Shown here piece by piece: positions 1 through 64,000 of a stretch of DNA of 64,000 bases (its first letter is position 1; the number at the start of each line of letters is the position of its first letter). Location of the stretch: positions 186,001 to 250,000 of the forward strand of contig NZ_BOOU01000044.1 in assembly GCF_016863395.1 (NCBI RefSeq). The letters run 5' to 3'. Under the pieces are notes generated by a model, which worked only from the letters and a program-made list of their open reading frames with translations, was not told the origin of the DNA and did not search any database. Source of the stretch: Sphaerisporangium rufum (GTDB lineage Bacteria > Actinomycetota > Actinomycetes > Streptosporangiales > Streptosporangiaceae). The translations under genes and the position numbers were made by a program.

Positions 1-2
1 TC

Positions 3-119
3 GAGGTGCGGGACGCGCTGCTGGCGGTGGACACCGCCGATGCCCGGGAGGCCGCGGACGCGATCACCCAGCGGCTCCGCGCTCCCCGGCCCGGTCCGCC
101 GCCGCTCGACGCCGCCTGA
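3..119 (+). CDS. C-terminal end of an unidentified protein (partial)
   Basis: The window opens inside a plus-strand reading frame that encodes 38 residues and stops at TGA 117-119. The visible tail is an acidic, alanine-rich helix followed by a proline-rich end (RPGPPPLDAA). Codon use is typical of the neighbouring genes (G or C in nearly every third position), which supports real coding. Nothing in the tail identifies a family. The stop codon lies inside the first copy of the tandem repeat that follows. Confidence 0.5.
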   Translation, partial: EVRDALLAVDTADAREAADAITQRLRAPRPGPPPLDAA

Positions 120-317
120 ACCCGCGCGTGGACCGGTTGACCGCCGACAGCATCTGAGTCCGCGCGTGATCCGGTCAGGCGCCGACAGCGCCTGACTCCG
201 CGCGTGGACCGGTACTCCGCGGCTGGACCGGTCAACCGCCGACAGCGCCTGACTGCGTGCGTGGTCCGGTCAGGCGCCACGCGACAGCGCCTGAACCCCG
301 CGCGTCGACCGGTTCGC
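114..317. repeat. Degenerate 38-bp tandem repeat with hairpin-forming units
   Basis: Five copies of a roughly 38-bp unit (gcctga, then tccgcgcgtggaccggt, ending gccgacagc) begin at 114, 152, 190, 247 and 289. The third copy carries a 19-bp internal duplication, the fourth about 4 extra bases, and the fifth is cut short. Some units form hairpins: gtcaggcgc (174-182) pairs with gcgcctgac (188-196) across 5 nt. The block fills the space between two convergent genes, so it may act as a terminator. An 18-bp direct repeat (321-338 and 349-366) also copies the last codons of the next gene. Confidence 0.7.
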
Positions 318-341
318 AAACCGCGGGTCAGCTCCTGGGGC

Positions 342-1127
342 TCAGACGCCGCGGGTCAGCTCCTGGATCTCCGCGTAGGAGGGGACCGCCTCCGGGAGCG
401 GGCCGCCGGCCGCGCCGGCCAGCGCGGTGCTGACGGCCGCCCCGAGCGCGGCCCGGAACAGCAGCGAGCCGAAGCTGACCCGCCGCACCCCCAGTTCCGC
501 CAGCCGGGCCACCGGCACGCCCGGCTGGATGAGCACGTTCAGCGGCACCGGCGCCGCGCCGGCCAGGATCTCCAGGTCGCGGGCGGCGGTGGCGCCCGGG
601 GCGAACACCCCGTCGGCCCCCGCGTCGGCGTACGCCCGCCCCCGCCGGACGGCGGTGGCCAGGGCGTCGGGCGTGCCCAGCCAGAACGGGTCGGTGCGCG
701 CGTTGACGAACAGGTCCGGCACCCGCTGCTTGATCGTGCCGATCACCCGCACCTGGGCGCCGATCTCCGCGAGGTGATCGCCCCGGCCGTCCTCGATGTT
801 GACGCCCGCGACCCCGGCGGCGGCCAGCTCGGCGGCCAGCTCGGCCACCTCGGCGGGCGAGCCGCCGAATCCGTCCTCGATGTCCACCGTGACCGGGACG
901 CCGAGCCGGGCGATGCCGCGGGCCAGTGCCACCGTCTCGGCCCGGGTGGCCCGCGCGGCGTCCGGTTTCCCGGCGGCGGCGGCCACGCCCAGGCTGGTGG
1001 TGCCCACCGCGGCGAACCCGGCCGCCGCCAGCGCCGCGGCGGAGGCGTGGTCCCAGGCGTTCGGCAGCAGCAACGGCTCCGTGCCGTGGTGCAGGGCGGT
1101 GAACCGCTGGAACAGCGTCGCCGTCAT
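342..1127 (-). CDS. Isocitrate lyase/PEP mutase family protein
   Basis: A 261-aa TIM-barrel protein of the isocitrate lyase/PEP mutase superfamily. Visible family motifs are LPNAWD near residues 21-26, DIEDGFG at 82-88 (Mg2+-binding acidic residues), NIEDG at 111-115 and NARTD at 143-147. The cysteine loop of true isocitrate and methylisocitrate lyases is not present, so a lyase of the glyoxylate or methylcitrate cycle is unlikely. A PEP-mutase-like or carboxy-lyase activity on a 2-oxo acid is the best general call; the substrate cannot be read from sequence. Its ATG overlaps the stop of the upstream P450 by 4 bp (ATGA), so the two are translationally coupled. Confidence 0.85.
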   Translation of the reverse strand: MTATLFQRFTALHHGTEPLLLPNAWDHASAAALAAAGFAAVGTTSLGVAAAAGKPDAARATRAETVALARGIARLGVPVTVDIEDGFGGSPAEVAELAAELAAAGVAGVNIEDGRGDHLAEIGAQVRVIGTIKQRVPDLFVNARTDPFWLGTPDALATAVRRGRAYADAGADGVFAPGATAARDLEILAGAAPVPLNVLIQPGVPVARLAELGVRRVSFGSLLFRAALGAAVSTALAGAAGGPLPEAVPSYAEIQELTRGV

Positions 1128-2029
1128 CGCCGCACCGCCATCACCACGCCGGCCGCCAGCGCCAGCGCGACCTCCGGTGCCGGGCAGGGCCGCAACCCCG
1201 CCCCGAAGGTCAGGTGGTTCGGCGCACGCCCCGGCCGGAACCGGTCCGGGTCGTCGAACACCGCCGGGTCCCGGTTGGCCGCCGCCACGTCCAGCACCAC
1301 CACCTCCGGCTCCGTCCCGCCGCGCGCCTCGGGCTCCATCTCGCCGACCATCGCCGAACCCGCCGCGTCGTCCAGGGTCGCGGGTCGCGCCGGGGCCGGG
1401 GTGCGGCGCAGCGCGCGGACCGGCGGGTCGTGCCGCAGCGTCTCGGCCAGTAGCCCTTCGACCGGGCAGGGCTGCGTACCGGCGGCGAGCGCGTTGCGGA
1501 TCAGCCCCGCGGTCGAGTCGCAGGCCTGGGCGAGCAGCCCGGCCAGCACGGCCAGCCGGGCCGGCTCGGGGTCGCCGAGCAGCCGGGACAGCAGGGCCAC
1601 GCCTTCATCGGCGGACGCGATGTCCGGGCCGGTGGGCGGGGGCGCGTCCGGGGCCGGCAGGTAGACCGGGGCGAGCGCCGCGACCGCGCGCACCGCCCGC
1701 CCGGCGTCCGCCTCGGGCACGCCGAACGCGCGGGCCAGCACCCGCACCGGCACCAGTCCGGCCTGCTCGGGGTGCGCGGACGCCTGCCGGAACGTCTCGG
1801 CGCGCAGCGCCGCCGGGTCGAGCGCGGCGAGCACCTCTTCGGCCGCCGCCCGGCGCGCGGCGTGCTCGGGACCATCGGCGAAACGGCTGACCGCGCCGCG
1901 CAGCCAGGCGACCGTCAGGGCGAAGGGCGGCCGAGGCGCCGGTAGTACCGTCAGGCCGGGATCGGCCAGCATCGCGCGGACCTCGTGGTGGCGCCGAACC
2001 GTCCGGTGTGGGGAAGTCATACCCGGCAC
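1124..2029 (-). CDS. Cytochrome P450, short form
   Basis: A 301-aa protein with the C-terminal half of a P450: an I-helix segment around QACDSTAG (168-174), the K-helix ExxR (E196-R199) and a heme loop FGAGLRPC with the thiolate ligand at C282. Usual bacterial P450s are about 400 aa. About 100 residues of the N-terminal/B-C region are missing or compressed, and the I-helix lacks the usual acid-alcohol pair, so catalysis may be altered. The start could be the first ATG or the ATG three codons later. The gene is coupled to the downstream PEP-mutase-like gene. Its 5' end lies in the 88-bp repeat shared with 5475-5562. Confidence 0.85.
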   Translation of the reverse strand: MPGMTSPHRTVRRHHEVRAMLADPGLTVLPAPRPPFALTVAWLRGAVSRFADGPEHAARRAAAEEVLAALDPAALRAETFRQASAHPEQAGLVPVRVLARAFGVPEADAGRAVRAVAALAPVYLPAPDAPPPTGPDIASADEGVALLSRLLGDPEPARLAVLAGLLAQACDSTAGLIRNALAAGTQPCPVEGLLAETLRHDPPVRALRRTPAPARPATLDDAAGSAMVGEMEPEARGGTEPEVVVLDVAAANRDPAVFDDPDRFRPGRAPNHLTFGAGLRPCPAPEVALALAAGVVMAVRR

Positions 2030-2095
2030 GCTAGGCGCGGGAGGCTTCGGTGCCGGCCGAAGTACCGGCGGTCCATGATGGACAGATGACGCGCT
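2008..2095. repeat. 88-bp direct repeat, left copy
   Basis: This segment matches 5475-5562 with about five mismatches over 88 bp. It covers the start of the P450 gene, the divergent spacer and the first codons of an ArsR-like regulator. The spacer holds the palindrome cttcgg-N6-ccgaag and the pair gccgg/ccggc, a plausible operator kept in both copies. The two copies flank the 2.1-5.47 kb accessory cassette. Confidence 0.85.
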
Positions 2096-2169
2096 GGGCC
2101 GGGCCGGCTCGCTCGGATCGGCTCCGGCCGCGCCCTACGCGTCACCCCGCCCGGCCACCAGGCCCTGGC
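2087..2169 (+). pseudogene. Deletion relic of an ArsR-like regulator
   Basis: The first codons (atgacgcgct) match the start of the intact regulator at 5553. After 18 bp of unmatched sequence, 2114-2169 match 6189-6244, near the 3' end of that gene, with one mismatch in 56 bp. The equivalent of about 626 bp (5563-6188) is therefore missing, and the two pieces are out of frame. This is a relic of a second copy of the regulator gene, divergent from the P450. Confidence 0.8.
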
Positions 2170-2361
2170 AAAGCCACCGGACCTGCGGGACCTCGCCACC
2201 ACGTAACCGGCGAGCGGCTCGGGCGATCTGCCTGCCCATGCCGATCCGAGCCCTGGTGACACAAGCTCCCCACCCCTAAGCTTTACGTAATGCGTTCGCG
2301 AGATGACTCTGGGCACGGAGTCGCGAAATCCGCGGCAATCTCACTGGTCGAGGGGTGAACC

Positions 2362-2559
2362 ATGCGTCTACGCTTCCTGGGCACGGACAGCGAGCAAGGT
2401 ACCTGTCCAGCCATCTACGAGAGCGACCGGGATACCTACGTGGTCCAGGGAAAGCTGATCACCGATCCGGCCGCGCTCGCCGACCTGGTCGACCTCGGAC
2501 CTGACGAGTCGGCCGTCGAGATCCCCAAGGCGCTCGCCCGGTTCCTCGTGACGGAGTGA
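2362..2559 (+). CDS. 65-aa hypothetical protein (cassette gene 1)
   Basis: A 65-aa acidic protein of the small beta-rich type found in actinomycetes directly before DUF6879 and XRE-DUF5753 genes. Visible features are an N-terminal RLRFLG strand, a TYVVQG segment and a C-terminal PKALARFL motif. It is not a recognisable DUF397 protein. A gaggggtg ribosome-binding site precedes the ATG. The upstream 80 bp is unusually AT-rich (aagctttacgtaatg) and contains a 7-bp inverted repeat (ttcgcga/tcgcgaa). By position it is probably the small partner of a WhiJ-like regulatory cassette; its function is unknown. Confidence 0.75.
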   Translation: MRLRFLGTDSEQGTCPAIYESDRDTYVVQGKLITDPAALADLVDLGPDESAVEIPKALARFLVTE

Positions 2560-2562
2560 TCA

Positions 2563-3087
2563 TTGAGCCTGCTCGACGAGAATCAGCTCGGCGATCTCCT
2601 CAACGAGTTCTCTACCAGCGCGTTCAGGTTCGAGACGCGAGAGACCTACCGGAGCATCGTCGGCAGGGAGCCCTTCCGCAGGTTCCTCGCCGGGGAGCCC
2701 GACGACTACGCGTGGCACCGCGGCTGGATGGACAAGATCAGCCGTGATCGGGCCGCCGGCAAGGTGTGGCAGCGGGTGCGGATCGTCTCCGTCCCGCTGT
2801 CGGACTACAACCGGTACGGCGTCCAGGTCGCCCGGCTCAGCATCGCCGCCGGCGAGGACATCCGCTATCTCCGGCGTGACATCGCCGAGAGCATCGGACT
2901 CCACCCGCTCGACGCGTGGCTTCTCGACTCCGAGCGCCTGGTTCGCCTGGTGTTCAACGACGATGACACCTTCCGAGGTGCCGAGCGGATCACCGATCCC
3001 GGCATGGTCCGCAGGCACCTGGAGTGGCGGGAAGTCGCCCTGCGGCACGCCGAGCCGTTTGACAGGTTCGTCGCCCGGCTGCCGTGA
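2563..3087 (+). CDS. DUF6879 family protein (cassette gene 2)
   Basis: A 174-aa protein of the DUF6879 type. It has the usual layout: a short N-terminal helix ending in a FRFETR-like segment, a FLAGEP motif, WQRVRIVSVPLSDY, a segment describing a left-behind DIRYL strand, and a C-terminal helix. It starts at TTG 2563, three bases after the previous stop, with acggag as ribosome-binding site. It overlaps the next gene by 4 bp (GTGA), so it is coupled to the XRE regulator. DUF6879 proteins routinely accompany XRE-DUF5753 regulators in actinomycetes; no biochemical role is known to me. Confidence 0.8.
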   Translation: MSLLDENQLGDLLNEFSTSAFRFETRETYRSIVGREPFRRFLAGEPDDYAWHRGWMDKISRDRAAGKVWQRVRIVSVPLSDYNRYGVQVARLSIAAGEDIRYLRRDIAESIGLHPLDAWLLDSERLVRLVFNDDDTFRGAERITDPGMVRRHLEWREVALRHAEPFDRFVARLP

Positions 3088-3933
3088 ACGAGCCGGTACT
3101 GGGCAAGCACGCCGTTCAAGCGCTCGGCATCCGGTTACGTGATCTCCGGCGCGACGCCGGACTGACCGGCCGACGCCTTGCCGAACTGTGCGGATGGCCA
3201 CCATCGAAGATCAGCAAGATCGAGTACGGCAAGCAGACGCCCAGCGAGGACGATGTACGCGAATGGTGCATCGCATGCGGAGTCCCGAGCCAGATCGCCG
3301 ACCTGTCCGCCGCCGTCCGTTCCATTGACGCCCAGTACACGGATTGGCAGCGATCTCTCAAGAGTGGAACCGCGCGGCGTCAGCGCGCCAATGTCGAGGC
3401 GTACGAGAGGACGCGGCTCTTCCGGATCTGGGAGCCGACCGTCATCCCCGGCCTGATCCAGACCCTCGCCTACGCCCGGGGTGTGCTCCGAACCGTCGTC
3501 GACTTCTATGGCATCCCCGATGACGTCGATCAGGGAAGTGCAAGCCCGCATGGATGCGCAGCGGGTGTTGGAGTACGGCAACCGGCGATTTCTCCTACTG
3601 CTCGGCCAGGCGGCCCTCTACACACGTGTCACCGACCACGACTCGATGCGTACGCAGCTGGCGCGCGTCCTGGAAGTGATGAGGCGACCGCATGTCCATG
3701 TCGGCGTCGTTCCGTGGAACGCGGCCTACACGGTCCCCCGGAACAACGCCTTCACGATCTACGACGGCCGGCTGGTGACCGTGGCCACCTATACAGCCGA
3801 GCTGAACCTCACCCAGGGACACGAGATCGGTACCTACGAGAAGGCGTTCGACCGGCTGCTGGCTCTCGCCGTTCGCGGGGCTGCCGCCGAAGAGCTGGTG
3901 GAAGGTGCAATCGTCGATCAAGGAGAAAGCTGA
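3084..3933 (+). pseudogene. XRE-family HTH regulator with DUF5753 domain, frameshifted
   Basis: The first frame (GTG 3084) encodes an XRE helix-turn-helix (residues about 10-65, with TGRRLAELCGWPPSKISKIE) and the start of a DUF5753 domain up to FYGIPDDVDQ. The rest of DUF5753 (VQARMDAQRVLEYG... to EELVEGAIV) continues in another frame and ends at 3933. Removing one base in cagggaagtg (3531-3540) joins the halves as DDVDQEVQARMD, which matches the family. The break is either a real one-base insertion that inactivates the gene, or a sequencing error. GTG overlaps the DUF6879 stop. Confidence 0.8.
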
Positions 3934-4064
3934 AGAAAGATCCTTGAGTGCGGCCCGGAGGCTCGCCGAGCATCGAGTCGAGCAGGGCCCGGCCCGCGGA
4001 GACGACTCACTGTGATCCACATCGGGCCATGGCCGCCGGCAACCGCATCATGAGGAGGAATCCA

Positions 4065-4523
4065 TTGACCGTCTCCACTCCGTCCCCGCCTCGCATCGAA
4101 GTGAGGCAGCTCATCCCGGAGGCGCTCTTCCACCGGCTCACCTCGCGCATCGCCCGCGAGGAACTGGTCAGCACCACCGAGGCTGAGCGGATCATGACCC
4201 AGGCACTCGCCTTCCTGCAGGCGTGCGCCCTGAACCCCGGTGCCGGTCTGGTGCCGTCCGAGAAGGTCGACATCGGCTGGCACACCTTCGTCCTGTACAC
4301 CAGCGAGTACGCCACCTTCTGCCATCGGATCGCCGGCAGGTTCATCCACCACCGGCCGGAAGACGAGCCGAACCCGGGAACGTCCGCACCCGCGGAGCGG
4401 ATCGGCGCGACGGTCGCGGCACTCCGGGCAGCGGGCCTGCCGGTGGACATCGAGCTGTGGACGCACCGGAGTGCCTGCAGCCAGTGCTACGCGGGCTGCG
4501 CCGACGACCCGGAGGTGGGGTGA
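4065..4523 (+). CDS. Glycine-rich-domain-like protein (GRDP-type)
   Basis: A 152-aa protein whose middle part, VDIGWHTFVLYTSEYATFC followed by GRFIHH, resembles bacterial members of the glycine-rich domain-containing protein family (PF07173-like). The C-terminus carries a cysteine cluster (ACSQCYAGC) that could bind a metal. TTG 4065 was chosen because it follows tgaggagga at ideal spacing; the open frame extends upstream to 3948 without a better site. It sits between the frameshifted XRE gene and an APH-type kinase, with a one-base gap to the latter, so it is probably cotranscribed with it. Function unknown. Confidence 0.7.
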   Translation: MTVSTPSPPRIEVRQLIPEALFHRLTSRIAREELVSTTEAERIMTQALAFLQACALNPGAGLVPSEKVDIGWHTFVLYTSEYATFCHRIAGRFIHHRPEDEPNPGTSAPAERIGATVAALRAAGLPVDIELWTHRSACSQCYAGCADDPEVG

Positions 4524-4524
4524 G

Positions 4525-5418
4525 ATGCCGAGAACACATTGGGAGGACCTTCCCGGAGCCGTCCGCGAGACGGTGCAGGACCGGACCGGCACCGTACTCA
4601 AGGCCGAGTCCGCCACCGAGGGCCTGATGCCCGGCATGGCGGGGACGCTGCATCTGGCCGGCGGTGATCGGCTCTTCTTCAAGGCGGTGAATGCCGACAG
4701 CCCTGCCGTTCGGCTCTACGAGCGGGAGCGGTGGGCGGGCGGGGTCCTGCCTTCCCCGGTCCCCGCGCCGCGTCTGCGATGGAGCGCCGAGGTCCACGGC
4801 TGGATCTGCCTGGTCTTCGACCACATCGACGGCCGGGAGGCGGACCTGTCGCCTGGTTCGCCGGACGTACCGCTCGTGCTGGACGCGGTGGCCCGGCTCG
4901 GCGAACAGCTCTCGCCGTCGCCGGACGCCAACGCCCCGCACGTCGCAGAACACGTCTCGCTCCTGCGGGCCAAGGCGGCTCACCTGCTCGCCAAGCCCGC
5001 CTTCGACGACCGGGCCATTTACGAGGCCGCGCTCGCCCGCTTCGAGCCGTCCTCGCTCGACGGGGACACCCTGCTGCACTACGACCTGCACGCCGGTAAC
5101 CTGCGCATGGTCCACGACCGGCCATGGATCGTCGACTGGGGATTCGCCTGCCGCGGCGCGGCGTGGGTGGAGCCGGTGATGCTGGCTCCGCGTCTGGTCG
5201 CAGCCGGGCACTCCCCGGCTGAGGCGGAGGATCTCCTGGCCGCGGTACCCGCCTGGCGGGCGGCACCGGCGGCGGGGGTCACCGGGCTGGCGGCGTTGTG
5301 GACGCTGTTCCGCGTCTACAAGGCACGGTTCGGTCCGGCCGAGGCTCGCGAGTTCCGTGCCCGGGCCGCGAGAGCGGGCCTGGCCTGGGTCGCGTACCGG
5401 GTGGGCTCTGGGAGTTGA
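4525..5418 (+). CDS. Aminoglycoside phosphotransferase-family kinase
   Basis: A 297-aa kinase-fold protein of the APH/choline kinase family. Visible are an N-terminal lobe with the ATP-binding lysine in RLFFKAVN, the catalytic loop LLHYDLHAGNLRMV and the metal-binding DWG in WIVDWGFA. The substrate is unknown; such proteins phosphorylate aminoglycosides, sugars, choline or other small molecules, and a resistance role should not be assumed. ATG 4525 lies one base after the upstream stop, so it is cotranslated with the GRDP-like gene. It is the last gene of the cassette; the 88-bp repeat copy begins 57 bp downstream. Confidence 0.8.
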   Translation: MPRTHWEDLPGAVRETVQDRTGTVLKAESATEGLMPGMAGTLHLAGGDRLFFKAVNADSPAVRLYERERWAGGVLPSPVPAPRLRWSAEVHGWICLVFDHIDGREADLSPGSPDVPLVLDAVARLGEQLSPSPDANAPHVAEHVSLLRAKAAHLLAKPAFDDRAIYEAALARFEPSSLDGDTLLHYDLHAGNLRMVHDRPWIVDWGFACRGAAWVEPVMLAPRLVAAGHSPAEAEDLLAAVPAWRAAPAAGVTGLAALWTLFRVYKARFGPAEAREFRARAARAGLAWVAYRVGSGS

Positions 5419-5474
5419 CCGGCCTGGCGCCCCGCGTTCTTCGCCGAACCGCACGACCATTTCCGGCCGGCGAA

Positions 5475-5562
5475 GTGGGGAGGTCGTACCCGGCACGCTA
5501 GACGCGGGAGGCTTCGGTGCCGGCCGAAGTACCGGCGGTACATGATGGACGGATGACGCGCT
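5475..5562. repeat. 88-bp direct repeat, right copy
   Basis: This is the right-hand copy of the repeat at 2008-2095, about 94% identical by eye. It still contains a decayed version of the P450 start region (tggggaggtcgt in place of tggggaagtcat), although no P450 follows here. It leads directly into the intact ArsR-like regulator. This supports duplication of a P450-regulator junction around the accessory cassette. Confidence 0.85.
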
Positions 5563-6287
5563 CGACACCGGTTCCGCTGGCCACGCTCGCCGGGCTGCTC
5601 GCCGACGGCACCCGGGCGCGGTTCTGCCTGGCCCTGCTGGACGGGCGGGCCTGGACCGCCGGTGAACTGGCCAGGCATGCCGGGGTCGCGCTGTCCACGG
5701 CCAGCGAGCATCTGTCCCGGCTGGTGGCGGGCGGCATCCTGGCCGAGGAACGCCAGGGCCGGCACCGGTACGTCCGGCTGGCCGGCCCTCAGGTGGCCCA
5801 GCTGATCGAGGATCTGGCCGCGCACGCCGCCCCCACCGCGCACGCCGATGGCCCTGCCGGCGGCCGGCCGCCGACGTTGCGCGCCGCGGGCGCCGCCCGG
5901 GCGATGGCCGCCGCCCGCACCTGCTATGACCACCTGGCCGGGCGCCTCGGCGTGACGATCACCGACGCGCTCACCCGGCACGGGCTGCTGAGCCAGGACA
6001 CCGGCTTCGCGCTCACCGCCGACGGGCTGGCCTGGTTCGAGGGCGGGTTGAGGGCGGCGCTGCCGCCCGCCACCGGCCGGCGTCCGCTGGCCAGGGGCTG
6101 CCTGGACTGGACCGAGCGCCGCCACCACCTGGCCGGTACCGCCGGGGCGGTGCTGTGCGCCACCCTCCTGGAGCGGGGCTGGGTGGCCCGGATCGGCTCC
6201 GGCCGCGCCCTGCGCGTCACCCCGCCCGGCCACCAGGCCCTGGCCGGCCTGCTCGGCCTGGACGACCTCATCCATATGCCCGGATGA
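5553..6287 (+). CDS. ArsR-family winged-helix regulator
   Basis: A 244-aa regulator with an N-terminal ArsR-type winged helix (residues about 5-75; recognition-helix region ALSTASEHLSRLVAGGIL, wing EERQGRHRYVRLAG). It has a C-terminal domain seen in larger actinobacterial ArsR-like proteins (LGVTITDAL, CLDWTERRHHLAG, LRVTPPGHQAL). ATG 5553 was preferred over an in-frame GTG at 5517 because it begins at the conserved N-terminus and matches the relic copy. Its 3' end overlaps the convergent SDR gene by 20 bp. The palindrome just upstream is its most likely operator. The second copy of this gene at 2.1 kb is a relic. Confidence 0.85.
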   Translation: MTRSTPVPLATLAGLLADGTRARFCLALLDGRAWTAGELARHAGVALSTASEHLSRLVAGGILAEERQGRHRYVRLAGPQVAQLIEDLAAHAAPTAHADGPAGGRPPTLRAAGAARAMAAARTCYDHLAGRLGVTITDALTRHGLLSQDTGFALTADGLAWFEGGLRAALPPATGRRPLARGCLDWTERRHHLAGTAGAVLCATLLERGWVARIGSGRALRVTPPGHQALAGLLGLDDLIHMPG

Positions 6288-6873
6288 CGGTTCCGGTGTC
6301 GTCGCCCTCGACGCAGCGCAGGTAGTGCCCGACGAGCTCGTCCATGGCCACCGAGCGCATGCCGGGGAAGTGCTGGGCGAAGGCGCCGGCGGAGTCGGCG
6401 ACCATCGTGGGGCTGACGACGTTGATCCGCATGCCGCGCGGCAGCTCGACGGCGGCCGACAGGACGAAGCTGTGCAAGGCTCCGCTGATGACCCCACCGC
6501 CGGTGACATGCGGCCATGGGTGATCGGCGAAGATGCCGGATGTCAGGGTGAAGGACGCGCCGCCGGCACAGTGACGCTGCCCGATGAGGACCAGATCGGC
6601 CTGCCCGAAGAACTTGGCTCGCATGTTCTCGTACAGCGCCCCCGAGGTCAGCGTCGCGAACTCGTCGAGGGCGCCGTGCGCCGCGACGCACACGACGGCA
6701 TCGACCGCTCCGGTCTGACGGTACATGGACTCGATGGTCGCGGGTGAGCCCAGGTCGACGTGGACGTCCCCGGAGGATCGTCCGGCCACGATGACGTGGT
6801 GGCCGGACGATCGCAGAGCGGGCACCAGCCGTCGTCCGATGGTGCCGGCGCCGCCGACGACGACGATCTTCAT
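6268..6873 (-). CDS. Atypical short-chain dehydrogenase-like protein
   Basis: A 201-aa Rossmann-fold protein beginning MKIVVVGGAGTIG (NAD(P)-binding glycine motif) with the C-terminal INVVSPTMV segment of SDRs. The YxxxK catalytic motif is absent: the matching stretch reads ISGALHSFVLSAAVEL. This occurs in a subgroup of short SDR-like proteins, so it may bind nucleotide without ordinary dehydrogenase activity. It has a strong aaggaga ribosome-binding site, and its ATG overlaps the stop of the upstream XRE regulator (ATGA). The two form an operon in which the regulator probably controls the enzyme. Confidence 0.8.
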   Translation of the reverse strand: MKIVVVGGAGTIGRRLVPALRSSGHHVIVAGRSSGDVHVDLGSPATIESMYRQTGAVDAVVCVAAHGALDEFATLTSGALYENMRAKFFGQADLVLIGQRHCAGGASFTLTSGIFADHPWPHVTGGGVISGALHSFVLSAAVELPRGMRINVVSPTMVADSAGAFAQHFPGMRSVAMDELVGHYLRCVEGDDTGTVIRAYG

Positions 6874-7763
6874 CGTGCGTTCTCCTTCTGTGCCGAGGTG
6901 TGCGGCGCGAGTCCTCGTTCGAGGCTCTGCGCCAGCAGGGCGAGCGCGTCGGCGTCGGACGTGCCGGGGCGCGCGTAGAACAGCCCGATCTGCTGGTCGT
7001 CGTCGGACAGGGTGACCGTCTCGTTCGCCAGCGTCATCCGCCCGACGAGGGGATGCTCCAGCTCCCGCAGGTAGTACGAGCAGGTCCGCACGGGACGCCG
7101 GGCCCACATGCGCGCGAACTCGGGACTGTCGACCGCGAGCCGGCCGACAAGCCGTTCCAGCTCCCGGTCGGCCGGGTGCCGGGCGACCGCCTGATGCAGG
7201 GCCGCGACGGTGACCTGCGCCTTGGCCTGCCAGTCCCGGTACAACGCGCGGTGGTGCGGGTCCAGGAACAGCATCCGGGCGATGTTCGGCCTGATCGGCG
7301 TGTCCGGAGCGGTGGGGTCGACGTGGCCCGCCAGCAGGGCGTGCCCGAGCCGGTTCCACGCGAGGACGTCGGCGCGATGATCGATCACGATCGCCGGGGT
7401 GCCGGCGATGGCGGCGAGCAGTTCACCGACCGAAGGCCGAAGCGTGCTCCGCCGGGAGTGCGGATGGGCCGGACGTCTCGGCGCGGCGAGCACGCGCAGA
7501 TGCTCATGCTCGGCCGGATCGAGCCGCAACGCCGCGGCCAGCGCGTCGATGACGGCGCCGGAGGCGCCGGCGCCGACCCCCTGCTCCAGCCGCGTCAGGT
7601 AGCCGACGCTGACTCCGGCGAGCTCGGCCAGCTCCTCCCGGCGCAGCCCCGGGACCCGCCGGCGGGTGACGCCGGGCCGGATGCCCGCCGCCTCCGGTGT
7701 CAGACGGTCGCGCCGGCTGCGCAGAAATCCGCCGAGATCGTTCGCTTCCTTCTTGGTGGCCAC
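6870..7763 (-). CDS. XRE-family regulator with MmyB-like ligand domain
   Basis: A 297-aa protein with an N-terminal helix-turn-helix (RRRVPGLRREELAELAGV followed by GYLTRLEQG) and a C-terminal MmyB-type domain (PAIVIDHRADVLAWN, NIARMLFLDP, LVGRLAVDSPEFARMW, FYARPGTSDADAL). This domain layout is common in actinomycetes, where these regulators sit beside SDRs or other oxidoreductases and often repress them. GTG 7763 is the first start that gives the conserved N-terminus; the ribosome-binding site is weak. It is coupled to the downstream SDR-like gene. A perfect palindrome at 7804-7826, 41 bp upstream, is a likely autoregulatory operator. Confidence 0.85.
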   Translation of the reverse strand: MATKKEANDLGGFLRSRRDRLTPEAAGIRPGVTRRRVPGLRREELAELAGVSVGYLTRLEQGVGAGASGAVIDALAAALRLDPAEHEHLRVLAAPRRPAHPHSRRSTLRPSVGELLAAIAGTPAIVIDHRADVLAWNRLGHALLAGHVDPTAPDTPIRPNIARMLFLDPHHRALYRDWQAKAQVTVAALHQAVARHPADRELERLVGRLAVDSPEFARMWARRPVRTCSYYLRELEHPLVGRMTLANETVTLSDDDQQIGLFYARPGTSDADALALLAQSLERGLAPHTSAQKENAR

Positions 7764-7803
7764 CGATCCATCGTCACGCCGATCGCCGCTCCGCGCCTGC
7801 CCC

Positions 7804-7826
7804 GAACCGGGATACCTTCCCGGTTC
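7804..7826. promoter_or_regulatory. 23-bp palindrome upstream of the XRE-SDR operon
   Basis: Perfect 9-bp arms (gaaccggga and tcccggttc) separated by 5 bp, centred about 50 bp upstream of the GTG of the XRE regulator. The size, symmetry and position fit an operator bound by a dimeric HTH protein, most simply the adjacent regulator itself. Alternatively it could be a terminator of the upstream RidA gene, though no U-rich tail follows. Confidence 0.5.
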
Positions 7827-7958
7827 CCGGATACGAGACGCCGGCCTGGCCGCCCTGCCGCCCGCATCCGGCCTGCAACCGGGGCCCCGCGGCGCTCCGG
7901 GGTTTCGGCCGAACGGCGGCCAACACCACAAGCGGGCTCCCGGCCGAAAGGTGCGATG

Positions 7959-8342
7959 TCACCCCGCGGCGATCACCTCTATTTCGACCAGCCATTCGCC
8001 GACCAGCGTCTCGGCGACGATCACGGTGGTCGGGACGGCCCGGCCGCCCAGCGCGGCCACCCGGGCGGCGGCGTTGGCCTCGGCATAGGAGGCGTCGCGC
8101 AGGTAGCTGGTCAGCCGCACGATGTGATCCACCGTCATACCGGCGGCGGCGAGGATGGTGCGGATGTTCGACCAGACCAGGTCGAGTTGCTCATCGAGCG
8201 TGGCGCCCGGCGTTCCGCCCGGGTCCAGGCCCATGGTTCCGGACATGAACAACAGCCGCTGGGCGCCGCGGACCTCCATCGCGTGGACGTAGCCGGTGGC
8301 GGGATAGACGCCGTCGGACGGGTTGTGCGGCACGAGCTGCAT
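7959..8342 (-). CDS. RidA/YjgF-family protein
   Basis: A 127-aa protein of the RidA superfamily: an N-terminal NPSDGVYPATGYVHAMEV segment, LLFMSGTMGLDPGG, a middle helix (EQLDLVWSNIRTILAAAG) and C-terminal LVEIEVIAAG. Trimeric RidA proteins hydrolyse reactive enamine/imine intermediates. The arginine that normally precedes TTV near the C-terminus appears to be replaced by proline (AVPTTVIV), so canonical imine deaminase activity is uncertain and it may belong to a divergent Rid subgroup. ATG 8342 has a gtgagg ribosome-binding site. It lies 193 bp downstream of an SDR gene on the same strand. Confidence 0.85.
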   Translation of the reverse strand: MQLVPHNPSDGVYPATGYVHAMEVRGAQRLLFMSGTMGLDPGGTPGATLDEQLDLVWSNIRTILAAAGMTVDHIVRLTSYLRDASYAEANAAARVAALGGRAVPTTVIVAETLVGEWLVEIEVIAAG

Positions 8343-8535
8343 TCGATCAGCCTCACTTGACGTGGCAGGTGTGGTGCGGGCCGGTCGCGCGGTCACCGGG
8401 TCGGCGGCGGGGCCGCACGGGTCGAGCGGGTGCATCGCGCGGATCCATGCCGGGCAGGAGTCGCCGTCCGCCGTCATCGTAGATCGATGACCACCCGGCT
8501 CGGCAGGGACGCCACCCCTGGCGGGAGATCGTTGC

Positions 8536-9300
8536 TCAGGCGCGGGGGCCGAGGAACAGGCCGCCGCTGGCGTCGATGACCTGGCCGGTGATCCAGCGGG
8601 CGGCGTCGGAGGCGAGGAAGGCGACCACCTCGGCGACGTCGCCGGGGCCGCCCAGCCGGCCGAGCGCGGTCATCGAGGTGATCAGCTCGGTCAGGCCCGG
8701 TGTCTCGAAGACCGGTGCGTTGGTGGCCGTGCGGGTCGCGCCGGGCGCGACCGCGTTCACCGTGATGCCGCGGGCGCCGAGTTGGGCGGCCAGGGTGCGG
8801 CTCATGGTCTCGACGGCGCCCTTGGTCATGGCGAACGACGTCTGGGTGGCGTTGGCCATCCGGGTCGCCACCGAGGAGACGGTGATGATCCGACCGCCGT
8901 CGGCGAGCAGCGGCAGGGCGCGCTCGATGATGAAGTACGGCGCCCGGACGTTCACCGCGAACAGGTGGTCGAACTGCGCCCGGGTCGTCGTGCCGAGCGG
9001 CCCGGCGGGTGGCGCCGCGGCGTTGTTGACCAGGATATCGAGCGATCGGTCGGCCAGGGCGGCCTCGACCCCGGCGAACAGCGTCTCGACATCGCCGTCG
9101 GCGCCCAGTTCCGCCCGCACGGGGTGTCCGGTGCCGCCGGCCCGCTCGATCTGGTCCAGCGTGGCGGTCACGCCCTCCTTGTCGGTGCCGAAGTGCGCGA
9201 TGACCGTCGCTCCCCGCGCGGCCAGCCCGGTGGCGATCGCCTGCCCGATGCCCCGGGACGCGCCGGTCACCAGGGCCGTCCTGCCGTTGAGGTCAGACAT
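8536..9300 (-). CDS. SDR-family oxidoreductase with Tyr-to-Phe at the active site
   Basis: A classical SDR (about 254 aa from ATG 9300) with TGASRGIG, NNAA, the catalytic-serine region TVSSVAT and INVAPGA-type C-terminal motifs (GITVNAVAPGATRT). The YxxxK motif reads FAMTK: the codon for the catalytic tyrosine is TTC. It may therefore be a poor oxidoreductase or use another residue. GTG 9312 is in frame, but ATG 9300 has the better-placed agggag. It is divergent from a TetR regulator across a 57-bp operator-rich spacer, so that regulator most likely represses it. Confidence 0.85.
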   Translation of the reverse strand: MSDLNGRTALVTGASRGIGQAIATGLAARGATVIAHFGTDKEGVTATLDQIERAGGTGHPVRAELGADGDVETLFAGVEAALADRSLDILVNNAAAPPAGPLGTTTRAQFDHLFAVNVRAPYFIIERALPLLADGGRIITVSSVATRMANATQTSFAMTKGAVETMSRTLAAQLGARGITVNAVAPGATRTATNAPVFETPGLTELITSMTALGRLGGPGDVAEVVAFLASDAARWITGQVIDASGGLFLGPRA

Positions 9301-9357
9301 AGTGTAAGTCACTCCCTAATTGTTAGTCACTATCAGTGTGGTAGTGTCTATCACGTG
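9301..9357. promoter_or_regulatory. Divergent SDR/TetR promoter with imperfect palindrome
   Basis: The 57 bp between the divergent SDR and TetR genes are AT-rich for this genome. They contain agtcacta and tagtgtct as arms of an imperfect inverted repeat around 9325-9350, plus a further agtgact/agtcact pair nearer the SDR start. This is the expected layout of a TetR-family operator that overlaps both promoters. Confidence 0.55.
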
Positions 9358-9951
9358 ATGGAGCGGCATTCAACCCTGCGGGAGCAGCGACGGGCCGATA
9401 CGCAGCGCATGATCCAGGCGCACGCGGTGCGGTTGTTCAGCGAACGCGGGTTCGACACCACGACCGTCAACGACGTCGCCGCGGCCGCGGGCGTGTCCGC
9501 CATGACCGTGTACCGGCACTTCCCCACCAAGGAGGACCTGGTGCTGGCCGACCGGACCGGCGCGGTGATCACCGAGCGGATCGCCGCGACCCCCGCCGGC
9601 CAGCCACTGGTGCGCCGCGTCGGCGGCGCCCTCGTCGAGGCCGCGCGGGCGATGACGGCCGGCGACGACCGGTTCCTGCTCGCCCGCCTGCGGTTGATGA
9701 TCGCGACACCGGCGCTGCGCGCCCGGCACCTGGACAACCACTACGTCCTCCAGCAGGCCATCGTGGACGGGCTGGGCGTCGACACCGGCGATCCGCGGGC
9801 GCGGTTCCGCGTCCAGGCCGCGGCGAGCGCGTGCCTGGCGGCCATGCATACCGCGCTGGAGCAGTGGGCGGCCGACGACGGGCGCACCGACCTCCCCGAC
9901 CTGATCGCGCAGGCGCTCGCGGCCGCCTTCGGCGACGAGACGTTCCGCTGA
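9358..9951 (+). CDS. TetR/AcrR-family repressor
   Basis: A 197-aa TetR-type regulator: N-terminal HTH (residues about 12-58, with FSERGFDTTTVNDVAAAAG and AMTVYRHFPTKEDLV) and an all-helical ligand-binding domain (LARLRLMIATPALRARHL is typical of this subgroup). ATG 9358 is preceded by an in-frame GTG that could also start the protein. It is divergent from the SDR gene across a short palindromic spacer, so the SDR and itself are the likely targets. The inducing ligand is unknown, perhaps a substrate of the SDR. Confidence 0.85.
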   Translation: MERHSTLREQRRADTQRMIQAHAVRLFSERGFDTTTVNDVAAAAGVSAMTVYRHFPTKEDLVLADRTGAVITERIAATPAGQPLVRRVGGALVEAARAMTAGDDRFLLARLRLMIATPALRARHLDNHYVLQQAIVDGLGVDTGDPRARFRVQAAASACLAAMHTALEQWAADDGRTDLPDLIAQALAAAFGDETFR

Positions 9952-10011
9952 AGCAGGTCTGACCATGAACTCGGTGGGTGCGGTCGGCCAGGCCGAAACC
10001 CGATCCGGGAC

Positions 10012-10043
10012 CGGCCAGGCCCGCGCGGAACGGCCTGGCCGGG
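10012..10043. terminator. Bidirectional hairpin terminator
   Basis: Perfect 11-bp arms ccggccaggcc (10012-10022) and ggcctggccgg (10033-10043) with a 10-nt loop, located between the convergent TetR and MerR-fusion genes. There is no U-tract, as is common for terminators in high-GC actinomycetes. Confidence 0.6.
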
Positions 10044-10126
10044 ACGAACGCATGCCGCGACCGGCCGGCGAGCCGCACGGGTGCCGGTGCGGGAGCCGCC
10101 GCCGCGCCGCGACGGCCTGGGACGGT

Positions 10127-11242
10127 TCAGGCGATGAGCAGGCGCAGGCCGAGATCCGCCGCGTCGAGATCGGCGAGGTCGCCGTTGCGCTCGTGCCACC
10201 GGCCGGAGTCGAGGTCGTCGCCCAGGCGGCGCACCGCCCGCCGCTCGGCGTCCGGCCCGACCCTGGTCCACACCGACATCGCCCGGCGCACGGGCTCCTC
10301 GAGGTAGGCCGCCGGCCGGCGCCAGTACGCCTCGAACAGGCCGTCGGCGCAGTCCCACGGGACGGGCACCGGCTCGGTCCGGGCGCCGATCGCGCCGGCC
10401 ATCCCGGCCAGGGACGGGAATCCGGCCAGGGACGCGGTGAACTCCGGCAGGTAGTCGCGGGTGAGCCAGAACCGGTCCGGCCAGCCGGGCTCGTCGGTGT
10501 CGAAGGTGAGCACCACCACGCGGCGGGCGACCCGCCGCATCTCGCGCAGCCCCGCCATCGGGTCGGCCCAGTGGTGGACGGTGGAGACGGCCATCGCCGC
10601 GTCGAAGGACCGGTCCGCGAACGGCAGGCTCTCCGCCGCGGCGGCCACGCACGGCGCGGCCCCGGTCGGCCGCTGCCCCCGCATGACCGCCGACGGCTCC
10701 ACCGCGGTCACCGCACGACCGGCGGGCTCGTAGGAGCCGGTGCCGGCCCCGACGTTCAGCACCGTCCGCGCGTCCCCGAGCGCCGCCCAGATCCGGGCGG
10801 CGATCCGCGGCTCGGTCCGCCGGGTCGCCGGGTAGGCGCCGCCGATCACGTCGTACAGCCGGGCGCCGAGCAGCTCCAGTTGCTCCTGCGGTGTCACGTC
10901 CAGACCCTTCGCCCGCGCCTGGAGTTCCCGGTCGATGGCCGCCAGCATGGCGTCGACGCGGTCGCGCCGCTCCAGCAGCAGGCCGCGCAGCCGGCGCAGG
11001 TGCGCGACCGCGTCGGTGGCCGGGTCGCCGACCAGTTCGGCGATCTCCCGCAGCCCGAAGCCCAGCCGCCGGTAGGCCAGCACCTCGCGCAGCCGCCGCA
11101 CGTCCCCCGCCGAGTAGGCCCGATAGCCGGCGGCGGTCCGCGCCGACGGCCGGACCAGCCCGATCTCGTCATAGTGATGCAGCGTGCGCACGCTCACGCC
11201 GGCCAGTGCGGCCACCCGCCCGACGGTCCACTGATCGTCCAC
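10127..11242 (-). CDS. MerR-type regulator fused to a SAM methyltransferase
   Basis: A 371-aa fusion. Residues about 1-75 form a MerR winged helix (TVGRVAALAGVSVRTLHHYD, GYRAYSAGDVRRLREVLAYR), and about 75-125 a dimerisation coiled coil followed by a TipA-like linker (TPQEQLELLG). The C-terminal 230 residues are a class I methyltransferase (VLNVGAGTGSYEP as motif I, AAAESLPFADRSFDAAMAVSTVHHW, and MRRVARRVVVL). The protein could sense SAM or a methyl acceptor and regulate transcription, or auto-modify. GTG 11242 gives the conserved MerR N-terminus. It is transcribed in the same direction as the upstream sensor kinase, 131 bp away. Confidence 0.85.
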   Translation of the reverse strand: MDDQWTVGRVAALAGVSVRTLHHYDEIGLVRPSARTAAGYRAYSAGDVRRLREVLAYRRLGFGLREIAELVGDPATDAVAHLRRLRGLLLERRDRVDAMLAAIDRELQARAKGLDVTPQEQLELLGARLYDVIGGAYPATRRTEPRIAARIWAALGDARTVLNVGAGTGSYEPAGRAVTAVEPSAVMRGQRPTGAAPCVAAAAESLPFADRSFDAAMAVSTVHHWADPMAGLREMRRVARRVVVLTFDTDEPGWPDRFWLTRDYLPEFTASLAGFPSLAGMAGAIGARTEPVPVPWDCADGLFEAYWRRPAAYLEEPVRRAMSVWTRVGPDAERRAVRRLGDDLDSGRWHERNGDLADLDAADLGLRLLIA

Positions 11243-11373
11243 GGCACCGACTATGCGGCCTGACGCCACGTGAGGGTCAAGAGCCGCCCGCCCGGCCGCG
11301 AGGCGCATGCGCGGCGGCGCCCGGCGGGGATTCGGTGCGCGGCCCGGGACGCCAGGCCGGCGGGCACCACAGG

Positions 11374-12660
11374 TCAGGCCGAGGGTGGCGGGGTGGGCAG
11401 GGTGAGGGTGGCCCGGGTGCCGCCGGCCGGGGCGCGGTCCAGGCGCAGGGTCCCGTCGTGCAGTTCGGCCACCCACCCGGCGATGCTCAGGCCGAGACCG
11501 GTGCCGTCCGGCGCCCCGGTGCCGAAGCGCCGCACCGGGCGATCGCCCGGCCCCGGGCCGCGATCACCGATGCGGACCTCCCCGTCGCGGACGTCCAGGG
11601 TGACCACCGCGGGCCCGGTGCCGGTCCGGCCGTGCCGGACGGCGTTGTGCACCAGGTTGCGCAGCGCGATCCGCACCAGGACGGGGTCGCCGTGCGCGAC
11701 CGTGGGCTCGGTGGACACCAGCGCGGTGTGCGGCGGCTGCACGTTCTCGGCGACGACCTCCTCGGCGAGCTGGTCCAGCCGGAACGGCTCGCGCCGCACC
11801 TCGCGCAGGCCGGCGACCAGCCGGGCCCGCAGCAGCAGGGCCTCCACCGAGTCGCCGAGCCGTTCCGCCGACCGCACCACCTGGCGCAGCGCCTGGGCCT
11901 GCCGCTCGGGATCCTTCAGCGCCGACTCCGCCTGGGTGCGGATTACGGTGAGCGGGGTGCGCAGCTCGTGCGCGGCGTCGGCGACGAAGCGTTCCTGCTG
12001 GCCGATGGCCTCCAGCGCGGGCCGGGTGCCGCGGCGGGCCAGCAGCAGCCCGCCGAGCCCGGCCAGGGCGGTGAACACCGTGCCGCCGGCGAACAGCGTC
12101 CAGCCGAGCCGGCGGTGCGCGTCCTGGACCGGGCCGAGGTCGGTGCCCACCACGATGGTGCCGGCGACGGCGCCGGTCACCGCGTGCGGGAAGGGAACGG
12201 CGAGCAGCCGGGCGTCGCGGCCGGCGGCGGTGACGGTGGTGGCGCGCTCGCCACCGTCCCGGGCCAGACCGCGCAGCACCGCCGGGGCGATCACCGGCAG
12301 GGCGGCCGGGTGGGCGAAGACCAGGCGCGGCCCGGTGCGGGTGCCCTCGTAGACGAACACGGCGGTCGGGCCGGTGGAGGCGGGGTCGGCGTACAGGCGG
12401 TCGACGCTCAGCGCGCCGGACTCGTAGGCGAGCAGGGCCTTGGTGGTGCGGGCGGTGCGGTCCAGCTCGGCCCGCACCAGGCCGGCGCGCTGGTCGCGGT
12501 CCACCGCGAGCGCGACCGCGCCCATGCCGGCCAGGCCGACCACGTTGAGCGCGGTCAGCAGCAGGGCCAGCCGGAAGCGCAGCGTGGCCAGCCGGCCGGT
12601 GGTGTGCAGGTGGGCGGGCCGGGCCGGCCGGCGGCGCCGGATCGGGCGGAACGTCCTCAC
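11374..12660 (-). CDS. Two-component sensor histidine kinase
   Basis: A 428-aa membrane kinase: a basic N-terminus, TM1 at about 30-53, an extracytoplasmic sensor of about 130 residues, TM2 at about 187-208, a HisKA domain with H231 in DAAHELRTPLTVIR, and an HATPase_c domain (N-box NLVHNAVRHG, GDRGPG, GTGLGLSIAGWVAELH). It shows no clear HAMP domain. GTG 12660 overlaps the response regulator's stop codon (GTGA), so the pair is coupled. A divergent orphan solute-binding lipoprotein gene suggests the system senses a small molecule outside the membrane. The signal itself is not evident. Confidence 0.9.
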   Translation of the reverse strand: MRTFRPIRRRRPARPAHLHTTGRLATLRFRLALLLTALNVVGLAGMGAVALAVDRDQRAGLVRAELDRTARTTKALLAYESGALSVDRLYADPASTGPTAVFVYEGTRTGPRLVFAHPAALPVIAPAVLRGLARDGGERATTVTAAGRDARLLAVPFPHAVTGAVAGTIVVGTDLGPVQDAHRRLGWTLFAGGTVFTALAGLGGLLLARRGTRPALEAIGQQERFVADAAHELRTPLTVIRTQAESALKDPERQAQALRQVVRSAERLGDSVEALLLRARLVAGLREVRREPFRLDQLAEEVVAENVQPPHTALVSTEPTVAHGDPVLVRIALRNLVHNAVRHGRTGTGPAVVTLDVRDGEVRIGDRGPGPGDRPVRRFGTGAPDGTGLGLSIAGWVAELHDGTLRLDRAPAGGTRATLTLPTPPPSA

Positions 12661-13325
12661 GGTGCCGCGGAGCCCGCCCGGTAGCCCGCGCCCCGGCTGG
12701 TGAAGATCACCGGCGGCTCGCCGAGCTTGCGGCGCAGCTGGTTGACGACCACGTCCACCACGTTGGAGGAGGGGTCGGCGCGCTCGTCCCAGCAGTGCTC
12801 GAACAGCTCTCCACGGGTGACGACGGCCGGGCGGCGGGCCAGCAGCAGCTCCAGCACCGCGAACTCCTTGGGGGTGAGGGTCTGCAGCACGCCGCCCCGG
12901 CGGACCTCGTGCCGGGCCACGTCCAGCACGACGTCGCCGACGCTCAGGATGGGCGCGATGATCGTGGTGCGGCGCCGGCACAGGGCGCGGACCCGCAGCA
13001 CCAGCTCGTCGGTGGAGAAGGGTTTGCCCAGGTAGTCGTCGGCGCCGGCGGTCAACCCCGACACCCGGTCGTCGATGTCGTCCAACGCGGTGAGCATGAT
13101 GGTGGGGACGGTGAGGCCGTCACGGCGGCGCCGGGCCAGCTCGGCGGCCGAGTCGCCCTCGGGCAGCATCCGGTCCAGGACCAGGCAGTCGTAGTCGTTG
13201 ACGCTCAGGCTGAGGTCCGCCTGGCTCCAGTTGGCGGCCTCGTCGACCGCGAAGCCCACCGAGCGCAGCGCGGTGCGGACGGCACCGCGGACGTCGCCGT
13301 CGTCCTCGACGAGGAGCACGCGCAT
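12657..13325 (-). CDS. OmpR/PhoB-family response regulator
   Basis: A 222-aa regulator with a receiver domain (VEDD acidic pair at 7-9, phospho-acceptor D51 in LVLDRMLP, and the conserved lysine in LGKPF) and a C-terminal winged helix (LTPKEFAVLELLLARRPAVV, NVVDVVVNQLRRKLG, RGAGYR). It is the partner of the downstream kinase. The 19-bp tandem direct repeats 53 bp upstream have the spacing typical of OmpR-type binding sites, so autoregulation and control of the divergent lipoprotein gene are likely. Confidence 0.92.
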   Translation of the reverse strand: MRVLLVEDDGDVRGAVRTALRSVGFAVDEAANWSQADLSLSVNDYDCLVLDRMLPEGDSAAELARRRRDGLTVPTIMLTALDDIDDRVSGLTAGADDYLGKPFSTDELVLRVRALCRRRTTIIAPILSVGDVVLDVARHEVRRGGVLQTLTPKEFAVLELLLARRPAVVTRGELFEHCWDERADPSSNVVDVVVNQLRRKLGEPPVIFTSRGAGYRAGSAAP

Positions 13326-13377
13326 GGTGGGAGCGTAGCGACCGGCCCGCCGCCCCACCAACCGGCAGGAAGGGATC

Positions 13378-13419
13378 ATTCAGTGGCACTTCACGGCACC
13401 ATTCAGTGCGACTTCACGG
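13378..13419. promoter_or_regulatory. Tandem 19-bp direct repeats, likely response-regulator site
   Basis: attcagtg, two variable bases, then acttcacgg occurs at 13378-13396 and 13401-13419, a 23-bp centre-to-centre spacing (about two helical turns). It lies in the divergent spacer between the response regulator and the lipoprotein gene. OmpR/PhoB-type regulators bind such head-to-tail repeats, so this is the best candidate operator for the two-component system. Confidence 0.65.
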
Positions 13420-13537
13420 AATCCTCATGTTCGTCGGCGCAGAATCCCTTCCAACGGCCCGGGAGACCGGCGCCGGCACCACCGCCGCGGTCCGGGCGCC
13501 GCGACAGCGGAACGGTCAGGCACGGGGGAGGTGACCG

Positions 13538-14689
13538 ATGCGCGCACGGCGTCCGGTCCGACTCGTGACCATCGTCTCGCTGGTGACGTTGACGCTGGTC
13601 ACCGCCTGCGCCGGCACCACCGGGCCCGCCGCCGCGCCGAGCCCGTGCGGGCTGCGGCTCGCCTACTTCGGGCCGCTCACCGGCGATTCCAGCAACCTCG
13701 GGCGCAACATGCGCGAAGGGGCGCTGCTGGCGGTGGAGGAGCACAACGACCGCGGTTCCGGCTGCCCCGCGGGGCTGGCCGCCTTCGACTCCCAGGGTGA
13801 TCCGAAGCAGGCGCCCGAGCTGGCCCAGCGGATCGTCGCCGACCCCTCGATCATCGGGGTGGTCGGGCCGGCGTTCTCCGGCGAGTCCCGGGCGGCGCTG
13901 CCGCTGCTGGACCAGGGCGGGGTGAGCGTGATAACCCCCGCCGCCACCGACCCGGGGCTGAGCGTCCCGGCGCCGTCGACGTTCCACCGGGTCCTCGGCA
14001 GCGACGCCGCCCAGGGACCGGCCGCCGGCCGGTACATCCGGGGGACGCTGCACGCCCGAAAGGTGTTCGTGATCGACGACGGCAGCCGGTACGGGCGCGG
14101 CCTGGCCGAGCTCGTCATGGCCGAACTCGGGCCGCTGGTGGTGCAGAGCGCCTCGATCCGGCCCGACCCGGCCGGCCCCGGCGGCGTGGTCGACGAGGTG
14201 CGGTCGGCCGGGCCGGATGTGGTGTTCTTCGGCGGCTACTACTCCCAGGCCGGCCGGCTGCTGCGCGCCCTGCGCCAGGCCGGGGTGAGGGCCACCTTCG
14301 TCGCCGGGGACGCCGTCAAGGACGAGGGGTTCGTCCGGGCGGCGGGCACCCGGGACGCCGAGGGCGCGGTGCTCACCTGCCCGTGCCGGCCACCCGACCG
14401 CGACCCGCAGTTCACCCGCCACTACCAGGCCCGGTTCGGCCACCCGCCGGGCACCTACAGCGCCGAGGCCTACGACGCCGCCACCGTGTTCCTGCGCGGC
14501 ATCGAGGCCGGCCGCACCCGGCGGGTCGACATGGAGCGGTTCGTCGACGGCTACTCCGGCACCGGCGTCACCACCGCCGTCCGGTTCGACCGCGACGGCG
14601 AGCTCGCCGGCGCCTCGGTCGCGGTCTGGACCTACCGGGTCCGGGCCGGCCGCATCGTCGCCGACATCGATCCGATCCCCCAGCACTGA
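13538..14689 (+). CDS. Branched-chain amino acid-type ABC solute-binding lipoprotein
   Basis: A 383-aa periplasmic-binding-fold type I (LivJ-like) protein. It has a lipoprotein signal peptide with lipobox VTAC (C24), then YFGPLTGDSSNLGRNMREGA, IIGVVGPAFSGESRAALP, ITPAATDP and KVFVIDDGSRYGRG, all hallmark segments. No permease or ATPase gene is nearby, so it is an orphan receptor-like protein. Together with the divergent two-component system it may serve as an accessory sensor rather than a transporter part. The ribosome-binding site gggggagg lies at good distance before ATG 13538. It is followed closely by the 237-aa WhiA-like gene. Confidence 0.88.
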   Translation: MRARRPVRLVTIVSLVTLTLVTACAGTTGPAAAPSPCGLRLAYFGPLTGDSSNLGRNMREGALLAVEEHNDRGSGCPAGLAAFDSQGDPKQAPELAQRIVADPSIIGVVGPAFSGESRAALPLLDQGGVSVITPAATDPGLSVPAPSTFHRVLGSDAAQGPAAGRYIRGTLHARKVFVIDDGSRYGRGLAELVMAELGPLVVQSASIRPDPAGPGGVVDEVRSAGPDVVFFGGYYSQAGRLLRALRQAGVRATFVAGDAVKDEGFVRAAGTRDAEGAVLTCPCRPPDRDPQFTRHYQARFGHPPGTYSAEAYDAATVFLRGIEAGRTRRVDMERFVDGYSGTGVTTAVRFDRDGELAGASVAVWTYRVRAGRIVADIDPIPQH

Positions 14690-14710
14690 TCGCGCACAGG
14701 AGTTCACGCC

Positions 14711-15424
14711 ATGACCATCACCGCCCCCACCGCCGCCGGCCCGCCCACCGCCCCCACGGCGGTGTCCCGGCTGGATCGGGTGGAGCTGTTCGCCGCGCTC
14801 GCCCGAGCGCCGATCGGCGACCACGGGATGCTGGAGGCGGCGATCGCCTGGCAGATCCTGCGGCCCGCCGAGCGCTGGAACGCCGCCCAGGGGTGGCACG
14901 CCGCGGCCACGCCCCGGCTGACCGTCGTGGAGACCCGCGGCGAGCCGGTCGCGGCGCGGGTCGCCCGGCTGCTGTTCGGGGTGGCCTGGGCGACGGTCGC
15001 CGAGGACGCCGGCCCCGGTCCCGGCGGGCGGCCGGTGTTCCGGGTAGAGGTGCCCAAGGCGCAGTACCCACGGGTGCTGCGGGTACTGAACAACGCCTGG
15101 CGCGGCGCCCGGCGCGCCTTCGACCCGCGCGGCCCGGTGCCCGACCCGCGGGCGGCGGTGGAACTGTGGCGGATGGGCATCCTGGCCGGCGGCCGGGTCG
15201 GCGGCGGCCCGAGCGCGATCCACCTGCGAGCCGGGACGGTGGGCGCGGCGCGCACGCTGGCCGCCGCCGCCGGTCGCCTCGGCCTCACCCCCATCGTGGA
15301 CGCGGTCCGGGCCGACCCGGCGGTGTCGCTGTCCCACCCGGGCGAGGTCCACTGGCTGCTCGCCCAGGCCACCGCGGAGGGCCCGGCCGCGCCCCGGCCC
15401 GGCACCCCGCCCCGCCGGCTCTGA
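14711..15424 (+). CDS. Hypothetical protein resembling the WhiA homing-endonuclease-like domain
   Basis: A 237-aa protein with no certain family. Read along its length it follows the plan of the WhiA N-terminal LAGLIDADG-derived region. A helix (LFAALARAPIGDHGMLEAAI) is followed by a strand and ARRL-like helix (ARVARLLFG), a VFRVEVP strand, and the segment PRAAVELWRMGILAGGRV that mirrors the WhiA helix R-AFLA-GS. Further on are a IHLRAG strand and AAAAGRLGLTP. The acidic endonuclease residues are not obvious and there is no C-terminal HTH. This is inference from pattern, not a recognised match. It follows the lipoprotein by 21 bp, so it is probably cotranscribed. Confidence 0.6.
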   Translation: MTITAPTAAGPPTAPTAVSRLDRVELFAALARAPIGDHGMLEAAIAWQILRPAERWNAAQGWHAAATPRLTVVETRGEPVAARVARLLFGVAWATVAEDAGPGPGGRPVFRVEVPKAQYPRVLRVLNNAWRGARRAFDPRGPVPDPRAAVELWRMGILAGGRVGGGPSAIHLRAGTVGAARTLAAAAGRLGLTPIVDAVRADPAVSLSHPGEVHWLLAQATAEGPAAPRPGTPPRRL

Positions 15425-15643
15425 CCGGCACCGGCGGCCGCGCTCGCCGCCCCCCACCGGCGTCCGAAGCCGGGGCCGCGCCGGAACCAGGTCGCGCGGG
15501 CGGCCGGCAGCCGGGGCAGGTGCGCGGCTCCAGGCCCCGGCGGCGGCGATCAGGTCCAGGTCACCACCGCACCGCGTCGCGGTCGACGCTCCCGGCACCG
15601 CGGCGGGGCCGCTCTGACCTTCCCACCGGGGCGGCGTCGCCGG

Positions 15644-18181
15644 TCAGGCCGGGCCGGCGAGGGTCTCGGCCGGGCGGTCGGACATGGCGCGCCGGGCCAC
15701 CAGCGCGGTCACCGGCACGACCAGGGCCACGACGACGGCCACCAGGCCGAGGAGGATCGCCAGCGACGTGCCGGTCAGCGGGGTGGCCGAGACGGCGATC
15801 GCCGTCGGGACGATCGCCCCGCCCGCGACGATCAGCCCCGCACCGGCCCCGGCGGCCATGACGATGCTCATCTCGGTCAGCAGGATCGACCGCACCCGCC
15901 GCCGGGTCGCGCCGGCCAGCCGCAGCAGCGCCAGCTCCCGCCTCCGCGACAGCACCGAGACGCTCACGGTGTTGACCACGGCGATCGCGGCGTAGGCGAC
16001 GGTGACCGCGACCAGCAGCGCGTTGACCAGGGCCTGCACCCCGAGGCCTTGCTGGACCGCGGCCTCGACCCCCTCCCGGCCGCCCACCGTGGCGCCCGGC
16101 CGGTCTGCGACGGCCTTGGCCAGCCGTGCCTCGAGGGTGCCCGCGGGCAGGCCCGGGTCGGCGCGGACCGCGAGCTGCCGGACGGTCCGCCCGGTGGTGT
16201 GCGCGGCGGCGAGCTCCGCGGGCAGCAGTAGGGTCTCGTAGCCCTCGCGGTCGTCGAACGTGGCCACCAGGCGCAGGTCGCCGGCCGCGCCGTCGCCGAA
16301 CCGGAACCGCAGCGTCCGGCCGACCGCGACGCCGAGGTCCCGCGCGGTGGCCGCCGGCAGCGCGACGGTGTCGCCGGTGAGGTCGGCCAGCGAGCCGGCG
16401 GTGACCCGGTTGGTCAGGACGCCGGCCGCTCCGGCGGCCGTCACCCCGCGCACCTGCCAGGGGCGGTCGCGGTGCGAGCCGTCGTAGGGCTGCTCGATCC
16501 AGCCGCCGGTCAGTACGAACGCGCTCGCCGCCCGCACGCCGGGGGTGGCCGCCACCGTTTCGGCCAGCCGCCGGTCCACCCCGCCGGGCACCTGGACGGT
16601 GAGGTCGGCGCCGACGGTGGCGATGGACGCCTCCCGCTGGGCGGCGAGCGTGATCGACTGCGCGACGAGGTTGCCCCCGCCGATCCCGACGACCAGCGCG
16701 ACGCAGGAGCTCACGGTGGCGAGCTGGCCGGTGCGGGCGCGGACGTTGCCCGCGCCGAGCGCGCCGAGCCGCCCGCCGGCGAGCCGGGCGAGCGGGCCGA
16801 ACACCAGCAGACCGAGGCGCAGCATCACCGGGGCCAGCAAGGCGACGCAGATGCTGCCGGCCAGCACCGCGGGACCGCTGGTCGCCGACACCACCGACGG
16901 GCTCATCAAGCAGGTGATGACGGCGAGCGCGATACCGCCGAGCCCGAACAGGACGCCGAGCGTCAACCGGACCGCGCCGACCCGGTGCCGCGGCAGGTCG
17001 GCGTCCCGCATCGCGTCGATCGCCCGGGACCGGCGTACCGGGCGGGCGGCGCCCCGGGCGGCCGCCCAGAGCACGAGCAAGGTCACGGCCAGGGCGACGG
17101 CGAACGGGACGGGGCCGAGGGCGAGGCGCAGCGCCGGAGGCACCACGCCGGAGCCGGTGACGATCGCGAAGAGGAGATGGGCGGCCGGGACCCCGGCGGC
17201 CAGGCCGAGCACCGCCCCGGCACCGCCGACGAGCATGGTCTCGGTGACGACGAGCCGGCGTACCTGGCGGCCGGTGGCGCCGGCGGCCCGCAGCAGGCTG
17301 ATCTCCCGGGCGCGCTGCCGGACCGACAGGCCGACGGTCGCCGAGACGACGGTCGCCAGCACGACGGCGACGATACCGCCGAACACGGCGCCGATGACGA
17401 TCGTCGGGACGCGCGCGGCGGAGATCCCGGGGTATTCGGCACCACCGCGGCCATCGCCGGTCAGCGCGGTGATCCCGGGGATGGCGGCCTCCAGGCGTCC
17501 AGCCAGGTCGCCGGGGGTGGTGCCGGCCCGCGGCAGCACGCCGACGGCGTCCAGCGGCAGCGGGCCGCCGAGGGCCCGCGCCCTGGCCTCGGACAGGAAG
17601 ACGGTGTCGGGCGAGAGCCGGTCCCCGGCCGTGGCCGTGACGCGATAGTCGGTGACCTCGCCGCGCACGGTGAGCCGCACGGTGGCGCCCGGCGTGGCGG
17701 CGAGCGCCCGGGCCAGGCCGGGGGTGAGCGCGATCTCGTCCGGCGCGGCGGGCGCGGCCCCGCCGACCGGCGCGAACGGGCCGAGCGCGGCCGAGGCCCA
17801 GTTCTGCGCCGGCACCGTGGCCGCCGTGCCGTCCTGGCGGCGGACGGCGGCCGGGAAGAAGAGCACCGGCACCGTGGCCCGGACGCCGCCGACCGAGGCC
17901 AGCCGGGCAGGCGCATCGGCGGCCAGCCGGTGGCGCTCGGGGTAGGGACGCAGGTCGGTGGTGGGCCGCCGTTCGGCGTCCAGCATCCGGTAGCTCGCGT
18001 CCCCGGTGACGATCAGCGGGGCGGCGGCCAGGCGCTCGGGCGGGGCGTCCAGCCGGATGCCCGTCTCGAACAGGGCGCCGGACAGCACGATCAGGGCCGC
18101 CCCGAGCAGCGCCGAGACGAACACGGCGGTGAAGGCGGCCATCCGGTGGCGGACGCCGCTGACGGCCAGGCCGAGCATCAC
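15644..18181 (-). CDS. FtsX-like ABC transporter permease (MacB type)
   Basis: An 845-aa membrane protein with the layout of large actinobacterial FtsX/MacB permeases. An N-terminal TM (residues about 15-37) is followed by a large extracytoplasmic domain, three TMs around 280-390 with the SLLRAAGATGRQVRRLV motif, more TMs at about 400-470, a second extracytoplasmic domain, and three C-terminal TMs with ELALLRLAGATRRRVRSIL. The two repeated FtsX modules are internally homologous. ATG 18181 overlaps the stop of the ATPase gene by 4 bp. With that ATPase it likely exports a lipid, peptide or drug; the substrate is unknown. Confidence 0.9.
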   Translation of the reverse strand: MMLGLAVSGVRHRMAAFTAVFVSALLGAALIVLSGALFETGIRLDAPPERLAAAPLIVTGDASYRMLDAERRPTTDLRPYPERHRLAADAPARLASVGGVRATVPVLFFPAAVRRQDGTAATVPAQNWASAALGPFAPVGGAAPAAPDEIALTPGLARALAATPGATVRLTVRGEVTDYRVTATAGDRLSPDTVFLSEARARALGGPLPLDAVGVLPRAGTTPGDLAGRLEAAIPGITALTGDGRGGAEYPGISAARVPTIVIGAVFGGIVAVVLATVVSATVGLSVRQRAREISLLRAAGATGRQVRRLVVTETMLVGGAGAVLGLAAGVPAAHLLFAIVTGSGVVPPALRLALGPVPFAVALAVTLLVLWAAARGAARPVRRSRAIDAMRDADLPRHRVGAVRLTLGVLFGLGGIALAVITCLMSPSVVSATSGPAVLAGSICVALLAPVMLRLGLLVFGPLARLAGGRLGALGAGNVRARTGQLATVSSCVALVVGIGGGNLVAQSITLAAQREASIATVGADLTVQVPGGVDRRLAETVAATPGVRAASAFVLTGGWIEQPYDGSHRDRPWQVRGVTAAGAAGVLTNRVTAGSLADLTGDTVALPAATARDLGVAVGRTLRFRFGDGAAGDLRLVATFDDREGYETLLLPAELAAAHTTGRTVRQLAVRADPGLPAGTLEARLAKAVADRPGATVGGREGVEAAVQQGLGVQALVNALLVAVTVAYAAIAVVNTVSVSVLSRRRELALLRLAGATRRRVRSILLTEMSIVMAAGAGAGLIVAGGAIVPTAIAVSATPLTGTSLAILLGLVAVVVALVVPVTALVARRAMSDRPAETLAGPA

Positions 18182-18957
18182 CGCACCGCTAGGCGGGGCG
18201 GCGCGAGCCGGGTCAGGCGCCCGGCGACCGCCTCGGCCGTGGGGTGCTCGATCCGGTCCGCGATGCGCCCGTCCACCAGGAAGACGGCCTGGTCGGCGTA
18301 GGAGGCGGCGACCGGATCGTGGGTGGTCATCATGATGGTCTGGCCGGTGTCGCGGGCCGCGGCCCGCAGCAGCCCGAGGATGTGGGCGGCGGTGACGGTG
18401 TCCAGCGCGCCGGTGGGCTCGTCGGCGAACAGGACGGCGGCGCCGGTCGCGATCGCGCGGGCCAGGGCGACGCGCTGCTGCTGGCCGCCGGACAGCTGCC
18501 CGGGGTGGTGGGCGGCGCGCTCGGCGAGCCCGACCCTCGCTATCGCCTGCTCGACCCGCCGCAGGTCCGGGGCACGACCCGACAGGATCATCGGCAGCGC
18601 GACGTTCTGGGTGACGGTCAGGGTGGGGACGAGGTTGTAGGACTGGAAAACGAAGGCCACCTGGTCGCGGCGCAGTTCGGTGAGCGCGTCCTCCGACAGG
18701 CCGGCCAGCGGGCGGCCTACCAGAGTGACCTGGCCGGATGTCGGAGCGTCCAGGCCGGCCGCGCAGTGCATCAGCGTGCTCTTACCCGACCCCGAGGGCC
18801 CCATGACGGCGGTGAACGACCCCTCCGGCAGGCCCAGCGACACCTGGTCCAGCGCGCGGACCTGCCCTTCACCGCGTCCGTACACCTTCGTCACCGCGTC
18901 GAGCACCACGGTGACCCGCCTAGGCCCGCCGCGTGGCGGGCGTTCGGTGACATTCAT
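18178..18957 (-). CDS. ABC transporter ATPase (LolD/MacB type)
   Basis: A 259-aa ATPase with Walker A GPSGSGKST, Q-loop FVFQSYNLVPTLTV, signature LSGGQQQR, Walker B AVLFADEPTGALD and H-loop THDP. This matches the LolD/MacB class that pairs with FtsX-like permeases. ATG 18957 has acggag before it. A strong sigma70-like promoter (TTGAAC-N16-TATTAT) ends about 39 bp upstream and is overlaid by a palindrome, so the divergent TetR protein most likely represses it. It is coupled to the permease gene downstream. Confidence 0.92.
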   Translation of the reverse strand: MNVTERPPRGGPRRVTVVLDAVTKVYGRGEGQVRALDQVSLGLPEGSFTAVMGPSGSGKSTLMHCAAGLDAPTSGQVTLVGRPLAGLSEDALTELRRDQVAFVFQSYNLVPTLTVTQNVALPMILSGRAPDLRRVEQAIARVGLAERAAHHPGQLSGGQQQRVALARAIATGAAVLFADEPTGALDTVTAAHILGLLRAAARDTGQTIMMTTHDPVAASYADQAVFLVDGRIADRIEHPTAEAVAGRLTRLAPPRLAVR

Positions 18958-18995
18958 CCGGCTTCTCCGTCCTAGACCGAAACTGGGATACGGAC

Positions 18996-19039
18996 ATAAT
19001 AGTGCTATGCTTGAACAGTTCAAGCCGTGCACTTATTCA
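18996..19039. promoter_or_regulatory. Divergent promoters sharing a cttgaac-a-gttcaag operator
   Basis: The perfect palindrome at 19010-19024 contains the -35 hexamer of two divergent promoters. The minus-strand promoter reads TTGAAC (19023-19018), 16 bp, TATTAT (19001-18996) toward the ABC exporter. The plus-strand promoter reads TTGAAC (19011-19016), 17 bp, TATTCA (19034-19039) toward the TetR gene. One dimer bound here would block both, the classic TetR-type autoregulatory arrangement. Confidence 0.7.
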
Positions 19040-19120
19040 TTCCGCCCTATCCTTCCGGGTGGCGGGTAACCGGACGCGCCTCCTCGATCAGTGCGGGAGT
19101 CACACAGATAGCATGGGACG

Positions 19121-19870
19121 ATGACGCGCGCCCGCCCCGGATCCCCCGGCGACCAAGGCGCCGGACTCCCCCGCGGCCTGCGCCGGGCATGGGGCATCGC
19201 CGAGCCGGCGCCGCGCCGCGGCCCCAAGGCGTCCCTGACGGTGCCGATGATCCTGGACGCGGCGGTCGCGCTCGCCGACGCCGAAGGCCTGCCCGGGCTG
19301 TCGCTGGTGCGTGTCGCCGAGCAGCTCAAGGTCACCACCAACGCGCTGTACCGCTACCTCGACTCGCGCGACGAACTCGATCTCCTACTGCACGACCACG
19401 CGCTCGGGCCGCCCCCGGGCGCCGACCGGGGGTTCGCACGCTGGCAGGACGCGGTGGTGGACTGGGCGGGCGCGCTGCGCGCGCGTTACGCCGCCCACCC
19501 CTGGCTGCCCGACCTGACCATCCGGGTTCCGGTCACCCCGCACGCGCTGGCCTGGCTGGAAGTGCTGCTGGAGCGACTGTCCGGAACCGGCCTGGACGAG
19601 GCGGCGACGCTGCGGGCCGCGGCGCTGCTCGACGGATACGTCCGCTGGAGTTCCGCCGCGGCCCGCGATCTCGCACGCGGCGAGATGCCGGTGATCGAGG
19701 GGTCGGCGGTCCTCGGCGTCCTCGCCCCGCTGCTGGGTGAACGCGGCATGCCCCGGGTGGCCGCGCTGTTCGGCAGCGGCCACTACCGCGAGACGCCGGC
19801 CGACGCCGACGCCGGGTTCGACTTCGGCCTCACCTGCATCATCGCCGGTCTGACCCCCCAGGGCGGGTGA
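19121..19870 (+). CDS. TetR-family regulator of the adjacent ABC exporter
   Basis: A 249-aa TetR-type protein with a proline/arginine-rich N-terminal extension (about 40 residues). The HTH follows (LTVPMILDAAVALADAEG, LSLVRVAEQLKVTTNALYRYLDSRDEL), then a TetR_C-like domain (AHPWLPDLTIRVPVTPHALAWLE, ALLDGYVRWS). The ribosome-binding site is weak. A promoter with a palindromic -35 lies about 82 bp upstream and is shared with the FtsX-type exporter operon, so this protein most likely represses both. The ligand is probably an exported toxic compound. Confidence 0.88.
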   Translation: MTRARPGSPGDQGAGLPRGLRRAWGIAEPAPRRGPKASLTVPMILDAAVALADAEGLPGLSLVRVAEQLKVTTNALYRYLDSRDELDLLLHDHALGPPPGADRGFARWQDAVVDWAGALRARYAAHPWLPDLTIRVPVTPHALAWLEVLLERLSGTGLDEAATLRAAALLDGYVRWSSAAARDLARGEMPVIEGSAVLGVLAPLLGERGMPRVAALFGSGHYRETPADADAGFDFGLTCIIAGLTPQGG

Positions 19871-19972
19871 TCTGGGCGTCACCCCGAGACGCCTCCCCTC
19901 CGACGCGCCGGATCAGGCGGCGCAGACCCGCGGGGCGCCGCCGGAACGGCGCGCGCTCGAGGATGCCGCCGG

Positions 19973-20012
19973 ACGCCACCGGGGCCTCGGGGCCCTGGGC
20001 CACCGCGGTGCG
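19973..20012 (-). pseudogene. Relic fragment of a diacylglycerol kinase gene
   Basis: About 38-40 bp here match 23600-23639, inside the intact lipid kinase gene, with only three or four differences. Read on the minus strand it gives TAVAQGPEAPVASGG, against TAVAEGPEALVAFGG in the intact protein. It has no flanking reading frame of that family, so it is a small relic of a duplication or rearrangement. Shared coding bias alone is a weaker explanation for a match this long. Confidence 0.5.
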
Positions 20013-20018
20013 GACCGA

Positions 20019-20924
20019 TCAGGAATGACGCAGGTGGTCGCGCAGGGCGCGGGCGACCTGACCCATCAGGGCCTCGGCGCCGGGCTGGACGATCGCCGGC
20101 ACCCGGGACTCGGTGAGCGCCGCCACGGCGAAGACCTGCCCGTCGGCGTGCTCGACGACGCCGACCTCGTGGCGCAGGTTCAGCAGCGTCCCGGTCTTGG
20201 AGGACCATCTCGCCGCGTCGGAGGAGAAGTCCGGCGCCAGCCGGTGGCGCAGGAGGTTGTCGGCCATCAGGGCGCGCACCCGCCCGGCGACCCCCGGGTC
20301 GATCGCGGACGGCGTCCACAGCGCCTGCAACAGCTCCACGAAGGCCCGCGCCGATCCGGAGTTCGCCCGGGTGACGTCGAGCTGCGGGACGCGATGGCCC
20401 CGGCCGGCCGTCCCGCCCTCGATGGCCAGCAGGTGCGCGAGGTGGACGTCGCCGGGGTCGAGGCGTTCGGCCGGGGTCTCGGTGAGCTCGCGGGTGTCGG
20501 TGCGGATCGTGATGCCGCGCACGCCCAGCCCGTGCAGGATCGCGGCGACGTCGGCGGGCGGGGTCAGGGCGAACAGCGCGTCCGCCGCCGCGCCGTCGCT
20601 CACCGCGATGCCGAGGTACAGCAGGTCGTCGACGGCGATCTGGGCCGGATGCCGGAACCTGGTGATCCCGGTCGGCCCCGGCGTGGTGACTCCGCCGGGC
20701 CGGACCCCTATCTGGGCCGCGCCGTCAAGCTCGCCCTTGCGGATGCGCTCAAGGGTCGCGATGGCGAGCGGGACCTTGACGAGCGAGGTGATCGGGAACT
20801 CCAGATCGGGCTCGATGCCGATCTCCGTCCCGAATCTCAGGTCTCTGACCAGGAATGATCCGCGCAGGCCGCCGTCCTCGAGAGCTCGCCGCAGTTCACC
20901 GACCAGCCGGTCAACCCTGATCAT
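20019..20924 (-). CDS. Serine hydrolase, beta-lactamase-like (BlaB-type)
   Basis: A 301-aa class A beta-lactamase-fold protein without a signal peptide. It has SxxK (S47-L-V-K50 in EFPITSLVKVP), an SDG in place of SDN (AVSDGAAADAL), and SKTGTLL for the KTG box. A cytoplasmic SxxK protein directly downstream of a LysR gene, divergent from a beta-lactamase, is the layout of Streptomyces cacaoi blaB, a regulatory protein needed for beta-lactamase induction. By that comparison it is probably a signal-sensing component rather than a resistance enzyme. ATG 20924 has ggagg upstream. It overlaps blaA-like by 14 bp. Confidence 0.82.
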   Translation of the reverse strand: MIRVDRLVGELRRALEDGGLRGSFLVRDLRFGTEIGIEPDLEFPITSLVKVPLAIATLERIRKGELDGAAQIGVRPGGVTTPGPTGITRFRHPAQIAVDDLLYLGIAVSDGAAADALFALTPPADVAAILHGLGVRGITIRTDTRELTETPAERLDPGDVHLAHLLAIEGGTAGRGHRVPQLDVTRANSGSARAFVELLQALWTPSAIDPGVAGRVRALMADNLLRHRLAPDFSSDAARWSSKTGTLLNLRHEVGVVEHADGQVFAVAALTESRVPAIVQPGAEALMGQVARALRDHLRHS

Positions 20925-21810
20925 GTGCCTCCGTAGGGTCGGGCGCGCCCAGGCAGCGCGCGATCGGGCCCCGCAGCCGCGAACGGACGCGTTCGGCGTC
21001 GTCGCCGACGGCGGCGGCCACTTCGAAGCCGCGGGCCGGCGAGATCTCGCCGATCGGGCGCCAGTGCAGGCCCAGCTCCGCGGCCTGCCTGCCGGAGCAC
21101 AGCAGCAGGTCGCCCGAGCCGAGCACTTCGGCCGCCGCGGCGGCGAGGCCGGCGGCGACACCGACCTGGGCGGGTTGCAGGCCGACGGCGTCCCGGATCC
21201 GCATGACGCGGTCCCGGATGTGCGGCACGTCGTCCTCGGGCTGGATCCAGACCCGGGTGCGCCGTACCGGCCCGGCGGCGCGCCCGGCCCGCAGGGTCTC
21301 CAGGTAGACGGTCGCCGGGAGCAGCCCCGACGTGCCGGCCAGCCCGAGCGGCACCGACCATACCGCGCCCGCCGGGGGCACCGCGACGAGGGCGGCGCGG
21401 ACCTCCCGGGCCCGAGCCAGCTCGGCCCGGGCGACCGGCCCGGCGGTGTGCAGGTCGAGGCGGACGCCGTCCTGGCGCGCTTCCACGGCGAGCCGGGCCA
21501 GGTCACCGACCGAGCAGATGTCGGGGACGGCCAGCCGCAGCGGGTTGAGCCGGGCACGGTCCGCCTCGTACTCCAGATCGTCGGCCAGCGCGACCAGGCG
21601 CCTGGCCGCGGGAAGCATGTCGCGGCCGAACTGCGTCAGCACCGCACCGCGCGAGGAGCGGTCGAACAGCCGCTCGCCGAGATGCCGCTCCAGGGCGGCG
21701 ACGCGGCGGCTGGCGACCGACTGGGGGATGCGGGTCGCGGCCGCGCCCTCGGTGAAGCTGCCGCGCTCGCCGACGTTGACGAATGCGCGCCAGGCGCCGA
21801 GAACATCCAC
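20911..21810 (-). CDS. LysR-family regulator of beta-lactamase (BlaA-like)
   Basis: A 299-aa LysR-type regulator: winged helix at residues about 5-62 (FVNVGERGSFTEGAAAT, IPQSVASRRVAALERHLGERLF, LTQFGRDMLPAARRL) and an effector domain. It starts at GTG 21810 and is divergent from a class A beta-lactamase gene, with a T-N11-A box in the spacer. Its stop lies within the downstream serine hydrolase gene (14-bp overlap). Gene order and divergence match blaA-blaB/blaL of S. cacaoi, where BlaA activates blaL. The effector is probably tied to beta-lactam exposure through the BlaB-like partner. Confidence 0.85.
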   Translation of the reverse strand: MDVLGAWRAFVNVGERGSFTEGAAATRIPQSVASRRVAALERHLGERLFDRSSRGAVLTQFGRDMLPAARRLVALADDLEYEADRARLNPLRLAVPDICSVGDLARLAVEARQDGVRLDLHTAGPVARAELARAREVRAALVAVPPAGAVWSVPLGLAGTSGLLPATVYLETLRAGRAAGPVRRTRVWIQPEDDVPHIRDRVMRIRDAVGLQPAQVGVAAGLAAAAAEVLGSGDLLLCSGRQAAELGLHWRPIGEISPARGFEVAAAVGDDAERVRSRLRGPIARCLGAPDPTEAHDQG

Positions 21811-21821
21811 GACCGGACTCT

Positions 21822-21836
21822 ATGCCATTCCAGCAT
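21822..21836. promoter_or_regulatory. LysR-type T-N11-A operator
   Basis: atgc-cattcca-gcat is a 15-bp interrupted palindrome with T and A 11 bases apart, the classic LysR box. It lies 12 bp upstream of the GTG of the LysR gene and 86 bp upstream of the beta-lactamase start, in the divergent spacer. Confidence 0.6.
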
Positions 21837-21921
21837 GCGAGCCCGCGTTTCCGTCTTTGACGGCATCGACCGCTCCGGCGAAGAATTCCCGGCGACGGAT
21901 CCACCACCAGAAAGGTGTCTC

Positions 21922-22899
21922 ATGCCCGACCGGTCAAGCCCGCGCCGCGCCCTGACGATCCTGGCGTCCCTGGTGCTCGCCCCGCTCACCGGCTACACCG
22001 GCGCCTGCGCCGCGGCCGGCGTCCCCGCCGCGGCACCGCCGACCACCGCGGTGCCTGAGACGGCCCCGGCCCATCCCGCCGCGCCGGCGCCGGCCGCCCT
22101 GGCCCGGAAGCGACTGCGCGCGCTGGAGGCGTCCTTCGACGGACGGATCGGGGCGTACGCGATCGACACCGCCACCGGCCGGACGGTCGGCCACCGGGCC
22201 GGCGAGCGGGTCGCGTGGCTGTCCACCTTCAAGGCGTTCGCCGCCGCCGCCGTCCTACACAAGGCCCGCACCACCGAGCCCGGGCTGATGGACAAGGTGG
22301 TGCGCTGGACCGCGGCCGACGTCAAGGAGAACTCCCCCGTCACCGAGAAGCACGTCGCGGACGGGATGACGGTCGCCGAGCTGTGCGAGGCGGCCATCAC
22401 GGTCAGCGACAACACCGCGGCCAACATGGTGCTGCGGCAGATCGGCGGCCCGGCCGGCCTGACCAGGTACTTCCGCACGCTCAAGGACCCTCTCTCCCGG
22501 CTGGACCGGTGGGAGACCGAGCTGAACGACTGGAGCCCGAAGGACCGGCGGGACACCACCACCCCCGCCGCCGCCGGCCGGGACCTGCGCGCGGTCACCG
22601 CCGGCGGCGCGCTCACCGCCAAGGACCGGGACCGGCTGATCGGCTGGCTGGCCGCCGCCAAGACCGGGGACGCCCGGATCCGGGCCGGGCTGCCCGCCGG
22701 CTGGAAGGTCGGCGACAAGACCGGCACGACCTCCAAGTACGGCACCGCGAACGACATCGCGATCATCTGGCCCGGCGGAACGGCCGCGCCGATCATCATG
22801 GCGATCTACACCAACCGCAAGGCGGTGGACGCGCCGGTCGTCGACAAGGTCGTCGCGGACACCGCCACCATCCTGGCCCGCGGCCTCGGCCGGCTGTGA
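21922..22899 (+). CDS. bla: Class A beta-lactamase, secreted
   Basis: A 325-aa protein with an N-terminal export signal (basic start, hydrophobic LTILASLVLAPLTG, then a cysteine at 29 that is a weak lipobox candidate) and a 30-residue Ala/Pro linker. The catalytic domain carries the full class A set: S101-T-F-K104, S162-D-N, E198xxLN (the deacylating glutamate) and K266-T-G. It hydrolyses beta-lactams outside the membrane. It is divergent from the LysR gene and probably induced through the BlaA/BlaB-like pair. The ribosome-binding site is aaaggtg. Confidence 0.93.
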   Translation: MPDRSSPRRALTILASLVLAPLTGYTGACAAAGVPAAAPPTTAVPETAPAHPAAPAPAALARKRLRALEASFDGRIGAYAIDTATGRTVGHRAGERVAWLSTFKAFAAAAVLHKARTTEPGLMDKVVRWTAADVKENSPVTEKHVADGMTVAELCEAAITVSDNTAANMVLRQIGGPAGLTRYFRTLKDPLSRLDRWETELNDWSPKDRRDTTTPAAAGRDLRAVTAGGALTAKDRDRLIGWLAAAKTGDARIRAGLPAGWKVGDKTGTTSKYGTANDIAIIWPGGTAAPIIMAIYTNRKAVDAPVVDKVVADTATILARGLGRL

Positions 22900-22911
22900 G
22901 GGGCGGCCGGG

Positions 22912-23790
22912 TCAGCCGGTGAAGACCCGCAGGGCGCCGGGGCGGACGGCGCAGGTGAGCGGGAGCGGGGCGATGGGCTCGCCGTCGGCGTAGGCGGTGA
23001 CGCCGGGGGCGTCCAGGGTGACCTCGCGGGCCCGGCGCACGGTGATGGCGGGGTGGTCCAGGTGGGCGCCCCGGTAGACCTGGGGGAAGGTCCGCAGGAA
23101 GGCCCCGGTGGCCAGCGGGCCGACGACCAGCACGTCCAGCAGTCCGTCGTCCGGCCGGGCCTGGGGCAGCACGCGCATGCCGGCGCCGTAGGAGCGGGTG
23201 TTGCCCACCGCGACCATCATCGCCTCCTGCTCGACCGTCTCGCCGTCGATGGTGAGCCGGAACGGGATCGGGGTGAACGAGCGCAGTTCCTGCACCATCG
23301 CGACCAGGTACTTCGCCATCCCCGGCGGGCGGGTCAGCCGGTTGGCCCGCTCGTTGACCTTGGAGTCGAACCCGCACGCCACCACCCCGGCGAACCACTC
23401 GTGCTCGCCGATCCGGCCGGCGTCCACCGTCCGGGTGCGGCCGGCAGCGACGATGCCGGCCGCGGCCAGCGGATCGCGCTTCGGGATGCCGAGCGCGTCG
23501 GCGATGTCGTTCCCGGTGCCGGCCGGGATGATGCCGAGCGGCACGTCGGTGCCGGCCACCGCCTGCACGGCCAGGTGCACCAGGCCGTCCCCGCCGAACG
23601 CCACCAGGGCCTCGGGGCCCTCGGCCACCGCGGTGCACGCGTGCTCCAGGGCGTCCTGCGCCGAGGTGCCGACGAGCACCGTCACCGGGCGGTCGCCGGA
23701 CCGCAGCCGGCGCACCACCGGGTCGAGCAGCCGCAGGGTACGCCCGCCCCGGGCCGCGGGATTCACCAGCACCACCAGCTCACCAGCCAT
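22912..23790 (-). CDS. Diacylglycerol/lipid kinase (DgkB/YegS family)
   Basis: A 292-aa lipid kinase with the catalytic-domain signatures of the family: NPAARGG near the N-terminus, FGGDGLVH (residues about 65-72) and IPAGTGNDIADALG. The C-terminal beta-sandwich includes DDGLLDVLVVGP. It phosphorylates diacylglycerol or a related lipid such as a phosphatidylglycerol precursor at the membrane. It is convergent with the beta-lactamase gene (12-bp gap). A 40-bp fragment of a similar gene remains at 19973-20012. Confidence 0.9.
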   Translation of the reverse strand: MAGELVVLVNPAARGGRTLRLLDPVVRRLRSGDRPVTVLVGTSAQDALEHACTAVAEGPEALVAFGGDGLVHLAVQAVAGTDVPLGIIPAGTGNDIADALGIPKRDPLAAAGIVAAGRTRTVDAGRIGEHEWFAGVVACGFDSKVNERANRLTRPPGMAKYLVAMVQELRSFTPIPFRLTIDGETVEQEAMMVAVGNTRSYGAGMRVLPQARPDDGLLDVLVVGPLATGAFLRTFPQVYRGAHLDHPAITVRRAREVTLDAPGVTAYADGEPIAPLPLTCAVRPGALRVFTG

Positions 23791-23888
23791 CTCGGGAACA
23801 TATCCGGGCAGGCGTCACTAATCCAGACCCACCCCCTCATCCTCATCCGGCCAGGCGGGTCACGGAGCCGGCGCTAAGCTCTACCGCC

Positions 23889-24833
23889 ATGTATCCGGCC
23901 ATAGAACCCTACGAAACCGGCATGCTCGACGTCGGCGCCGGCAACCAGGTGTACTGGGAGGTCAGCGGCAATCCGGCGGGCCGGCCCGCCCTGGTGGTGC
24001 ACGGCGGCCCCGGCTCCGGCTCCTCCCCGCACAGGCGGTGCTACCACGACCCGGAGGCGTACCGGATCGTGCAGTTCGACCAGCGGGGCACCGGGCGCAG
24101 CACCCCGGACGCCGGGCTGCCGGACACCGACCTTTCGGTCAACACCACCGATCACCTGATCGCCGACATGGAACGGCTGCGCGAGCACCTGGGCATCGAC
24201 CGGTGGCAGCTGGCCGGCGTCTCCTGGGGCTCCACGCTGAGCCTGGCCTACGCCCAGCGCCACCCGGAGCGGGTGACGGAGATGATCCTGTTCGCCGTCA
24301 CCGCCGGCCGCCCGGGGGAGATCGAGTGGATCACCCGGACGATGGGGCGGATCTTCCCGCGCGAGTGGGAGCGGTTCCGCGACGCGGTGCCCGAACAGGA
24401 CCGGGACGGCAACCTGGCCGCCGCCTACGCCCGGCTGCTGGCCGACCCGCGGACCCGGGACCAGGCGGCCCGCGACTGGTGCGCGTGGGAGGACACCCAC
24501 GTCAGCCTGGCCCCCGGTCACCGCCCCGACCCCCGGTACGAGGACCCGGCGTTCCGGATGCGGTTCGCCCGGCTGGTGACCCATTACTGGGGCAACGACT
24601 GCTTCCTGCCGCCGGGCACCGACCTGGTCCGGGACGCCGGCGTGCTGCGCGGCATCCCGGGCGTTCTGATCCACGGCCGGTTCGACGTGAGCAGCCCGCT
24701 GGCCACGCCGTGGGAACTGCACCGAAGCTGGCCGGACAGCCGGCTGGTCGTCATCGATGAGGGCCACGGCGGCGCCACCATGTCCGCCGAGGTCGTCACC
24801 GCCACCGATCGGTTCCGCGACCGGGACCGGTAG
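23889..24833 (+). CDS. pip: Prolyl iminopeptidase
   Basis: A 314-aa alpha/beta hydrolase of peptidase family S33 with the signature VVHGGPGSG, the DQRGTGRSTP segment, the nucleophile elbow GVSWGSTL, the acid in GRFDVSSP and the histidine in EGHGG. It removes N-terminal proline from peptides in the cytoplasm. Its stop is two bases from the stop of the convergent HAD-ATPase gene. Length and motif order match the family exactly. Confidence 0.95.
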   Translation: MYPAIEPYETGMLDVGAGNQVYWEVSGNPAGRPALVVHGGPGSGSSPHRRCYHDPEAYRIVQFDQRGTGRSTPDAGLPDTDLSVNTTDHLIADMERLREHLGIDRWQLAGVSWGSTLSLAYAQRHPERVTEMILFAVTAGRPGEIEWITRTMGRIFPREWERFRDAVPEQDRDGNLAAAYARLLADPRTRDQAARDWCAWEDTHVSLAPGHRPDPRYEDPAFRMRFARLVTHYWGNDCFLPPGTDLVRDAGVLRGIPGVLIHGRFDVSSPLATPWELHRSWPDSRLVVIDEGHGGATMSAEVVTATDRFRDRDR

Positions 24834-24835
24834 GT

Positions 24836-26770
24836 TCAGCCGCGGTCGTCGTGGTCGGGGTCGTAGCTGGTCGGCTCGGCCGGCAGCGTGTAGTGCTCGT
24901 CGATCAGGTCGGCGATCCGGCGCCGGGTCTCGCCCGGATCGGGGTCGTCGGCCCGCTCGATCTCCGCCACCAGGCCGGCCAGCTCGTCGTCGCCCAGCGG
25001 GCCGCCGATCCACGCCGAGTAGTCCCCGCCCCGCAGGTGGTGCAGCCAGGTCTCCTCGTCCACCCCCTCGGCGAGCTCGACGAAGTTGTGCAGGTTGCGG
25101 GCGCGCAGCCGCAGCCGCTCGTCGGGGCCGGTGAAGTAGAAGCTCTTGTCCTTCGACATGGTGCCGGCCGCGTACTTGCGGCGGTGCCGGGTGCTCTCCA
25201 CCCGCCCGGGCACCAGCTCCAGCGGCTCGGCGCGGTCGTCGCCGGCCCGCCACAGCGCCAGCCGGCCCGGCCCGGGCTCCCCCTCGTCCTGGCCGCTCTC
25301 ATCGAGCGACGGGGCGCCGACCCCCTTGGCCTCGGCGAAGGCCGCCAGCGTGGTGGCCTGGTCCTTGCCGACGGCGACGACGGTGTCGACGAGCGCCAGC
25401 GCGGCGGGACTCATCGCCTCGGGATGCACGGTGATCAGCATCAGCGAGCCCACGTCCCGGACGTCCTTGATCGGGATGTCCGGCAGCTCGGCGGGCATCA
25501 GGTGGTGGGCCTCGTCGACCACCACCTGATGCGGGTGGCCGAGCCGGGCGCGCAGGCTCGCCAGCCGGGGCAGCAGCTCGGCGAAGAACCCCGGCCGCTC
25601 CCGCAGCGGCATGCCGATCAGGTTCACCACGACGCTGTGCGCCGGTGACTCCAGCAGGCCCAGTGCCTCCTCCACGCTCGGCACGCTGCCGGGGTCGCCG
25701 AGTACGCTCACGCCGGGGAACTCCCCGTAGTCGCCCTCGGGGTCGATGACCACGCACTGGTAGTCGGCCTCGACCAGCCTTTCCAGCAGGGCCGTGGTCG
25801 CGGTCGACTTGCCGCTGCCCGACGGACCGGTCACCACCAGGCCCAGGCCGTACGGCGGCAGGCGGACCTCCCGGCCGGCGTCCGCGCCGTCCTCCCGCTC
25901 TGCGCCGTCCTCCCGCTCCGCGTCGGCCTCGCGGTCCGTGCCGTCCTGACGCTCCGCGTCTCCCCGGCGGTCCGCGCCGTCCCCGGTCTCCCGGCGGCCG
26001 TCGCCGCCCTCCCGGTCCTCGGCGGGGCCGGCCGCGTCCGGGGCCGCGGAATCGCCGTCCCGGTGGCCCAGCAGGATGTGCCGGTCAACGATCTCCAGCT
26101 CGTCCAGCTCGCCGGAGAGCATCAGCTCGGCCAGCTCCCGCACCCCCTCCCCCGCCTCGCCCGCCAGCACCAGATCGCAGGTCTCCTTCAGTGCCGGCAA
26201 CGCGTTGGCGACCGCCACCCCGCACTCGGCGGCGGCCAGGAAGGCGTGGTCGTTCTCGGCGTCGCCGACCGCGACCGTGCTGTGCGCCGAGACGTTCAGC
26301 CGTTCGAGCGCGGCGGCCAGGCCGGTCGCCTTGGTGACCCCGGCGGGCAGCACCATCACCGCGCCCTTGTTGTAGATGACCTGCAGCTCCAGCCCAAGCT
26401 CGCGGATCGCCGCCAGCACCTGCGCGTCATGCGGCTCCCGGGTGGCGACGATCACCTCACCCGCGCCGAGCGGGGTGACCCCCTCGTCGCGCAGCCGGGC
26501 GGCCAGCTCGGGCGGCGGCGGCGTGGCCAGCGGCCGCCGGTCACCCCCGTCCGGGGCGTAGAGCAGGCCGCCGTTCTCCGCCACGATCAGGTCGAACAGC
26601 CGCGGGTGGGAGAAGACCGACAGCAGGTCGTCCAGCTGGCGCCCGGTGACGAGCACCAGCTTCACCCCGGCGCGGGACAGCCGCTCCAGCGCCGTGATCG
26701 TCTCGTCGGGGACCTGCCCGCCGCGGGCGAGGGTGTCGTCGTAGTCGCAGGCCAGCAGTTGGAAGCGCAT
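24836..26770 (-). CDS. HAD phosphatase fused to a HerA-type ATPase
   Basis: A 644-aa three-part protein. Residues about 1-215 are a Cof-type HAD hydrolase (CDYDDTLARGG with the nucleophile Asp, VTGRQLDDL, VAVGDAENDHAFL). Residues about 235-290 are a highly charged Arg/Asp/Glu/Gly linker made of repeated GA-REDG-like units. The rest is a HerA/DUF87-like P-loop ATPase (VTGPSGSGKST, VVIDPEGDY, Walker B VVVDEAHH). It ends with a conserved tail KSFYFTGP, LRARNLHNFVELAEGVD and HHLRGGDYSAWIG. The substrate and the DNA or protein target are unknown. It is downstream of tatC, separated by a terminator. Confidence 0.85.
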   Translation of the reverse strand: MRFQLLACDYDDTLARGGQVPDETITALERLSRAGVKLVLVTGRQLDDLLSVFSHPRLFDLIVAENGGLLYAPDGGDRRPLATPPPPELAARLRDEGVTPLGAGEVIVATREPHDAQVLAAIRELGLELQVIYNKGAVMVLPAGVTKATGLAAALERLNVSAHSTVAVGDAENDHAFLAAAECGVAVANALPALKETCDLVLAGEAGEGVRELAELMLSGELDELEIVDRHILLGHRDGDSAAPDAAGPAEDREGGDGRRETGDGADRRGDAERQDGTDREADAEREDGAEREDGADAGREVRLPPYGLGLVVTGPSGSGKSTATTALLERLVEADYQCVVIDPEGDYGEFPGVSVLGDPGSVPSVEEALGLLESPAHSVVVNLIGMPLRERPGFFAELLPRLASLRARLGHPHQVVVDEAHHLMPAELPDIPIKDVRDVGSLMLITVHPEAMSPAALALVDTVVAVGKDQATTLAAFAEAKGVGAPSLDESGQDEGEPGPGRLALWRAGDDRAEPLELVPGRVESTRHRRKYAAGTMSKDKSFYFTGPDERLRLRARNLHNFVELAEGVDEETWLHHLRGGDYSAWIGGPLGDDELAGLVAEIERADDPDPGETRRRIADLIDEHYTLPAEPTSYDPDHDDRG

Positions 26771-26866
26771 GCCCGCGCCCTTACCCGCGTTCGCCGAAGG
26801 CACCGCGGCCTGTGGGAATATGGGGTGAATTGTCGGCGAACGAGCGGTTCTCTCGACCGGCATGCC

Positions 26867-26900
26867 GCGGCCCGGCCCGGAGGAGTCCGGGCCGGGCCGC
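26867..26900 (-). terminator. Strong hairpin after tatC
   Basis: Perfect 15-bp GC arms (26867-26881 and 26886-26900) closed by a 4-nt loop (ggag), starting 13 bp beyond the tatC stop. It separates the tat genes from the HAD-ATPase gene, which therefore probably has its own promoter. Confidence 0.75.
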
Positions 26901-26912
26901 GATGTCGAGACC

Positions 26913-27779
26913 TCAGTCGGGCGGCGCGGGGGTGGTGGCCGGGCCGTCGAGCTCCTGCTCCAGCAGGCGCTGCCGCTCGGCCTCCACCGCCTCCTTCTTG
27001 CGGTCGTGCATCTTCATCACCAGCAGGGCGATCATGAACATGCCGACCATGGGCAGCGCGAGCGCCAGCATGGTGAAAGGGTCCTGGCTGGGGGTGGCGA
27101 CGGCGGCGAACACGAACATGCCGAAGATCGCCATCCGCTGATGCCTGGCGACCGGCGCGGCCGGCAGCACGCCGATGAAGTTCAGGAAGACCAGCAGCAG
27201 CGGCACCTCGAACGACAGCCCGAAGATGATCAGCACGGCCATCAGGAAGCCGACGTACTGGTCCATGCTGATCAGCTGGACCACGTTGCCCGGCGCGAAC
27301 CCGAACAGCAGCGCCAGGCCCTTGTCCATGGTGAAGTACGCCAGCGCCGCGCCGGCCGCGAACAGCGGGACGGCCAGGGCCAGGAAGCTCAGCGAGTAGC
27401 GCCGCTCGTTGCGGTACAGGCCCGGGGTGACGAACGCCCAGATCTGGTAAAGCCAGATCGGGGCGGACACGACGGCGCCGAAGATCAGCGCGACCTGCAG
27501 GTTGACCATGAAGCCCTCGAACACGTTCTGCTGGACGAGGGTGCACTGGCCGGCCTGCAGCTTGTAGGCGGCGGGCAGCCGGCAGTACGGGCCGGTGAGG
27601 AACCCCCACAGCCGGTCGAAGAACGCGAAGCCCAGGGCCGCGCCCACCGCGAGGCCGAGGATCGCCTTGACCAGGCGATTGCGCAGCTCACGGAGGTGCT
27701 CCATGAGCGTCATGCGGCCCTCGGTGTCGGGGGCCGCGCCGGCCTCACCGGCCGGGGTCGACCGTTTCAGCAGTGCCAT
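26913..27779 (-). CDS. tatC: Sec-independent protein translocase TatC
   Basis: A 288-aa membrane protein with six predicted TM segments and TatC hallmarks: MTLMEHLRELRNRLVKA before TM1, the periplasmic FEGFMVNLQVALIFG region, PIWLYQIWAFVTPGLYRNER, and LSFEVPLLLVFLNFIGV. TatC recognises twin-arginine signal peptides and recruits TatA. The C-terminal tail is a charged coiled segment. It follows tatA by 59 bp on the same strand, the usual actinobacterial order pafBC-tatA-tatC. Confidence 0.96.
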   Translation of the reverse strand: MALLKRSTPAGEAGAAPDTEGRMTLMEHLRELRNRLVKAILGLAVGAALGFAFFDRLWGFLTGPYCRLPAAYKLQAGQCTLVQQNVFEGFMVNLQVALIFGAVVSAPIWLYQIWAFVTPGLYRNERRYSLSFLALAVPLFAAGAALAYFTMDKGLALLFGFAPGNVVQLISMDQYVGFLMAVLIIFGLSFEVPLLLVFLNFIGVLPAAPVARHQRMAIFGMFVFAAVATPSQDPFTMLALALPMVGMFMIALLVMKMHDRKKEAVEAERQRLLEQELDGPATTPAPPD

Positions 27780-27838
27780 GCGGGCATCCTGGTCTCGCGA
27801 GCGGTCAGGTCGGCAGGGTCACGTTCGTCGGCGACGGG

Positions 27839-28180
27839 TCAGAGCGAGCCCTGGTCTTTCGGCGCCGGGGAGACGGGCGTCTGGGTGGCGCGGGCCTGGT
27901 CGGCGCGCAACCGGGCGTTCTCCTCCTCCAGCGTGCGCAGCCGGTCCTCCACCGACGGCGTGGCCGGGGTGAGGGAGGGCTGCGGTGCGGGCGGGGCCGG
28001 GCGGGCGTCCTTCGCGGCTTCGCGCGCCTCGTCCTCCTCGTGCAGCTTGGTGGTCTCCTTCTTGAACAGGCGGAGCGACTGGCCGAGCGCCTTGGCGGTG
28101 TCCGGAAGCTTCTTGGCACCGAAGAGCAGGACCAGGACCAGCAGAATGAGGATCCATTCCATGGGACCAAGTGATGGCAT
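27839..28180 (-). CDS. tatA: Sec-independent protein translocase TatA
   Basis: A 113-aa protein with an N-terminal TM helix (about residues 8-24, MEWILILLVLVLLFGAKKLP), the FG hinge, an amphipathic helix (LGQSLRLFKKE) and a long charged, proline-rich tail with a short coiled segment. It forms the Tat pore with TatC. ATG 28180 was chosen for its aaagga site; an internal ATG at residue 7 is also possible. Confidence 0.95.
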   Translation of the reverse strand: MPSLGPMEWILILLVLVLLFGAKKLPDTAKALGQSLRLFKKETTKLHEEDEAREAAKDARPAPPAPQPSLTPATPSVEDRLRTLEEENARLRADQARATQTPVSPAPKDQGSL

Positions 28181-28210
28181 GACACATCCTTTGCCGGGCG
28201 ACGTGCGGTC

Positions 28211-28444
28211 TCAAGCCCGATCGTACGCTGCCACCGGCGGTTGGTTCACCCCTCCCGGCACGTTCGGCCCCGCCCGGCCGCCGGTGGCGGCACCCAGCCG
28301 CCGGCGGGCCCGGGCCAGCCGGTCACCGGCCCGCTCCAGCTCGCCGGCCAGTTCACCGGCGGCCACCAGGACGCGCACGGCCAGCAGCACGATCGGGACC
28401 AGGCCGGCCAGCGCGAGGCCGATGGCGGCGAACAACCAGATCAT
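28211..28444 (-). CDS. Small membrane protein between pafC and tatA
   Basis: A 77-aa protein with one N-terminal TM helix (IWLFAAIGLALAGLVPIVLLAV), a basic helical stretch (ELERAGDRLARARRRLG) and a disordered tail. A small membrane protein in this position is usual in actinomycetes between pafC and tatA. Its function is unknown; the position suggests a role near the Tat system or the envelope. Confidence 0.75.
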   Translation of the reverse strand: MIWLFAAIGLALAGLVPIVLLAVRVLVAAGELAGELERAGDRLARARRRLGAATGGRAGPNVPGGVNQPPVAAYDRA

Positions 28445-28496
28445 GTCGTGAAACTTTACCTATGCCGCCCGCCGGTCCCGCGCCCGCCCGGGCCGG

Positions 28497-29453
28497 TCAG
28501 CCGGCGGTCTCGTACCGGGCCAGCGCCGCCGCGGCGGTCTCGCGGACCCGCGCGGCCAGGTGCTCGGGCGCGACGACCCGGCCGGCGTCGCCCAGGCGCA
28601 GCGCCAGCCGGACCACCCAGCCCTGGTCGCGGGCGCGCAGCGTCACCCGTAGCCGCCCCTCCCCCAGCTCGGTGACCTCCTCGCACGGGTAGTACTCGGC
28701 CACCCACCGCCCGGCCGGGGTGAGCTCCAGCTCGGCCAGCTCGTCGGTCGGCGACGGCCGGAACACCCCGTCGGCCAGGTCGAGCGGCTCGGCGCCGGCC
28801 GGCGGATCGGCCGGCACCTCCAGCACCTCCACGTCCATCATGCGATCCAGTCGGAACAGCCGCATGCCCTCGGCCCGGTAGCACCAGCCCTCCAGATAGG
28901 AGCGGCCGTCCGCCATCACCAGGCGGGTCGGGTCCACCTGGCGCGGGGTGACCTCGTCGCGGCCGGGCACGTAATAGCTGAGCGACAGCCGGCGGCCGCC
29001 GCGCAGCGCCTCCCGGACGGTGGCCATCGCGTCCGGGGCGGGGTCGTGCTCGACGGCGACCTGGCTGCTGACCGCCGCCGCGCCCTCGCCGGCCGCCCGC
29101 TCCAGCTTGGCGATCACCCGGGCCAGCGCGTCGCCGTCCTCGAACTCGGGCAGCTCGGCGAGCATGCGCAGCGCGACCAGCAGAGCGCTGGCCTCGTCGA
29201 CACCGAGCCGCAGCGGGCGGGCGATGGTGTCGGCGTTGTCGATCAGGATCTCGCCGCCGTCCCAGGAGACGTCGATGAGGTCGCCCGGGGTGTGGCCGGG
29301 CAGGCCGCACATCCACACCAGCTGCAGGTCGTCGATCAGCTGCTTCTCGGTGAGGCCGAACAGCCGGGCCACCTCGGGCACCTGGGCGCCCGGATGGGAC
29401 ATCAGGTAGGGCACCAGGGCCAGCAGCCGGGGCAGCCGGTCGGCCGAACTCAC
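28497..29453 (-). CDS. pafC: WYL-domain transcriptional regulator PafC
   Basis: A 318-aa protein: an N-terminal winged helix (SADRLPRLLALVPYLMSHPG, VPEVARLFGLTEKQLIDDL), then a WYL domain (LSLSYYVPGRDE, VDPTRLVMADGRSYLEGWCYRAEGMRLFRLDRM) and a C-terminal WCX domain. PafC acts with PafB as the PafBC activator of the LexA-independent DNA-damage response in mycobacteria. GTG 29453 overlaps the pafB stop (GTGA). Note that the promoter of the RecB-type nuclease at 57.7 kb carries a candidate PafBC-type motif. Confidence 0.93.
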   Translation of the reverse strand: MSSADRLPRLLALVPYLMSHPGAQVPEVARLFGLTEKQLIDDLQLVWMCGLPGHTPGDLIDVSWDGGEILIDNADTIARPLRLGVDEASALLVALRMLAELPEFEDGDALARVIAKLERAAGEGAAAVSSQVAVEHDPAPDAMATVREALRGGRRLSLSYYVPGRDEVTPRQVDPTRLVMADGRSYLEGWCYRAEGMRLFRLDRMMDVEVLEVPADPPAGAEPLDLADGVFRPSPTDELAELELTPAGRWVAEYYPCEEVTELGEGRLRVTLRARDQGWVVRLALRLGDAGRVVAPEHLAARVRETAAAALARYETAG

Positions 29454-30394
29454 GCGAGCGCTCCCTTCAGCCGCCGGATCACCGCGTCGCGGGCGTCCGG
29501 CGGGTCCAGCACCTCGGCGTCCGCGCCGAAGGTGACGATCGAGCCGGCCAGCCACTCGGGGTCGGCGAAGTCCACGGTCACCACGTCCCAGCCGCCGGCG
29601 CCCGGCTCGGTGCGGCCCACCTGGCGCAGCCACTGGCAGGTGCCCTGGCGCACCCGGACGGTGGCGGCCCGCTCGCGCACCAGGCTGTCGCGGCTGCCGA
29701 CCATGGAGCGGATGTCCACCCCGTCCGGGACGGTCACCGCGCCGGGCCGCCCCACCGGGGTGACCGTGCCGCTGATCCGGCTCAGCCGGAACACCCGGGC
29801 GGCGCCGCGTTCACGGTCGTGGCCGACGACGTACCAGCGGCCGCGCCGGCTGACCACGCCCCACGGCTCGACGGTGCGGGTGAGCACGCTCTCGCTGCCG
29901 GCCGCCCGGTAGTCGAACCGGACGACCCGGCGGTCGCGCACCGCCTCCCACAGCGCGGGGAAGGCCGGGTCGCGGGTGTCCACCCGCAGCTCCAGCGGCC
30001 CGCCGGCGCTCTCGTCGGTCTGCACCCCGGCGGCGCGCAGCTTCAGCAGGGCGCCGCCGGCCGCCTCGGCCAGGTTGGCCCGCTGCCACACCTGCGCGGC
30101 CAGGCCGAGCACGGCGGCCTCGTCCGCCTCCAGGGTGATGTCCGGCAGCTCGTAGGCCTGGCGCATGATGCGGTAGCCCGGCTCGTCCTCCCACGGGTCG
30201 CGGTGCACCTCGACCGGGATGCCGATCTCGCGCAGCTCGGTCTTGTCGCGCTCGAACATGCGCTGGAAGGCCTCGTCGTTGCCGGCGTCATAGCCGGGCA
30301 CCGCGTGGCGGATCTGCTCGGCGCTGAGCGGGCGGCGGGTCGCCAGCAGGCAGATGACCAGGTTCAGCAACCGCTCGGTCTTCCGACGGGACAT
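29450..30394 (-). CDS. pafB: WYL-domain transcriptional regulator PafB
   Basis: A 314-aa protein with a helix-turn-helix (KTERLLNLVICLLATRRPLS, AEQIRHAVPGY, FQRMFERDKTELREIGIPVE), a WYL domain (VVRFDYRAAG, VEPWGVVSRRGRWYVVGHDRERGAARVFRLSRI) and a C-terminal WCX domain. ATG 30394 follows gggagg at ideal spacing; the open frame extends six codons farther. It is the first gene of pafB-pafC and is divergent from the DUF3866 gene across only 38 bp, so the two promoters overlap. Confidence 0.93.
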   Translation of the reverse strand: MSRRKTERLLNLVICLLATRRPLSAEQIRHAVPGYDAGNDEAFQRMFERDKTELREIGIPVEVHRDPWEDEPGYRIMRQAYELPDITLEADEAAVLGLAAQVWQRANLAEAAGGALLKLRAAGVQTDESAGGPLELRVDTRDPAFPALWEAVRDRRVVRFDYRAAGSESVLTRTVEPWGVVSRRGRWYVVGHDRERGAARVFRLSRISGTVTPVGRPGAVTVPDGVDIRSMVGSRDSLVRERAATVRVRQGTCQWLRQVGRTEPGAGGWDVVTVDFADPEWLAGSIVTFGADAEVLDPPDARDAVIRRLKGALA

Positions 30395-30432
30395 CGCGGC
30401 CTCCCTTCTCACGGTGACGCTACCCTGGCCCC

Positions 30433-31518
30433 GTGATCAGATGGCGCAAGGGCGAGGTGGCCGCGATCCGGCGCGAATGGCCGGGCGCGATGGAGCTGGA
30501 CGTGGCGCTTCCCGAGGGAAGCTGCCGGGCGCTGGCCTACCCACCGGTGGTGGGCCGGCCGGAGCCAGGCGACACCGTGCTGCTGAACACGACCGCGCTC
30601 GCCATGGGCCTCGGTACGGGAGGTTACGCCATGGTAGTGGCCCTGCCCGACCGGTTGCCGGAAGATCCGCAAGGTCCGGGCCACCTGGTCAAGGCGCGAT
30701 ACACGCCGTTGCAGGCCACCGTGCTCGGCGCCGACGAGCAGGACTCGCCGTTCCACGAGCTGCTGCGCGAGGCCGACTCGGTCGACGGCATGCCGGTGGT
30801 GGTCGCCGACCTGCACTCGGCGCTGCCGGCGATCCTGTGCGGGCTGTTCGGGCCCCCGTCTCCGGCGGGCGGCGCGGCGCGGCCCCGGGTGGCGTACGTG
30901 ATGCTGGACGGCGGCGCGCTGCCGGCCTGGTTCTCGATGGCGGCGGCGCGGCTGCGCGAGATCGGCTGGCTGTGCGGGGTGGTCTCCACCGGGCAGTCCT
31001 TCGGCGGCGACGTGGAGACGGTGACCGTGCACACCGGGCTGCTGGCGGCCCGGCACGTGCTGGCCGCCGACGTGGCGGTCGTCGCGCAGGGGCCGGGCAA
31101 CCTCGGCACCGGCACCCGCTGGGGGTTCTCCGGGGTGGCGGCGGGCGAGGCGGTCAACGCGGCGGCGGTGCTGGGCGGGCGTCCGGTGGCGTCGCTGCGG
31201 GTGAGCGAGGGCGACGCGCGGGAGCGGCACGTCGGGGTCTCCCACCATTCGCTGACCGCCTACGGGCGGGTGGCCCTGGCTCCCGCGCAGGTGGTGGTGC
31301 CCGACCTGCCGGGCGCGTTCGGCGAGAAGGTCGCCGCGCAGGCGGCCGTGCTGGCCGGGCGGCACGAGCTGGTCACCGTGCCGGTGGACGGCCTGGAGCG
31401 GGCGTTGCGGGCGAGCCCGGTGAAGCTGTCCACCATGGGCCGCGGCCTGGAACAGGACCTGCCCGCCTTCCTGGCCGCCGCCGCCGCCGGCCGCCACGCC
31501 GCCACCCTGCTCGGCTGA
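30433..31518 (+). CDS. DUF3866 family protein
   Basis: A 361-aa protein of the DUF3866 family (MIRWRKGEVAAIRREWPGA, DTVLLNTTALAMGLGTGGY, VVADLHSALPAI, VAQGPGNLGTGTRWGFSGV, RVSEGDARERHVGVSHHSLTAYGRVAL). The family is conserved next to pafB in actinomycetes, but its activity is unknown. The start is GTG 30433. A TACCCT hexamer ends 6 nt before GTG, so the mRNA is probably leaderless. The C-terminal LSTMGRGLEQD segment is also family-typical. Confidence 0.9.
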   Translation: MIRWRKGEVAAIRREWPGAMELDVALPEGSCRALAYPPVVGRPEPGDTVLLNTTALAMGLGTGGYAMVVALPDRLPEDPQGPGHLVKARYTPLQATVLGADEQDSPFHELLREADSVDGMPVVVADLHSALPAILCGLFGPPSPAGGAARPRVAYVMLDGGALPAWFSMAAARLREIGWLCGVVSTGQSFGGDVETVTVHTGLLAARHVLAADVAVVAQGPGNLGTGTRWGFSGVAAGEAVNAAAVLGGRPVASLRVSEGDARERHVGVSHHSLTAYGRVALAPAQVVVPDLPGAFGEKVAAQAAVLAGRHELVTVPVDGLERALRASPVKLSTMGRGLEQDLPAFLAAAAAGRHAATLLG

Positions 31519-31559
31519 CCAGGGGTGACCCCCTGCGCGGCCCGGCCGGACGGCACGGA

Positions 31560-32226
31560 TCAGGCGCCAGAGTCCCAGGGAGCCCATTTCGCGGTCGGGA
31601 TCTCGAAACCGAAGGGCTGGGGGAGCCGGATGGTCTCGCCGAACGCCCAGCGGTCCAGCGTCCGGTAGGTGCCGGCTCGCACGTCGGGTTCGCAGTACAG
31701 CGTCGCCCTGGCGAGCCGGGGATCACGATCGATCAGGAGGTAGTAGGGGATGCCGGTATAGGCGTAGCCGTTCCATTTCGTCGGGTTCAGCCGCCGGGCG
31801 CCGGGTTCGTGATCGTCGGCGGCGGTGGAGAAGGATGTCACCTCGACCACCAGATCGATGTGATGGGGAAGCAGGCGTTTCATCTCCGACTCGCGCAGCC
31901 GGTCGGCGAGCTCTCTTCGCATGATGACCAGGTCGGGGATATATCCGTCATAGACCCGCACCAGATCGAGGTCGGTGGTGCGCACATTCCCACGGGAAGC
32001 CGGGATCGGCGAACTCGGCCCTGGCGGCGCTCTTCTGGATGTCGCCGACGATCATGTTGTGGGACAGGCTCGGACCCGGTGACACGACGATCTCCCCTGC
32101 GATGACCTCGACCCTGGTGCCGTCCTTGGGAAGGTCGAGAAAGCCGGCGAGCTCGTCGCGCACCCACATGGCGTACGGGGTGTCCGGCAACAGGTAGTGC
32201 CGGTGAGCCACTGCGGCAACGCTCAT
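31560..32226 (-). pseudogene. Uma2-family (DUF820) endonuclease-fold gene, frameshifted
   Basis: The N-terminal part (from ATG 32226: YLLPDTPYAMWVRDELAGFL, VEVIAGEIVVSPGPSLSHNMIV) and the C-terminal part (TTDLDLVRVYDGYIPDLVIM, DLVVEVTSFSTAADD, YAYTGIPYYLLIDRD) together make a complete Uma2 protein, but they lie in different frames. Deleting one base near 31984-31989 (cattcc on the plus strand) gives PWEVRTTDLDL and restores the reading frame. The PD-(D/E)XK-like core residues (E in VVEV, D in PDL) survive. It is either a recent inactivation or a sequencing error. Confidence 0.75.
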
Positions 32227-32374
32227 GACGCTTCGCACCCTCCTGGCGGCGGATCGTGGCATCGTAGGCGACCTACCCCGCCAGCGTACCCAGATCAGCC
32301 CGGCCGGCCCCAGACGGCCGGGCGAACAGCAGGGTGAGGCGCGGTGCAGCACCAGGCCGGGCCGGCCGTCGTGC

Positions 32375-32836
32375 TCAGGCGGGGGTGGTGGCCGCCGGGG
32401 TGGGGGGCTGGTGGAAGTCGGTGAAGGTGAAGGCGTCGGGGCCGGGGCCCTGGGCGCGGAGCAGGTCGAGGCGGGCCATGCCCTCCGCCAGGGTGGGCGT
32501 GTAGCCCTCGGGGATCCACCACATCACCACGGTGGGCTCGCCGAGATGCTCGAACCACTCGCGGCGGCGGCGAAGGTACTCAAGGTGCGCGGTGCGGTAG
32601 ACGTAGTTCCACAGCGTCTCGCGGGACTCCCACACCGAGAAGTTGATCAATAGCTGGTCGCCGTAGTCGTGCTGGACGGTGTCGGTGGGCTGGTCGCCGC
32701 CCTTGAGCCGCCAGACGAAGCCCGGCGCGGCGTCGCTGAGGGCGTTCATCGGCTCCAGGCCGGCCACGAAGTCGGCGGTCGCCGGCGCGTCCAGCGGCGC
32801 GCGCAACCGGGCGACGTTCAGTTGAGCGAGGTGCAT
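32375..32836 (-). CDS. DUF3291 family protein
   Basis: A 153-aa protein of the DUF3291 family, related in fold to dimeric alpha/beta-barrel monooxygenases. Recognisable are LAQLNVARLRAPLD at the N-terminus, FVWRLKGGD, NFSVWESRETLWNYVYRTAH and MWWIPEGYTPTLAEGMARL. It is cotranscribed, 33 bp downstream, with the SufR-like regulator. Enzymatic role unknown; the pairing with a cysteine-rich regulator suggests a redox or iron-sulfur link. Confidence 0.85.
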   Translation of the reverse strand: MHLAQLNVARLRAPLDAPATADFVAGLEPMNALSDAAPGFVWRLKGGDQPTDTVQHDYGDQLLINFSVWESRETLWNYVYRTAHLEYLRRRREWFEHLGEPTVVMWWIPEGYTPTLAEGMARLDLLRAQGPGPDAFTFTDFHQPPTPAATTPA

Positions 32837-32869
32837 GGCACTTAGGAGATCACGCCCCTCGCTTCTATG

Positions 32870-33505
32870 TCAATCATCATTATTTTTAGAAAACGCCACG
32901 CAGCACTCCCCCGGACGCGGGTCCAGCCGGGCGGCATGGTCCGCGTCGCCGACCGCCGCCAGCAACCCCTCGCACAGGGCCAGGTTGAGCGAGCACACCA
33001 GCACCGGCCGCTCCTCGGCCAGCAGGTGGAAGGGGCAGTTGCGCAGCCGCAGCACGCCTTCGTCCTGATAGGGCTGGTAACCGCGCTCGGCCAGCGCTTC
33101 GCGCAGGCCGGCGGCGGCCACCCGCTCGCCCACCCGGCGGGCCGCCGCCTCGGCGGCCTGGTCGCCGCCCAGCGCGTCCACCGCCTCCGCCAGCACTAGG
33201 GCCAGCGTGCGGTAGTCGCGGGGCGGGACGCTCACCTGGTGCTCGGCCGCCGAACGCCGGTAGACCTTGGCCGGGCGGCCGCCGCCCGGCCCGGCCTTCC
33301 CGCTCAGCCGGCGGTACCCGGACGCCAGCAGCCCGCCTTCGACCAGTTTGTCCAGGTGGAAGGCGGCCAGCGTGCGGCTCACCCCGGCGCCGCGCGCGGC
33401 CTCGTCCCGGCCGACCTCGTGCCCCTGCGCGGCCACGTAGTCGTACAGCGCCCGGCGCACCGGGTCGCGCAGCACCGCCAGCACCTCGAGATCGTCACCG
33501 CTCAC
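32870..33505 (-). CDS. ArsR/SufR-like winged-helix regulator with cysteine cluster
   Basis: A 211-aa regulator. The N-terminal winged helix (LEVLAVLRDPVRRALYDYVA, VGRDEAARGAGVSRTLAAFHLDKLVEGGL) is followed by a C-terminal region with five cysteines in the order NCPF, LVC, ALC and ECC (C-X13-C-X6-C-X22-CC). Regulators with the NCPF...LVC...CCV pattern are the SufR-like group that binds an iron-sulfur cluster. The start is GTG 33505. It is the first gene of a two-gene operon with the DUF3291 protein. The last codons (KNNDD) and the downstream spacer are strikingly AT-rich for this genome. Confidence 0.8.
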   Translation of the reverse strand: MSGDDLEVLAVLRDPVRRALYDYVAAQGHEVGRDEAARGAGVSRTLAAFHLDKLVEGGLLASGYRRLSGKAGPGGGRPAKVYRRSAAEHQVSVPPRDYRTLALVLAEAVDALGGDQAAEAAARRVGERVAAAGLREALAERGYQPYQDEGVLRLRNCPFHLLAEERPVLVCSLNLALCEGLLAAVGDADHAARLDPRPGECCVAFSKNNDD

Positions 33506-33765
33506 AGCGGGAGTCTAGGCCGCCGAGCCACCGTCCTCGCCGCGCACCACAGCCCTCGCGCCACGGCCACGCGCCGCCCCTTCCATGGCGGACTCGGCTG
33601 GAACGGTCGTGAACGGACGGCCTGACCGTCGGGCAGCCTGGCAGGACGCCAGATGAACGATCCACCCCTCGCCCTTTACAAAGTAGATCAGGCAGGGCGA
33701 CCGCCGGTGCGCCGCGGGCCTCCGCGTCCCGGACACCGCACCCGGTCACGGCCGGTGGAGGTGCG
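33506..33765. other. Non-coding spacer upstream of the SufR-like gene
   Basis: No convincing gene is visible here; the open frames lack family motifs. The only notable element is an AT-rich patch at about 33674-33686 (ctttacaaagtag) with a near-palindromic ctttacaaag core, reading ctttgtaaag on the minus strand, about 170 bp upstream of the regulator's GTG. It could be an operator for an ArsR/SufR-type protein. Confidence 0.4.
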
Positions 33766-33799
33766 AAGGCCGCCCCGGCGGGTGCGCCGGGGCGGCCTT
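33766..33799 (-). terminator. Hairpin after the FKBP gene
   Basis: Perfect 15-bp arms (33766-33780 and 33785-33799, starting aaggccgcccc) with loop ggtg, 17 bp past the stop codon of the FKBP gene. Very stable, without a long U-tract. Confidence 0.75.
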
Positions 33800-33815
33800 G
33801 GCGAAGCGTGGCGGG

Positions 33816-34766
33816 TCAGTAGGCGCCGAGGACGTCGACCACGAACACCAGCGTGTCGGTGCCCTTGATCTTGTCGCCCTGGCCCTGCTTGCCGTACCCG
33901 AGGTCCGGCGGGATGGACAGCAGCATCCGGCTGCCGACCGGGACGCCGACCAGGCCCTGGTCCCAGCCCTTGATGACCTTGCCGACGCCGATCGGGAACA
34001 TCACCGGCTGGCCGCGGGTCCAGGAGCTGTCGAACTCGGTGCCCTTGCCCCAGATCTTGCCGGTGTAGTGCACCAGCAGGCTCTGGCCCTTCTTCACCAC
34101 CGGGCCGGTGCCCTTGATGACGGTCTTGGCGACCAGGCCCTTGGGCGCGGACTCATCGGTCTTGGTGGTGAGCACCGGGGCCTTGTCGCCGCCGGGGTTC
34201 TCCAGCTTGACGCCCTTGACGCCGGGGTCGGTGGCGGTGCCCTGCGCGGCCTTGACGGTGGGCACGCCCATCACGTCGACGACGTAGACGCTGGCCATCT
34301 GGTCGGCGCCCTGCGACTTGGCCTGCTCGGCCTGCTGCGGAGTGAGGCTGTCCTTGGCCACCACGGCGAGGAACCGGCCGCCGGGCTTGCTGTCCTGGAA
34401 GGCCTTGTGCACCACCGACGGCAGGTTGGCGTCGACCTTGATGAGCTGCGGCGCGCCGTCGTCGTAGGTGGAGCCGGAGGCGCCGTTGGCCTTGCCGTCC
34501 CAGCTGTAGGCGGTGAGGTTGGCCACCACCGAGTCGCCGTCCTTGACGGCCGCGCCCTGCCCCTCGGAGATCGTCTCGGCCGAGGAGGTCACCGGCGGCT
34601 TGCCCGAGGGGAAGGTCACCTGCGGCTTCTGGCCGAAGGACCCGGCCACCTTTACCCCGGAGGCGGTGGCGCCGGCGGGCTTGGCGGCGCTGTCACCGCC
34701 CCCTCCCCCGCCACAGGCGGCGGCGAAGAGCAACGGCACGGCGACGAGAACGGCCAATCGGCGCAT
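33816..34766 (-). CDS. FKBP-type peptidyl-prolyl isomerase, lipoprotein
   Basis: A 316-aa exported protein: signal peptide with lipobox FAAAC (C18), a glycine-rich tether, a degenerate N-terminal FKBP-like domain (about residues 55-180), and a C-terminal canonical FKBP domain. The latter shows LLVHYTGKIW, GTEFDSSWTRGQPVMFPIGVGKVIKGWDQGLVGVPVGSRMLL (given here in shortened reading: GTEFDSSW, VIKGWDQGLVG), PPDLGYG and LVFVVDVLGAY. It catalyses proline isomerisation outside the membrane. ATG 34766 was chosen over ATG 34772 because of the taggg spacing. Its place after pafA is the conserved actinobacterial order. Confidence 0.92.
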   Translation of the reverse strand: MRRLAVLVAVPLLFAAACGGGGGGDSAAKPAGATASGVKVAGSFGQKPQVTFPSGKPPVTSSAETISEGQGAAVKDGDSVVANLTAYSWDGKANGASGSTYDDGAPQLIKVDANLPSVVHKAFQDSKPGGRFLAVVAKDSLTPQQAEQAKSQGADQMASVYVVDVMGVPTVKAAQGTATDPGVKGVKLENPGGDKAPVLTTKTDESAPKGLVAKTVIKGTGPVVKKGQSLLVHYTGKIWGKGTEFDSSWTRGQPVMFPIGVGKVIKGWDQGLVGVPVGSRMLLSIPPDLGYGKQGQGDKIKGTDTLVFVVDVLGAY

Positions 34767-34922
34767 GGGCATCCCTAGGAAAGACGTCAGGCTCGCGCCA
34801 CACTACCCGACCTGCGGCGCGGGACGATCCGGATGGCACGACCTTGACCGGCCACGGCCCCGGCCTTGACACCCGATCCGCGGCGGGCCGGGCCGTACGC
34901 AGGTCAACGTCCCGGACACGGG

Positions 34923-34957
34923 TCACGGCCGGCGCCGGAGGCCGGCGCCGGCCGTGA
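34923..34957 (-). terminator. Hairpin after pafA
   Basis: Perfect 16-bp arms (34923-34938 and 34942-34957, outer bases tcacggccgg/ccggccgtga) with a 3-nt loop, 33 bp beyond the pafA stop. It ends the prcB-prcA-pafA transcript, so the FKBP gene should have its own promoter. Confidence 0.75.
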
Positions 34958-34989
34958 AAGTTTCCCGCCGCTCGCCCGGCGGGCCGGCC

Positions 34990-36348
34990 TCACATGCCGG
35001 CGATCAGCTTGTCCACCCGCTCATCGACCGCGCGGAACGGGTCCTTGCACAGCACGGTGCGCTGGGCCTGGTCGTTCAGCTTCAGGTGCACCCAGTCGAC
35101 GGTGAAGTCGCGGCGCTTCTCCTGCGCCTTGCGGATGAACTCGCCGCGCAGCCGGGCCCGGGTGGTCTGCGGCGGTACCGACTTGGCCTCGAAGATCTTC
35201 AGGTCGGAGGCCACCCGCTCCACCGCGCCCCGCCGCTGCAGCAGGTAGAACAGCCCTCGCTTGCGGTGCACGTCATGGTAGGCGAGGTCGAGCTGGGCGA
35301 CCCGCGGCGAGGACAGCGGCAGGTCGTACTTGTCGCGGTAGCGCTCGATCAGCTGGTACTTCGTCACCCAGTCGATCTCCCGGGAGACCAGGTCGAGGTT
35401 GCCGGACTCCACCGCGCGCAGCGTGCGCTCCCACAGCTCCAGCACCCGCCGGGTGATCGGGTCGGCGCCCCGCCGGTCGGCGAAGTCCTGCGCCTTGGAC
35501 AGGTATTCCTGCTGGATCTCCAGGGACGAGGCCTCGCGCCCGTTGGCCAGGCGCACCCGGCGGCGGCCGGTCATGTCGTGGGAGACCTCGCGGATCGCCC
35601 GGATCGGGTTCTCCAGGCTGAGGTCGCGCATGACCGTGCCGGCCTCCACCATCCGCAGCACCAGGTCGGTCGCGCCGACCTTCAGCAGCATGGTGGCCTC
35701 GCTCATATTGGAGTCGCCGACGATGACGTGCAGGCGGCGGAAGCGCTCGGCGTCGGCGTGCGGCTCGTCCCGGGTGTTGATGATCGGCCGCGAGCGGGTG
35801 GTGGCGCTGGAGACCCCCTCCCAGATGTGCTCGGCCCGCTGGGAGACGCAGTAGACCGCGCCCCGGGGGGTCTGCAGCACCTTGCCGGCCCCGCAGATGA
35901 TCTGCCGGGTCACCAGGAACGGGATCAGGACATCGGCCAGCCGGCCGAACTCGCCGTGCCGGCCCACGAGGTAGTTCTCGTGGCATCCGTAGGAGTTGCC
36001 CGCCGAGTCGGTGTTGTTCTTGAACAGGTAGATGTCCCCGGCGATGCCCTCCTCGCGCAGCCGCTTCTCGGCGTCGACGAGCAGCCCCTCAAGGATGCGC
36101 TCGCCCGCCTTGTCGTGGGTGACCAGCTCCACGACGTTGTCGCACTCGGGTGTGGCGTACTCGGGATGGCTGCCCACGTCCAGATACAGGCGGGCGCCGT
36201 TGCGCAGGAAGACGTTGCTCGATCGACCCCAGGACACGACTCTGCGGAACAGGTACCGCGCCACCTCGTCGGGGGACAGCCGCCGCTGGCCCCGGAAGGT
36301 GCAGGTGACGCCGTATTCGTTCTCCAAGCCGAAGATGCGACGATCCAT
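34990..36348 (-). CDS. pafA: Pup-protein ligase PafA
   Basis: A 452-aa carboxylate-amine ligase of the glutamine synthetase-like fold. It phosphorylates the C-terminal glutamate of Pup and ligates it to substrate lysines. Visible are FGLENEYGV with the metal-binding E9/E11, [36 protein letters not shown] and [20 protein letters not shown], all diagnostic for PafA/Dop. The Dop-specific insertion loop is absent, and the length matches PafA. It is transcribed after prcB and prcA with a 226-bp gap. Confidence 0.97.
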
Positions 36349-36507
36349 CTCCTCACACTATGTCCCCGGGGCGCCCGGCGGGAGAGATCCTCGGCGGGTT
36401 TCCGGGCGCCCGGACGCTGTCCGGGTGGCCGGCCGACCGTGGATCTAACCCGCGGCCGGTGGATCTCCCCGCCGATGACCGGACCCGGCCGGTCGCCGCA
36501 CCGGCCG

Positions 36508-36524
36508 CGGGACACCGCGTCCCG
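36508..36524 (-). terminator. Small hairpin between prcA and pafA
   Basis: cgggac-accgc-gtcccg forms a 6-bp stem within the 226-bp prcA-pafA gap. It is weak, so it may attenuate rather than stop transcription. The gap is otherwise GC-rich with several gggcgcccgg-type short inverted repeats and no gene. Confidence 0.35.
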
Positions 36525-36574
36525 GCCGCCTGTCCAGAAGGAGACCGGGACGCGCCGCTGCGGGCCGCGTGCGA

Positions 36575-37414
36575 CTATTCGGGCGAGCCGGTGTCGATGT
36601 CGCCCTCCGGCGCGGTGGCCGGACCGGTGTCGGCGGGACCGGCCTCCTTGGCGCCGGTCTCCTTGGCGCCGGTGGGCTTGCCCGCGGTGGACCCGCCGCC
36701 CGCCTTGCCGGCCTTGGCCGTCCCGCCGCCGGCCGCGAGCAGCCGCTCCAGGCGCGGGCCGCTCAGCCGCTGGAACTTGCGGTGCTCGCGGGTGCGGTCC
36801 AGCACCGCGACCTCCAGCTGGGCGACCGGGGTGCGCTCGCCGCCGGGTTCGGTCAGCGCCGCCAGCGCCGCGTCCAGCGCCGCCTCCAGGGGCATTCCCT
36901 CGCGGAAGCGGTCCTTCAGCCGGCCGGCCACCGCGTCGGCCACGCCGCCCATGGCCACGTAGCCGTGCTCGTCGGCGACCGAGCCGTCGAAGGTCAGCCG
37001 GTAGATCTGGTCGCCGTCGGGGGTGTCCCCGACCTCGGCCACCACCAGCTCCACCTCGTACGGCTTGCGGGACTCGGTGAAGACCATGCCGAGCGACTGG
37101 GCGTACAGGTTGGCCAGGCCGCGGGCGGTGACGTCGCCGCGGTCGTAGGTGTAGCCGTTGATGTCGGCGTAGCGGATGCCGCCGAGCCGCAGCGCCTCGA
37201 ACTCGTTGTACTTGCCGACCGCGGCGAAGCCGATGCGGTCGTAGATCTCGCTGATCTTGTGCAGCGCCCGGGAGGCGTTGGGCGCGACGAACAGGATGCC
37301 GTTCTCGTACTGCAGCACCACGACGCTGCGGCCGCGCGCGATGCCCTTCCGCGCGAAGTCGGCCTTGTCCCGCATCTCCTGTTCGGGGGACACATATCCA
37401 AAGGGCATGGACAC
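36575..37414 (-). CDS. prcA: 20S proteasome alpha subunit PrcA
   Basis: A 279-aa alpha-type subunit: the N-terminal gate sequence [28 protein letters not shown] and the Ntn-hydrolase fold without a catalytic threonine. It has a long C-terminal Ala/Gly/Lys/Glu-rich tail from about residue 230 (typical of actinobacterial PrcA, but long). Alpha rings cap the core particle and bind the ARC/Mpa ATPase. GTG 37414 or the ATG two codons later could start it. It lies 35 bp after prcB. Confidence 0.96.
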
Positions 37415-37449
37415 CGGTGGTGATCCTCTCCTGGCCGTGGGTTTGAGAA

Positions 37450-38283
37450 CTAGCGCAGCGGGGCGGTGGGACCGTCGGGGGTCTGCAGGCGCTGGTCGAG
37501 CATGCGCCGCACGTACCCCTCGACCTCCTCGTCGCTCAGCCGGCGGTATCCCTCGTCGTCGATCACCGCGATCAGCGGCCAGATCTTACGGGTGACGTCC
37601 GGCCCGCCGGTGGCCGAGTCGTCGTCGGCGGCGTCGTACAGGGCGTTCACGCAGGCGAGCACGGTGTCCTCCGCGCTCATCCCCTCGCGGTACAGCTTCT
37701 TCAGCGCGCCGCGCGCGAACAGCGAGCCCGAGCCGATCGAGGCGTAGCCGGTCTGCTCGTAGGGGCCGCCGCCGACGTCGTAGGAGTAGATGCGGCCGCG
37801 CGCGCTGGTCTCGTCGAAGGCGGCGAACAGTGGGACGACCGCCAGGCCCTGCATGGCCATGGGCAGGTTGCCGCGGATCATGGTGGCCAGCCGGTTGGCC
37901 TTGCCCTCGACCGAGAGCGTGCGGCCCTCGCGCTTCTCGTAGTGCTCCAGCTCCACGCAGTACAGCCGGGCGAGCTCCATGCCGACGCTGGCGGTGCCGG
38001 CGATGCCCATGGCGGAGTACTCGTCGGTGCGGAAGACCTTCTCCATGTCCTTCTGGGAGATGTAGTTGCCCGAGGTGGCCCGCCGGTCGCCCGCGATCAC
38101 CACGCCGCCGGCGAAGACGGCCGCGACGATCGTGGTCGCGTGCGGCAGCCGGTCGCCGACCGGGCCCGACGCCTCGAACCTCCCGGGCAGCAGCCCCGGG
38201 GCGTACGAACCGACGAACTCGGTGAACGATGTGGAACCGGTGTCCCGGAAAAGGTCGTTCATCCAGCCCCGCTGTGCTGTCAC
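37450..38283 (-). CDS. prcB: 20S proteasome beta subunit PrcB
   Basis: A 277-aa precursor with a 49-residue propeptide and the catalytic threonine T50 at the LPHA/TTIVA junction. It has [17 protein letters not shown] (the active-site Asp/Arg/Lys region), [15 protein letters not shown], and [19 protein letters not shown]. The junction reads HA-TT rather than the more common HG-TT. GTG 38283 was chosen because gggagg lies seven bases upstream. It begins the prcB-prcA-pafA run. The usual neighbour upstream, pup, is displaced by 9 kb. Confidence 0.96.
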
Positions 38284-38447
38284 GCGACTTCCTCCCAAGC
38301 GCCTACACGTCCTAGGGCGACCCTACTGCCGTGGCTGTGCTGGTTGCACTTCCCCCTATCCGCTCACGGCGAACCCCTTTCGCCCAGGCAGCCCCATCGT
38401 TCCCAAATCTTGTCTTTACGCCGGTGACCGAGCGTGGAATTGTTCAG

Positions 38448-38470
38448 TTGTCGTGACATACAGGTAAAAC
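38448..38470 (+). promoter_or_regulatory. Candidate promoter of the sugar ABC operon
   Basis: TTGTCGTGA, 8 bases, then TAAAAC, ending 24 bp before the solute-binding protein's GTG. It resembles the PafBC-type RecA-NDp promoter (TTGTCRGTG-N8-TANNNT) in its first half and spacing, but misses the GTG register and the last T. Treat it as an ordinary promoter candidate unless tested. Confidence 0.35.
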
Positions 38471-38494
38471 CTCTGGTGCCTCAGGAGGTCTTCC

Positions 38495-39871
38495 GTGAGA
38501 CCCGCCCGCATGCTGACCGCACTCGCCGCCGCCACGCTCGCGCTCGCCGCGTGCGGCTCGGAGGGTTCCTCCTCCGGTTCCGGCGACGACAACACCCTGA
38601 CGATCACCGCGAACGCCATCTCCGGCGGCAAGAACGCCGCCACCGCCGACTGGACCAAGAACTGGCTGATCCCCAAGTTCCAGGAGGCGCAGAAGGCCAA
38701 GGGCCGCAACGTCCAGGTCACGTTCCAGCCGAACGGCGTGGACGACGAGCAGTACAAGACCAAGATCGCTCTGGACCTGAAGTCGAAGGCCGGCGCGGAC
38801 ATCATCGACCTGGACGGCATCTGGGTCGGCGAGTTCGCCCAGGCCGGGTACATCAAGCCGCTGAACGAGGCGGCCGGCCCCGAGGTCGACAAGTGGGAGG
38901 GCTGGAGCCAGATCCCCGAGGCCGTCCAGGGGCTCGGGGCCTTCGAGGACAAGAAGTACGGGCTCCCCCAGGGCACCGACGGCCGGGTGCTGTTCTACAA
39001 CAAGAAGCTGTTCGCCAAGGCCGGGCTGCCCGCCGACTGGCAGCCCAAGAGCTGGCAGGAGATCATCGACGCGGGCACCGCGCTGAAGAAGGCCGGGGTT
39101 CCCACCCCGCTGCAGATCGACGCGGGCACCGCCATGGGCGAGGCGACCACCATGCAGGGCGCGCTGCCGCTGCTGGTGGGCACCGGCAGCGAGATCTTCG
39201 CCGACGGCAAGTGGGCCGGCGGCTCGCAGGCGGTCAAGGACGTGCTCGGCTTCTACCGGCAGATCTTCACCGCCGGGCTGGCCGAGCCCCGGCTGCAGCA
39301 GGAGGCCAAGGGCCGCGACAAGTCGTTCCAGCAGTTCGCCGACGGCAAGATCGGCGTGCTGGCCGAGGGCGACTACTTCTGGCGCTCGGTGATCGAGCCG
39401 AAGGCCGGCGTCGCCCCGATGCAGGACCGCGAGGACACCGTCGGCTACGCGCTGATCCCGGCCAAGCAGCCGGGCGCCGGAGTGCGCGGGCAGGACTTCG
39501 TCAGCATGTCCGGCGGCGCGGTGCGCGTCCTGAACCCCAACTCCAAGAACCCCAAGCTGGCCTGGGAGCTGCTCGCCTTCATGCACTCGGCGGAGGCCAC
39601 CAAGGAGGGCCTGATCGGCGAGGCGCGGATCACCTCGCGCACCGACGTCAACGACGAGGTGCTCAAGGACAACCCCATGCTGGACTTCGTCGCCCAGAAG
39701 GTGCTGCCGATCACCTCCTACCGGCCCGGCCTGGCGGTCTACCCGCAGGTGTCGGTCGCCCTGCAGGAGGCCACCGCCGACATCGTCTCGGGCAAGAGCG
39801 TGGAGGAGGCCGCCGCCGCCTACGACAAGAAGGTCGCCGACCTCGTCGGCCCCGAGAACGTCACCCGATGA
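38495..39871 (+). CDS. Carbohydrate ABC transporter solute-binding lipoprotein
   Basis: A 458-aa family 1 extracellular solute-binding protein: lipoprotein signal with LALAAC (C20), a Ser/Gly linker, then two lobes with typical motifs (IIDLDGIWVGEFAQAGYIKPL, KKYGLPQGTDGRVLFYNKKLF, WQEIIDAGTALKKAG). It captures a sugar outside the membrane and delivers it to the two permeases that follow. The downstream mannosidase suggests a mannose-containing glycan. GTG 38495 follows caggagg. It is divergent from prcB across 211 bp. Confidence 0.92.
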   Translation: MRPARMLTALAAATLALAACGSEGSSSGSGDDNTLTITANAISGGKNAATADWTKNWLIPKFQEAQKAKGRNVQVTFQPNGVDDEQYKTKIALDLKSKAGADIIDLDGIWVGEFAQAGYIKPLNEAAGPEVDKWEGWSQIPEAVQGLGAFEDKKYGLPQGTDGRVLFYNKKLFAKAGLPADWQPKSWQEIIDAGTALKKAGVPTPLQIDAGTAMGEATTMQGALPLLVGTGSEIFADGKWAGGSQAVKDVLGFYRQIFTAGLAEPRLQQEAKGRDKSFQQFADGKIGVLAEGDYFWRSVIEPKAGVAPMQDREDTVGYALIPAKQPGAGVRGQDFVSMSGGAVRVLNPNSKNPKLAWELLAFMHSAEATKEGLIGEARITSRTDVNDEVLKDNPMLDFVAQKVLPITSYRPGLAVYPQVSVALQEATADIVSGKSVEEAAAAYDKKVADLVGPENVTR

Positions 39872-40059
39872 CCCACGCCGACAAGCCCGCCCCGCCGCGC
39901 GGTGGGATCACCCGGCGGGCCACCACTCCGGTGTTCGGGCGCGCCGGTGTCCTGAGGGAGGAGCGGTCAAGTGCGAGGAACGAGCGCTTGCCCGCGACGA
40001 CTGAAGGACGCCGGCTGAAGGGCGCCCGAACACAGCGCGAGCGGAGCGAGCGCCAATGA
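39868..40059 (+). CDS. 63-aa ORF coupled at both ends between SBP and permease
   Basis: A small frame with ATG in the SBP stop (ATGA at 39868) and TGA overlapping the first permease's ATG (40056-40059). The protein is basic (NERLPATTEGRRLKGARTQ near its end) and lacks family motifs. Its second half is made by the inverted-repeat element at 39931-40033 and resembles translated REP-like sequence. It may be a real leader that couples translation, or the original N-terminus of the permease gene interrupted by a palindromic insertion. Confidence 0.4.
   Translation: MTHADKPAPPRGGITRRATTPVFGRAGVLREERSSARNERLPATTEGRRLKGARTQRERSERQ
39931..40033. repeat. 103-bp inverted-repeat element between SBP and permease genes
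   Basis: gtgttcgggcgc (39931-39942) and gcgcccgaacac (40022-40033) are perfect 12-bp inverted repeats that bound a segment rich in short gagcgg/gaggaacgagcg motifs. The stem would sit directly after the SBP gene, a place where such structures raise SBP mRNA over permease mRNA. Its repeat-like content also suggests a small palindromic (REP/MITE-like) insertion. Confidence 0.6.
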
Positions 40060-40940
40060 GCACAGACGCCGCGGGACTCGGGCGGGGCCGGGCGGTCGGG
40101 TTCATGGTGCCGGCGCTCGTGCTCATCGGCGTGTTCCTGGTGTTCCCCGCGCTGTGGACGATCTATCTCGGGCTCACCGACTTCCGGCTGACCGGCCTGG
40201 CCGCGGCGGACCCGAAATTCGTCGGCGCCGAGAACTACACCGCGGCCCTCGGCGACGAGCGCTTCCACACCTCGCTGTGGCTCACCGTGCAGTTCGTGCT
40301 CGGCTCGGCGGTGATCGGCCAGGCCGGGCTCGGCTTCGCGATCGCCTGGGCGCTGCGCGACCGCAGCGGGCCGGTACGGCGGGTGGTGGAGGGCCTGGTG
40401 CTGCTGGCCTGGATCCTGCCGTCCTCGGTGGTGGCGTTCCTGTGGATCGCGCTGCTGGACGGCGACCAGGGCACGCTGAACGCGCTGCTGCGCACCGACG
40501 GGTTCGCCTGGCTGCTGGACCACCCGATGGCGTCGATCGTCCTGTTCAACACCTGGCGCGGCACCGCGTTCTCGATGATGCTCTACGGCGCGGCGCTGGA
40601 GAGCGTGCCGCCCTCGCACCTGGAGACGGCCCGGCTGGCCGGGGCGTCGGCGTTCCAGCAGCTGCGCGACGTGGTCTTCCCGCGGATCCGCGGGCACATG
40701 CTGACCAACCTGCTGCTGATCAGCCTGTGGACGTTCAACGACTTCACCGCCTTCCAGCTCACCGCGGGCGGGCCGGAGGGCCGTTCGGAGATCCTGCCGG
40801 TGTACATCTACAACGTCGCGCTGAACGGCGGGAAGCTCGGCTTCGGCGCCGCGGTGTCGTTCCTGGTGCTGCTGATCAACCTGGTGCTGGCGCTGGTGTA
40901 CCTGCGCCTGCTGCGCGGCCGGCGGGGGGTGGCGGCATGA
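40056..40940 (+). CDS. Carbohydrate ABC transporter permease 1 (MalF type)
   Basis: A 294-aa permease with six TM segments (GFMVPALVLIGVFLVFPALWT as TM1) and the EAA loop AARLAGASAFQQLRDVVFPRI preceded by a LETARL motif. It forms a heterodimer with the next gene product. The ATG is within the TGA of the 63-aa ORF, and its own stop overlaps the next ATG. It has family-typical length and a start with MSTDAAG before TM1. Confidence 0.93.
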   Translation: MSTDAAGLGRGRAVGFMVPALVLIGVFLVFPALWTIYLGLTDFRLTGLAAADPKFVGAENYTAALGDERFHTSLWLTVQFVLGSAVIGQAGLGFAIAWALRDRSGPVRRVVEGLVLLAWILPSSVVAFLWIALLDGDQGTLNALLRTDGFAWLLDHPMASIVLFNTWRGTAFSMMLYGAALESVPPSHLETARLAGASAFQQLRDVVFPRIRGHMLTNLLLISLWTFNDFTAFQLTAGGPEGRSEILPVYIYNVALNGGKLGFGAAVSFLVLLINLVLALVYLRLLRGRRGVAA

Positions 40941-41812
40941 CCGTGGGCCACGAGACCCGGCCGGCCGCGCCGCCCGCGCCGGCGGGCACCGGGCGGGTGC
41001 GCCACTCGCTGGGCGCGATCGGCCGGGCGACGTTCCTGGCCATGGTGGCCGGGTTCTTCGCGCTGCCCCTGCTGTGGCTGGCCACCGCGCCGTTCGACGC
41101 GCACCCGACGATCACCGCGTCGGTGCCGGAGTTCACGCTGCGCAACTTCCGGTCGCTGCTGGACAACCCCTACGCGCTGGGCTCGCTGGCCAACTCGGTG
41201 ATCCAGTCGGCGGGCAGCGCGGTGCTGGTGGTCGGGCTGGCGGCGCTGGCGGCGTACGCGCTGTCGCGGGTGCGGGTGCCGGGCCGCGACGCGCTGCTGT
41301 ACTGCCTGCTGCTGCTGTCGTCGGTGGTGACCGGCACCGCCGCGATGGTGCCGATCTTCGAGCTGGCGACCCGGCTGAACCTGATCGACACCCACCTGGG
41401 GGTCATCCTCACGCTGACCGGCGGCCTCCTGCCGGCGGCGATCTTCATCCTGAAGGACTTCATGGACGCCACCCCCACCTCCTACGAGGAGTCGGCCCGG
41501 GTGTTCGGCGCCGGCCCGCTGCAGATCCTGTGGCACATCGTGGTGCCGGTGGTGCGGCCCGGGCTGGCCACCATCGGGGTGTGGGCGGTCGCCTCGGTGT
41601 GGGGCAGCTTCCTGACCCCGTTCATCCTGCTGCGCGACCCGGAGAAGTCGCCCGGCGCGGTGATCCTCTACACCCTCTACACCGAGGGGGGCTCGCCGAA
41701 GCTGGACCTGATCTCCACCTTCTCGCTGCTGTACTCCCTCCCGGTCGTCCTCATGTACGTGTTCGTCAGCCGCAAGTACGGCTTCCGCTTCCACGGAGGG
41801 ATCAAAAGGTGA
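40937..41812 (+). CDS. Carbohydrate ABC transporter permease 2 (MalG type)
   Basis: A 291-aa permease with six TMs and an EAA loop (EESARVFGAGPLQILWHIVVP). It pairs with the preceding permease. ATG 40937 overlaps the previous stop (ATGA). Its C-terminal SRKYGFRFHGGIKR segment is a common end in MalG-type permeases of this subgroup. The next gene's GTG overlaps its stop, so SBP-to-hydrolase expression is fully coupled. Confidence 0.93.
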   Translation: MTVGHETRPAAPPAPAGTGRVRHSLGAIGRATFLAMVAGFFALPLLWLATAPFDAHPTITASVPEFTLRNFRSLLDNPYALGSLANSVIQSAGSAVLVVGLAALAAYALSRVRVPGRDALLYCLLLLSSVVTGTAAMVPIFELATRLNLIDTHLGVILTLTGGLLPAAIFILKDFMDATPTSYEESARVFGAGPLQILWHIVVPVVRPGLATIGVWAVASVWGSFLTPFILLRDPEKSPGAVILYTLYTEGGSPKLDLISTFSLLYSLPVVLMYVFVSRKYGFRFHGGIKR

Positions 41813-42861
41813 TCTCCCTGCACGGCCTCACCAAGGAGTACCCCGGCGGCGTCCGGGCGGTGGACGCCCTGGACCTGGAGATCGCCGACGGGGAGTTCTT
41901 CGCGCTGCTCGGCCCGTCCGGCTGCGGCAAGACCACCCTGCTGCGCACGATCGCCGGCCTGGAGACCGCCACCGCCGGCCGGGTCACGATCGGCGGCACC
42001 GAGGTCACCGGCCTGCCGCCGGGCCGCCGCGACGTGGCCATGGTGTTCCAGGACTACGCGCTGTTCCCGCACATGGACGTGACCACCAACATCGCCTACC
42101 CGTTGCGGATCAGGAAGGTGCCGCGCGCCGAGCGCGAGGCCAAGGCGGCCGAGACGGCGTCCCGGCTCAGCCTGTCGGAACTGCTGGCCCGGCGGCCGGG
42201 CCAGCTGTCCGGCGGGCAGCAGCAGCGGGTGGCGCTGGCCCGGGCGATCGCCTGCCACCCGCGGGCGTTCCTGTTCGACGAGCCGCTGTCCAACCTGGAC
42301 GCGCGGATGCGGCTGGAGGCCCGCACGTTCCTCAAGCGGCTGCAGCGCGAGCTGGCGGTCACCACGGTCTTCGTCACCCACGACCAGGGCGAGGCGCTGG
42401 CCATGGCCGACCGGATCGCCGTCATGTCGGCCGGGCGCATCATGCAGGTGGGCACACCGGCCGAGGTGTTCCAGCGGCCGGCCAACACCTTCGTCGCCTC
42501 GTTCATCGGCTCCACCCCGATGAACCTGCTGCCCGGCGTGGTCCGGGACGGCGCCCTGCACGTGGCCGGGGCGGTGCTGCCCCGGCCGGACGGGGTGGCC
42601 GACGGCGAGGAGGTCGTGTACGGGCTGCGGCCGGAGTACATGGACCTTGCCGAGGGGGAGCACGCCGACGGCTTCGCGGGGAAGGTGTCGGTCGTGGAGA
42701 ACCTGGGCACCGCCTACCTGGTGACGCTGGACTGCGGCGAGCATCTGGTGCAGGCCGTCGTCCCCGAGGACGCCGAACCGGCCCCCGGGGCCGCCGCGTG
42801 CGCGGTGCCGCGCCACCGGCGCGCCCTGGTGTACCGGGACGGCGAGCTGGTGACGCCGTGA
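41809..42861 (+). CDS. Carbohydrate ABC transporter ATPase (MalK/UgpC type)
   Basis: A 350-aa ATPase with Walker A GPSGCGKTT, Q-loop VFQDYALFPHM, signature LSGGQQQR, Walker B AFLFDEPLSNLD and H-loop THDQ. A C-terminal TOBE/OB regulatory region follows (STPMNLLPG, YGLRPEYMDL). A dedicated ATPase in a sugar importer operon is notable: most actinobacterial sugar importers share one MsiK-type ATPase encoded elsewhere. The start is GTG 41809 in the overlap GTGA. Confidence 0.93.
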   Translation: MISLHGLTKEYPGGVRAVDALDLEIADGEFFALLGPSGCGKTTLLRTIAGLETATAGRVTIGGTEVTGLPPGRRDVAMVFQDYALFPHMDVTTNIAYPLRIRKVPRAEREAKAAETASRLSLSELLARRPGQLSGGQQQRVALARAIACHPRAFLFDEPLSNLDARMRLEARTFLKRLQRELAVTTVFVTHDQGEALAMADRIAVMSAGRIMQVGTPAEVFQRPANTFVASFIGSTPMNLLPGVVRDGALHVAGAVLPRPDGVADGEEVVYGLRPEYMDLAEGEHADGFAGKVSVVENLGTAYLVTLDCGEHLVQAVVPEDAEPAPGAAACAVPRHRRALVYRDGELVTP

Positions 42862-44102
42862 CCGCCTCCGGCGCGCCGATCCGGCGCACCGGGCGGTGGT
42901 CGCTGGACCAGCGGCTGGAGCGCCAGGTGCACGCGGTGCCGGTGGAGCTCCCGGCCGGCACCCGGGCGTTCACCGTGGAGCTGTCCTACGACCGCGAGGC
43001 CGGCGTGCTCGACCTCGGCTGCGAGGGCCCGGCCGGGTACCGCGGCTGGTCGGGCGGCGCCCGGTCCCGGTACACGATCGCGCCGGACTGGGCCACCCCC
43101 GGGTACCTGCCCGGCGAGGTGGAGCCGGGCGTCTGGTCGGTGCTGCTCGGCCTGTACCGGGTGCCGCCGGCCGGGCTGCCGTACGAGATCACCGTGACGC
43201 CGCACGGCACGCCGCCACCGCCGCCGGAGCCGGCCGCCGCTCCCCCGGTCCCGGACACCGTGCCGGCCGTGCGGCGGCGCGGCCTGCCCGCGCTGGACGG
43301 GCTGCGCTGGCGGGCCGGGGAACTGCACGCGCACACCGTGCACTCCGACGGCACGCTCACCGTGCCCGCGCTGGCCGCGCTGGCCCGCGGCCAGGGGCTG
43401 GACTTCCTCGCGGTCACCGACCACAACACCGTCAGCCACCACGCCGAGCTGCCCGCGGTGGCCGCCGCGGCCGGGATCACGCTGATCCCCGGCCAGGAGG
43501 TCACCACCGACCTGGGCCACGCCAACGCGTTCGGCGACATCGGCTGGGTCGACTTCCGCCGGCCCGCGACCGACTGGGTGCGCACGGTGGCCGGCCGCGG
43601 CGGGCTGCTGTCGGTGAACCATCCGCTGGGCGCCGACTGCGCCTTCCGGCACCCGCTGGACGAGCGCCCGCGCGTCGCCGAGGTGTGGCACTCGGGGTGG
43701 TGGGACCGCACCTGGGGCGCGCCGCTGGCCTGGGCGCAGGCCTGGCACGAGCAGGTGGTGTACGTGGGCGGCGGCGACTTCCACCGGCCCGAGGACGGCC
43801 ATCCCCCCGGCTCCCCGTGCACCTGGGTGCTGGCCGAAGACACCGGTGACGGGAACGCGGCCGGTGCCGCGGCGCTGGTGGCGGGCGTCCGCGCCGGCCG
43901 CACCGCGGTCTCGGCGGGCCCGGACGGGCCGCTGCTGCTGCGGCACGGCGACGAGTTCCTGGTGCTGGACGCCGACGGCCTGGCGCTGTGGGGACCCGAG
44001 CGGCGCACGGTGATCCGCGGCGACCGGGTCCGCCTGCCCGCCGCACCGGGGCCGCACCGGCTGGAGACCACGCGCAACGAGGTCATGGCCCTGTGCACCT
44101 GA
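42858..44102 (+). CDS. CehA/McbA-type PHP-domain metallohydrolase
   Basis: A 414-aa protein with an N-terminal beta-sandwich (about residues 1-140: TRAFTVELSYD, YDREAGVLDLG), a proline linker, then a PHP domain. Its metal-binding motifs are ELHAHTVHSDG, VTDHNT, GQEVTT, SVNHP and GGGDFHRP. CehA-type proteins hydrolyse phosphoesters or carbamates; here the enzyme may remove a phosphate or ester group from an imported glycan product or act on it outside. No signal peptide is evident. The start is GTG 42858 in the ATPase stop. Confidence 0.88.
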   Translation: MTASGAPIRRTGRWSLDQRLERQVHAVPVELPAGTRAFTVELSYDREAGVLDLGCEGPAGYRGWSGGARSRYTIAPDWATPGYLPGEVEPGVWSVLLGLYRVPPAGLPYEITVTPHGTPPPPPEPAAAPPVPDTVPAVRRRGLPALDGLRWRAGELHAHTVHSDGTLTVPALAALARGQGLDFLAVTDHNTVSHHAELPAVAAAAGITLIPGQEVTTDLGHANAFGDIGWVDFRRPATDWVRTVAGRGGLLSVNHPLGADCAFRHPLDERPRVAEVWHSGWWDRTWGAPLAWAQAWHEQVVYVGGGDFHRPEDGHPPGSPCTWVLAEDTGDGNAAGAAALVAGVRAGRTAVSAGPDGPLLLRHGDEFLVLDADGLALWGPERRTVIRGDRVRLPAAPGPHRLETTRNEVMALCT

Positions 44103-44124
44103 CCGGCCGACGCAAGGAGAGGCT

Positions 44125-46854
44125 TTGAGCGAGACGCTGGACGGGATCGACGAGACCGGCGAGACCGGCGAGACCGGCGAGATCGTCGTGGTCCCGCACA
44201 CCCACTGGGACCGTGAGTGGTACCTGCCGTTCCAGCGGTTCCGGATGGGCCTGGTGCGCATGCTGGACGAGGTGCTGGACGCGATGGCCGCCGACCCCGG
44301 CTACCGGTTCACCATGGACGGGCAGCTCGCGGCGGTCGAGGACTACCTGGAGATCCGGCCCGAGCGGCGCGCCGAGCTGGCCCGCGTCGTGGCCGAGGGC
44401 CGGTTCGCCGCCGGGCCGTGGGCCATCCTGGCCGACGAGTTCCTGTGCTCGGGCGAGACGCTGATGCGCAACCTGGAGTTCGGGCTGCGCGGAGCGCGAG
44501 AGCTCGGCGCGGCCATGGAGGTGGGCTACCTGCCCGACCAGTTCGGGCACTGCGCGCAGATGCCGCAGATCCTGGCGCTGGCCGGGCTGCCGGTCGCCTG
44601 CCTGTGGCGCGGGGTGCCCGCGTCGGTGACCCGGGACGCCTTCGCCTGGGAGGGCGCGGACGGCACGGTGGTGCGCACCCAGTACCTGCCCGGCGGGTAC
44701 GGCAACGCGGTGGCGCTGTTCACCGGGCCGCCGGAGGAGATGCCCGGCCGGCTCGCCGCCTTCACCGCCGCCATGCGCCCGTGGCGGCCGGCCGGGCCGC
44801 TGCTGGCGATGTACGGGGCCGACCACTCCGCGCCCGCGGCCGGCATCACCGCCGCCGGGCTGCGGCTGGCGACCCTCGGCGAGTACCTGGCCGAGGTGGC
44901 GGGCGGGCCGGTGGCCGAGGACCTGCCGGTGGTGCGCGGCGAGTTGCGCTCGCACGCGCGGGCCAACATCCTGCCCGGGGTGATCTCCGCGCGGGTCCCG
45001 CTCAAGCGCGTCATGGGACGGGCCGAGCGGGTGCTGGCCCGCTACGCCGAGCCGCTGGCGGCGCTGTGGCTGGCGCAGGACGATCCAGGGGCCCGCACCG
45101 CGGCGCAGCGTCTCATCGACCTGGCCTGGCGCGGCGTGGTGGCCTGCAGCGGCCACGACTCGATCACCGGTTGCGGCGCGGACGAGACCGCCGAGCAGGT
45201 GGCCGCGCGGATCGCCGAGGCCGAGCAGACCGGGCAGGCGGTGGTCGACCTGGTGAGCGGTTCGCTGGCCCGCGGCGCGGGCGGCGACCAGATCGTGGTG
45301 GTCAACCCTTCGCCGTTCCCGCGGGCCGGGCTGGTGCCGGTGGAGCTGCCGCGCGCCCGCGCCGGGCTGCGGGCGCCGGACGGCTCGGCCGTCCCGGTGC
45401 AGGTGCTGGCCGAGCCGCCGGAGGTGCTGGACGAGACGGTCATGGACGACCTGACCCGGGTGCTCGGCCGGGTGCACGAGCGGGAGCTGTTCGGGCACGA
45501 CATCGTGTCCTGGTCGGCGGACGGCGACGTCTTCACCATCAACGTGGCGCGCCGGGCGGAGACGCCCTACCGGCACGCCGACCTGGCGGCGGCGCTGCGC
45601 GCGGCGGCGGACGCCGGGCCCGGCCCGTGGCGGGTGCGCACGGTCGCCGAGCCGCTGGTGCGCGCGGTGGCCCTGGCCCGGGTGCCGGCGCTGGGCCGGA
45701 CGGTGCTCACCTCGGTGCCGGCCGCCGGCGCCCCGGCCGCGCCGGCGGCGGGCGAGGAGGGCGTGCTGGACAACGGGCTGCTGCGGGTCACCGCCGAGCC
45801 GGGCGGCACGCTGGCGCTGCGCACCGCGGCCGGGCTGACCGCGACCGGCGTGGGGCGGATCGTGGACGGCGGCGACTGCGGCGACACCTACAACCACGCC
45901 CCGCCGGCCGCCGACCGGCTGGTGAGCGAGCCCGCCTTCGTGAAGGTGGGCCCGGTGCGCCGCGGCCCGCTGGTGTCGGTGATGGAGATCGTCCGGGGCT
46001 ACCGGTGGCCGGTGTCCGGCACCGCCGGGGAGCGCTCGCCGCGGGAGGCCGAGGTGACGGTGACCACCCGGGTCGAGCTGCGGGCCGGCGAGCCGTACGC
46101 CCGGCTGGAGACGTCCTTCGACAACGTGTGCCGCGACCACCGGGTGCGCTGGCACGCCGCGCCGCCCCGGCCGGCCGCCGAGTCGTTCGCCGGCGGGCAG
46201 TACGCCGTCGTGCGGCGCGGCACGGCGGCGGAGGGCGGCGGCGGCGAGGCGCCGCTGCCCACCTACCCGGCGGCGGAGTTCGCCGCGGCGGGCGGGCTTG
46301 CGGTGCTGCTGGACCACGTCACCGAGTACGAGCTGACCGGCGGCGGGGAGCTGGCGGTGACGCTGCTGCGGGCGGTGGGTCACCTGTCGCGCAACGACAA
46401 CGCGCTGCGCGACGAGCCGGCCGGGCCGCAGATCGCCACCCCCGGCGCGCAGTGCCCCGGGCCGCACACCGCCCGGTTCGCGGTGCACCTGTACGACGGG
46501 GACTACGCGGCGGCGGGGCTGCCGCGGCTGGCCGAGGAGTACCACCACGAGCTGCTGGCCGTCCCGGGCACCGGCCCGGTCTCCGGCGACCGGCGGGCGC
46601 CGGAGATGACCGAGGCGCTGGAGATCACCGGGGACGGGGTCATGCTGGGTGCGCTGCGCCGGCGGGAGGGCCGGCTGGAGGTGCGGCTCGCCGCCCGGCA
46701 CCCGGCGGCCGTCGAGGCGGTCGTGCGCGGGGCGTTCCGGGCCGCCTGGGCCGCCGACACGCTGGGGCGGGCGCTGCGTCCGCTGCCGGTCGCCGACGGG
46801 GAGCTGAGGTTGTCGCTGCGGCCGTTCGAGATCGCCACCGTGCATCTCGCCTGA
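44125..46854 (+). CDS. Alpha-mannosidase, glycoside hydrolase family 38
   Basis: A 909-aa cytoplasmic enzyme with GH38 landmarks: PHTHWDREWY (zinc ligands H25 and D29 region), the nucleophile-bearing LPDQFGHCAQMPQ (D138), the HDSITGCGADE zinc-binding histidine region, and C-terminal beta domains. It cleaves alpha-mannosides taken up by the ABC importer. TTG 44125 follows aaggaga. The first 20 residues contain a GET repeat (tandem gagaccggc units), prone to length variation. It is the last gene of the operon; a GC-rich hairpin at 47033-47066 ends it. Confidence 0.93.
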   Translation: MSETLDGIDETGETGETGEIVVVPHTHWDREWYLPFQRFRMGLVRMLDEVLDAMAADPGYRFTMDGQLAAVEDYLEIRPERRAELARVVAEGRFAAGPWAILADEFLCSGETLMRNLEFGLRGARELGAAMEVGYLPDQFGHCAQMPQILALAGLPVACLWRGVPASVTRDAFAWEGADGTVVRTQYLPGGYGNAVALFTGPPEEMPGRLAAFTAAMRPWRPAGPLLAMYGADHSAPAAGITAAGLRLATLGEYLAEVAGGPVAEDLPVVRGELRSHARANILPGVISARVPLKRVMGRAERVLARYAEPLAALWLAQDDPGARTAAQRLIDLAWRGVVACSGHDSITGCGADETAEQVAARIAEAEQTGQAVVDLVSGSLARGAGGDQIVVVNPSPFPRAGLVPVELPRARAGLRAPDGSAVPVQVLAEPPEVLDETVMDDLTRVLGRVHERELFGHDIVSWSADGDVFTINVARRAETPYRHADLAAALRAAADAGPGPWRVRTVAEPLVRAVALARVPALGRTVLTSVPAAGAPAAPAAGEEGVLDNGLLRVTAEPGGTLALRTAAGLTATGVGRIVDGGDCGDTYNHAPPAADRLVSEPAFVKVGPVRRGPLVSVMEIVRGYRWPVSGTAGERSPREAEVTVTTRVELRAGEPYARLETSFDNVCRDHRVRWHAAPPRPAAESFAGGQYAVVRRGTAAEGGGGEAPLPTYPAAEFAAAGGLAVLLDHVTEYELTGGGELAVTLLRAVGHLSRNDNALRDEPAGPQIATPGAQCPGPHTARFAVHLYDGDYAAAGLPRLAEEYHHELLAVPGTGPVSGDRRAPEMTEALEITGDGVMLGALRRREGRLEVRLAARHPAAVEAVVRGAFRAAWAADTLGRALRPLPVADGELRLSLRPFEIATVHLA

Positions 46855-47032
46855 CCGGAGGCGTCCGGGCGCGCCGGCCCCGGTGACCGCCGGCGCGGAG
46901 GGCCGGCGGCGGCCGGCCGCCGGGTCGCGGCGGGAGGCAGGCGGCGGGCCGAGGGCGGGCGTCGCCCTCGCCGCCACGCCCGCCCGGCACCGCCGGCCGG
47001 CCGCCCTCCCGTCAGCGGGCGGGCGGCACACG

Positions 47033-47066
47033 GACGGGACGCGCGGCCCCGGCCCCGCGTCCCGTC
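47033..47066. terminator. Convergent terminator between mannosidase and pup
   Basis: gacgggacgcg (47033-47043) and cgcgtcccgtc (47056-47066) form an 11-bp stem with a 12-nt GC-rich loop. The right arm overlaps the pup stop codon (47065-47067). It serves transcripts from both strands. The 178 bp to its left hold only GC-rich short repeats. Confidence 0.6.
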
Positions 47067-47274
47067 ACTGCCCGCCCTTCTGCACGTAGCTGCGCACGAA
47101 CTCCTCGGCGTTCTCCTCGAGCACCTCGTCGATCTCATCGAGGATGGCGTCCACGTCGTCGGTCAGCTTCTCCTGACGTTCCTGGACGTCGGAAGACGCC
47201 TGCGCCTCGGTCTCCTCGACCTCGGCATCCTGCCGGCCGGCGTGCTTCTGACCGCCGGTGTCCTTCGTCGCCAT
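47065..47274 (-). CDS. pup: Prokaryotic ubiquitin-like protein Pup
   Basis: A 69-aa disordered acidic protein: an N-terminal TGGQKHAGRQ segment, a helical central region (VQERQEKLTDDVDAILDEID) that binds the ARC coiled coils, and the C-terminal ENAEEFVRSYVQKGGQ. It ends in Gln, so it must be deamidated by Dop to Glu before PafA can use it. The ATG has ggaggtaccac upstream. It has its own promoter (TTGTCG-N16-TATGAA) and is isolated between plus-strand genes instead of lying between dop and prcB. Confidence 0.96.
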   Translation of the reverse strand: MATKDTGGQKHAGRQDAEVEETEAQASSDVQERQEKLTDDVDAILDEIDEVLEENAEEFVRSYVQKGGQ

Positions 47275-47304
47275 GTGGTACCTCCGCTTGGGGGACGCAT
47301 CTGA

Positions 47305-47332
47305 TTCATATCTTCCCCGAACCGGACGACAA
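47305..47332 (-). promoter_or_regulatory. pup promoter
   Basis: On the minus strand TTGTCG (47332-47327), 16 bp, TATGAA (47310-47305), with the pup ATG 30 nt downstream of the -10. Fits a housekeeping sigma factor. An independent promoter makes sense because pup is separated from dop and prcB here. Confidence 0.6.
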
Positions 47333-47447
47333 TTCGCGCGGATCGTCCCGTGAACTCCGCGAGACCGGCTGGAAGTGGTCTTCCAGTCCTCAGCGTCCCC
47401 GGCCACCCGGGGTGCAAATCCCACCAAGTACGCAGAATTTACTCCGC

Positions 47448-47499
47448 TGGACAGTGAAGCTATCCAGTGATTGGATAGCTTCACTGTCCAATGACTGGA
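47448..47499. promoter_or_regulatory. Nested palindromes with overlapping, mutually exclusive stems
   Basis: Palindrome A: 19-bp perfect arms (47448-47466 and 47472-47490) around gtgat. Palindrome B: tccagtgattgga (47463-47475) and tccaatgactgga (47487-47499), 12 of 13 complementary. A and B share 47463-47466 and 47487-47490 so they cannot form together. B would cover part of the ribosome-binding site (ctggagg, 47495-47501) of the membrane protein at 47507. It could be a compound operator or an RNA switch. Confidence 0.7.
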
Positions 47500-47506
47500 G
47501 GCCCCC

Positions 47507-47911
47507 ATGTCCCCGTCGTCCCTCAGCACCGCCGGGATCGTGCTGATCACCGTACCCACCATCGCCGTCGGCGGCGCCTCGCTGCTCACCCTGATCGGCC
47601 GCCGCATCCCCGGGTACCTGGACAATCCGGTACGCCGCGGGCTGTGGCGGGCCGGGCACGCGCACGCCGGCGTGCTGGTGATCTTCGCGCTGGTCGCGCT
47701 GCTCTACATCGACCAGACGAGCCTGCCGGACGGCGCCAGGACGCTCGTCCGGCTGCTCATGGTGGCCGCGCCCATCCTGATGCCGCTCGGCTTCTTCCTG
47801 TCGGTGCTGCGGCCCTCCGACACGCGGCCGGGCGCGATGATCTGGCTCACCGTCCTCGGCGGCCTCTGCCTGGCCGCCGGCACCCTGATCCTCGGGATCG
47901 GCCTGCTATAG
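47507..47911 (+). CDS. Small four-TM membrane protein
   Basis: A 134-aa protein with four predicted TM helices (about residues 8-28, 48-68, 80-100, 110-130) and a loop bearing GRRIPGYLDNP followed by AGHAHAGVLVIF. The histidines in the GHAHAG segment lie at a membrane edge and could bind metal or heme. Family unknown to me, though proteins with RAGHAHAGVL are common in actinomycetes. An elaborate palindrome ends 16 bp before its ATG, so expression is probably tightly controlled. It is between dop and pup, on the opposite strand. Confidence 0.75.
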   Translation: MSPSSLSTAGIVLITVPTIAVGGASLLTLIGRRIPGYLDNPVRRGLWRAGHAHAGVLVIFALVALLYIDQTSLPDGARTLVRLLMVAAPILMPLGFFLSVLRPSDTRPGAMIWLTVLGGLCLAAGTLILGIGLL

Positions 47912-48029
47912 GGCAGATCATCACCGCCGCTCTGTGGCATCCTGTGATGATGCGCCCGTAGGCATCCCGCTCCAGGGGGAAAATGGAGCGGCCGTGGGGC
48001 AGGAATGATGCCGACTGTGAACAGGTGAC

Positions 48030-48908
48030 ATGAGAGCGGACCACGCACAGCTGCTCGGTAACCGATACCGGTTGATCTCCCCGCTCGGGCGGGGCGGCAT
48101 GGGCGTCGTCTGGCGCGCCCATGACGGCCGGCTGGCCCGGGACGTCGCGATCAAGGAGTTGCGCCCGTCCCGCCACGGCGAGCTCGACGTGCACGCGGTC
48201 CGCCGCCGCGCGCTGCGCGAGGCCCGCTCGGCCGCCCGGCTCAGCCATCCGGCGATCGTCACCGTGCACGACCTGCTGGAGGAGGACGGCCGGCTGTGGA
48301 TCGTCATGGAACTGGTGGAGGCGCTGACGCTCCAGGCCACCGCCTGGCACCTGGGCCGGCTGCCGGTGCACTGGACGGCGTGGATCGGCTTCCACCTGCT
48401 CAGCGGGCTGCGGCACGCCCACGCCGCGGGCGTCCTGCACCGTGACATCAAGCCGGGGAACGTGCTGCTGACCGGCGAGCGGGTGGTGCTGAGCGACTTC
48501 GGCATCGCCACGCTGCGCCGCGACCCCGGCCAGGGCCCGCACGGCCCGGCGACCATGCCGGTCGTCGGCTCCCCCGGCTACATCGCCCCCGAGCGGCTCG
48601 GCGGGCACCCGGCGACCGAGGCCGCCGATCTGTGGTCGTTCGGCGCCACGCTGTACTTCTCGGTGGAGGGCACCCCGCCGCCCGCGTCCGGCGACGGCGC
48701 GGCGGTGCGCAACCTGATGAGCGCCTCCCGGGCCGGCGCGCTCACCCGCCTGCTGGAGGGCCTGCTGCAGCCCGACCCGGCCCGCCGGCTCAGCGGCGGC
48801 GACGCCGCCGCCATGCTGTCGGGCATCCTGCGCACCGAGGGGGTCGCCGTCCCGCCGATGCGCCTGGACGGCGGCGGCCTGTTCTCCTCCGGCGCCTTCA
48901 CGATGTGA
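48030..48908 (+). CDS. Soluble serine/threonine protein kinase
   Basis: A 292-aa Hanks-type kinase with the complete catalytic set: glycine loop LGRGGMGVVWRAHD, K42 in VAIKEL, HRDIKPGNV (137-145), DFG (156-158) and SPGYIAPERLGG. It has no TM segment or extracellular sensor, so it is cytoplasmic, unlike PknB. The C-terminus is short. Plausible partners nearby are the FHA protein at 55 kb and pupylation proteins, but the evidence is positional only. ATG 48030 follows aggtgac. It is convergent with dop. Confidence 0.9.
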   Translation: MRADHAQLLGNRYRLISPLGRGGMGVVWRAHDGRLARDVAIKELRPSRHGELDVHAVRRRALREARSAARLSHPAIVTVHDLLEEDGRLWIVMELVEALTLQATAWHLGRLPVHWTAWIGFHLLSGLRHAHAAGVLHRDIKPGNVLLTGERVVLSDFGIATLRRDPGQGPHGPATMPVVGSPGYIAPERLGGHPATEAADLWSFGATLYFSVEGTPPPASGDGAAVRNLMSASRAGALTRLLEGLLQPDPARRLSGGDAAAMLSGILRTEGVAVPPMRLDGGGLFSSGAFTM

Positions 48909-48971
48909 CCCTGCCCGGAGCCGGGCCCCGCGGCGGCACGGGCCGGACCCGCGGGCCGGCGGGGCGGGTGG

Positions 48972-50489
48972 TCAGCGCTCGCCGGTGAGGGCGCTGACCA
49001 GCTCGGCGGCGGTCTGGCAGCGGTCCAGCAGCTCGCCCACGTGCGCCTTGGTGCCGCGCAGCGGCTCCAGGGTGGGCACCCGCTGCAGCGACTCGCGGCC
49101 CGGGATGTCGAAGATCACCGAGTCCCAGGAGGCGGCGGCCACCGAGTCGCTGTACTGGCGCAGGCAGCGGCCCCGGAAGTAGGCCCGGGTGTCGTTGGGC
49201 GGCAGTTCGATCGCCCGCCGCACGTCCTCCTCGGTCACCAGCCGCTGCATGCGGCCCCGGGCGACCAGGCGGTTGTACAGGCCACGGTCGGGGCGGATGT
49301 CGGAGTACTGCAGATCGACCAGCTGCAGGCGCGGATGCGACCAGGCCAGCCCGTCACGGGTGCGGTACCCCTCCAGCAGCTCCAGCTTGGCCACCCAGTC
49401 CAGCTCCCGGGACAGCTGCATCGGGTCCTCGGCCAGCCGGCTGAGCACCGACTCCCACCGGGCCAGCACGTCCTTGGTCAGGTCGTCCACCGCGGCGCCG
49501 AACCGGTCCTCCACGTACTTGCGGGCCTGCTCCAGGTACTCCATCTGCAGCTGCACGGCGGTCATCCGCCGGCCGTCGCGCAGGGTCAACTCGTAGCGGC
49601 AGGTGGGGTCGTGCGACACCGCGCGCAGCGCGGCGACCGGGCTCTCCACCGACAGGTCGGTGGTGAGGAAGCCGTCCTCGATCATGGCGAGCACCAGCGC
49701 GGTGGTGCCGAGCTTCAGGTAGGTGGAGATCTCCGACATGTTGGCGTCACCGATGATCACGTGCAGCCGGCGGTACTTCTCCGGGTCGGCGTGCGGCTCG
49801 TCCCGGGTGTTGATGATCGGCCGCTTCAGCGTGGTCTCCAGGCCGACCTCGACCTCGAAGAAGTCGGCCCGCTGGCTGATCTGGAACCCCTCGCCCCGGG
49901 AGTCCTGCCCGATGCCGACCCGGCCGGCCCCGCAGACGACCTGGCGGGAGACGAAGAACGGGGTCAGGTGCCGGACGATATCGGCGAACGGGGTGGCCCG
50001 CCGCATCAGGTAGTTCTCGTGGCAGCCATAGGAGGCGCCCTTGTTGTCGGTGTTGTTCTTGTAGAGCTGGATGGGGGCGTTTCCGGGGGTGGCGGCGGCC
50101 CGGACGGCGGCGTCGTGCATGACCCGCTCGCCCGCCTTGTCCCACAGGACCGCGGCCCGCGGGTTGGTGCACTCGGGCGCGGAGTACTCGGGATGGGCGT
50201 GGTCGACGTACAGCCGCGCCCCGTTGGTCAGGATGACGTTGGCCAGCCCGAGGTCCTCGTCGGTGAGCTGGGTGGGATCGGCGACCTCGCGGGCCAGGTC
50301 GAAGCCGCGGGCGTCGCGTAGCGGATTCTCCTCCTCGAAGTCCCAGCGTGCCCGGCGCGCCCGGGCGGCCGAGGCCGCCAGGTAGGCGTTGACGACCTGT
50401 GAGGAGGTCACCATCGCGTTCGCACCCGGCTGCCCGGGTACGGAAATGCCGTACTCGGTCTCGATGCCCATGACCCGCCGTACCGTCAC
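48972..50489 (-). CDS. dop: Pup deamidase/depupylase Dop
   Basis: A 505-aa enzyme homologous to PafA. It deamidates the C-terminal Gln of Pup and also removes Pup from substrates. Hallmarks: MGIETEYGI near the N-terminus, the Dop-loop region after residue 40 (rich in Ala/Arg, [18 protein letters not shown]), [33 protein letters not shown] and [23 protein letters not shown] 50489 matches the usual [10 protein letters not shown] start. It lies downstream of arc, separated by a terminator hairpin. Confidence 0.97.
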
Positions 50490-50640
50490 GTCTCAGCCCT
50501 TCATCCGTGCCCGCCCGCGCCCGGGACCACCATCGCCACCGCATCGCCCGTAGACACGAGCCTAGACGGTCCCCCGCCCCGCGCGAGCGTCCGGTCCGCC
50601 GCCGGGGCGGGCGCGCCGCCGGCGGTGCCGGTGAAGCGCC

Positions 50641-50673
50641 GACGGCGCGGCCCCGGGGAGGAACCGCGCCGTC
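50641..50673 (-). terminator. Hairpin after arc
   Basis: gacggcgcgg (50641-50650) and ccgcgccgtc (50664-50673) pair as a 10-bp stem with a 13-nt loop, 16 bp past the arc stop. dop thus probably has a separate promoter in the remaining 150 bp. Confidence 0.6.
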
Positions 50674-50688
50674 GCATGCCGATCTCGA

Positions 50689-52452
50689 TCAGAGGTACTG
50701 GCCGGTGTTGGCGACCGTGTCGATCGACCGGCCGGCCTCCGTGCCCTGCTTGCCGGACACCAGGGTGCGGATGTAGACGATGCGCTCGCCCTTCTTGCCG
50801 GAGATGCGCGCCCAGTCGTCGGGGTTGGTGGTGTTGGGGAGATCTTCGTTCTCGCTGAACTCGTCGACGCAGGCGGCGAGCAGGTGCGCGATGCGCAGGC
50901 CCTTCTGGCCGGTCTCCAGGAAGGCCTTGATCGCCATCTTCTTGCCGCGGTCCACGATGTTCTGGATCATGGCGCCGGAGTTGAAGTCCTTGAAGTACAG
51001 GACCTCCTTGTCGCCGTTGGCGTAGGTCACCTCGAGGAAGCGGTTCTCCTCGCTCTCGGTGTACATGCGCTCCACCGTGCGCTGGATCATGCCGCCCACG
51101 GTGGCCTCGCGCGAGCCGCTGTGCTCGCCGATGTCGTCCTCGTGCAGCGGCAGGGTGGTGGTGAGGTACTTGGAGAAGATGTCCTTGGCCGCCTCGGCGT
51201 CCGGCCGCTCGATCTTGATCTTGACGTCCAGGCGGCCGGGCCGCAGGATCGCCGGGTCGATCATGTCCTCGCGGTTGGAGGCGCCGATGACGATGACGTT
51301 CTCCAGGCCCTCGACACCGTCGATCTCCGACAGCAGCTGGGGGACGATCGTGTTCTCGACGTCGGAGGAGACGCCGGAGCCGCGGGTGCGGAAGATCGAG
51401 TCCATCTCGTCGAAGAAGACGATCACGGGGGTGCCCTCGGAGGCCTTCTCGCGGGCCCGCTGGAAGACCAGGCGGATGTGCCGCTCGGTCTCGCCGACGT
51501 ACTTGTTGAGAAGCTCGGGGCCCTTGATGTTGAGGAAGAAGCTCTTGCCGGACTGGCCGGTCTTCTCCGCGACCTGCTTGGCCAGGGAGTTGGCGACGGC
51601 CTTGGCGATGAGGGTCTTGCCGCAGCCGGGGGGACCGTACAGCAGCACGCCCTTGGGCGGGCGCAGCTGGTGCTCGCGGAACAGGTCCGCGTGCAGGTAG
51701 GGCAGCTCGATGGCGTCGCGGATCTGCTCGATCTGCCGGGAGAGGCCGCCGATCTCCTCGTAGGAGATGTCGGGCACCTCCTCCAGGACGAGCTCCTCGA
51801 CCTCGGACTTGGGGATGCGCTCGTAGACGTAGCCCGAGCGCGGCTCCAGCAGCAGCGAGTCGCCGGCGCGGATCGGCTGGTCGACCAGCGACTCGGCCAG
51901 CCGCACCACCCGCTCCTCGTCGGCGTGCGAGATGACCAGCGCGCGCTGGCCGTCCTCCAGCAGTTCCTTGAGCATCACGATCTCGCCGACGCTCTCGTAG
52001 CCGAGCGCCTCGACGACGTTGAGCGCCTCGTTGAGCATGACCTCCTGGCCGCGCCGCAGCGCGTCCAGATCGACCGCCGGGCTGACGTTCACCCGCAGCT
52101 TGCGGCCGCCGGTGAACACCTCGACGGTGCCGTCTTCGCGGGCCTCCAGGAAGACGCCGAACCCGGACGGCGGCTGCGCCAGCCGGTCGACCTCCTCCTT
52201 CAGCGCCACGATCTGGTCTCTGGCCTCCTTGAGGGTGGCCACCAGCCTTTCGTTCTGGCCCGTGACGGCCGCCAGGTTTGCCTGCGCCTCGTGCAGGCGC
52301 TCCTCAAGGACCCTGGTCTGCCGTGGGGACTCGGCCAGCTTGCGCCGCAACGCGGTGATCTCCTCCTGGAGGAAGGAGACCTGAGTTGTGAGGTCCGCGA
52401 CCTCCCGTTCGCGCTGGGCGGCCCGAGCCTCAGCGTCATCGCGAGCTGCCAC
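50689..52452 (-). CDS. arc: Proteasome-associated AAA ATPase ARC/Mpa
   Basis: A 587-aa hexameric ATPase: N-terminal coiled coil (residues about 10-93) that binds Pup, two OB domains (about 95-225), an AAA module with Walker A GPPGCGKT (about 273-280), Walker [10 protein letters not shown] and sensor [18 protein letters not shown], and a C-terminal GQYL that docks into the PrcA ring. It unfolds pupylated substrates. GTG 52452 was preferred because aaggagg lies five bases upstream; GTG 52458 abuts that site. Confidence 0.96.
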
Positions 52453-52488
52453 AGTCACCTCCTTCCCAGTCGAGGGCGACTACTCAAG

Positions 52489-52516
52489 ACCCTACCTATC
52501 TCGGGGCCGTCCGTAA
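52489..52516 (-). promoter_or_regulatory. Candidate arc promoter
   Basis: Minus strand TTACGG (52516-52511), 16 bp, TAGGGT (52494-52489), about 37 bp before the arc GTG. A similar TAGGGT lies upstream of prcB, hinting at a shared sigma factor. The 215-bp gap up to trmI also contains an AT-rich stretch (ttacatcaagtgttcggcatttaacgag). Confidence 0.45.
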
Positions 52517-52667
52517 CCTGGCCGGGGAGTGTTCGTGTCATTACATCAAGTGTTCGGCATTTAACGAGTTTTGCAGCACTCATTGCTTCTTAGCAGATAT
52601 GCCCACGGATCTGTTCCCTGCGCGTTGGACGGCTCCGGAGGGTTGCCATCCCCGCGCCCACCTTTCG

Positions 52668-53528
52668 TCATATATCCGACTCCTCCGTGTACGCACCCTT
52701 GGCCGGACGACGCCGTCTCGGTGGCGGGGTGACGCCGTCCGCCATGCGACGGGCGGTGACGAGGAAACCGGTATGACCGACCATCCGGTGTCCCGGGCGG
52801 ACGGCCAGGCCTTCGACATGCCAGTCGCGGACCAAGGTTTCCCACGAATGAGGCTCGGTGAAACTTCCGTGATCGCGCAAGGTTTCCACCGTTCGCGACA
52901 ACTGCGTGGTTGTAGCCACATAGCAACAGATGACACCCCCGGGGGTGAGGGCCTTGGCCGCCGCGTCCACGCACTCCCACGGGGCGAGCATGTCCAGCAG
53001 CACCCGGTCGACGTCGGACTCGTCCAGCGCGTGCACGAAGTCGCCCACCACCAGGCGCCACTGCTCCATGGGGCCGCCGTAGAACTTCTCGACGTTCTTG
53101 CGCGCCACGTCGGCGAAGTCCTGCCGCCGCTCGTAGGAGGTGAGCCGGCCGCTCTCGCCCACCGCGCGCAGCAGGTAGCAGGTCAGCGCGCCGGACCCGA
53201 CGCCCGCCTCCACCACCCGGGCACCGGGGAACACGTCGGCCATGGCCACGATCTGCGCGGCGTCCTTGGGATAGACCACCGCGGCGCCCCGCGGCATGGA
53301 CACCGCGTAGTCGTGCAGCAGGTGGCGGAAGGCCAGGTAGGCGGTGCCGCCGGAGGAGCGCACCACCGAGCCTTCCGGTAGCCCGATCAGGTCGTCGTGC
53401 GGAATGGAGCCCTTGTGGGTATGGAAGACCGCGCCCTCGCGCAAGGTCACGGTGTGACGCTTGTCCTTCGGGTCGGTGAGCTGTACCTGATCACCGGGCC
53501 GGAACGGCCCGTGCCTGCGAAAACCCAT
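52668..53528 (-). CDS. trmI: tRNA (adenine-58-N1) methyltransferase TrmI
   Basis: A 286-aa SAM-dependent methyltransferase. The N-terminal domain has GPFRPGDQVQLTDPK and FHTHKGSIPHDDLIGLPEG; the catalytic domain has motif I VVEAGVGSGALTCYLLRAVG, ERRQDFADVARKNVE and LLDMLAPWECV. It methylates A58 in the T-loop of tRNA. ATG 53528 begins at the conserved N-terminus; a GTG at 53552 is in frame. Its place just before arc is conserved in actinomycetes. Confidence 0.95.
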   Translation of the reverse strand: MGFRRHGPFRPGDQVQLTDPKDKRHTVTLREGAVFHTHKGSIPHDDLIGLPEGSVVRSSGGTAYLAFRHLLHDYAVSMPRGAAVVYPKDAAQIVAMADVFPGARVVEAGVGSGALTCYLLRAVGESGRLTSYERRQDFADVARKNVEKFYGGPMEQWRLVVGDFVHALDESDVDRVLLDMLAPWECVDAAAKALTPGGVICCYVATTTQLSRTVETLRDHGSFTEPHSWETLVRDWHVEGLAVRPGHRMVGHTGFLVTARRMADGVTPPPRRRRPAKGAYTEESDI

Positions 53529-53644
53529 GGGCGCAAGGCTATATGGCGCCACGGCCGGAAAGGGGCCCCCGTTCCGCCGCCTGGGGTCGGCTGGGGGTGC
53601 GAAATGCGGTCGCGGCGGGCGTGCCCAACTGGTAGCACTAGCAC

Positions 53645-54745
53645 ATGCTGCCCCGCTCCCCTATCCCGGCCGGGCCGGCCGTGCTGCGCCCGCACGAACC
53701 CGGCGACGCCGAGTCCATGGTCCTGGCCTGCGCCGACCCGGAGATCGTCCGGCATGTCCCGCTGGTTCCCGCGCCGTACACCGCCGGCGACGCCCGGGCA
53801 TTCCTCGCCGAGCTGGCCCCGGCGGTGTGGGAGCGCGGCGGCGCGGCCTTCGCCGTCGCCGACGCCGGCACCGGCACCTGGCTCGGCAACCTCGACCTCA
53901 AGCCGGTGGACCCCTTCGGCTGCGCCGAGCTCGGCTACCTGCTCGCCCCGTGGGCCCGGGGTCGTGGTGTGATGTCCGGCGCGCTGCGGGCCCTCGCCCC
54001 CTGGGCGTTCGGCCACGGCGTGCGGCGCCTGGAGATCACGGCCGGCGTGGAGAACCTGCCGAGCCAGCGGGCGGCGATGGCGGCCGGATTCCACCCCGAG
54101 GGCGTCCGGCGCGGCGCCATACCGCGCCGGGACGGCGGCCGCGACGACCTGGCGGCCTACGCCCGGCTGCCCGGCGACACCGGCGAGCGGGTGCGGTCCT
54201 ATCTCCCCGGCCTGCCGGACGGCCGGCTGACCGACGGCGTGGCGGCGCTGACCCCGCTCGGCCCGGGCGACGCCGGCGCCTTCCAGAAGATGATGACCGA
54301 CCCCGAGACGGTGCGCTACAGCGTGCCGCCCGTCCCGCCGGACCCGGCGGACACCGAGACGCGCTGCCGGCACGCGGGCATGTGGTGGCTGCGCGGCGAG
54401 CGGGCCGAGATGGCGGTGCGCGACGCCACGACCGGGGAGTTCGCCGGCCACCTGCAGGTGATGAACGTGGTGCCGCCGATCGGCCAGGCAATGATCGGCT
54501 ACAGCCTGCTGCCGGGGTTCCGCGGCCGGGGGCTGATGACCCGGGCGGTGAACCTGCTCTGCGAGTGGGCCTTCACCGCCACGGCGCTGCACCGCCTGGT
54601 CGCCGGCACCGACCCGGCCAACGTGGCCTCCCACCGGGTGCTGGAGCGGGCCGGCTTCAGCCGCGAGGCGGTGATCCGCGAGCTGCTGCCGGCCGCGGAC
54701 GGCACCCGCCACGACGACCAGCAGTGGGTCCGGCTGCGCCGCTGA
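53645..54745 (+). CDS. Protein with two tandem GNAT acetyltransferase domains
   Basis: A 366-aa protein of two RimJ/RimL-type GNAT domains, residues about 8-170 and 185-360. Each has the acetyl-CoA binding pattern: LGYLLAPWARGRGVMSGALRAL in the first, IGYSLLPGFRGRGLMTRAVNLL in the second. Each also has a C-terminal region with ENLPSQRAAMAAGF or NVASHRVLERAGF. Both copies keep the R-G-x-G loop, so both may bind acetyl-CoA. Acceptor unknown. It is divergent from trmI across 116 bp; its stop is the first unit of a 13-bp tandem repeat. Confidence 0.85.
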   Translation: MLPRSPIPAGPAVLRPHEPGDAESMVLACADPEIVRHVPLVPAPYTAGDARAFLAELAPAVWERGGAAFAVADAGTGTWLGNLDLKPVDPFGCAELGYLLAPWARGRGVMSGALRALAPWAFGHGVRRLEITAGVENLPSQRAAMAAGFHPEGVRRGAIPRRDGGRDDLAAYARLPGDTGERVRSYLPGLPDGRLTDGVAALTPLGPGDAGAFQKMMTDPETVRYSVPPVPPDPADTETRCRHAGMWWLRGERAEMAVRDATTGEFAGHLQVMNVVPPIGQAMIGYSLLPGFRGRGLMTRAVNLLCEWAFTATALHRLVAGTDPANVASHRVLERAGFSREAVIRELLPAADGTRHDDQQWVRLRR

Positions 54746-54845
54746 CCGGGGCCGCTGACCGGGGCCGCTGACCGGGGCCGCTGACCGGGGCCGCCGGTCG
54801 GGGCGCCGGCGGGCGGGGCGCCGGCGGGCGGGGCGCCGGCCGGCT
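54741..54845. repeat. Minisatellite: 13-bp x4 then 15-bp x3
   Basis: gctgaccggggcc repeats four times (54741-54792), starting within the stop region of the GNAT gene. gggcgccggcgggcg follows nearly three times (54801-54844). Such perfect tandem units are prone to slippage and may vary between strains. Confidence 0.85.
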
Positions 54846-54886
54846 CGCGGGTCCGCACGGCGGGACCGCGGCACACCCGGGCGGCA

Positions 54887-54909
54887 CACCCGGGCGGGCC
54901 GCCCGGGTG
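54887..54909. terminator. Hairpin between GNAT and FHA genes
   Basis: cacccgggcgg and ccgcccgggtg are perfect 11-bp arms around a single base, 19 bp beyond the FHA gene stop and convergent with the GNAT gene. It may act on both transcripts, or as an extruded cruciform. Confidence 0.5.
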
Positions 54910-54928
54910 CCGGGACCGGAGGTGCGGG

Positions 54929-56314
54929 CTAGGTGTCGCGGCCGGCCTCATAGCGCATCGTGCGGGACACGCCGATGCGCACCGTGGTGCCGGGCAGGAT
55001 CGGCACCGGCTCCTGCGGGGGGATGTCGTAGAAGTTCGGGTCGCCGGGCGGCTGGACCTGGGTGCCGTTGACCGACCCAAGGTCGATCAGGTTCACGTCC
55101 CAGCCGTCCAGCCGCACCCGCAGGTGGCGACGGGACACCGAGCCGTCCGGGCTGGTCACCCGGGCCGGGCGCGCCTCGCCGGCGGTGACCTCCGGCGCCC
55201 GCTCAGGGTCGCGGCCGAGCAGGTAGTCGCCGTCCAGCGGCAGGGCCATGCCGTCGTCCAGCAGCAGCGCCCCCAGGCGGGGCCGCTCCCCCTTGTAGGG
55301 CACCAGGGCGTGCTGGGCCAGGGCGGTGCCGCACACGGCGCAGTAGGGTACCCGCGGGTCGTTGAAGTGATCGTTCGGGCAGTCGACGCCGTAGACCATC
55401 GGGCGGCTCGGCGGCTCCGGCGCCTGCCCGACCTCGGTGGGGTCCAGCAGCGAGCCGGCCGTGCCCGCCTGCTCGCCGGTGCCCTCGCCCGCCGGGAAGG
55501 GGGCCGGACCCGAGGAGTGCGGGTCGAAGCCGCCGGCCGGGCGGCCCTGATCGGCCGACGCTGCCGGGCCGAGGTCATAAGGCTCGGCCGCGCGGGCCGG
55601 ACCGGGATCATATGACTCGGCGGGGGCCGGGCCGAGGTCATAGGGCTCGGCGGCGCGGGCCGGGCCGAGATCGTAGGGCTCGGCGGCGGGGGCCGGGCCG
55701 GGCGGCGGCACCTCCACCGGGGCGGGCGGCCGCTCCGGCGTCAGGGCGGCCGACAGGGCACCGGACGGGGCGGGCTCCGGCGAGCCGGCGTGCGCGGCGG
55801 CGTGCGCCGGCCGCGGTGCGGCGGGACGGGCCGGGACGCCCTCCGCGCCGGCCTCGCAGGCGACGCCGCCGCCGGGGATGACCCCGGCGTCCAGCCGCGC
55901 CCGGCGGTCGGGCTCGCCGGCCCCGGGCAGCCGCAGCTCGATGGTGTCGACCGGCGCCGTCACCAGCCGGTCGGTCCAGGTCAGCGCGTCCTTACCGTCC
56001 AGCCGCAGGTCGACGCCGGTGCCACGGATCGACGCCTGGGCGTCCCCGCTGACCAGCACCGCCAGGCCCGCGCCGGTGCGGCCGGCGACGGCGCAGGCGA
56101 TCGGCTCGGCCGTCATCGACCGCGCGAGGACCTGCGCGACGCGCCGGGCCAAGGCCCGCCCGTCGCCGCCCGCGGCGGCGGTCTCCTCGGCCGCCGCCAG
56201 CAGCTCCTCCGCGACGGCGTCGGCCGCGTCGCACACCAGCAACAGGCCGCCCACATGGGCGATCAACCCGTCGCCGGGGAGCGGACGCACCACCCCCACG
56301 CCTTGCTCCGTCAC
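54929..56314 (-). CDS. FHA-domain protein with repeat linker and zinc-ribbon-like segment
   Basis: A 461-aa protein. Residues about 1-150 form an alpha/beta domain (GLIAHVGGLLLVCDAADAV), followed by a long Pro/Ala linker with four near-identical EPYDLGPA repeats. A cysteine segment with DCPNDHF and YCAVCG could bind zinc. A C-terminal FHA domain has LLGRDPE, GSVSRRHLRVRL and LGSVNGTQV, which bind phosphothreonine. GTG 56314 was chosen for its ggaggg site. It may read signals from a Ser/Thr kinase such as the one at 48 kb. Confidence 0.85.
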   Translation of the reverse strand: MTEQGVGVVRPLPGDGLIAHVGGLLLVCDAADAVAEELLAAAEETAAAGGDGRALARRVAQVLARSMTAEPIACAVAGRTGAGLAVLVSGDAQASIRGTGVDLRLDGKDALTWTDRLVTAPVDTIELRLPGAGEPDRRARLDAGVIPGGGVACEAGAEGVPARPAAPRPAHAAAHAGSPEPAPSGALSAALTPERPPAPVEVPPPGPAPAAEPYDLGPARAAEPYDLGPAPAESYDPGPARAAEPYDLGPAASADQGRPAGGFDPHSSGPAPFPAGEGTGEQAGTAGSLLDPTEVGQAPEPPSRPMVYGVDCPNDHFNDPRVPYCAVCGTALAQHALVPYKGERPRLGALLLDDGMALPLDGDYLLGRDPERAPEVTAGEARPARVTSPDGSVSRRHLRVRLDGWDVNLIDLGSVNGTQVQPPGDPNFYDIPPQEPVPILPGTTVRIGVSRTMRYEAGRDT

Positions 56315-56504
56315 AGGACTCTCCCTCCACGACATCTGCGGCCCGGCGCCCGCGCCGGCCGTGGCCAACAGCGCGGACATCGTCTCGCGCCGATCAGAAC
56401 AGTAGCCCCGCCCGGGGGCCGAGCACGAGTGGGACAGGTGAGGCGATCACCGCCGGGCACCCCGCGCGCGCCCGCCGGCCGGGCCGGCGCGGGCGGGCGG
56501 GCGG

Positions 56505-57641
56505 TCAGACCCCGGAGAACACCCGGTTGACGTCGGCGGTGACGAGCACCCCGAAGACACCGCCGCCCCGCTCGACCAGCAGGTACTCCCCCGAGGGGGC
56601 GCCGCGCATCGCGTCCAGCAGCGCCTCGCCCTCCAGGTCGGCGGCCAGCACCATCGCGGGCTCCAGGCTGCGGGCGAGCGAGCCGACGCTGACCCACGGG
56701 CGCCGGTGCTCGGGCGTCGCCGCCACCGCGGTCTCGTTGACGATGGCGACCGGGTGACCGTCATGGTCGACGACGACCATCGCCCCCGCGTGCGCCTGCT
56801 GTGCCCGGCGCATGCCCTCGGCCAGCGGCACCTCGGCGGTGACCGGGATGGCCCGCCGGGCGAGCGCGCGGGCCCGCACCCGCGGCAGCCGGGCCCGCAC
56901 CCGGGCGACCTGCAGGGACTGGCCGGCCCCGATCCAGATGAAGGAGGCGAGCAGCACCGACCACAGCAGCGTCCACCAACCGGGCTCCTCGCCGTTCCCC
57001 AACGAGGCCGCCAGCGGCACCACGATGAGCGCCACCGCCAGGGCCCGGCCGAACCAGGCGGCGGCCACCGTGCCCGTCACCGGCCGGCCGGTGAGCTTCC
57101 ACACCCCGGCCCGCAGCATGCGGCCGCCGTCCAGCGGCAGGCCGGGCAGCAGGTTGAACACGCCGACGATGAGATTGGAGAACCAGAGCTGCCAGATCAG
57201 CACGTGCGGGATGGTCTGCTCGGGGATCACCAGGCTCACCGCGAACCCGGCGCCGGCCAGCCCCAGGGACAGCAGCGGGCCGGCGAAGGCCACCAGGAAC
57301 TCCCGCCGCGGCGTCTCCGGCTCGCGTTCGATCTCCGATACCCCGCCGAGGAAGTAGAGGGTGATGCGGCGCACCGGCAGCCCGAAGGCCCGGGCGACCA
57401 CGCAGTGCGCCAGCTCGTGCAGCAGCACCGAGGCGTACAGGAAGACGGCGAAGACGAAGGCCACCAGGTAGGTGACGGCCAGGCCGCGGCCGGGCAGGCC
57501 GCTCGCGACCTGGGGCTGGAACGTGTAGGTGATGAACGCCGCGACGATCAGCCAGGTCGGCGAGACGTAGACCGGGATGCCGAACGGGCGCCCCATGCGC
57601 AGCCCCGGTGACTCAGGCCGTTGCGGGGTCTGGGTGCTCAT
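56505..57641 (-). CDS. Site-2 protease family zinc metalloprotease with CBS pair
   Basis: A 378-aa membrane protease of family M50: TM helices around a zinc site H75-E-L-A-H79, and NLLPGLPLDGGR supplying the metal-binding D171. Two CBS domains follow (about residues 250-375: IPVTAEVPLAEGMRRAQ, GMVVVDHDGHPVAIV-like segment, LVTADVNRVFSGV). It cleaves substrates within the membrane, for example anti-sigma factors. The CBS pair suggests regulation by adenosine nucleotides. It is divergent from the RecB-type nuclease. Confidence 0.92.
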   Translation of the reverse strand: MSTQTPQRPESPGLRMGRPFGIPVYVSPTWLIVAAFITYTFQPQVASGLPGRGLAVTYLVAFVFAVFLYASVLLHELAHCVVARAFGLPVRRITLYFLGGVSEIEREPETPRREFLVAFAGPLLSLGLAGAGFAVSLVIPEQTIPHVLIWQLWFSNLIVGVFNLLPGLPLDGGRMLRAGVWKLTGRPVTGTVAAAWFGRALAVALIVVPLAASLGNGEEPGWWTLLWSVLLASFIWIGAGQSLQVARVRARLPRVRARALARRAIPVTAEVPLAEGMRRAQQAHAGAMVVVDHDGHPVAIVNETAVAATPEHRRPWVSVGSLARSLEPAMVLAADLEGEALLDAMRGAPSGEYLLVERGGGVFGVLVTADVNRVFSGV

Positions 57642-57726
57642 GTGTGTCGTCTTCCCTCCCTTGTGCCTTGATGCTACGCGCCCCTGGCCCCGGGCAGGCG
57701 GCCGGTGAGCGGCCCGGACGGCGGAA

Positions 57727-57749
57727 ATGTCGGCCGGCTGGCCTACAGT
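57727..57749 (+). promoter_or_regulatory. Candidate PafBC-type (RecA-NDp-like) promoter
   Basis: ATGTCGGCC, 8 bases, TACAGT, ending 8 bp before the ATG of the RecB-type nuclease. Compared with TTGTCRGTG-N8-TANNNT, six of nine upstream positions and the -10 pattern agree, with exact spacing. The gene product fits DNA repair and pafBC lies in this window. Confidence 0.45.
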
Positions 57750-57757
57750 TGCCGGTC

Positions 57758-58618
57758 ATGAGCCTCACCGAGCCGCCCGCGGTCGTCGGCAGCCTGTCCC
57801 CGTCCCGCGCGGGCGACTTCATGACCTGCCCGCTGCTCTACCGTTTCCGGGTGATCGACCGGCTGCCCGAGCGGCCCTCCCCCGCCGCGGTGCGCGGCAC
57901 CCTGGTGCACGCGGTGCTGGAGCGGCTCTACGACCTGCCGGCCGCCGAGCGCACCCCGGCCGCGGCGCTGGCCCTGCTCGACCCGCAGTGGGCGCGGCTG
58001 CTCGGCGAGACGCCGGAGTACGCCACGCTGTTCGGCGACGAGGCCGAGCGCGAGCGATGGCTCGGCCAGGCCCGGGAGATGGTCGGCCGCTACTTCGCGC
58101 TGGAGGATCCGAGCCGGCTGGAGCCGGCCGAGCGCGAGCTGTACGTGGAGTCGGTGCTGGACAGCGGGCTGATGCTGCGCGGCTACATCGACCGGCTGGA
58201 CGTGGCGCCGGGCGGCGAGGTGCGGGTGGTCGACTACAAGACCGGAAGCGCGCCCGGCCCCGACTTCGAGGCCAGGGCGCTGTTCCAGATGAAGTTCTAC
58301 GCCCTGGTGCTGTGGCGGCTGCACGGCACGGTGCCCCGGCTGCTCCAGCTGATCTACCTCGGCAACGGCGAGATCCTGCGCTACGCGCCGGACGAGGCCG
58401 ATCTGCGGGCCACCGAGCGCAAGGTGCAGGCGCTGTGGGAGGCGATCGAGCGCTCGCTCACCACCCGGGAGTGGCGGGCCCGGCGTAGCCGGCTGTGCGA
58501 GTGGTGCGATTACCAGGCCATGTGCCCGGAGTGGGGCGGCACCCCGCCGCCGGTGCCCGACCGCCGTCCCGGCGACACCGTGCGCGGCGCCCGCCGCGCC
58601 GCCACCGACGAGCTCTGA
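57758..58618 (+). CDS. RecB-family (PD-(D/E)XK) nuclease with Fe-S cysteines
   Basis: A 286-aa Cas4/AddB-like nuclease domain. Motifs: SPSRAGDFMTCP with C24, the conserved GTLVHAVLERL, the catalytic YIDRLDV and VRVVDYKTG, the QMKFYALVLWRL helix and a C-terminal cysteine group CEWCDYQAMCP. The four cysteines fit an iron-sulfur cluster of AddB/Cas4 type. It probably processes DNA ends. It is a single-domain protein common in actinomycetes. ATG 57758 lies 8 bp after the -10 of a possible damage-inducible promoter, so the transcript may be nearly leaderless. Confidence 0.9.
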   Translation: MSLTEPPAVVGSLSPSRAGDFMTCPLLYRFRVIDRLPERPSPAAVRGTLVHAVLERLYDLPAAERTPAAALALLDPQWARLLGETPEYATLFGDEAERERWLGQAREMVGRYFALEDPSRLEPAERELYVESVLDSGLMLRGYIDRLDVAPGGEVRVVDYKTGSAPGPDFEARALFQMKFYALVLWRLHGTVPRLLQLIYLGNGEILRYAPDEADLRATERKVQALWEAIERSLTTREWRARRSRLCEWCDYQAMCPEWGGTPPPVPDRRPGDTVRGARRAATDEL

Positions 58619-58734
58619 GCGCATGGGGACGGCCGGTCATCGCCGCCCGGGCGGCCGCGCGTCCTTCCTGGGGAGGAGGGCGGCGTCCCTCTCAGGCAGG
58701 GTGGCAGGCCGCCTGGACGTCCTAGATTGAGAGG

Positions 58735-59919
58735 GTGAGCACCGCCCGCCGTCTTCGCTCCTGGTCGAAGGAGCATCCGTCACTCGGTGACCTGGCGATG
58801 GCGGCGCTGCTGGGCGGTCTGTCGGTCGCGCTGGTCGTCCTGGTTCCCGGCGCCGGCACCGCTCGTGCCCGCCCGGCCGCCGATGCCGTGGGCATCACAC
58901 TGGTCGCGCTGGCCTGGCTGCCGGTGGTGGCCCGGCGGCGCTGGCCGTTCGTCATGCTGTGCCTGGCCGGTCCGCCCCAGCTGGCCCTGGCCGCGCTCGG
59001 CTACGGAAGCTCGCTGGCCGGGCTGGTGCCGCTGATCCTGCTCTACACCGTCGCCGCCTACCGGGGCCTGGCGCTCAGCCTGGCGGCCGGCGCGGTGGTC
59101 GTCCTCGGCTCGACGGCCGAGCTGCTGCTGTCGCGGGACGGCCGCGGCTGGATCGAGCAGACGTTCGTGGTGGTGCTGCCGTTCACCGTCTGGGTGATCG
59201 GCCGCTCGGTGCGGCTGCGCCGCGCCTACCTCGCCGAGCTGGTGGACCGGGCGGCGCGGCTGGAGCGGGCGCGGGACGCCGACACCCGCGCGGCGCGCGC
59301 CGAGGAGCGCTCGCGCATCGCCCGCGAGCTGCACGACGTGGTGGCCCACCACGTCAGCGTGATGACCGTGCAGGCCGCCGCGGCGCGCAAGGTGCTCGAC
59401 ACCCGCCCCGAGGCGGCCCGCGACGCCCTGGTGGCCATCGAGGAGCTGGGACGGACCGCGATGCGCGAGATGCGGGGCATCGTCGGGGTGCTGCGCACCG
59501 ACGGGGACACCGGCGAGCTGACTCCGCAGCCGGGGATGGCGGACCTGCCGGGGCTGGTCGGCCAGATGCGCGAGGCCGGGCTGCGCGCCGAGCTGCGGGT
59601 GCTGGGCGACCACGACGCGCTGCCGCCCGGCATCGACCTGGCCGCCTTCCGGCTGGTCCAGGAGGCGCTGACCAACAGCCTGCGGCACGCCGGGCCGCGG
59701 GCGCGTGCCTGGGTGACCGTGCGGCACGATCCGGGCGAGCTGCTGGTGCGGGTGGAGGACGACGGCCTCGGCGCCGCCGCGCCCGCGCCCCGCGACCGGA
59801 CCGGTCACGGCCTGGTCGGCATCAACGAGCGAGTCGCCCTTTATGGTGGAAAACTACGGATCGGCCCGCGGGACGGTGGCGGATTCGAGGTCCGGGCCCG
59901 GTTCCCTCTCAAGGAATGA
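58735..59919 (+). CDS. Sensor histidine kinase, NarL/DesK type
   Basis: A 394-aa kinase with four or five TM helices in residues about 20-160, a short coiled linker, then HisKA_3 with the phospho-accepting H200 in [15 protein letters not shown], and an HATPase domain with [15 protein letters not shown] and [16 protein letters not shown]. The N-terminal membrane domain lacks an obvious extracellular sensor, so it may read a membrane signal. GTG 58735 follows gagagg. Its partner regulator starts three bases after its stop. Confidence 0.92.
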
Positions 59920-59922
59920 GAC

Positions 59923-60606
59923 ATGACCATCCGAGTGCTGCTCGTGGACGACCAGCCGCTGCTGCGCACCGGCTTCCGGCTCATCCTGGAGGCCGAGCCG
60001 GACATCACGGTGGTCGGCGAGGCCGGCGACGGGTCCGTCGCGCAGGACCAGGCGCGGGCGCTGCTGCCGGACGTGGTGCTGATGGACGTCCGGATGCCCG
60101 GGGTGGACGGCATCGAGGCGACCCGGCGGATCGTCCGGGACGCGGCGCCGGGCGCGCACGTGCCGCGGGTGCTGGTGCTGACCACCTTCGACCTGGACGA
60201 GTACATCGTGGAGGCGCTGCGCGGCGGCGCCAGCGGCTTCCTGCTGAAGGACGTGCCGCCCGACGAGCTGGTGCAGGCCATCCGGGTGGTCGCCGCCGGG
60301 GACGCCATCGTGGCGCCGAGCGTCACCCGGCGGCTGCTGGACCGGTTCGCCGCCCGGCTGCCCTCCGCCCGGCAGCGGGCGACCCCGGCCCGCGTCGGCC
60401 GGTTGACCGAGCGCGAGCTGGAGGTGCTGCGGCTGATCGCGCGCGGCATGTCCAACGCCGAGATCGCCGCCGAGCTGGTGGTCAGCGAGACGACGGTGAA
60501 GACCCACGTGGGCAACGTGCTCACCAAGCTCGGCCTGCGCGACCGGGTGCAGGCCGTGGTGCTGGCCTACGAGACCGGGCTGATCACCCCGGGCGCCATC
60601 TCCTGA
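59923..60606 (+). CDS. NarL/FixJ-type response regulator
   Basis: A 227-aa regulator: receiver domain with D55 in [13 protein letters not shown] and the lysine in FLLKDV, then a LuxR-type helix-turn-helix ([40 protein letters not shown]). It is paired with the preceding kinase. Targets are unknown. It is convergent with the oligopeptide ABC operon; 22 bp with a short ccgcgcc/ggcgcgg palindrome separate them. Confidence 0.93.
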
Positions 60607-60628
60607 ACCGCGCCGGCGCGGGGCCGGC

Positions 60629-61659
60629 TCAGGCGGGCACCTCGGTGCCGGAGGTGTCCTGGACCGCGCCGGCCGGGGCGTTCTCCGGGAAGTGGCAGGC
60701 GACGCGGTGGCCGGTGGCCAGCTCGGCGAGCGGCGGCTCGACGGTCCTGCACACCTCCTGGGCCTTCCAGCACCGGGTGTGGAACCGGCAGGCCGGTGGC
60801 GGGTTGATCGGGCTCGGCACGTCGCCGAGCAGCCGGATGCGCTCGCGGCCGGCCCGCCGGCGGACGTCGGGGATCGGCACCGCCGACAGCAGGGCCGTGG
60901 TGTACGGGTGCATCGGCGACTCGTACAGGTCCTTGCGGTCGGCGATCTCCACGATCTTGCCCAGGTACATCACCGCGACCCGGTCGCTGATGTGCCGGAC
61001 GACCGACAGGTCGTGCGCGATGACCACGTAGGTCAGGTCGAGCTCGTTCTGCAGGTCCTCCAGCAGGTTGACCACCTGGGCCTGGATGGAGACGTCCAGC
61101 GCCGACACCGGCTCGTCGGCGATGATCAGCTTGGGCTTGAGCGCCAGCGTGCGGGCGATGCCGATGCGCTGGCGCTGGCCGCCGGAGAACTCGTGCGGGT
61201 AGCGGTTGTAGTGCTCGGGGTTGAGCCCGACCAGTTCCAGGATCTCCTGGACCGCCTTCTTGGTGCCGTGCTCGGTCCGGACGCCCTGGATGCGGAACGG
61301 CGCGCCGACGATGGCGCCCACGGTGTGCCGCGGGTTCAGCGAGCTGTAGGGATCCTGGAAGATCATCTGCATGTCGCGGCGCAGCGGGCGCAGGTCGCCC
61401 TGGGACATGTGGGTGATGTCCCGTCCCTCGAACATGATCCTGCCGTCGGTGGGCTCGATCAGCCGGGTGATCAGCCGCCCGGTGGTGGTCTTGCCACAGC
61501 CGGACTCCCCCACCAGGCCGAGCGTCTCGCCCCGGCGGACGTCGAAGCTGATCCCGTCCACCGCCTTGACCGCGCCGACCTGGCGCTTGATCAGGCCCTT
61601 GGTGATCGGGAAGTGCTTGCGCACGTCCGTCAGCGACAGCAGGGGCTCGGGCGACTCGC

Positions 61660-61663
<4 letters not shown>
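60629..61663 (-). CDS. Oligopeptide ABC transporter ATPase (OppF/BldKE-like)
   Basis: A 344-aa ATPase with Walker [11 protein letters not shown]-loop [17 protein letters not shown], signature FSGGQRQR, Walker [14 protein letters not shown]-loop AHDLSVV and the OppF-type C-terminal extension. That extension has a cysteine cluster ([14 protein letters not shown]) typical of the oligopeptide family; it binds a [4Fe-4S] cluster in DppD/DppF. It hydrolyses ATP for peptide import. GTG 61663 overlaps the previous stop. It is the last gene of the operon. Confidence 0.93.
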
Positions 61664-62750
<1,087 letters not shown>

Positions 62751-62754
<4 letters not shown>

Positions 62755-63770
62755 GAGAGCCTCACTCTCGGGTCGACCACCGCGTAGAGCAGGTCGACGA
62801 GCAGGTTGGCCAGGACCACGAAGAAGGCGGTGACCAGCACCACCCCCATCACCTTGGGAAGGTCCTGGTTGACGATCGCGTCGATGGAGTACTTGCCGAG
62901 GCCGGGCAGCGAGAAGGTGCTCTCGGTGAGCACCGCGCCGCCCATCAGCAGCCCGACGTCCAGCCCGAAGATGGTGACGATCGGGGTGAGCGCGCCGCGC
63001 AGCCCGTGCTTGACCACCACGACCCGTTCGGGCAGGCCCTTGGCCCGGGCGGTGCGGATGTAGTCCTCGTTCATCGTCTCCAGCATGCCCGACCGGGTGA
63101 GCCGGGCGTACCCGGCCGCGTACAGGAAGGCCAGGGTGATCCACGGCAGGATCAGGCTGTACGCCCACATCGCCGGGTTCTCGTTGATGGGGGTGTAGCT
63201 GCCGCCGGGCGCGGTGATCGCCAGCGGGCGGCCGTAGCTGAACAGCACCAGCGACACGATGCCGGTGAAGAAGATGGGCAGCGAGACGCCGGCCAGCGCC
63301 ACGCTCATCGCCGCCCGGTCGAAGAAGCTGCCGCGCCGCAGCGCGGAGATCACCCCGGTGCCGACGCCGCTGAGCAGCCAGATGATCGCCGCTCCGGCGG
63401 CCAGTGACATCGTCACCGGTATCCGGTTGAGCAGGTCCGGCCAGACCGGCAGCCGGGTCAGGAAGGAATATCCCAGACACGGCGCGGGGCAGCGCTCGAC
63501 GCCCGGGCCGTAGTCGTAGTCGGCACCGGCGACGATGCCCTTGGCGAAGCGGCCGTACTGCACGATCAGCGGATCGTTGAAGCCCAGCTTCTCGGCGGCC
63601 AGCGTGACCTGCTCGGCCGTCGCCGTACGGCCCACGTACCGCGAGGCGAGGCTCTCGCTGGTGGCGCCCGCCAGCCGCGGCACCAGGAAGAAGATCGCGA
63701 AGGTGATCATGCTCACGATGGCGAGCATGACGACACCCCAGATCAGGCGCCGGATGATGTAAGTGACCAC
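62751..63770 (-). CDS. Oligopeptide ABC transporter permease (OppB/BldKC-like)
   Basis: A 339-aa permease with six TMs: the N-terminal [25 protein letters not shown], an EAA-like segment ([27 protein letters not shown]), and [17 protein letters not shown]. An extra loop after TM1 (about residues 40-100, with [10 protein letters not shown]) is a feature of one actinobacterial subgroup. The start is GTG 63770. The partner permease (OppC type) is not between this gene and the ATPases, so it should lie upstream of the solute-binding protein, outside the window. Confidence 0.92.
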
Positions 63771-63785
63771 AGTCCCCCCGGCTCC

Positions 63786-63871
63786 GGGGCCGGCCGGTCG
63801 GCCGGCCCCCTGCCGCGTTCACGTGTTCGTCGGGTCGGTCGGCGGGCCCGGCCCGCCAGCGCGGGCCGGGC
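63786..63871 (-). terminator. Two hairpins between solute-binding protein and permease genes
   Basis: Stem 1: ggggccggcc and ggccggcccc (63786-63809, 4-nt loop). Stem 2: gcccggcccgc and gcgggccgggc (63846-63871, 4-nt loop). They lie in the 113-bp gap after the solute-binding protein and probably reduce read-through, keeping the binding protein more abundant than the membrane parts. Confidence 0.55.
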
Positions 63872-63883
63872 TCGGGCAGGCGG

Positions 63884-64000
63884 CTACTGCACGCCCATGT
63901 TGAGGTAGTCGTACATGCCGTGCGGCGTGGAGTAGAAGACGTTGGTCGCGCCCTTGCCGCGCAGCAGCAGGCTCTTGGCCCAGATGCCCGGCAGGATGTA
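63884..64000 (-). CDS. Peptide ABC solute-binding protein, C-terminal end (partial)
   Basis: Only the last 38 residues are inside the window (stop TAG at 63884-63886). They contain the family 5 binding-protein end GIWAKSLLLRGKG and HGMYDYLNMGVQ. It is the peptide-binding lipoprotein of the operon; its start is beyond the window edge. The next gene downstream is the permease, 113 bp away. Confidence 0.75.
   Translation of the reverse strand, partial: YILPGIWAKSLLLRGKGATNVFYSTPHGMYDYLNMGVQ

Follow-up and report, generated by a model that had tools for sequence, protein, structure and literature searches.

Among described systems, the closest to the locus studied here is the actinobacterial Pup-proteasome locus of the M. 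tuberculosis type, with which it shares the order and direction of arc, dop, pup, prcB, prcA and pafA. It differs in that two blocks of opposite-strand genes split dop, pup and prcBA, leaving pup with such genes on either side. The passages of PMC8223512 consulted make no mention of opposite-strand blocks in such a locus. The literature searched yielded no paper joining Streptosporangiaceae, proteasome and Pup, and among the matches listed no title names this gene arrangement or pathway.

The inserted genes resemble parts of three other known systems. Like CUT1/UgpABCE-type importers of sugars and glycerophosphodiesters, they bring together an SBP_bac_1 protein, two BPD permeases and a UgpC/MsiK-type ATPase; unlike them, the importer is linked to a PHP enzyme and a GH38 enzyme, its substrate is only proposed, and its ATPase stays under the cut-off of the UgpC subfamily (385 of 432 bits). 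The GH38 protein has the N-terminal domain of MngB and other bacterial members (2wyh, 3lvt), in which the stretches HTHWDREW and GYLPDQFGH align with 3lvt, and its closest solved structures in the PDB are 3lvt, 5kbp and 2wyh. It nevertheless falls far below the MngB equivalog cut-off, as its sole NCBIfam match is PRK09819 (mannosylglycerate hydrolase) at 321 bits against 1138, and, unlike MngB, it is encoded in an ABC/PHP operon that in relatives also has IolE/IolG-like members. Finally, myo-inositol clusters (iolC-J-B-D, iolG, iolE) are approached by sister operons of one genus (g4, presumably Nonomuraea), which are transcribed away from a cluster of this kind and include genes distantly similar to IolE and IolG; no IolE-like gene was found in the 81 Pup-locus stretches searched.

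The window analysed is a 64,000-nucleotide stretch of a draft genome of Sphaerisporangium rufum. On its minus strand, trmI, arc, dop, pup, prcB, prcA and pafA follow one another, co-directional and in order, and the series is interrupted twice by plus-strand genes: a membrane-type gene and a kinase gene in the gap between dop and pup, and a six-gene ABC-importer/PHP/GH38 operon in the gap between pup and prcB. PafA, PrcA, PrcB, Dop, ARC and Pup all pass their curated cut-offs. The original prediction had described the same gene order and direction, a kinase and a small membrane protein between dop and pup, and a six-protein sugar operon between pup and prcB; strands and coordinates agree with it, and the solute-binding protein (SBP), two permeases, ATPase, PHP and GH38 proteins are all present. 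The genes are as follows.

33816..34772, minus strand: FKBP-type peptidyl-prolyl isomerase, downstream of pafA; NCBIfam matches below the equivalog cut-off, position the same in many relatives
34990..36348, minus strand: pafA, Pup ligase; TIGR03686, 756 bits, cut-off 551
36575..37414, minus strand: prcA, 20S alpha subunit; TIGR03691, 359 bits, cut-off 139
37450..38298, minus strand: prcB, 20S beta subunit; TIGR03690, 352 bits, cut-off 192
38495..39871, plus strand: sbp, CUT1-type solute-binding lipoprotein (lipoprotein by eye); PF01547, 109 bits
40056..40940, plus strand: permease 1; PF00528
40937..41812, plus strand: permease 2; PF00528
41809..42861, plus strand: UgpC/MsiK-type ATPase; PF00005 and TOBE
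42858..44102, plus strand: php, PHP metallohydrolase of the CehA/McbA family; NF038032, 124 bits, above the cut-off of 80
44125..46854, plus strand: gh38, GH38 alpha-mannosidase; PF01074, 113.9 bits, above the cut-off of 25
47065..47274, minus strand: pup, 69 residues with a GGQ end; PF05639, E 5e-30; TIGR03687, 72 bits, cut-off 41
47507..47911, plus strand: small membrane-type protein; no Pfam or NCBIfam match
48030..48908, plus strand: PknB-type Ser/Thr kinase domain; PF00069, 138 bits
48972..50489, minus strand: dop; TIGR03688, 794 bits, cut-off 492
50689..52458, minus strand: arc/mpa; TIGR03689, 842 bits, cut-off 505
52668..53552, minus strand: TrmI-type methyltransferase, which we take to be TrmI; generic methyltransferase matches only, position the same in relatives

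Judging from the position of the ribosome site, prcB probably starts at a GTG near 38283, downstream of GGGAGG, rather than at the TTG at 38298. For its part, php probably starts at the GTG near 42858 that overlaps the ATPase stop. Relatives of the SBP in the PDB include maltose, trehalose and UgpB-like SBPs. For the six operon genes in six close pairs, dN/dS ranges from 0.065 to 0.54 and is below 0.4 in 34 of the 36 values, a comparison that shows the signature of purifying selection where the genes are intact.

The explanation that we favour as a whole, at a probability of about 0.75, is that the operon is an old single insertion under separate regulation, that it would serve the use of inositol mannosides, and that the proteasome is a mere neighbour. 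The history was traced in 63 genomes, namely our own and, out of 150 family genomes sampled, the 62 with a best PrcB match above 400 bits (68-84% identity), and in 14 outgroups, presumably Thermomonosporaceae and kin, which were taken from the other 83 PrcB-bearing genomes mostly for their long pup-prcB gaps and so are not a random sample. All six operon genes are intact at the pup-prcB site in 22/63 genomes, with identical site, order and strand, and some trace is found in 44/63, against 0/14 outgroups. The locus lies on two stretches in four genomes (G129, G061, G071 and G025), and for two of these (G061, G071) the genes lost from view at the break were scored as present. Two further genomes (G068, G099), outside the locus tree and the 63-genome trace and loss counts but inside the 150-genome iolD comparison below, have prcB broken at the locus and the sbp-to-php operon beside pup. 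The original prediction had held that the order would be ancestral if most close relatives shared it; this is borne out in kind, as a trace in most relatives and as the whole operon in about a third. Our genome is a 173-contig draft, a circumstance that could favour an assembly or binning artefact, but the same arrangement recurs in 21 other members of the 63-genome set, one of them assembled as a single contig of 9.0 Mb (G123) and another in two contigs (G012), as well as in named records of several genera. This recurrence rules an artefact out for practical purposes, and the insert is no peculiarity of this one genome or of its assembly.

In a tree of operon copies, the 28 copies at the site form one clade with support 1.0, adjoining a clade of copies located elsewhere (0.91), and the at-site tree has 18 of 25 splits in common with the locus tree, against a mean of 0.23 and a maximum of 2 after label shuffling. 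The single clade and the common splits point to one old insertion followed by repeated decay, and this comparison shows a pattern of common ancestry, mostly vertical inheritance and repeated loss. A Dollo count gives 10-16 losses for each operon gene, about 16 for sbp, numbers that are approximate at best because support in the locus tree drops to 0.08-0.6 at deep nodes. Operon-less S. album keeps a consensus sbp element and the gh38 C-terminus as scars. A divergent catabolic operon would thus very probably have landed once between pup and prcB, in the ancestor of the Streptosporangiaceae in the narrow sense, and would then have been lost repeatedly. A recent local insertion is rejected, the insert appearing ancestral to the family in this sense.

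Several independent landings of the operon in a pup-prcB interval open to insertion are very improbable. The interval does take up other genes, as an endonuclease VII-type gene lies in it, at least in part, in 7/14 outgroups, a Y-family polymerase in 5/5 genomes of genus g4, and other open frames (MarR and SDR, named by eye) in S. melleum; the dop-pup interval has likewise taken in cobalamin genes. Repeated landing is nevertheless disfavoured by the single clade of at-site copies with a topology near that of the locus tree, by their same orientation, and by the remnants and control-element fossils found where the whole operon is absent.

The intergenic DNA on either side of the operon contains several conserved elements.

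38318..38375, minus strand: prcBA promoter-like block, ending in TAGGGTCG; conserved with or without the operon
38433..38457, minus strand: 25-nt sbp-operon control element (minus-strand read GTCACGACAACTGAACAATTCCACG); profile match in sbp-bearing loci
47305..47339, minus strand: pup promoter-like block (TTGTCG...GGGGAAGATA); conserved with or without the operon
47460..47478, no strand assigned: palindrome CTATCCAATCACTGGATAG next to the membrane-gene start; in many, not all, of the relatives shown

Upstream of prcB, GGTTCGC is present in 60/63 genomes and a GTANGGT-type site in 63/63, regardless of the operon, and 13/14 outgroups have GGTTCGCC and TAGGGT; the promoter-like block of prcBA is, on this comparison, older than the insert. 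Entries labelled 'polIV p' in relatives correspond to conserved DNA upstream of prcB, not to polymerase genes, and were ignored. The pup block (GGGGAA[GA]ATA) is found in 60/63 genomes, comprising 29/30 with sbp and 31/33 without. The original prediction, that pup now has its own promoter, has a candidate in this conserved block, but scans near pup and prcB gave no match to a sigma-70 consensus, and the promoter is a predicted one; a terminator scan found nothing. The "now" is probably wrong, since outgroups free of either insert have TAGGGT (8/14) or TAGAGT (4/14) upstream of pup. The pup block did change, being of another make in the 63-genome set (GGGGAAGATA type in 60/63, no GTAGGGTC).

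The 25-nt sbp element occurs in 29/30 sbp-bearing loci, the same loci from which the profile was built; G025 has no match, and in G125 and G022 the element is displaced. Among the 33 sbp-less genomes, 28 have no clear element, four have a match that 0/400 shuffles equal (as in the fossils of G009, G129 and G119), and one has a match equalled by 7/400. As the element (at up to three mismatches) and the palindrome each occur at one place in our draft genome, both look like local control, and the idea of a global regulon for either was dropped. We infer that pup, prcBA and the sbp operon are each transcribed separately, and that a local regulator would act at the sbp element. The suggestion of insertions with their own regulation is thus supported by comparison for the insertions, and for the regulation it is suggested by the conserved control blocks.

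The other option raised at the outset, that protein degradation and mannoside use are co-located for a functional reason, finds some favour in the spacer between prcB and sbp, which is short and kept within narrow bounds (169-257 nt in 29/30 loci) and holds both the prcBA block and the sbp element, and in the consensus element that S. album keeps after operon loss. Shared divergent control could then let the proteasome level and the scavenging of envelope or foreign glycolipids respond together, for example in starvation. Against this, the operon genes were repeatedly lost, sbp about 16 times by the Dollo count, yet all 77 locus-tree genomes still have pup, prcB and prcA; the prcBA block is alike in outgroups and operon-less genomes, the blocks upstream of pup and prcB being independent of the operon; sister operons are located elsewhere in genomes; and most sbp-less genomes have no clear element. 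A functional tie is unlikely, and the proteasome would be a neighbour of the operon, not its partner. Many family members hold pup apart, which suggests that pup-prcBA linkage is apparently not needed to keep the Pup-proteasome system. The decay series, from whole to partial, scar and gone, offers a natural test of which genes of a conserved locus are bound together.

What the single old insertion might have brought in is suggested by its associations with inositol genes. A MocA gene, whose best NCBIfam match is IolG, is present at 27/63 sites. The operon MocA protein of G022 reaches 42 bits with the IolG model TIGR04380 (cut-off 355), and the IolE-like gene of sister operons 132 bits (cut-off 290); both are far under the equivalog cut-offs, and the substrate of these two proteins may be another cyclic or keto sugar. 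At this site, the six Sphaerisporangium genomes in the set yielded no MocA/IolG-like gene, and a search of our own genome, run without a positive control, gave no MocA match. In genus g4, 5/5 sister operons are divergent from iolC, iolB and iolD. These are the 5/14 sister loci holding an SBP that adjoin iol genes; the other nine (L162, L168-L175) have none in the fetched flanks, some of which are short. Three genomes of three other families (G320, G374 and G267) have the same eight genes near the PHP gene, in varying order, and three others (G523, G245 and G277) have no such operon, these six being those fetched from 13 other genomes of the phylum with a PHP match. Our own genome has an iol cluster elsewhere (with IolG named by eye).

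In a post hoc comparison of 63 genomes, in which copies elsewhere and two genomes with a contig break also count as complete, the sbp and gh38 pair is complete in 30/47 iolD-positive and 0/16 iolD-negative genomes, a split as extreme in 5/3000 simulations. The 17/47 iolD-positive genomes without a complete pair make the dependence one-way. General gene loss is a confounder, as iolD-negative genomes are smaller on average (mean 7.8 Mb against 9.0 Mb), but the split persists in genomes of at least 8.0 Mb (28/0 against 9/9), and the kinase gene, taken as a control, has no such split (39/47 against 12/16).

These features tentatively suggest, at slightly below even odds, that the substrate is an inositol-linked alpha-mannoside. 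It would be imported by the SBP and permeases and could stem, as a deacylated head group, from phosphatidylinositol mannosides (PIM) or from fungal mannosyl-inositol lipids; GH38 would take off mannose, the PHP enzyme would cut the phosphoester, and the inositol released would enter the iol pathway encoded elsewhere in the genome. With a shade less confidence still, we propose that the operon represents an undescribed pathway of inositol-mannoside uptake and breakdown, with IolE- and IolG-like enzymes in its full form, of which one copy settled in the proteasome locus of Streptosporangiaceae. In the literature searched, no paper joined PIM, glycerophosphoinositol, mannosidase and ABC transporter, and none brought mannosyl inositol and catabolism together with the other terms sought.

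Roughly a one-in-three prospect is that another alpha-mannoside (mannosylglycerate, N-glycan or mannan fragments) is used by a keto-sugar route with the MocA/TIM-barrel pair, the iol link then reflecting shared loss of catabolic genes. Pairs of MocA and AP_endonuc_2 proteins also serve keto-sugars, and the NCBIfam and PDB matches of GH38 and the smaller size of iolD-negative genomes fit this reading. The low PRK09819 score, the iol adjacency in genus g4, the iolD dependence that persists in large genomes and the evenly distributed control kinase speak against it. How actinobacteria scavenge or turn over inositol mannosides is, to our knowledge, little understood as a part of their envelope metabolism, and the operon supplies named genes for testing it.

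The insert between dop and pup has a distribution of its own, with the membrane gene at the site in 33/63 genomes and the kinase gene in 51/63. The pair would have entered the gap in roughly the same part of the tree as the sbp operon. The membrane-type protein has a four-helix look by eye, and the kinase sequence contains what we take to be the HRD and DFG motifs.

The original prediction had the gene map right: the core order and both plus-strand blocks were recovered in the window, whose proteasome and Pup proteins score above curated cut-offs.

34990-53552, minus strand: pafA, prcA, prcB, pup, dop, arc and a methyltransferase gene, presumably of the TrmI type, in the usual order
38495-46854, plus strand, prcB-pup interval: SBP (sbp), two permeases, ATPase, PHP metallohydrolase (CehA/McbA; php) and GH38 alpha-mannosidase (gh38)
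pup-dop interval, plus strand: a membrane-type protein (134 aa, no known family) and a protein with a PknB-type kinase domain

Scanning named genomes with PrcB gave 80 loci, of which the nearest are Sphaerisporangium (80-84%), and four of the seven named Sphaerisporangium loci carry the operon at the same place. It is also found there, whole or nearly so, in named Planotetraspora, Microbispora, Streptosporangium and others, and without gh38 in Spongiactinospora. The 49 loci from other families (L033-L081) showed no sbp or gh38 in the pup-prcB interval, four of them showing prcB only. We then sampled 150 family genomes and took the Pup locus from the 62 with PrcB above 400 bits, giving 63 with S. 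rufum itself, plus 14 outgroup Pup loci. All six operon genes are intact at the site in 22/63 and some trace is present in 44/63, compared with 0/14 in the outgroups; the arrangement as first described is real, and ancestral. Beyond the 63, seven of the 150 have an SBP ortholog (at least 56% identity), and just two of these seven, the G121 relatives G068 and G099, carry it at the Pup locus.

The sequence comparisons indicate that the operon entered the Pup locus by one insertion and was then lost many times. A phylogeny built on SBP, the permeases and the ATPase unites its 28 at-site copies in a single clade (support 1.0) that excludes the 14 copies from elsewhere, and this operon tree agrees with the locus tree in 18 of 25 splits (label shuffles: mean 0.23, maximum 2). 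A Dollo count gives 10-16 losses for each operon gene, an approximate figure given the weak deep nodes. Intermediate states are found as well: G119 retains php, mocA and gh38 with only a stub of the importer genes, G009 has an intact gh38 alongside operon fragments, G141 keeps sbp alone, and gh38 stubs are left in G027, G079, G106 and G146. The five g33 genomes have a pup-prcB gap of 177-210 nt. S. album (G108) has lost the operon, yet the 25-nt putative control element of sbp (38433-38457 in the window) matches the consensus (0/400 shuffles as good), and a stretch resembling the final gh38 codons persists beside it. Intact copies of the operon evolve under purifying selection: across six close pairs dN/dS runs from 0.065 to 0.54, with 34/36 values below 0.4 (the top value, for permease 1 of G138/G038, comes from a partial match); prcB gives 0.05-0.20 and prcA 0.07-0.35. 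The original prediction had also raised a functional co-location of protein degradation and mannoside use. The link to the proteasome is weak, and the operon's place there is mostly historical.

Probably pup and prcBA were already controlled separately before the operon came in, which would have made the insertion harmless: the upstream blocks do not depend on the operon, and the outgroups also have such blocks. The DNA upstream of prcB (38318-38375) is conserved whether the operon is present or absent, with GGTTCGC in 60/63 and a GTANGGT site in 63/63; in the outgroups, GGTTCGCC and TAGGGT are found in 13/14. Upstream of pup, GGGGAA[GA]ATA occurs in 60/63 (29/30 with sbp, 31/33 without), its place being taken in the outgroups by TAGGGT (8/14) or TAGAGT (4/14). 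The sbp element is present in 29/30 sbp-bearing loci, the same loci that defined it, and at a single place in the S. rufum genome; the divergent prcB-sbp spacer measures 169-257 nt in 29/30 loci.

An alpha-mannoside of inositol fits best as the putative operon substrate, with the PIM head group as a candidate; it is this conjectured pathway that deserves testing. A MocA-type oxidoreductase is present at 27/63 sites, mostly between php and gh38, its top NCBIfam match being IolG, far under cut-off. Orthologous operons elsewhere in the genomes often have an additional IolE-like gene; those of genus g4 (5/5) all lie divergent to iolC, iolB and iolD, and four of the five also have an aldolase gene of the iolJ type, so named by eye. 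A second-site set without SBP in G025 adjoins an iolJ-type gene. Nine of the 14 SBP-holding loci of this kind showed no iol gene within the flanks fetched. Among 396 phylum genomes, 13 others have a PHP match; of six fetched, G320, G374 and G267 hold all eight genes in varying order (gh38 in two pieces in G267), and G523, G245 and G277 hold no such set. S. rufum has an iol cluster, and neither a close MocA nor a close IolE-like partner turned up when its genome was searched; these partners would be dispensable there if the operon product were plain inositol.

iolD is present in 88/150 family genomes: 37/40 with SBP orthologs have it, versus 51/110 without. SBP and mannosidase occur together anywhere in the genome in 30 of the 63, every one iolD-positive, and in none of the 16 iolD-negative genomes (about nine losses), a zero reached in 5/3000 runs simulating irreversible iolD loss on the tree (mean 6.8). 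The iolD-negative genomes are smaller (mean 7.8 vs 9.0 Mb); among genomes of at least 8.0 Mb the split persists (pair: 28, all positive; no pair: 9 positive, 9 negative). The kinase gene, as control, shows no such split (39/47 vs 12/16).

Both the dop-pup and pup-prcB intervals gained and lost cargo. The kinase/membrane pair is old too: the kinase is at the dop-pup site in 51/63, the membrane gene in 33/63 and one or the other in 58/63, with neither in the 14 outgroups. Several relatives have cobalamin-type genes in this interval (CbtA, CobO, CobB, chelatase, tetrapyrrole methylase); in L096, L127, L133, L143, L145 and other loci, cobalamin synthesis and cobalt transport genes lie between dop and the kinase. 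In the pup-prcB interval, an endonuclease VII-type gene, whole or partial, is found in 7/14 outgroups (3 intact; domain confirmed in one, G016) and 4/5 g4 genomes, and is possibly an older neighbour of pup; in G016 (L152:2379-3362) and similar loci it lies directly 3' of pup. A Y-family polymerase is there in 5/5 g4 genomes (domain confirmed in one, G069).

The palindrome CTATCCAATCACTGGATAG (window 47460-47478) forms part of a longer inverted repeat that lies upstream of the membrane gene; the palindrome is retained in many relatives, occurs once in the genome and is likely a local operator. A GGGGA...TCCCC inverted repeat at 47275-47339, between the conserved pup block and the pup ribosome site, is kept by most relatives printed and is a possible leader hairpin. 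Two or three PrcB matches per genome are seen in several members of the family. In G099 (L195:9305-9890) and G068 (L196:9093-9585) the Pup-locus prcB is a short remnant, prcA and the prcBA control block being retained, and a 61-62% identical PrcB lies on another contig, with no prcA in the fetched stretch. G004 (L199:4288-6657) carries a tandem pair of extra PrcB-like genes (51% and 66%) outside the Pup locus, prcA being absent from the fetched 14 kb.
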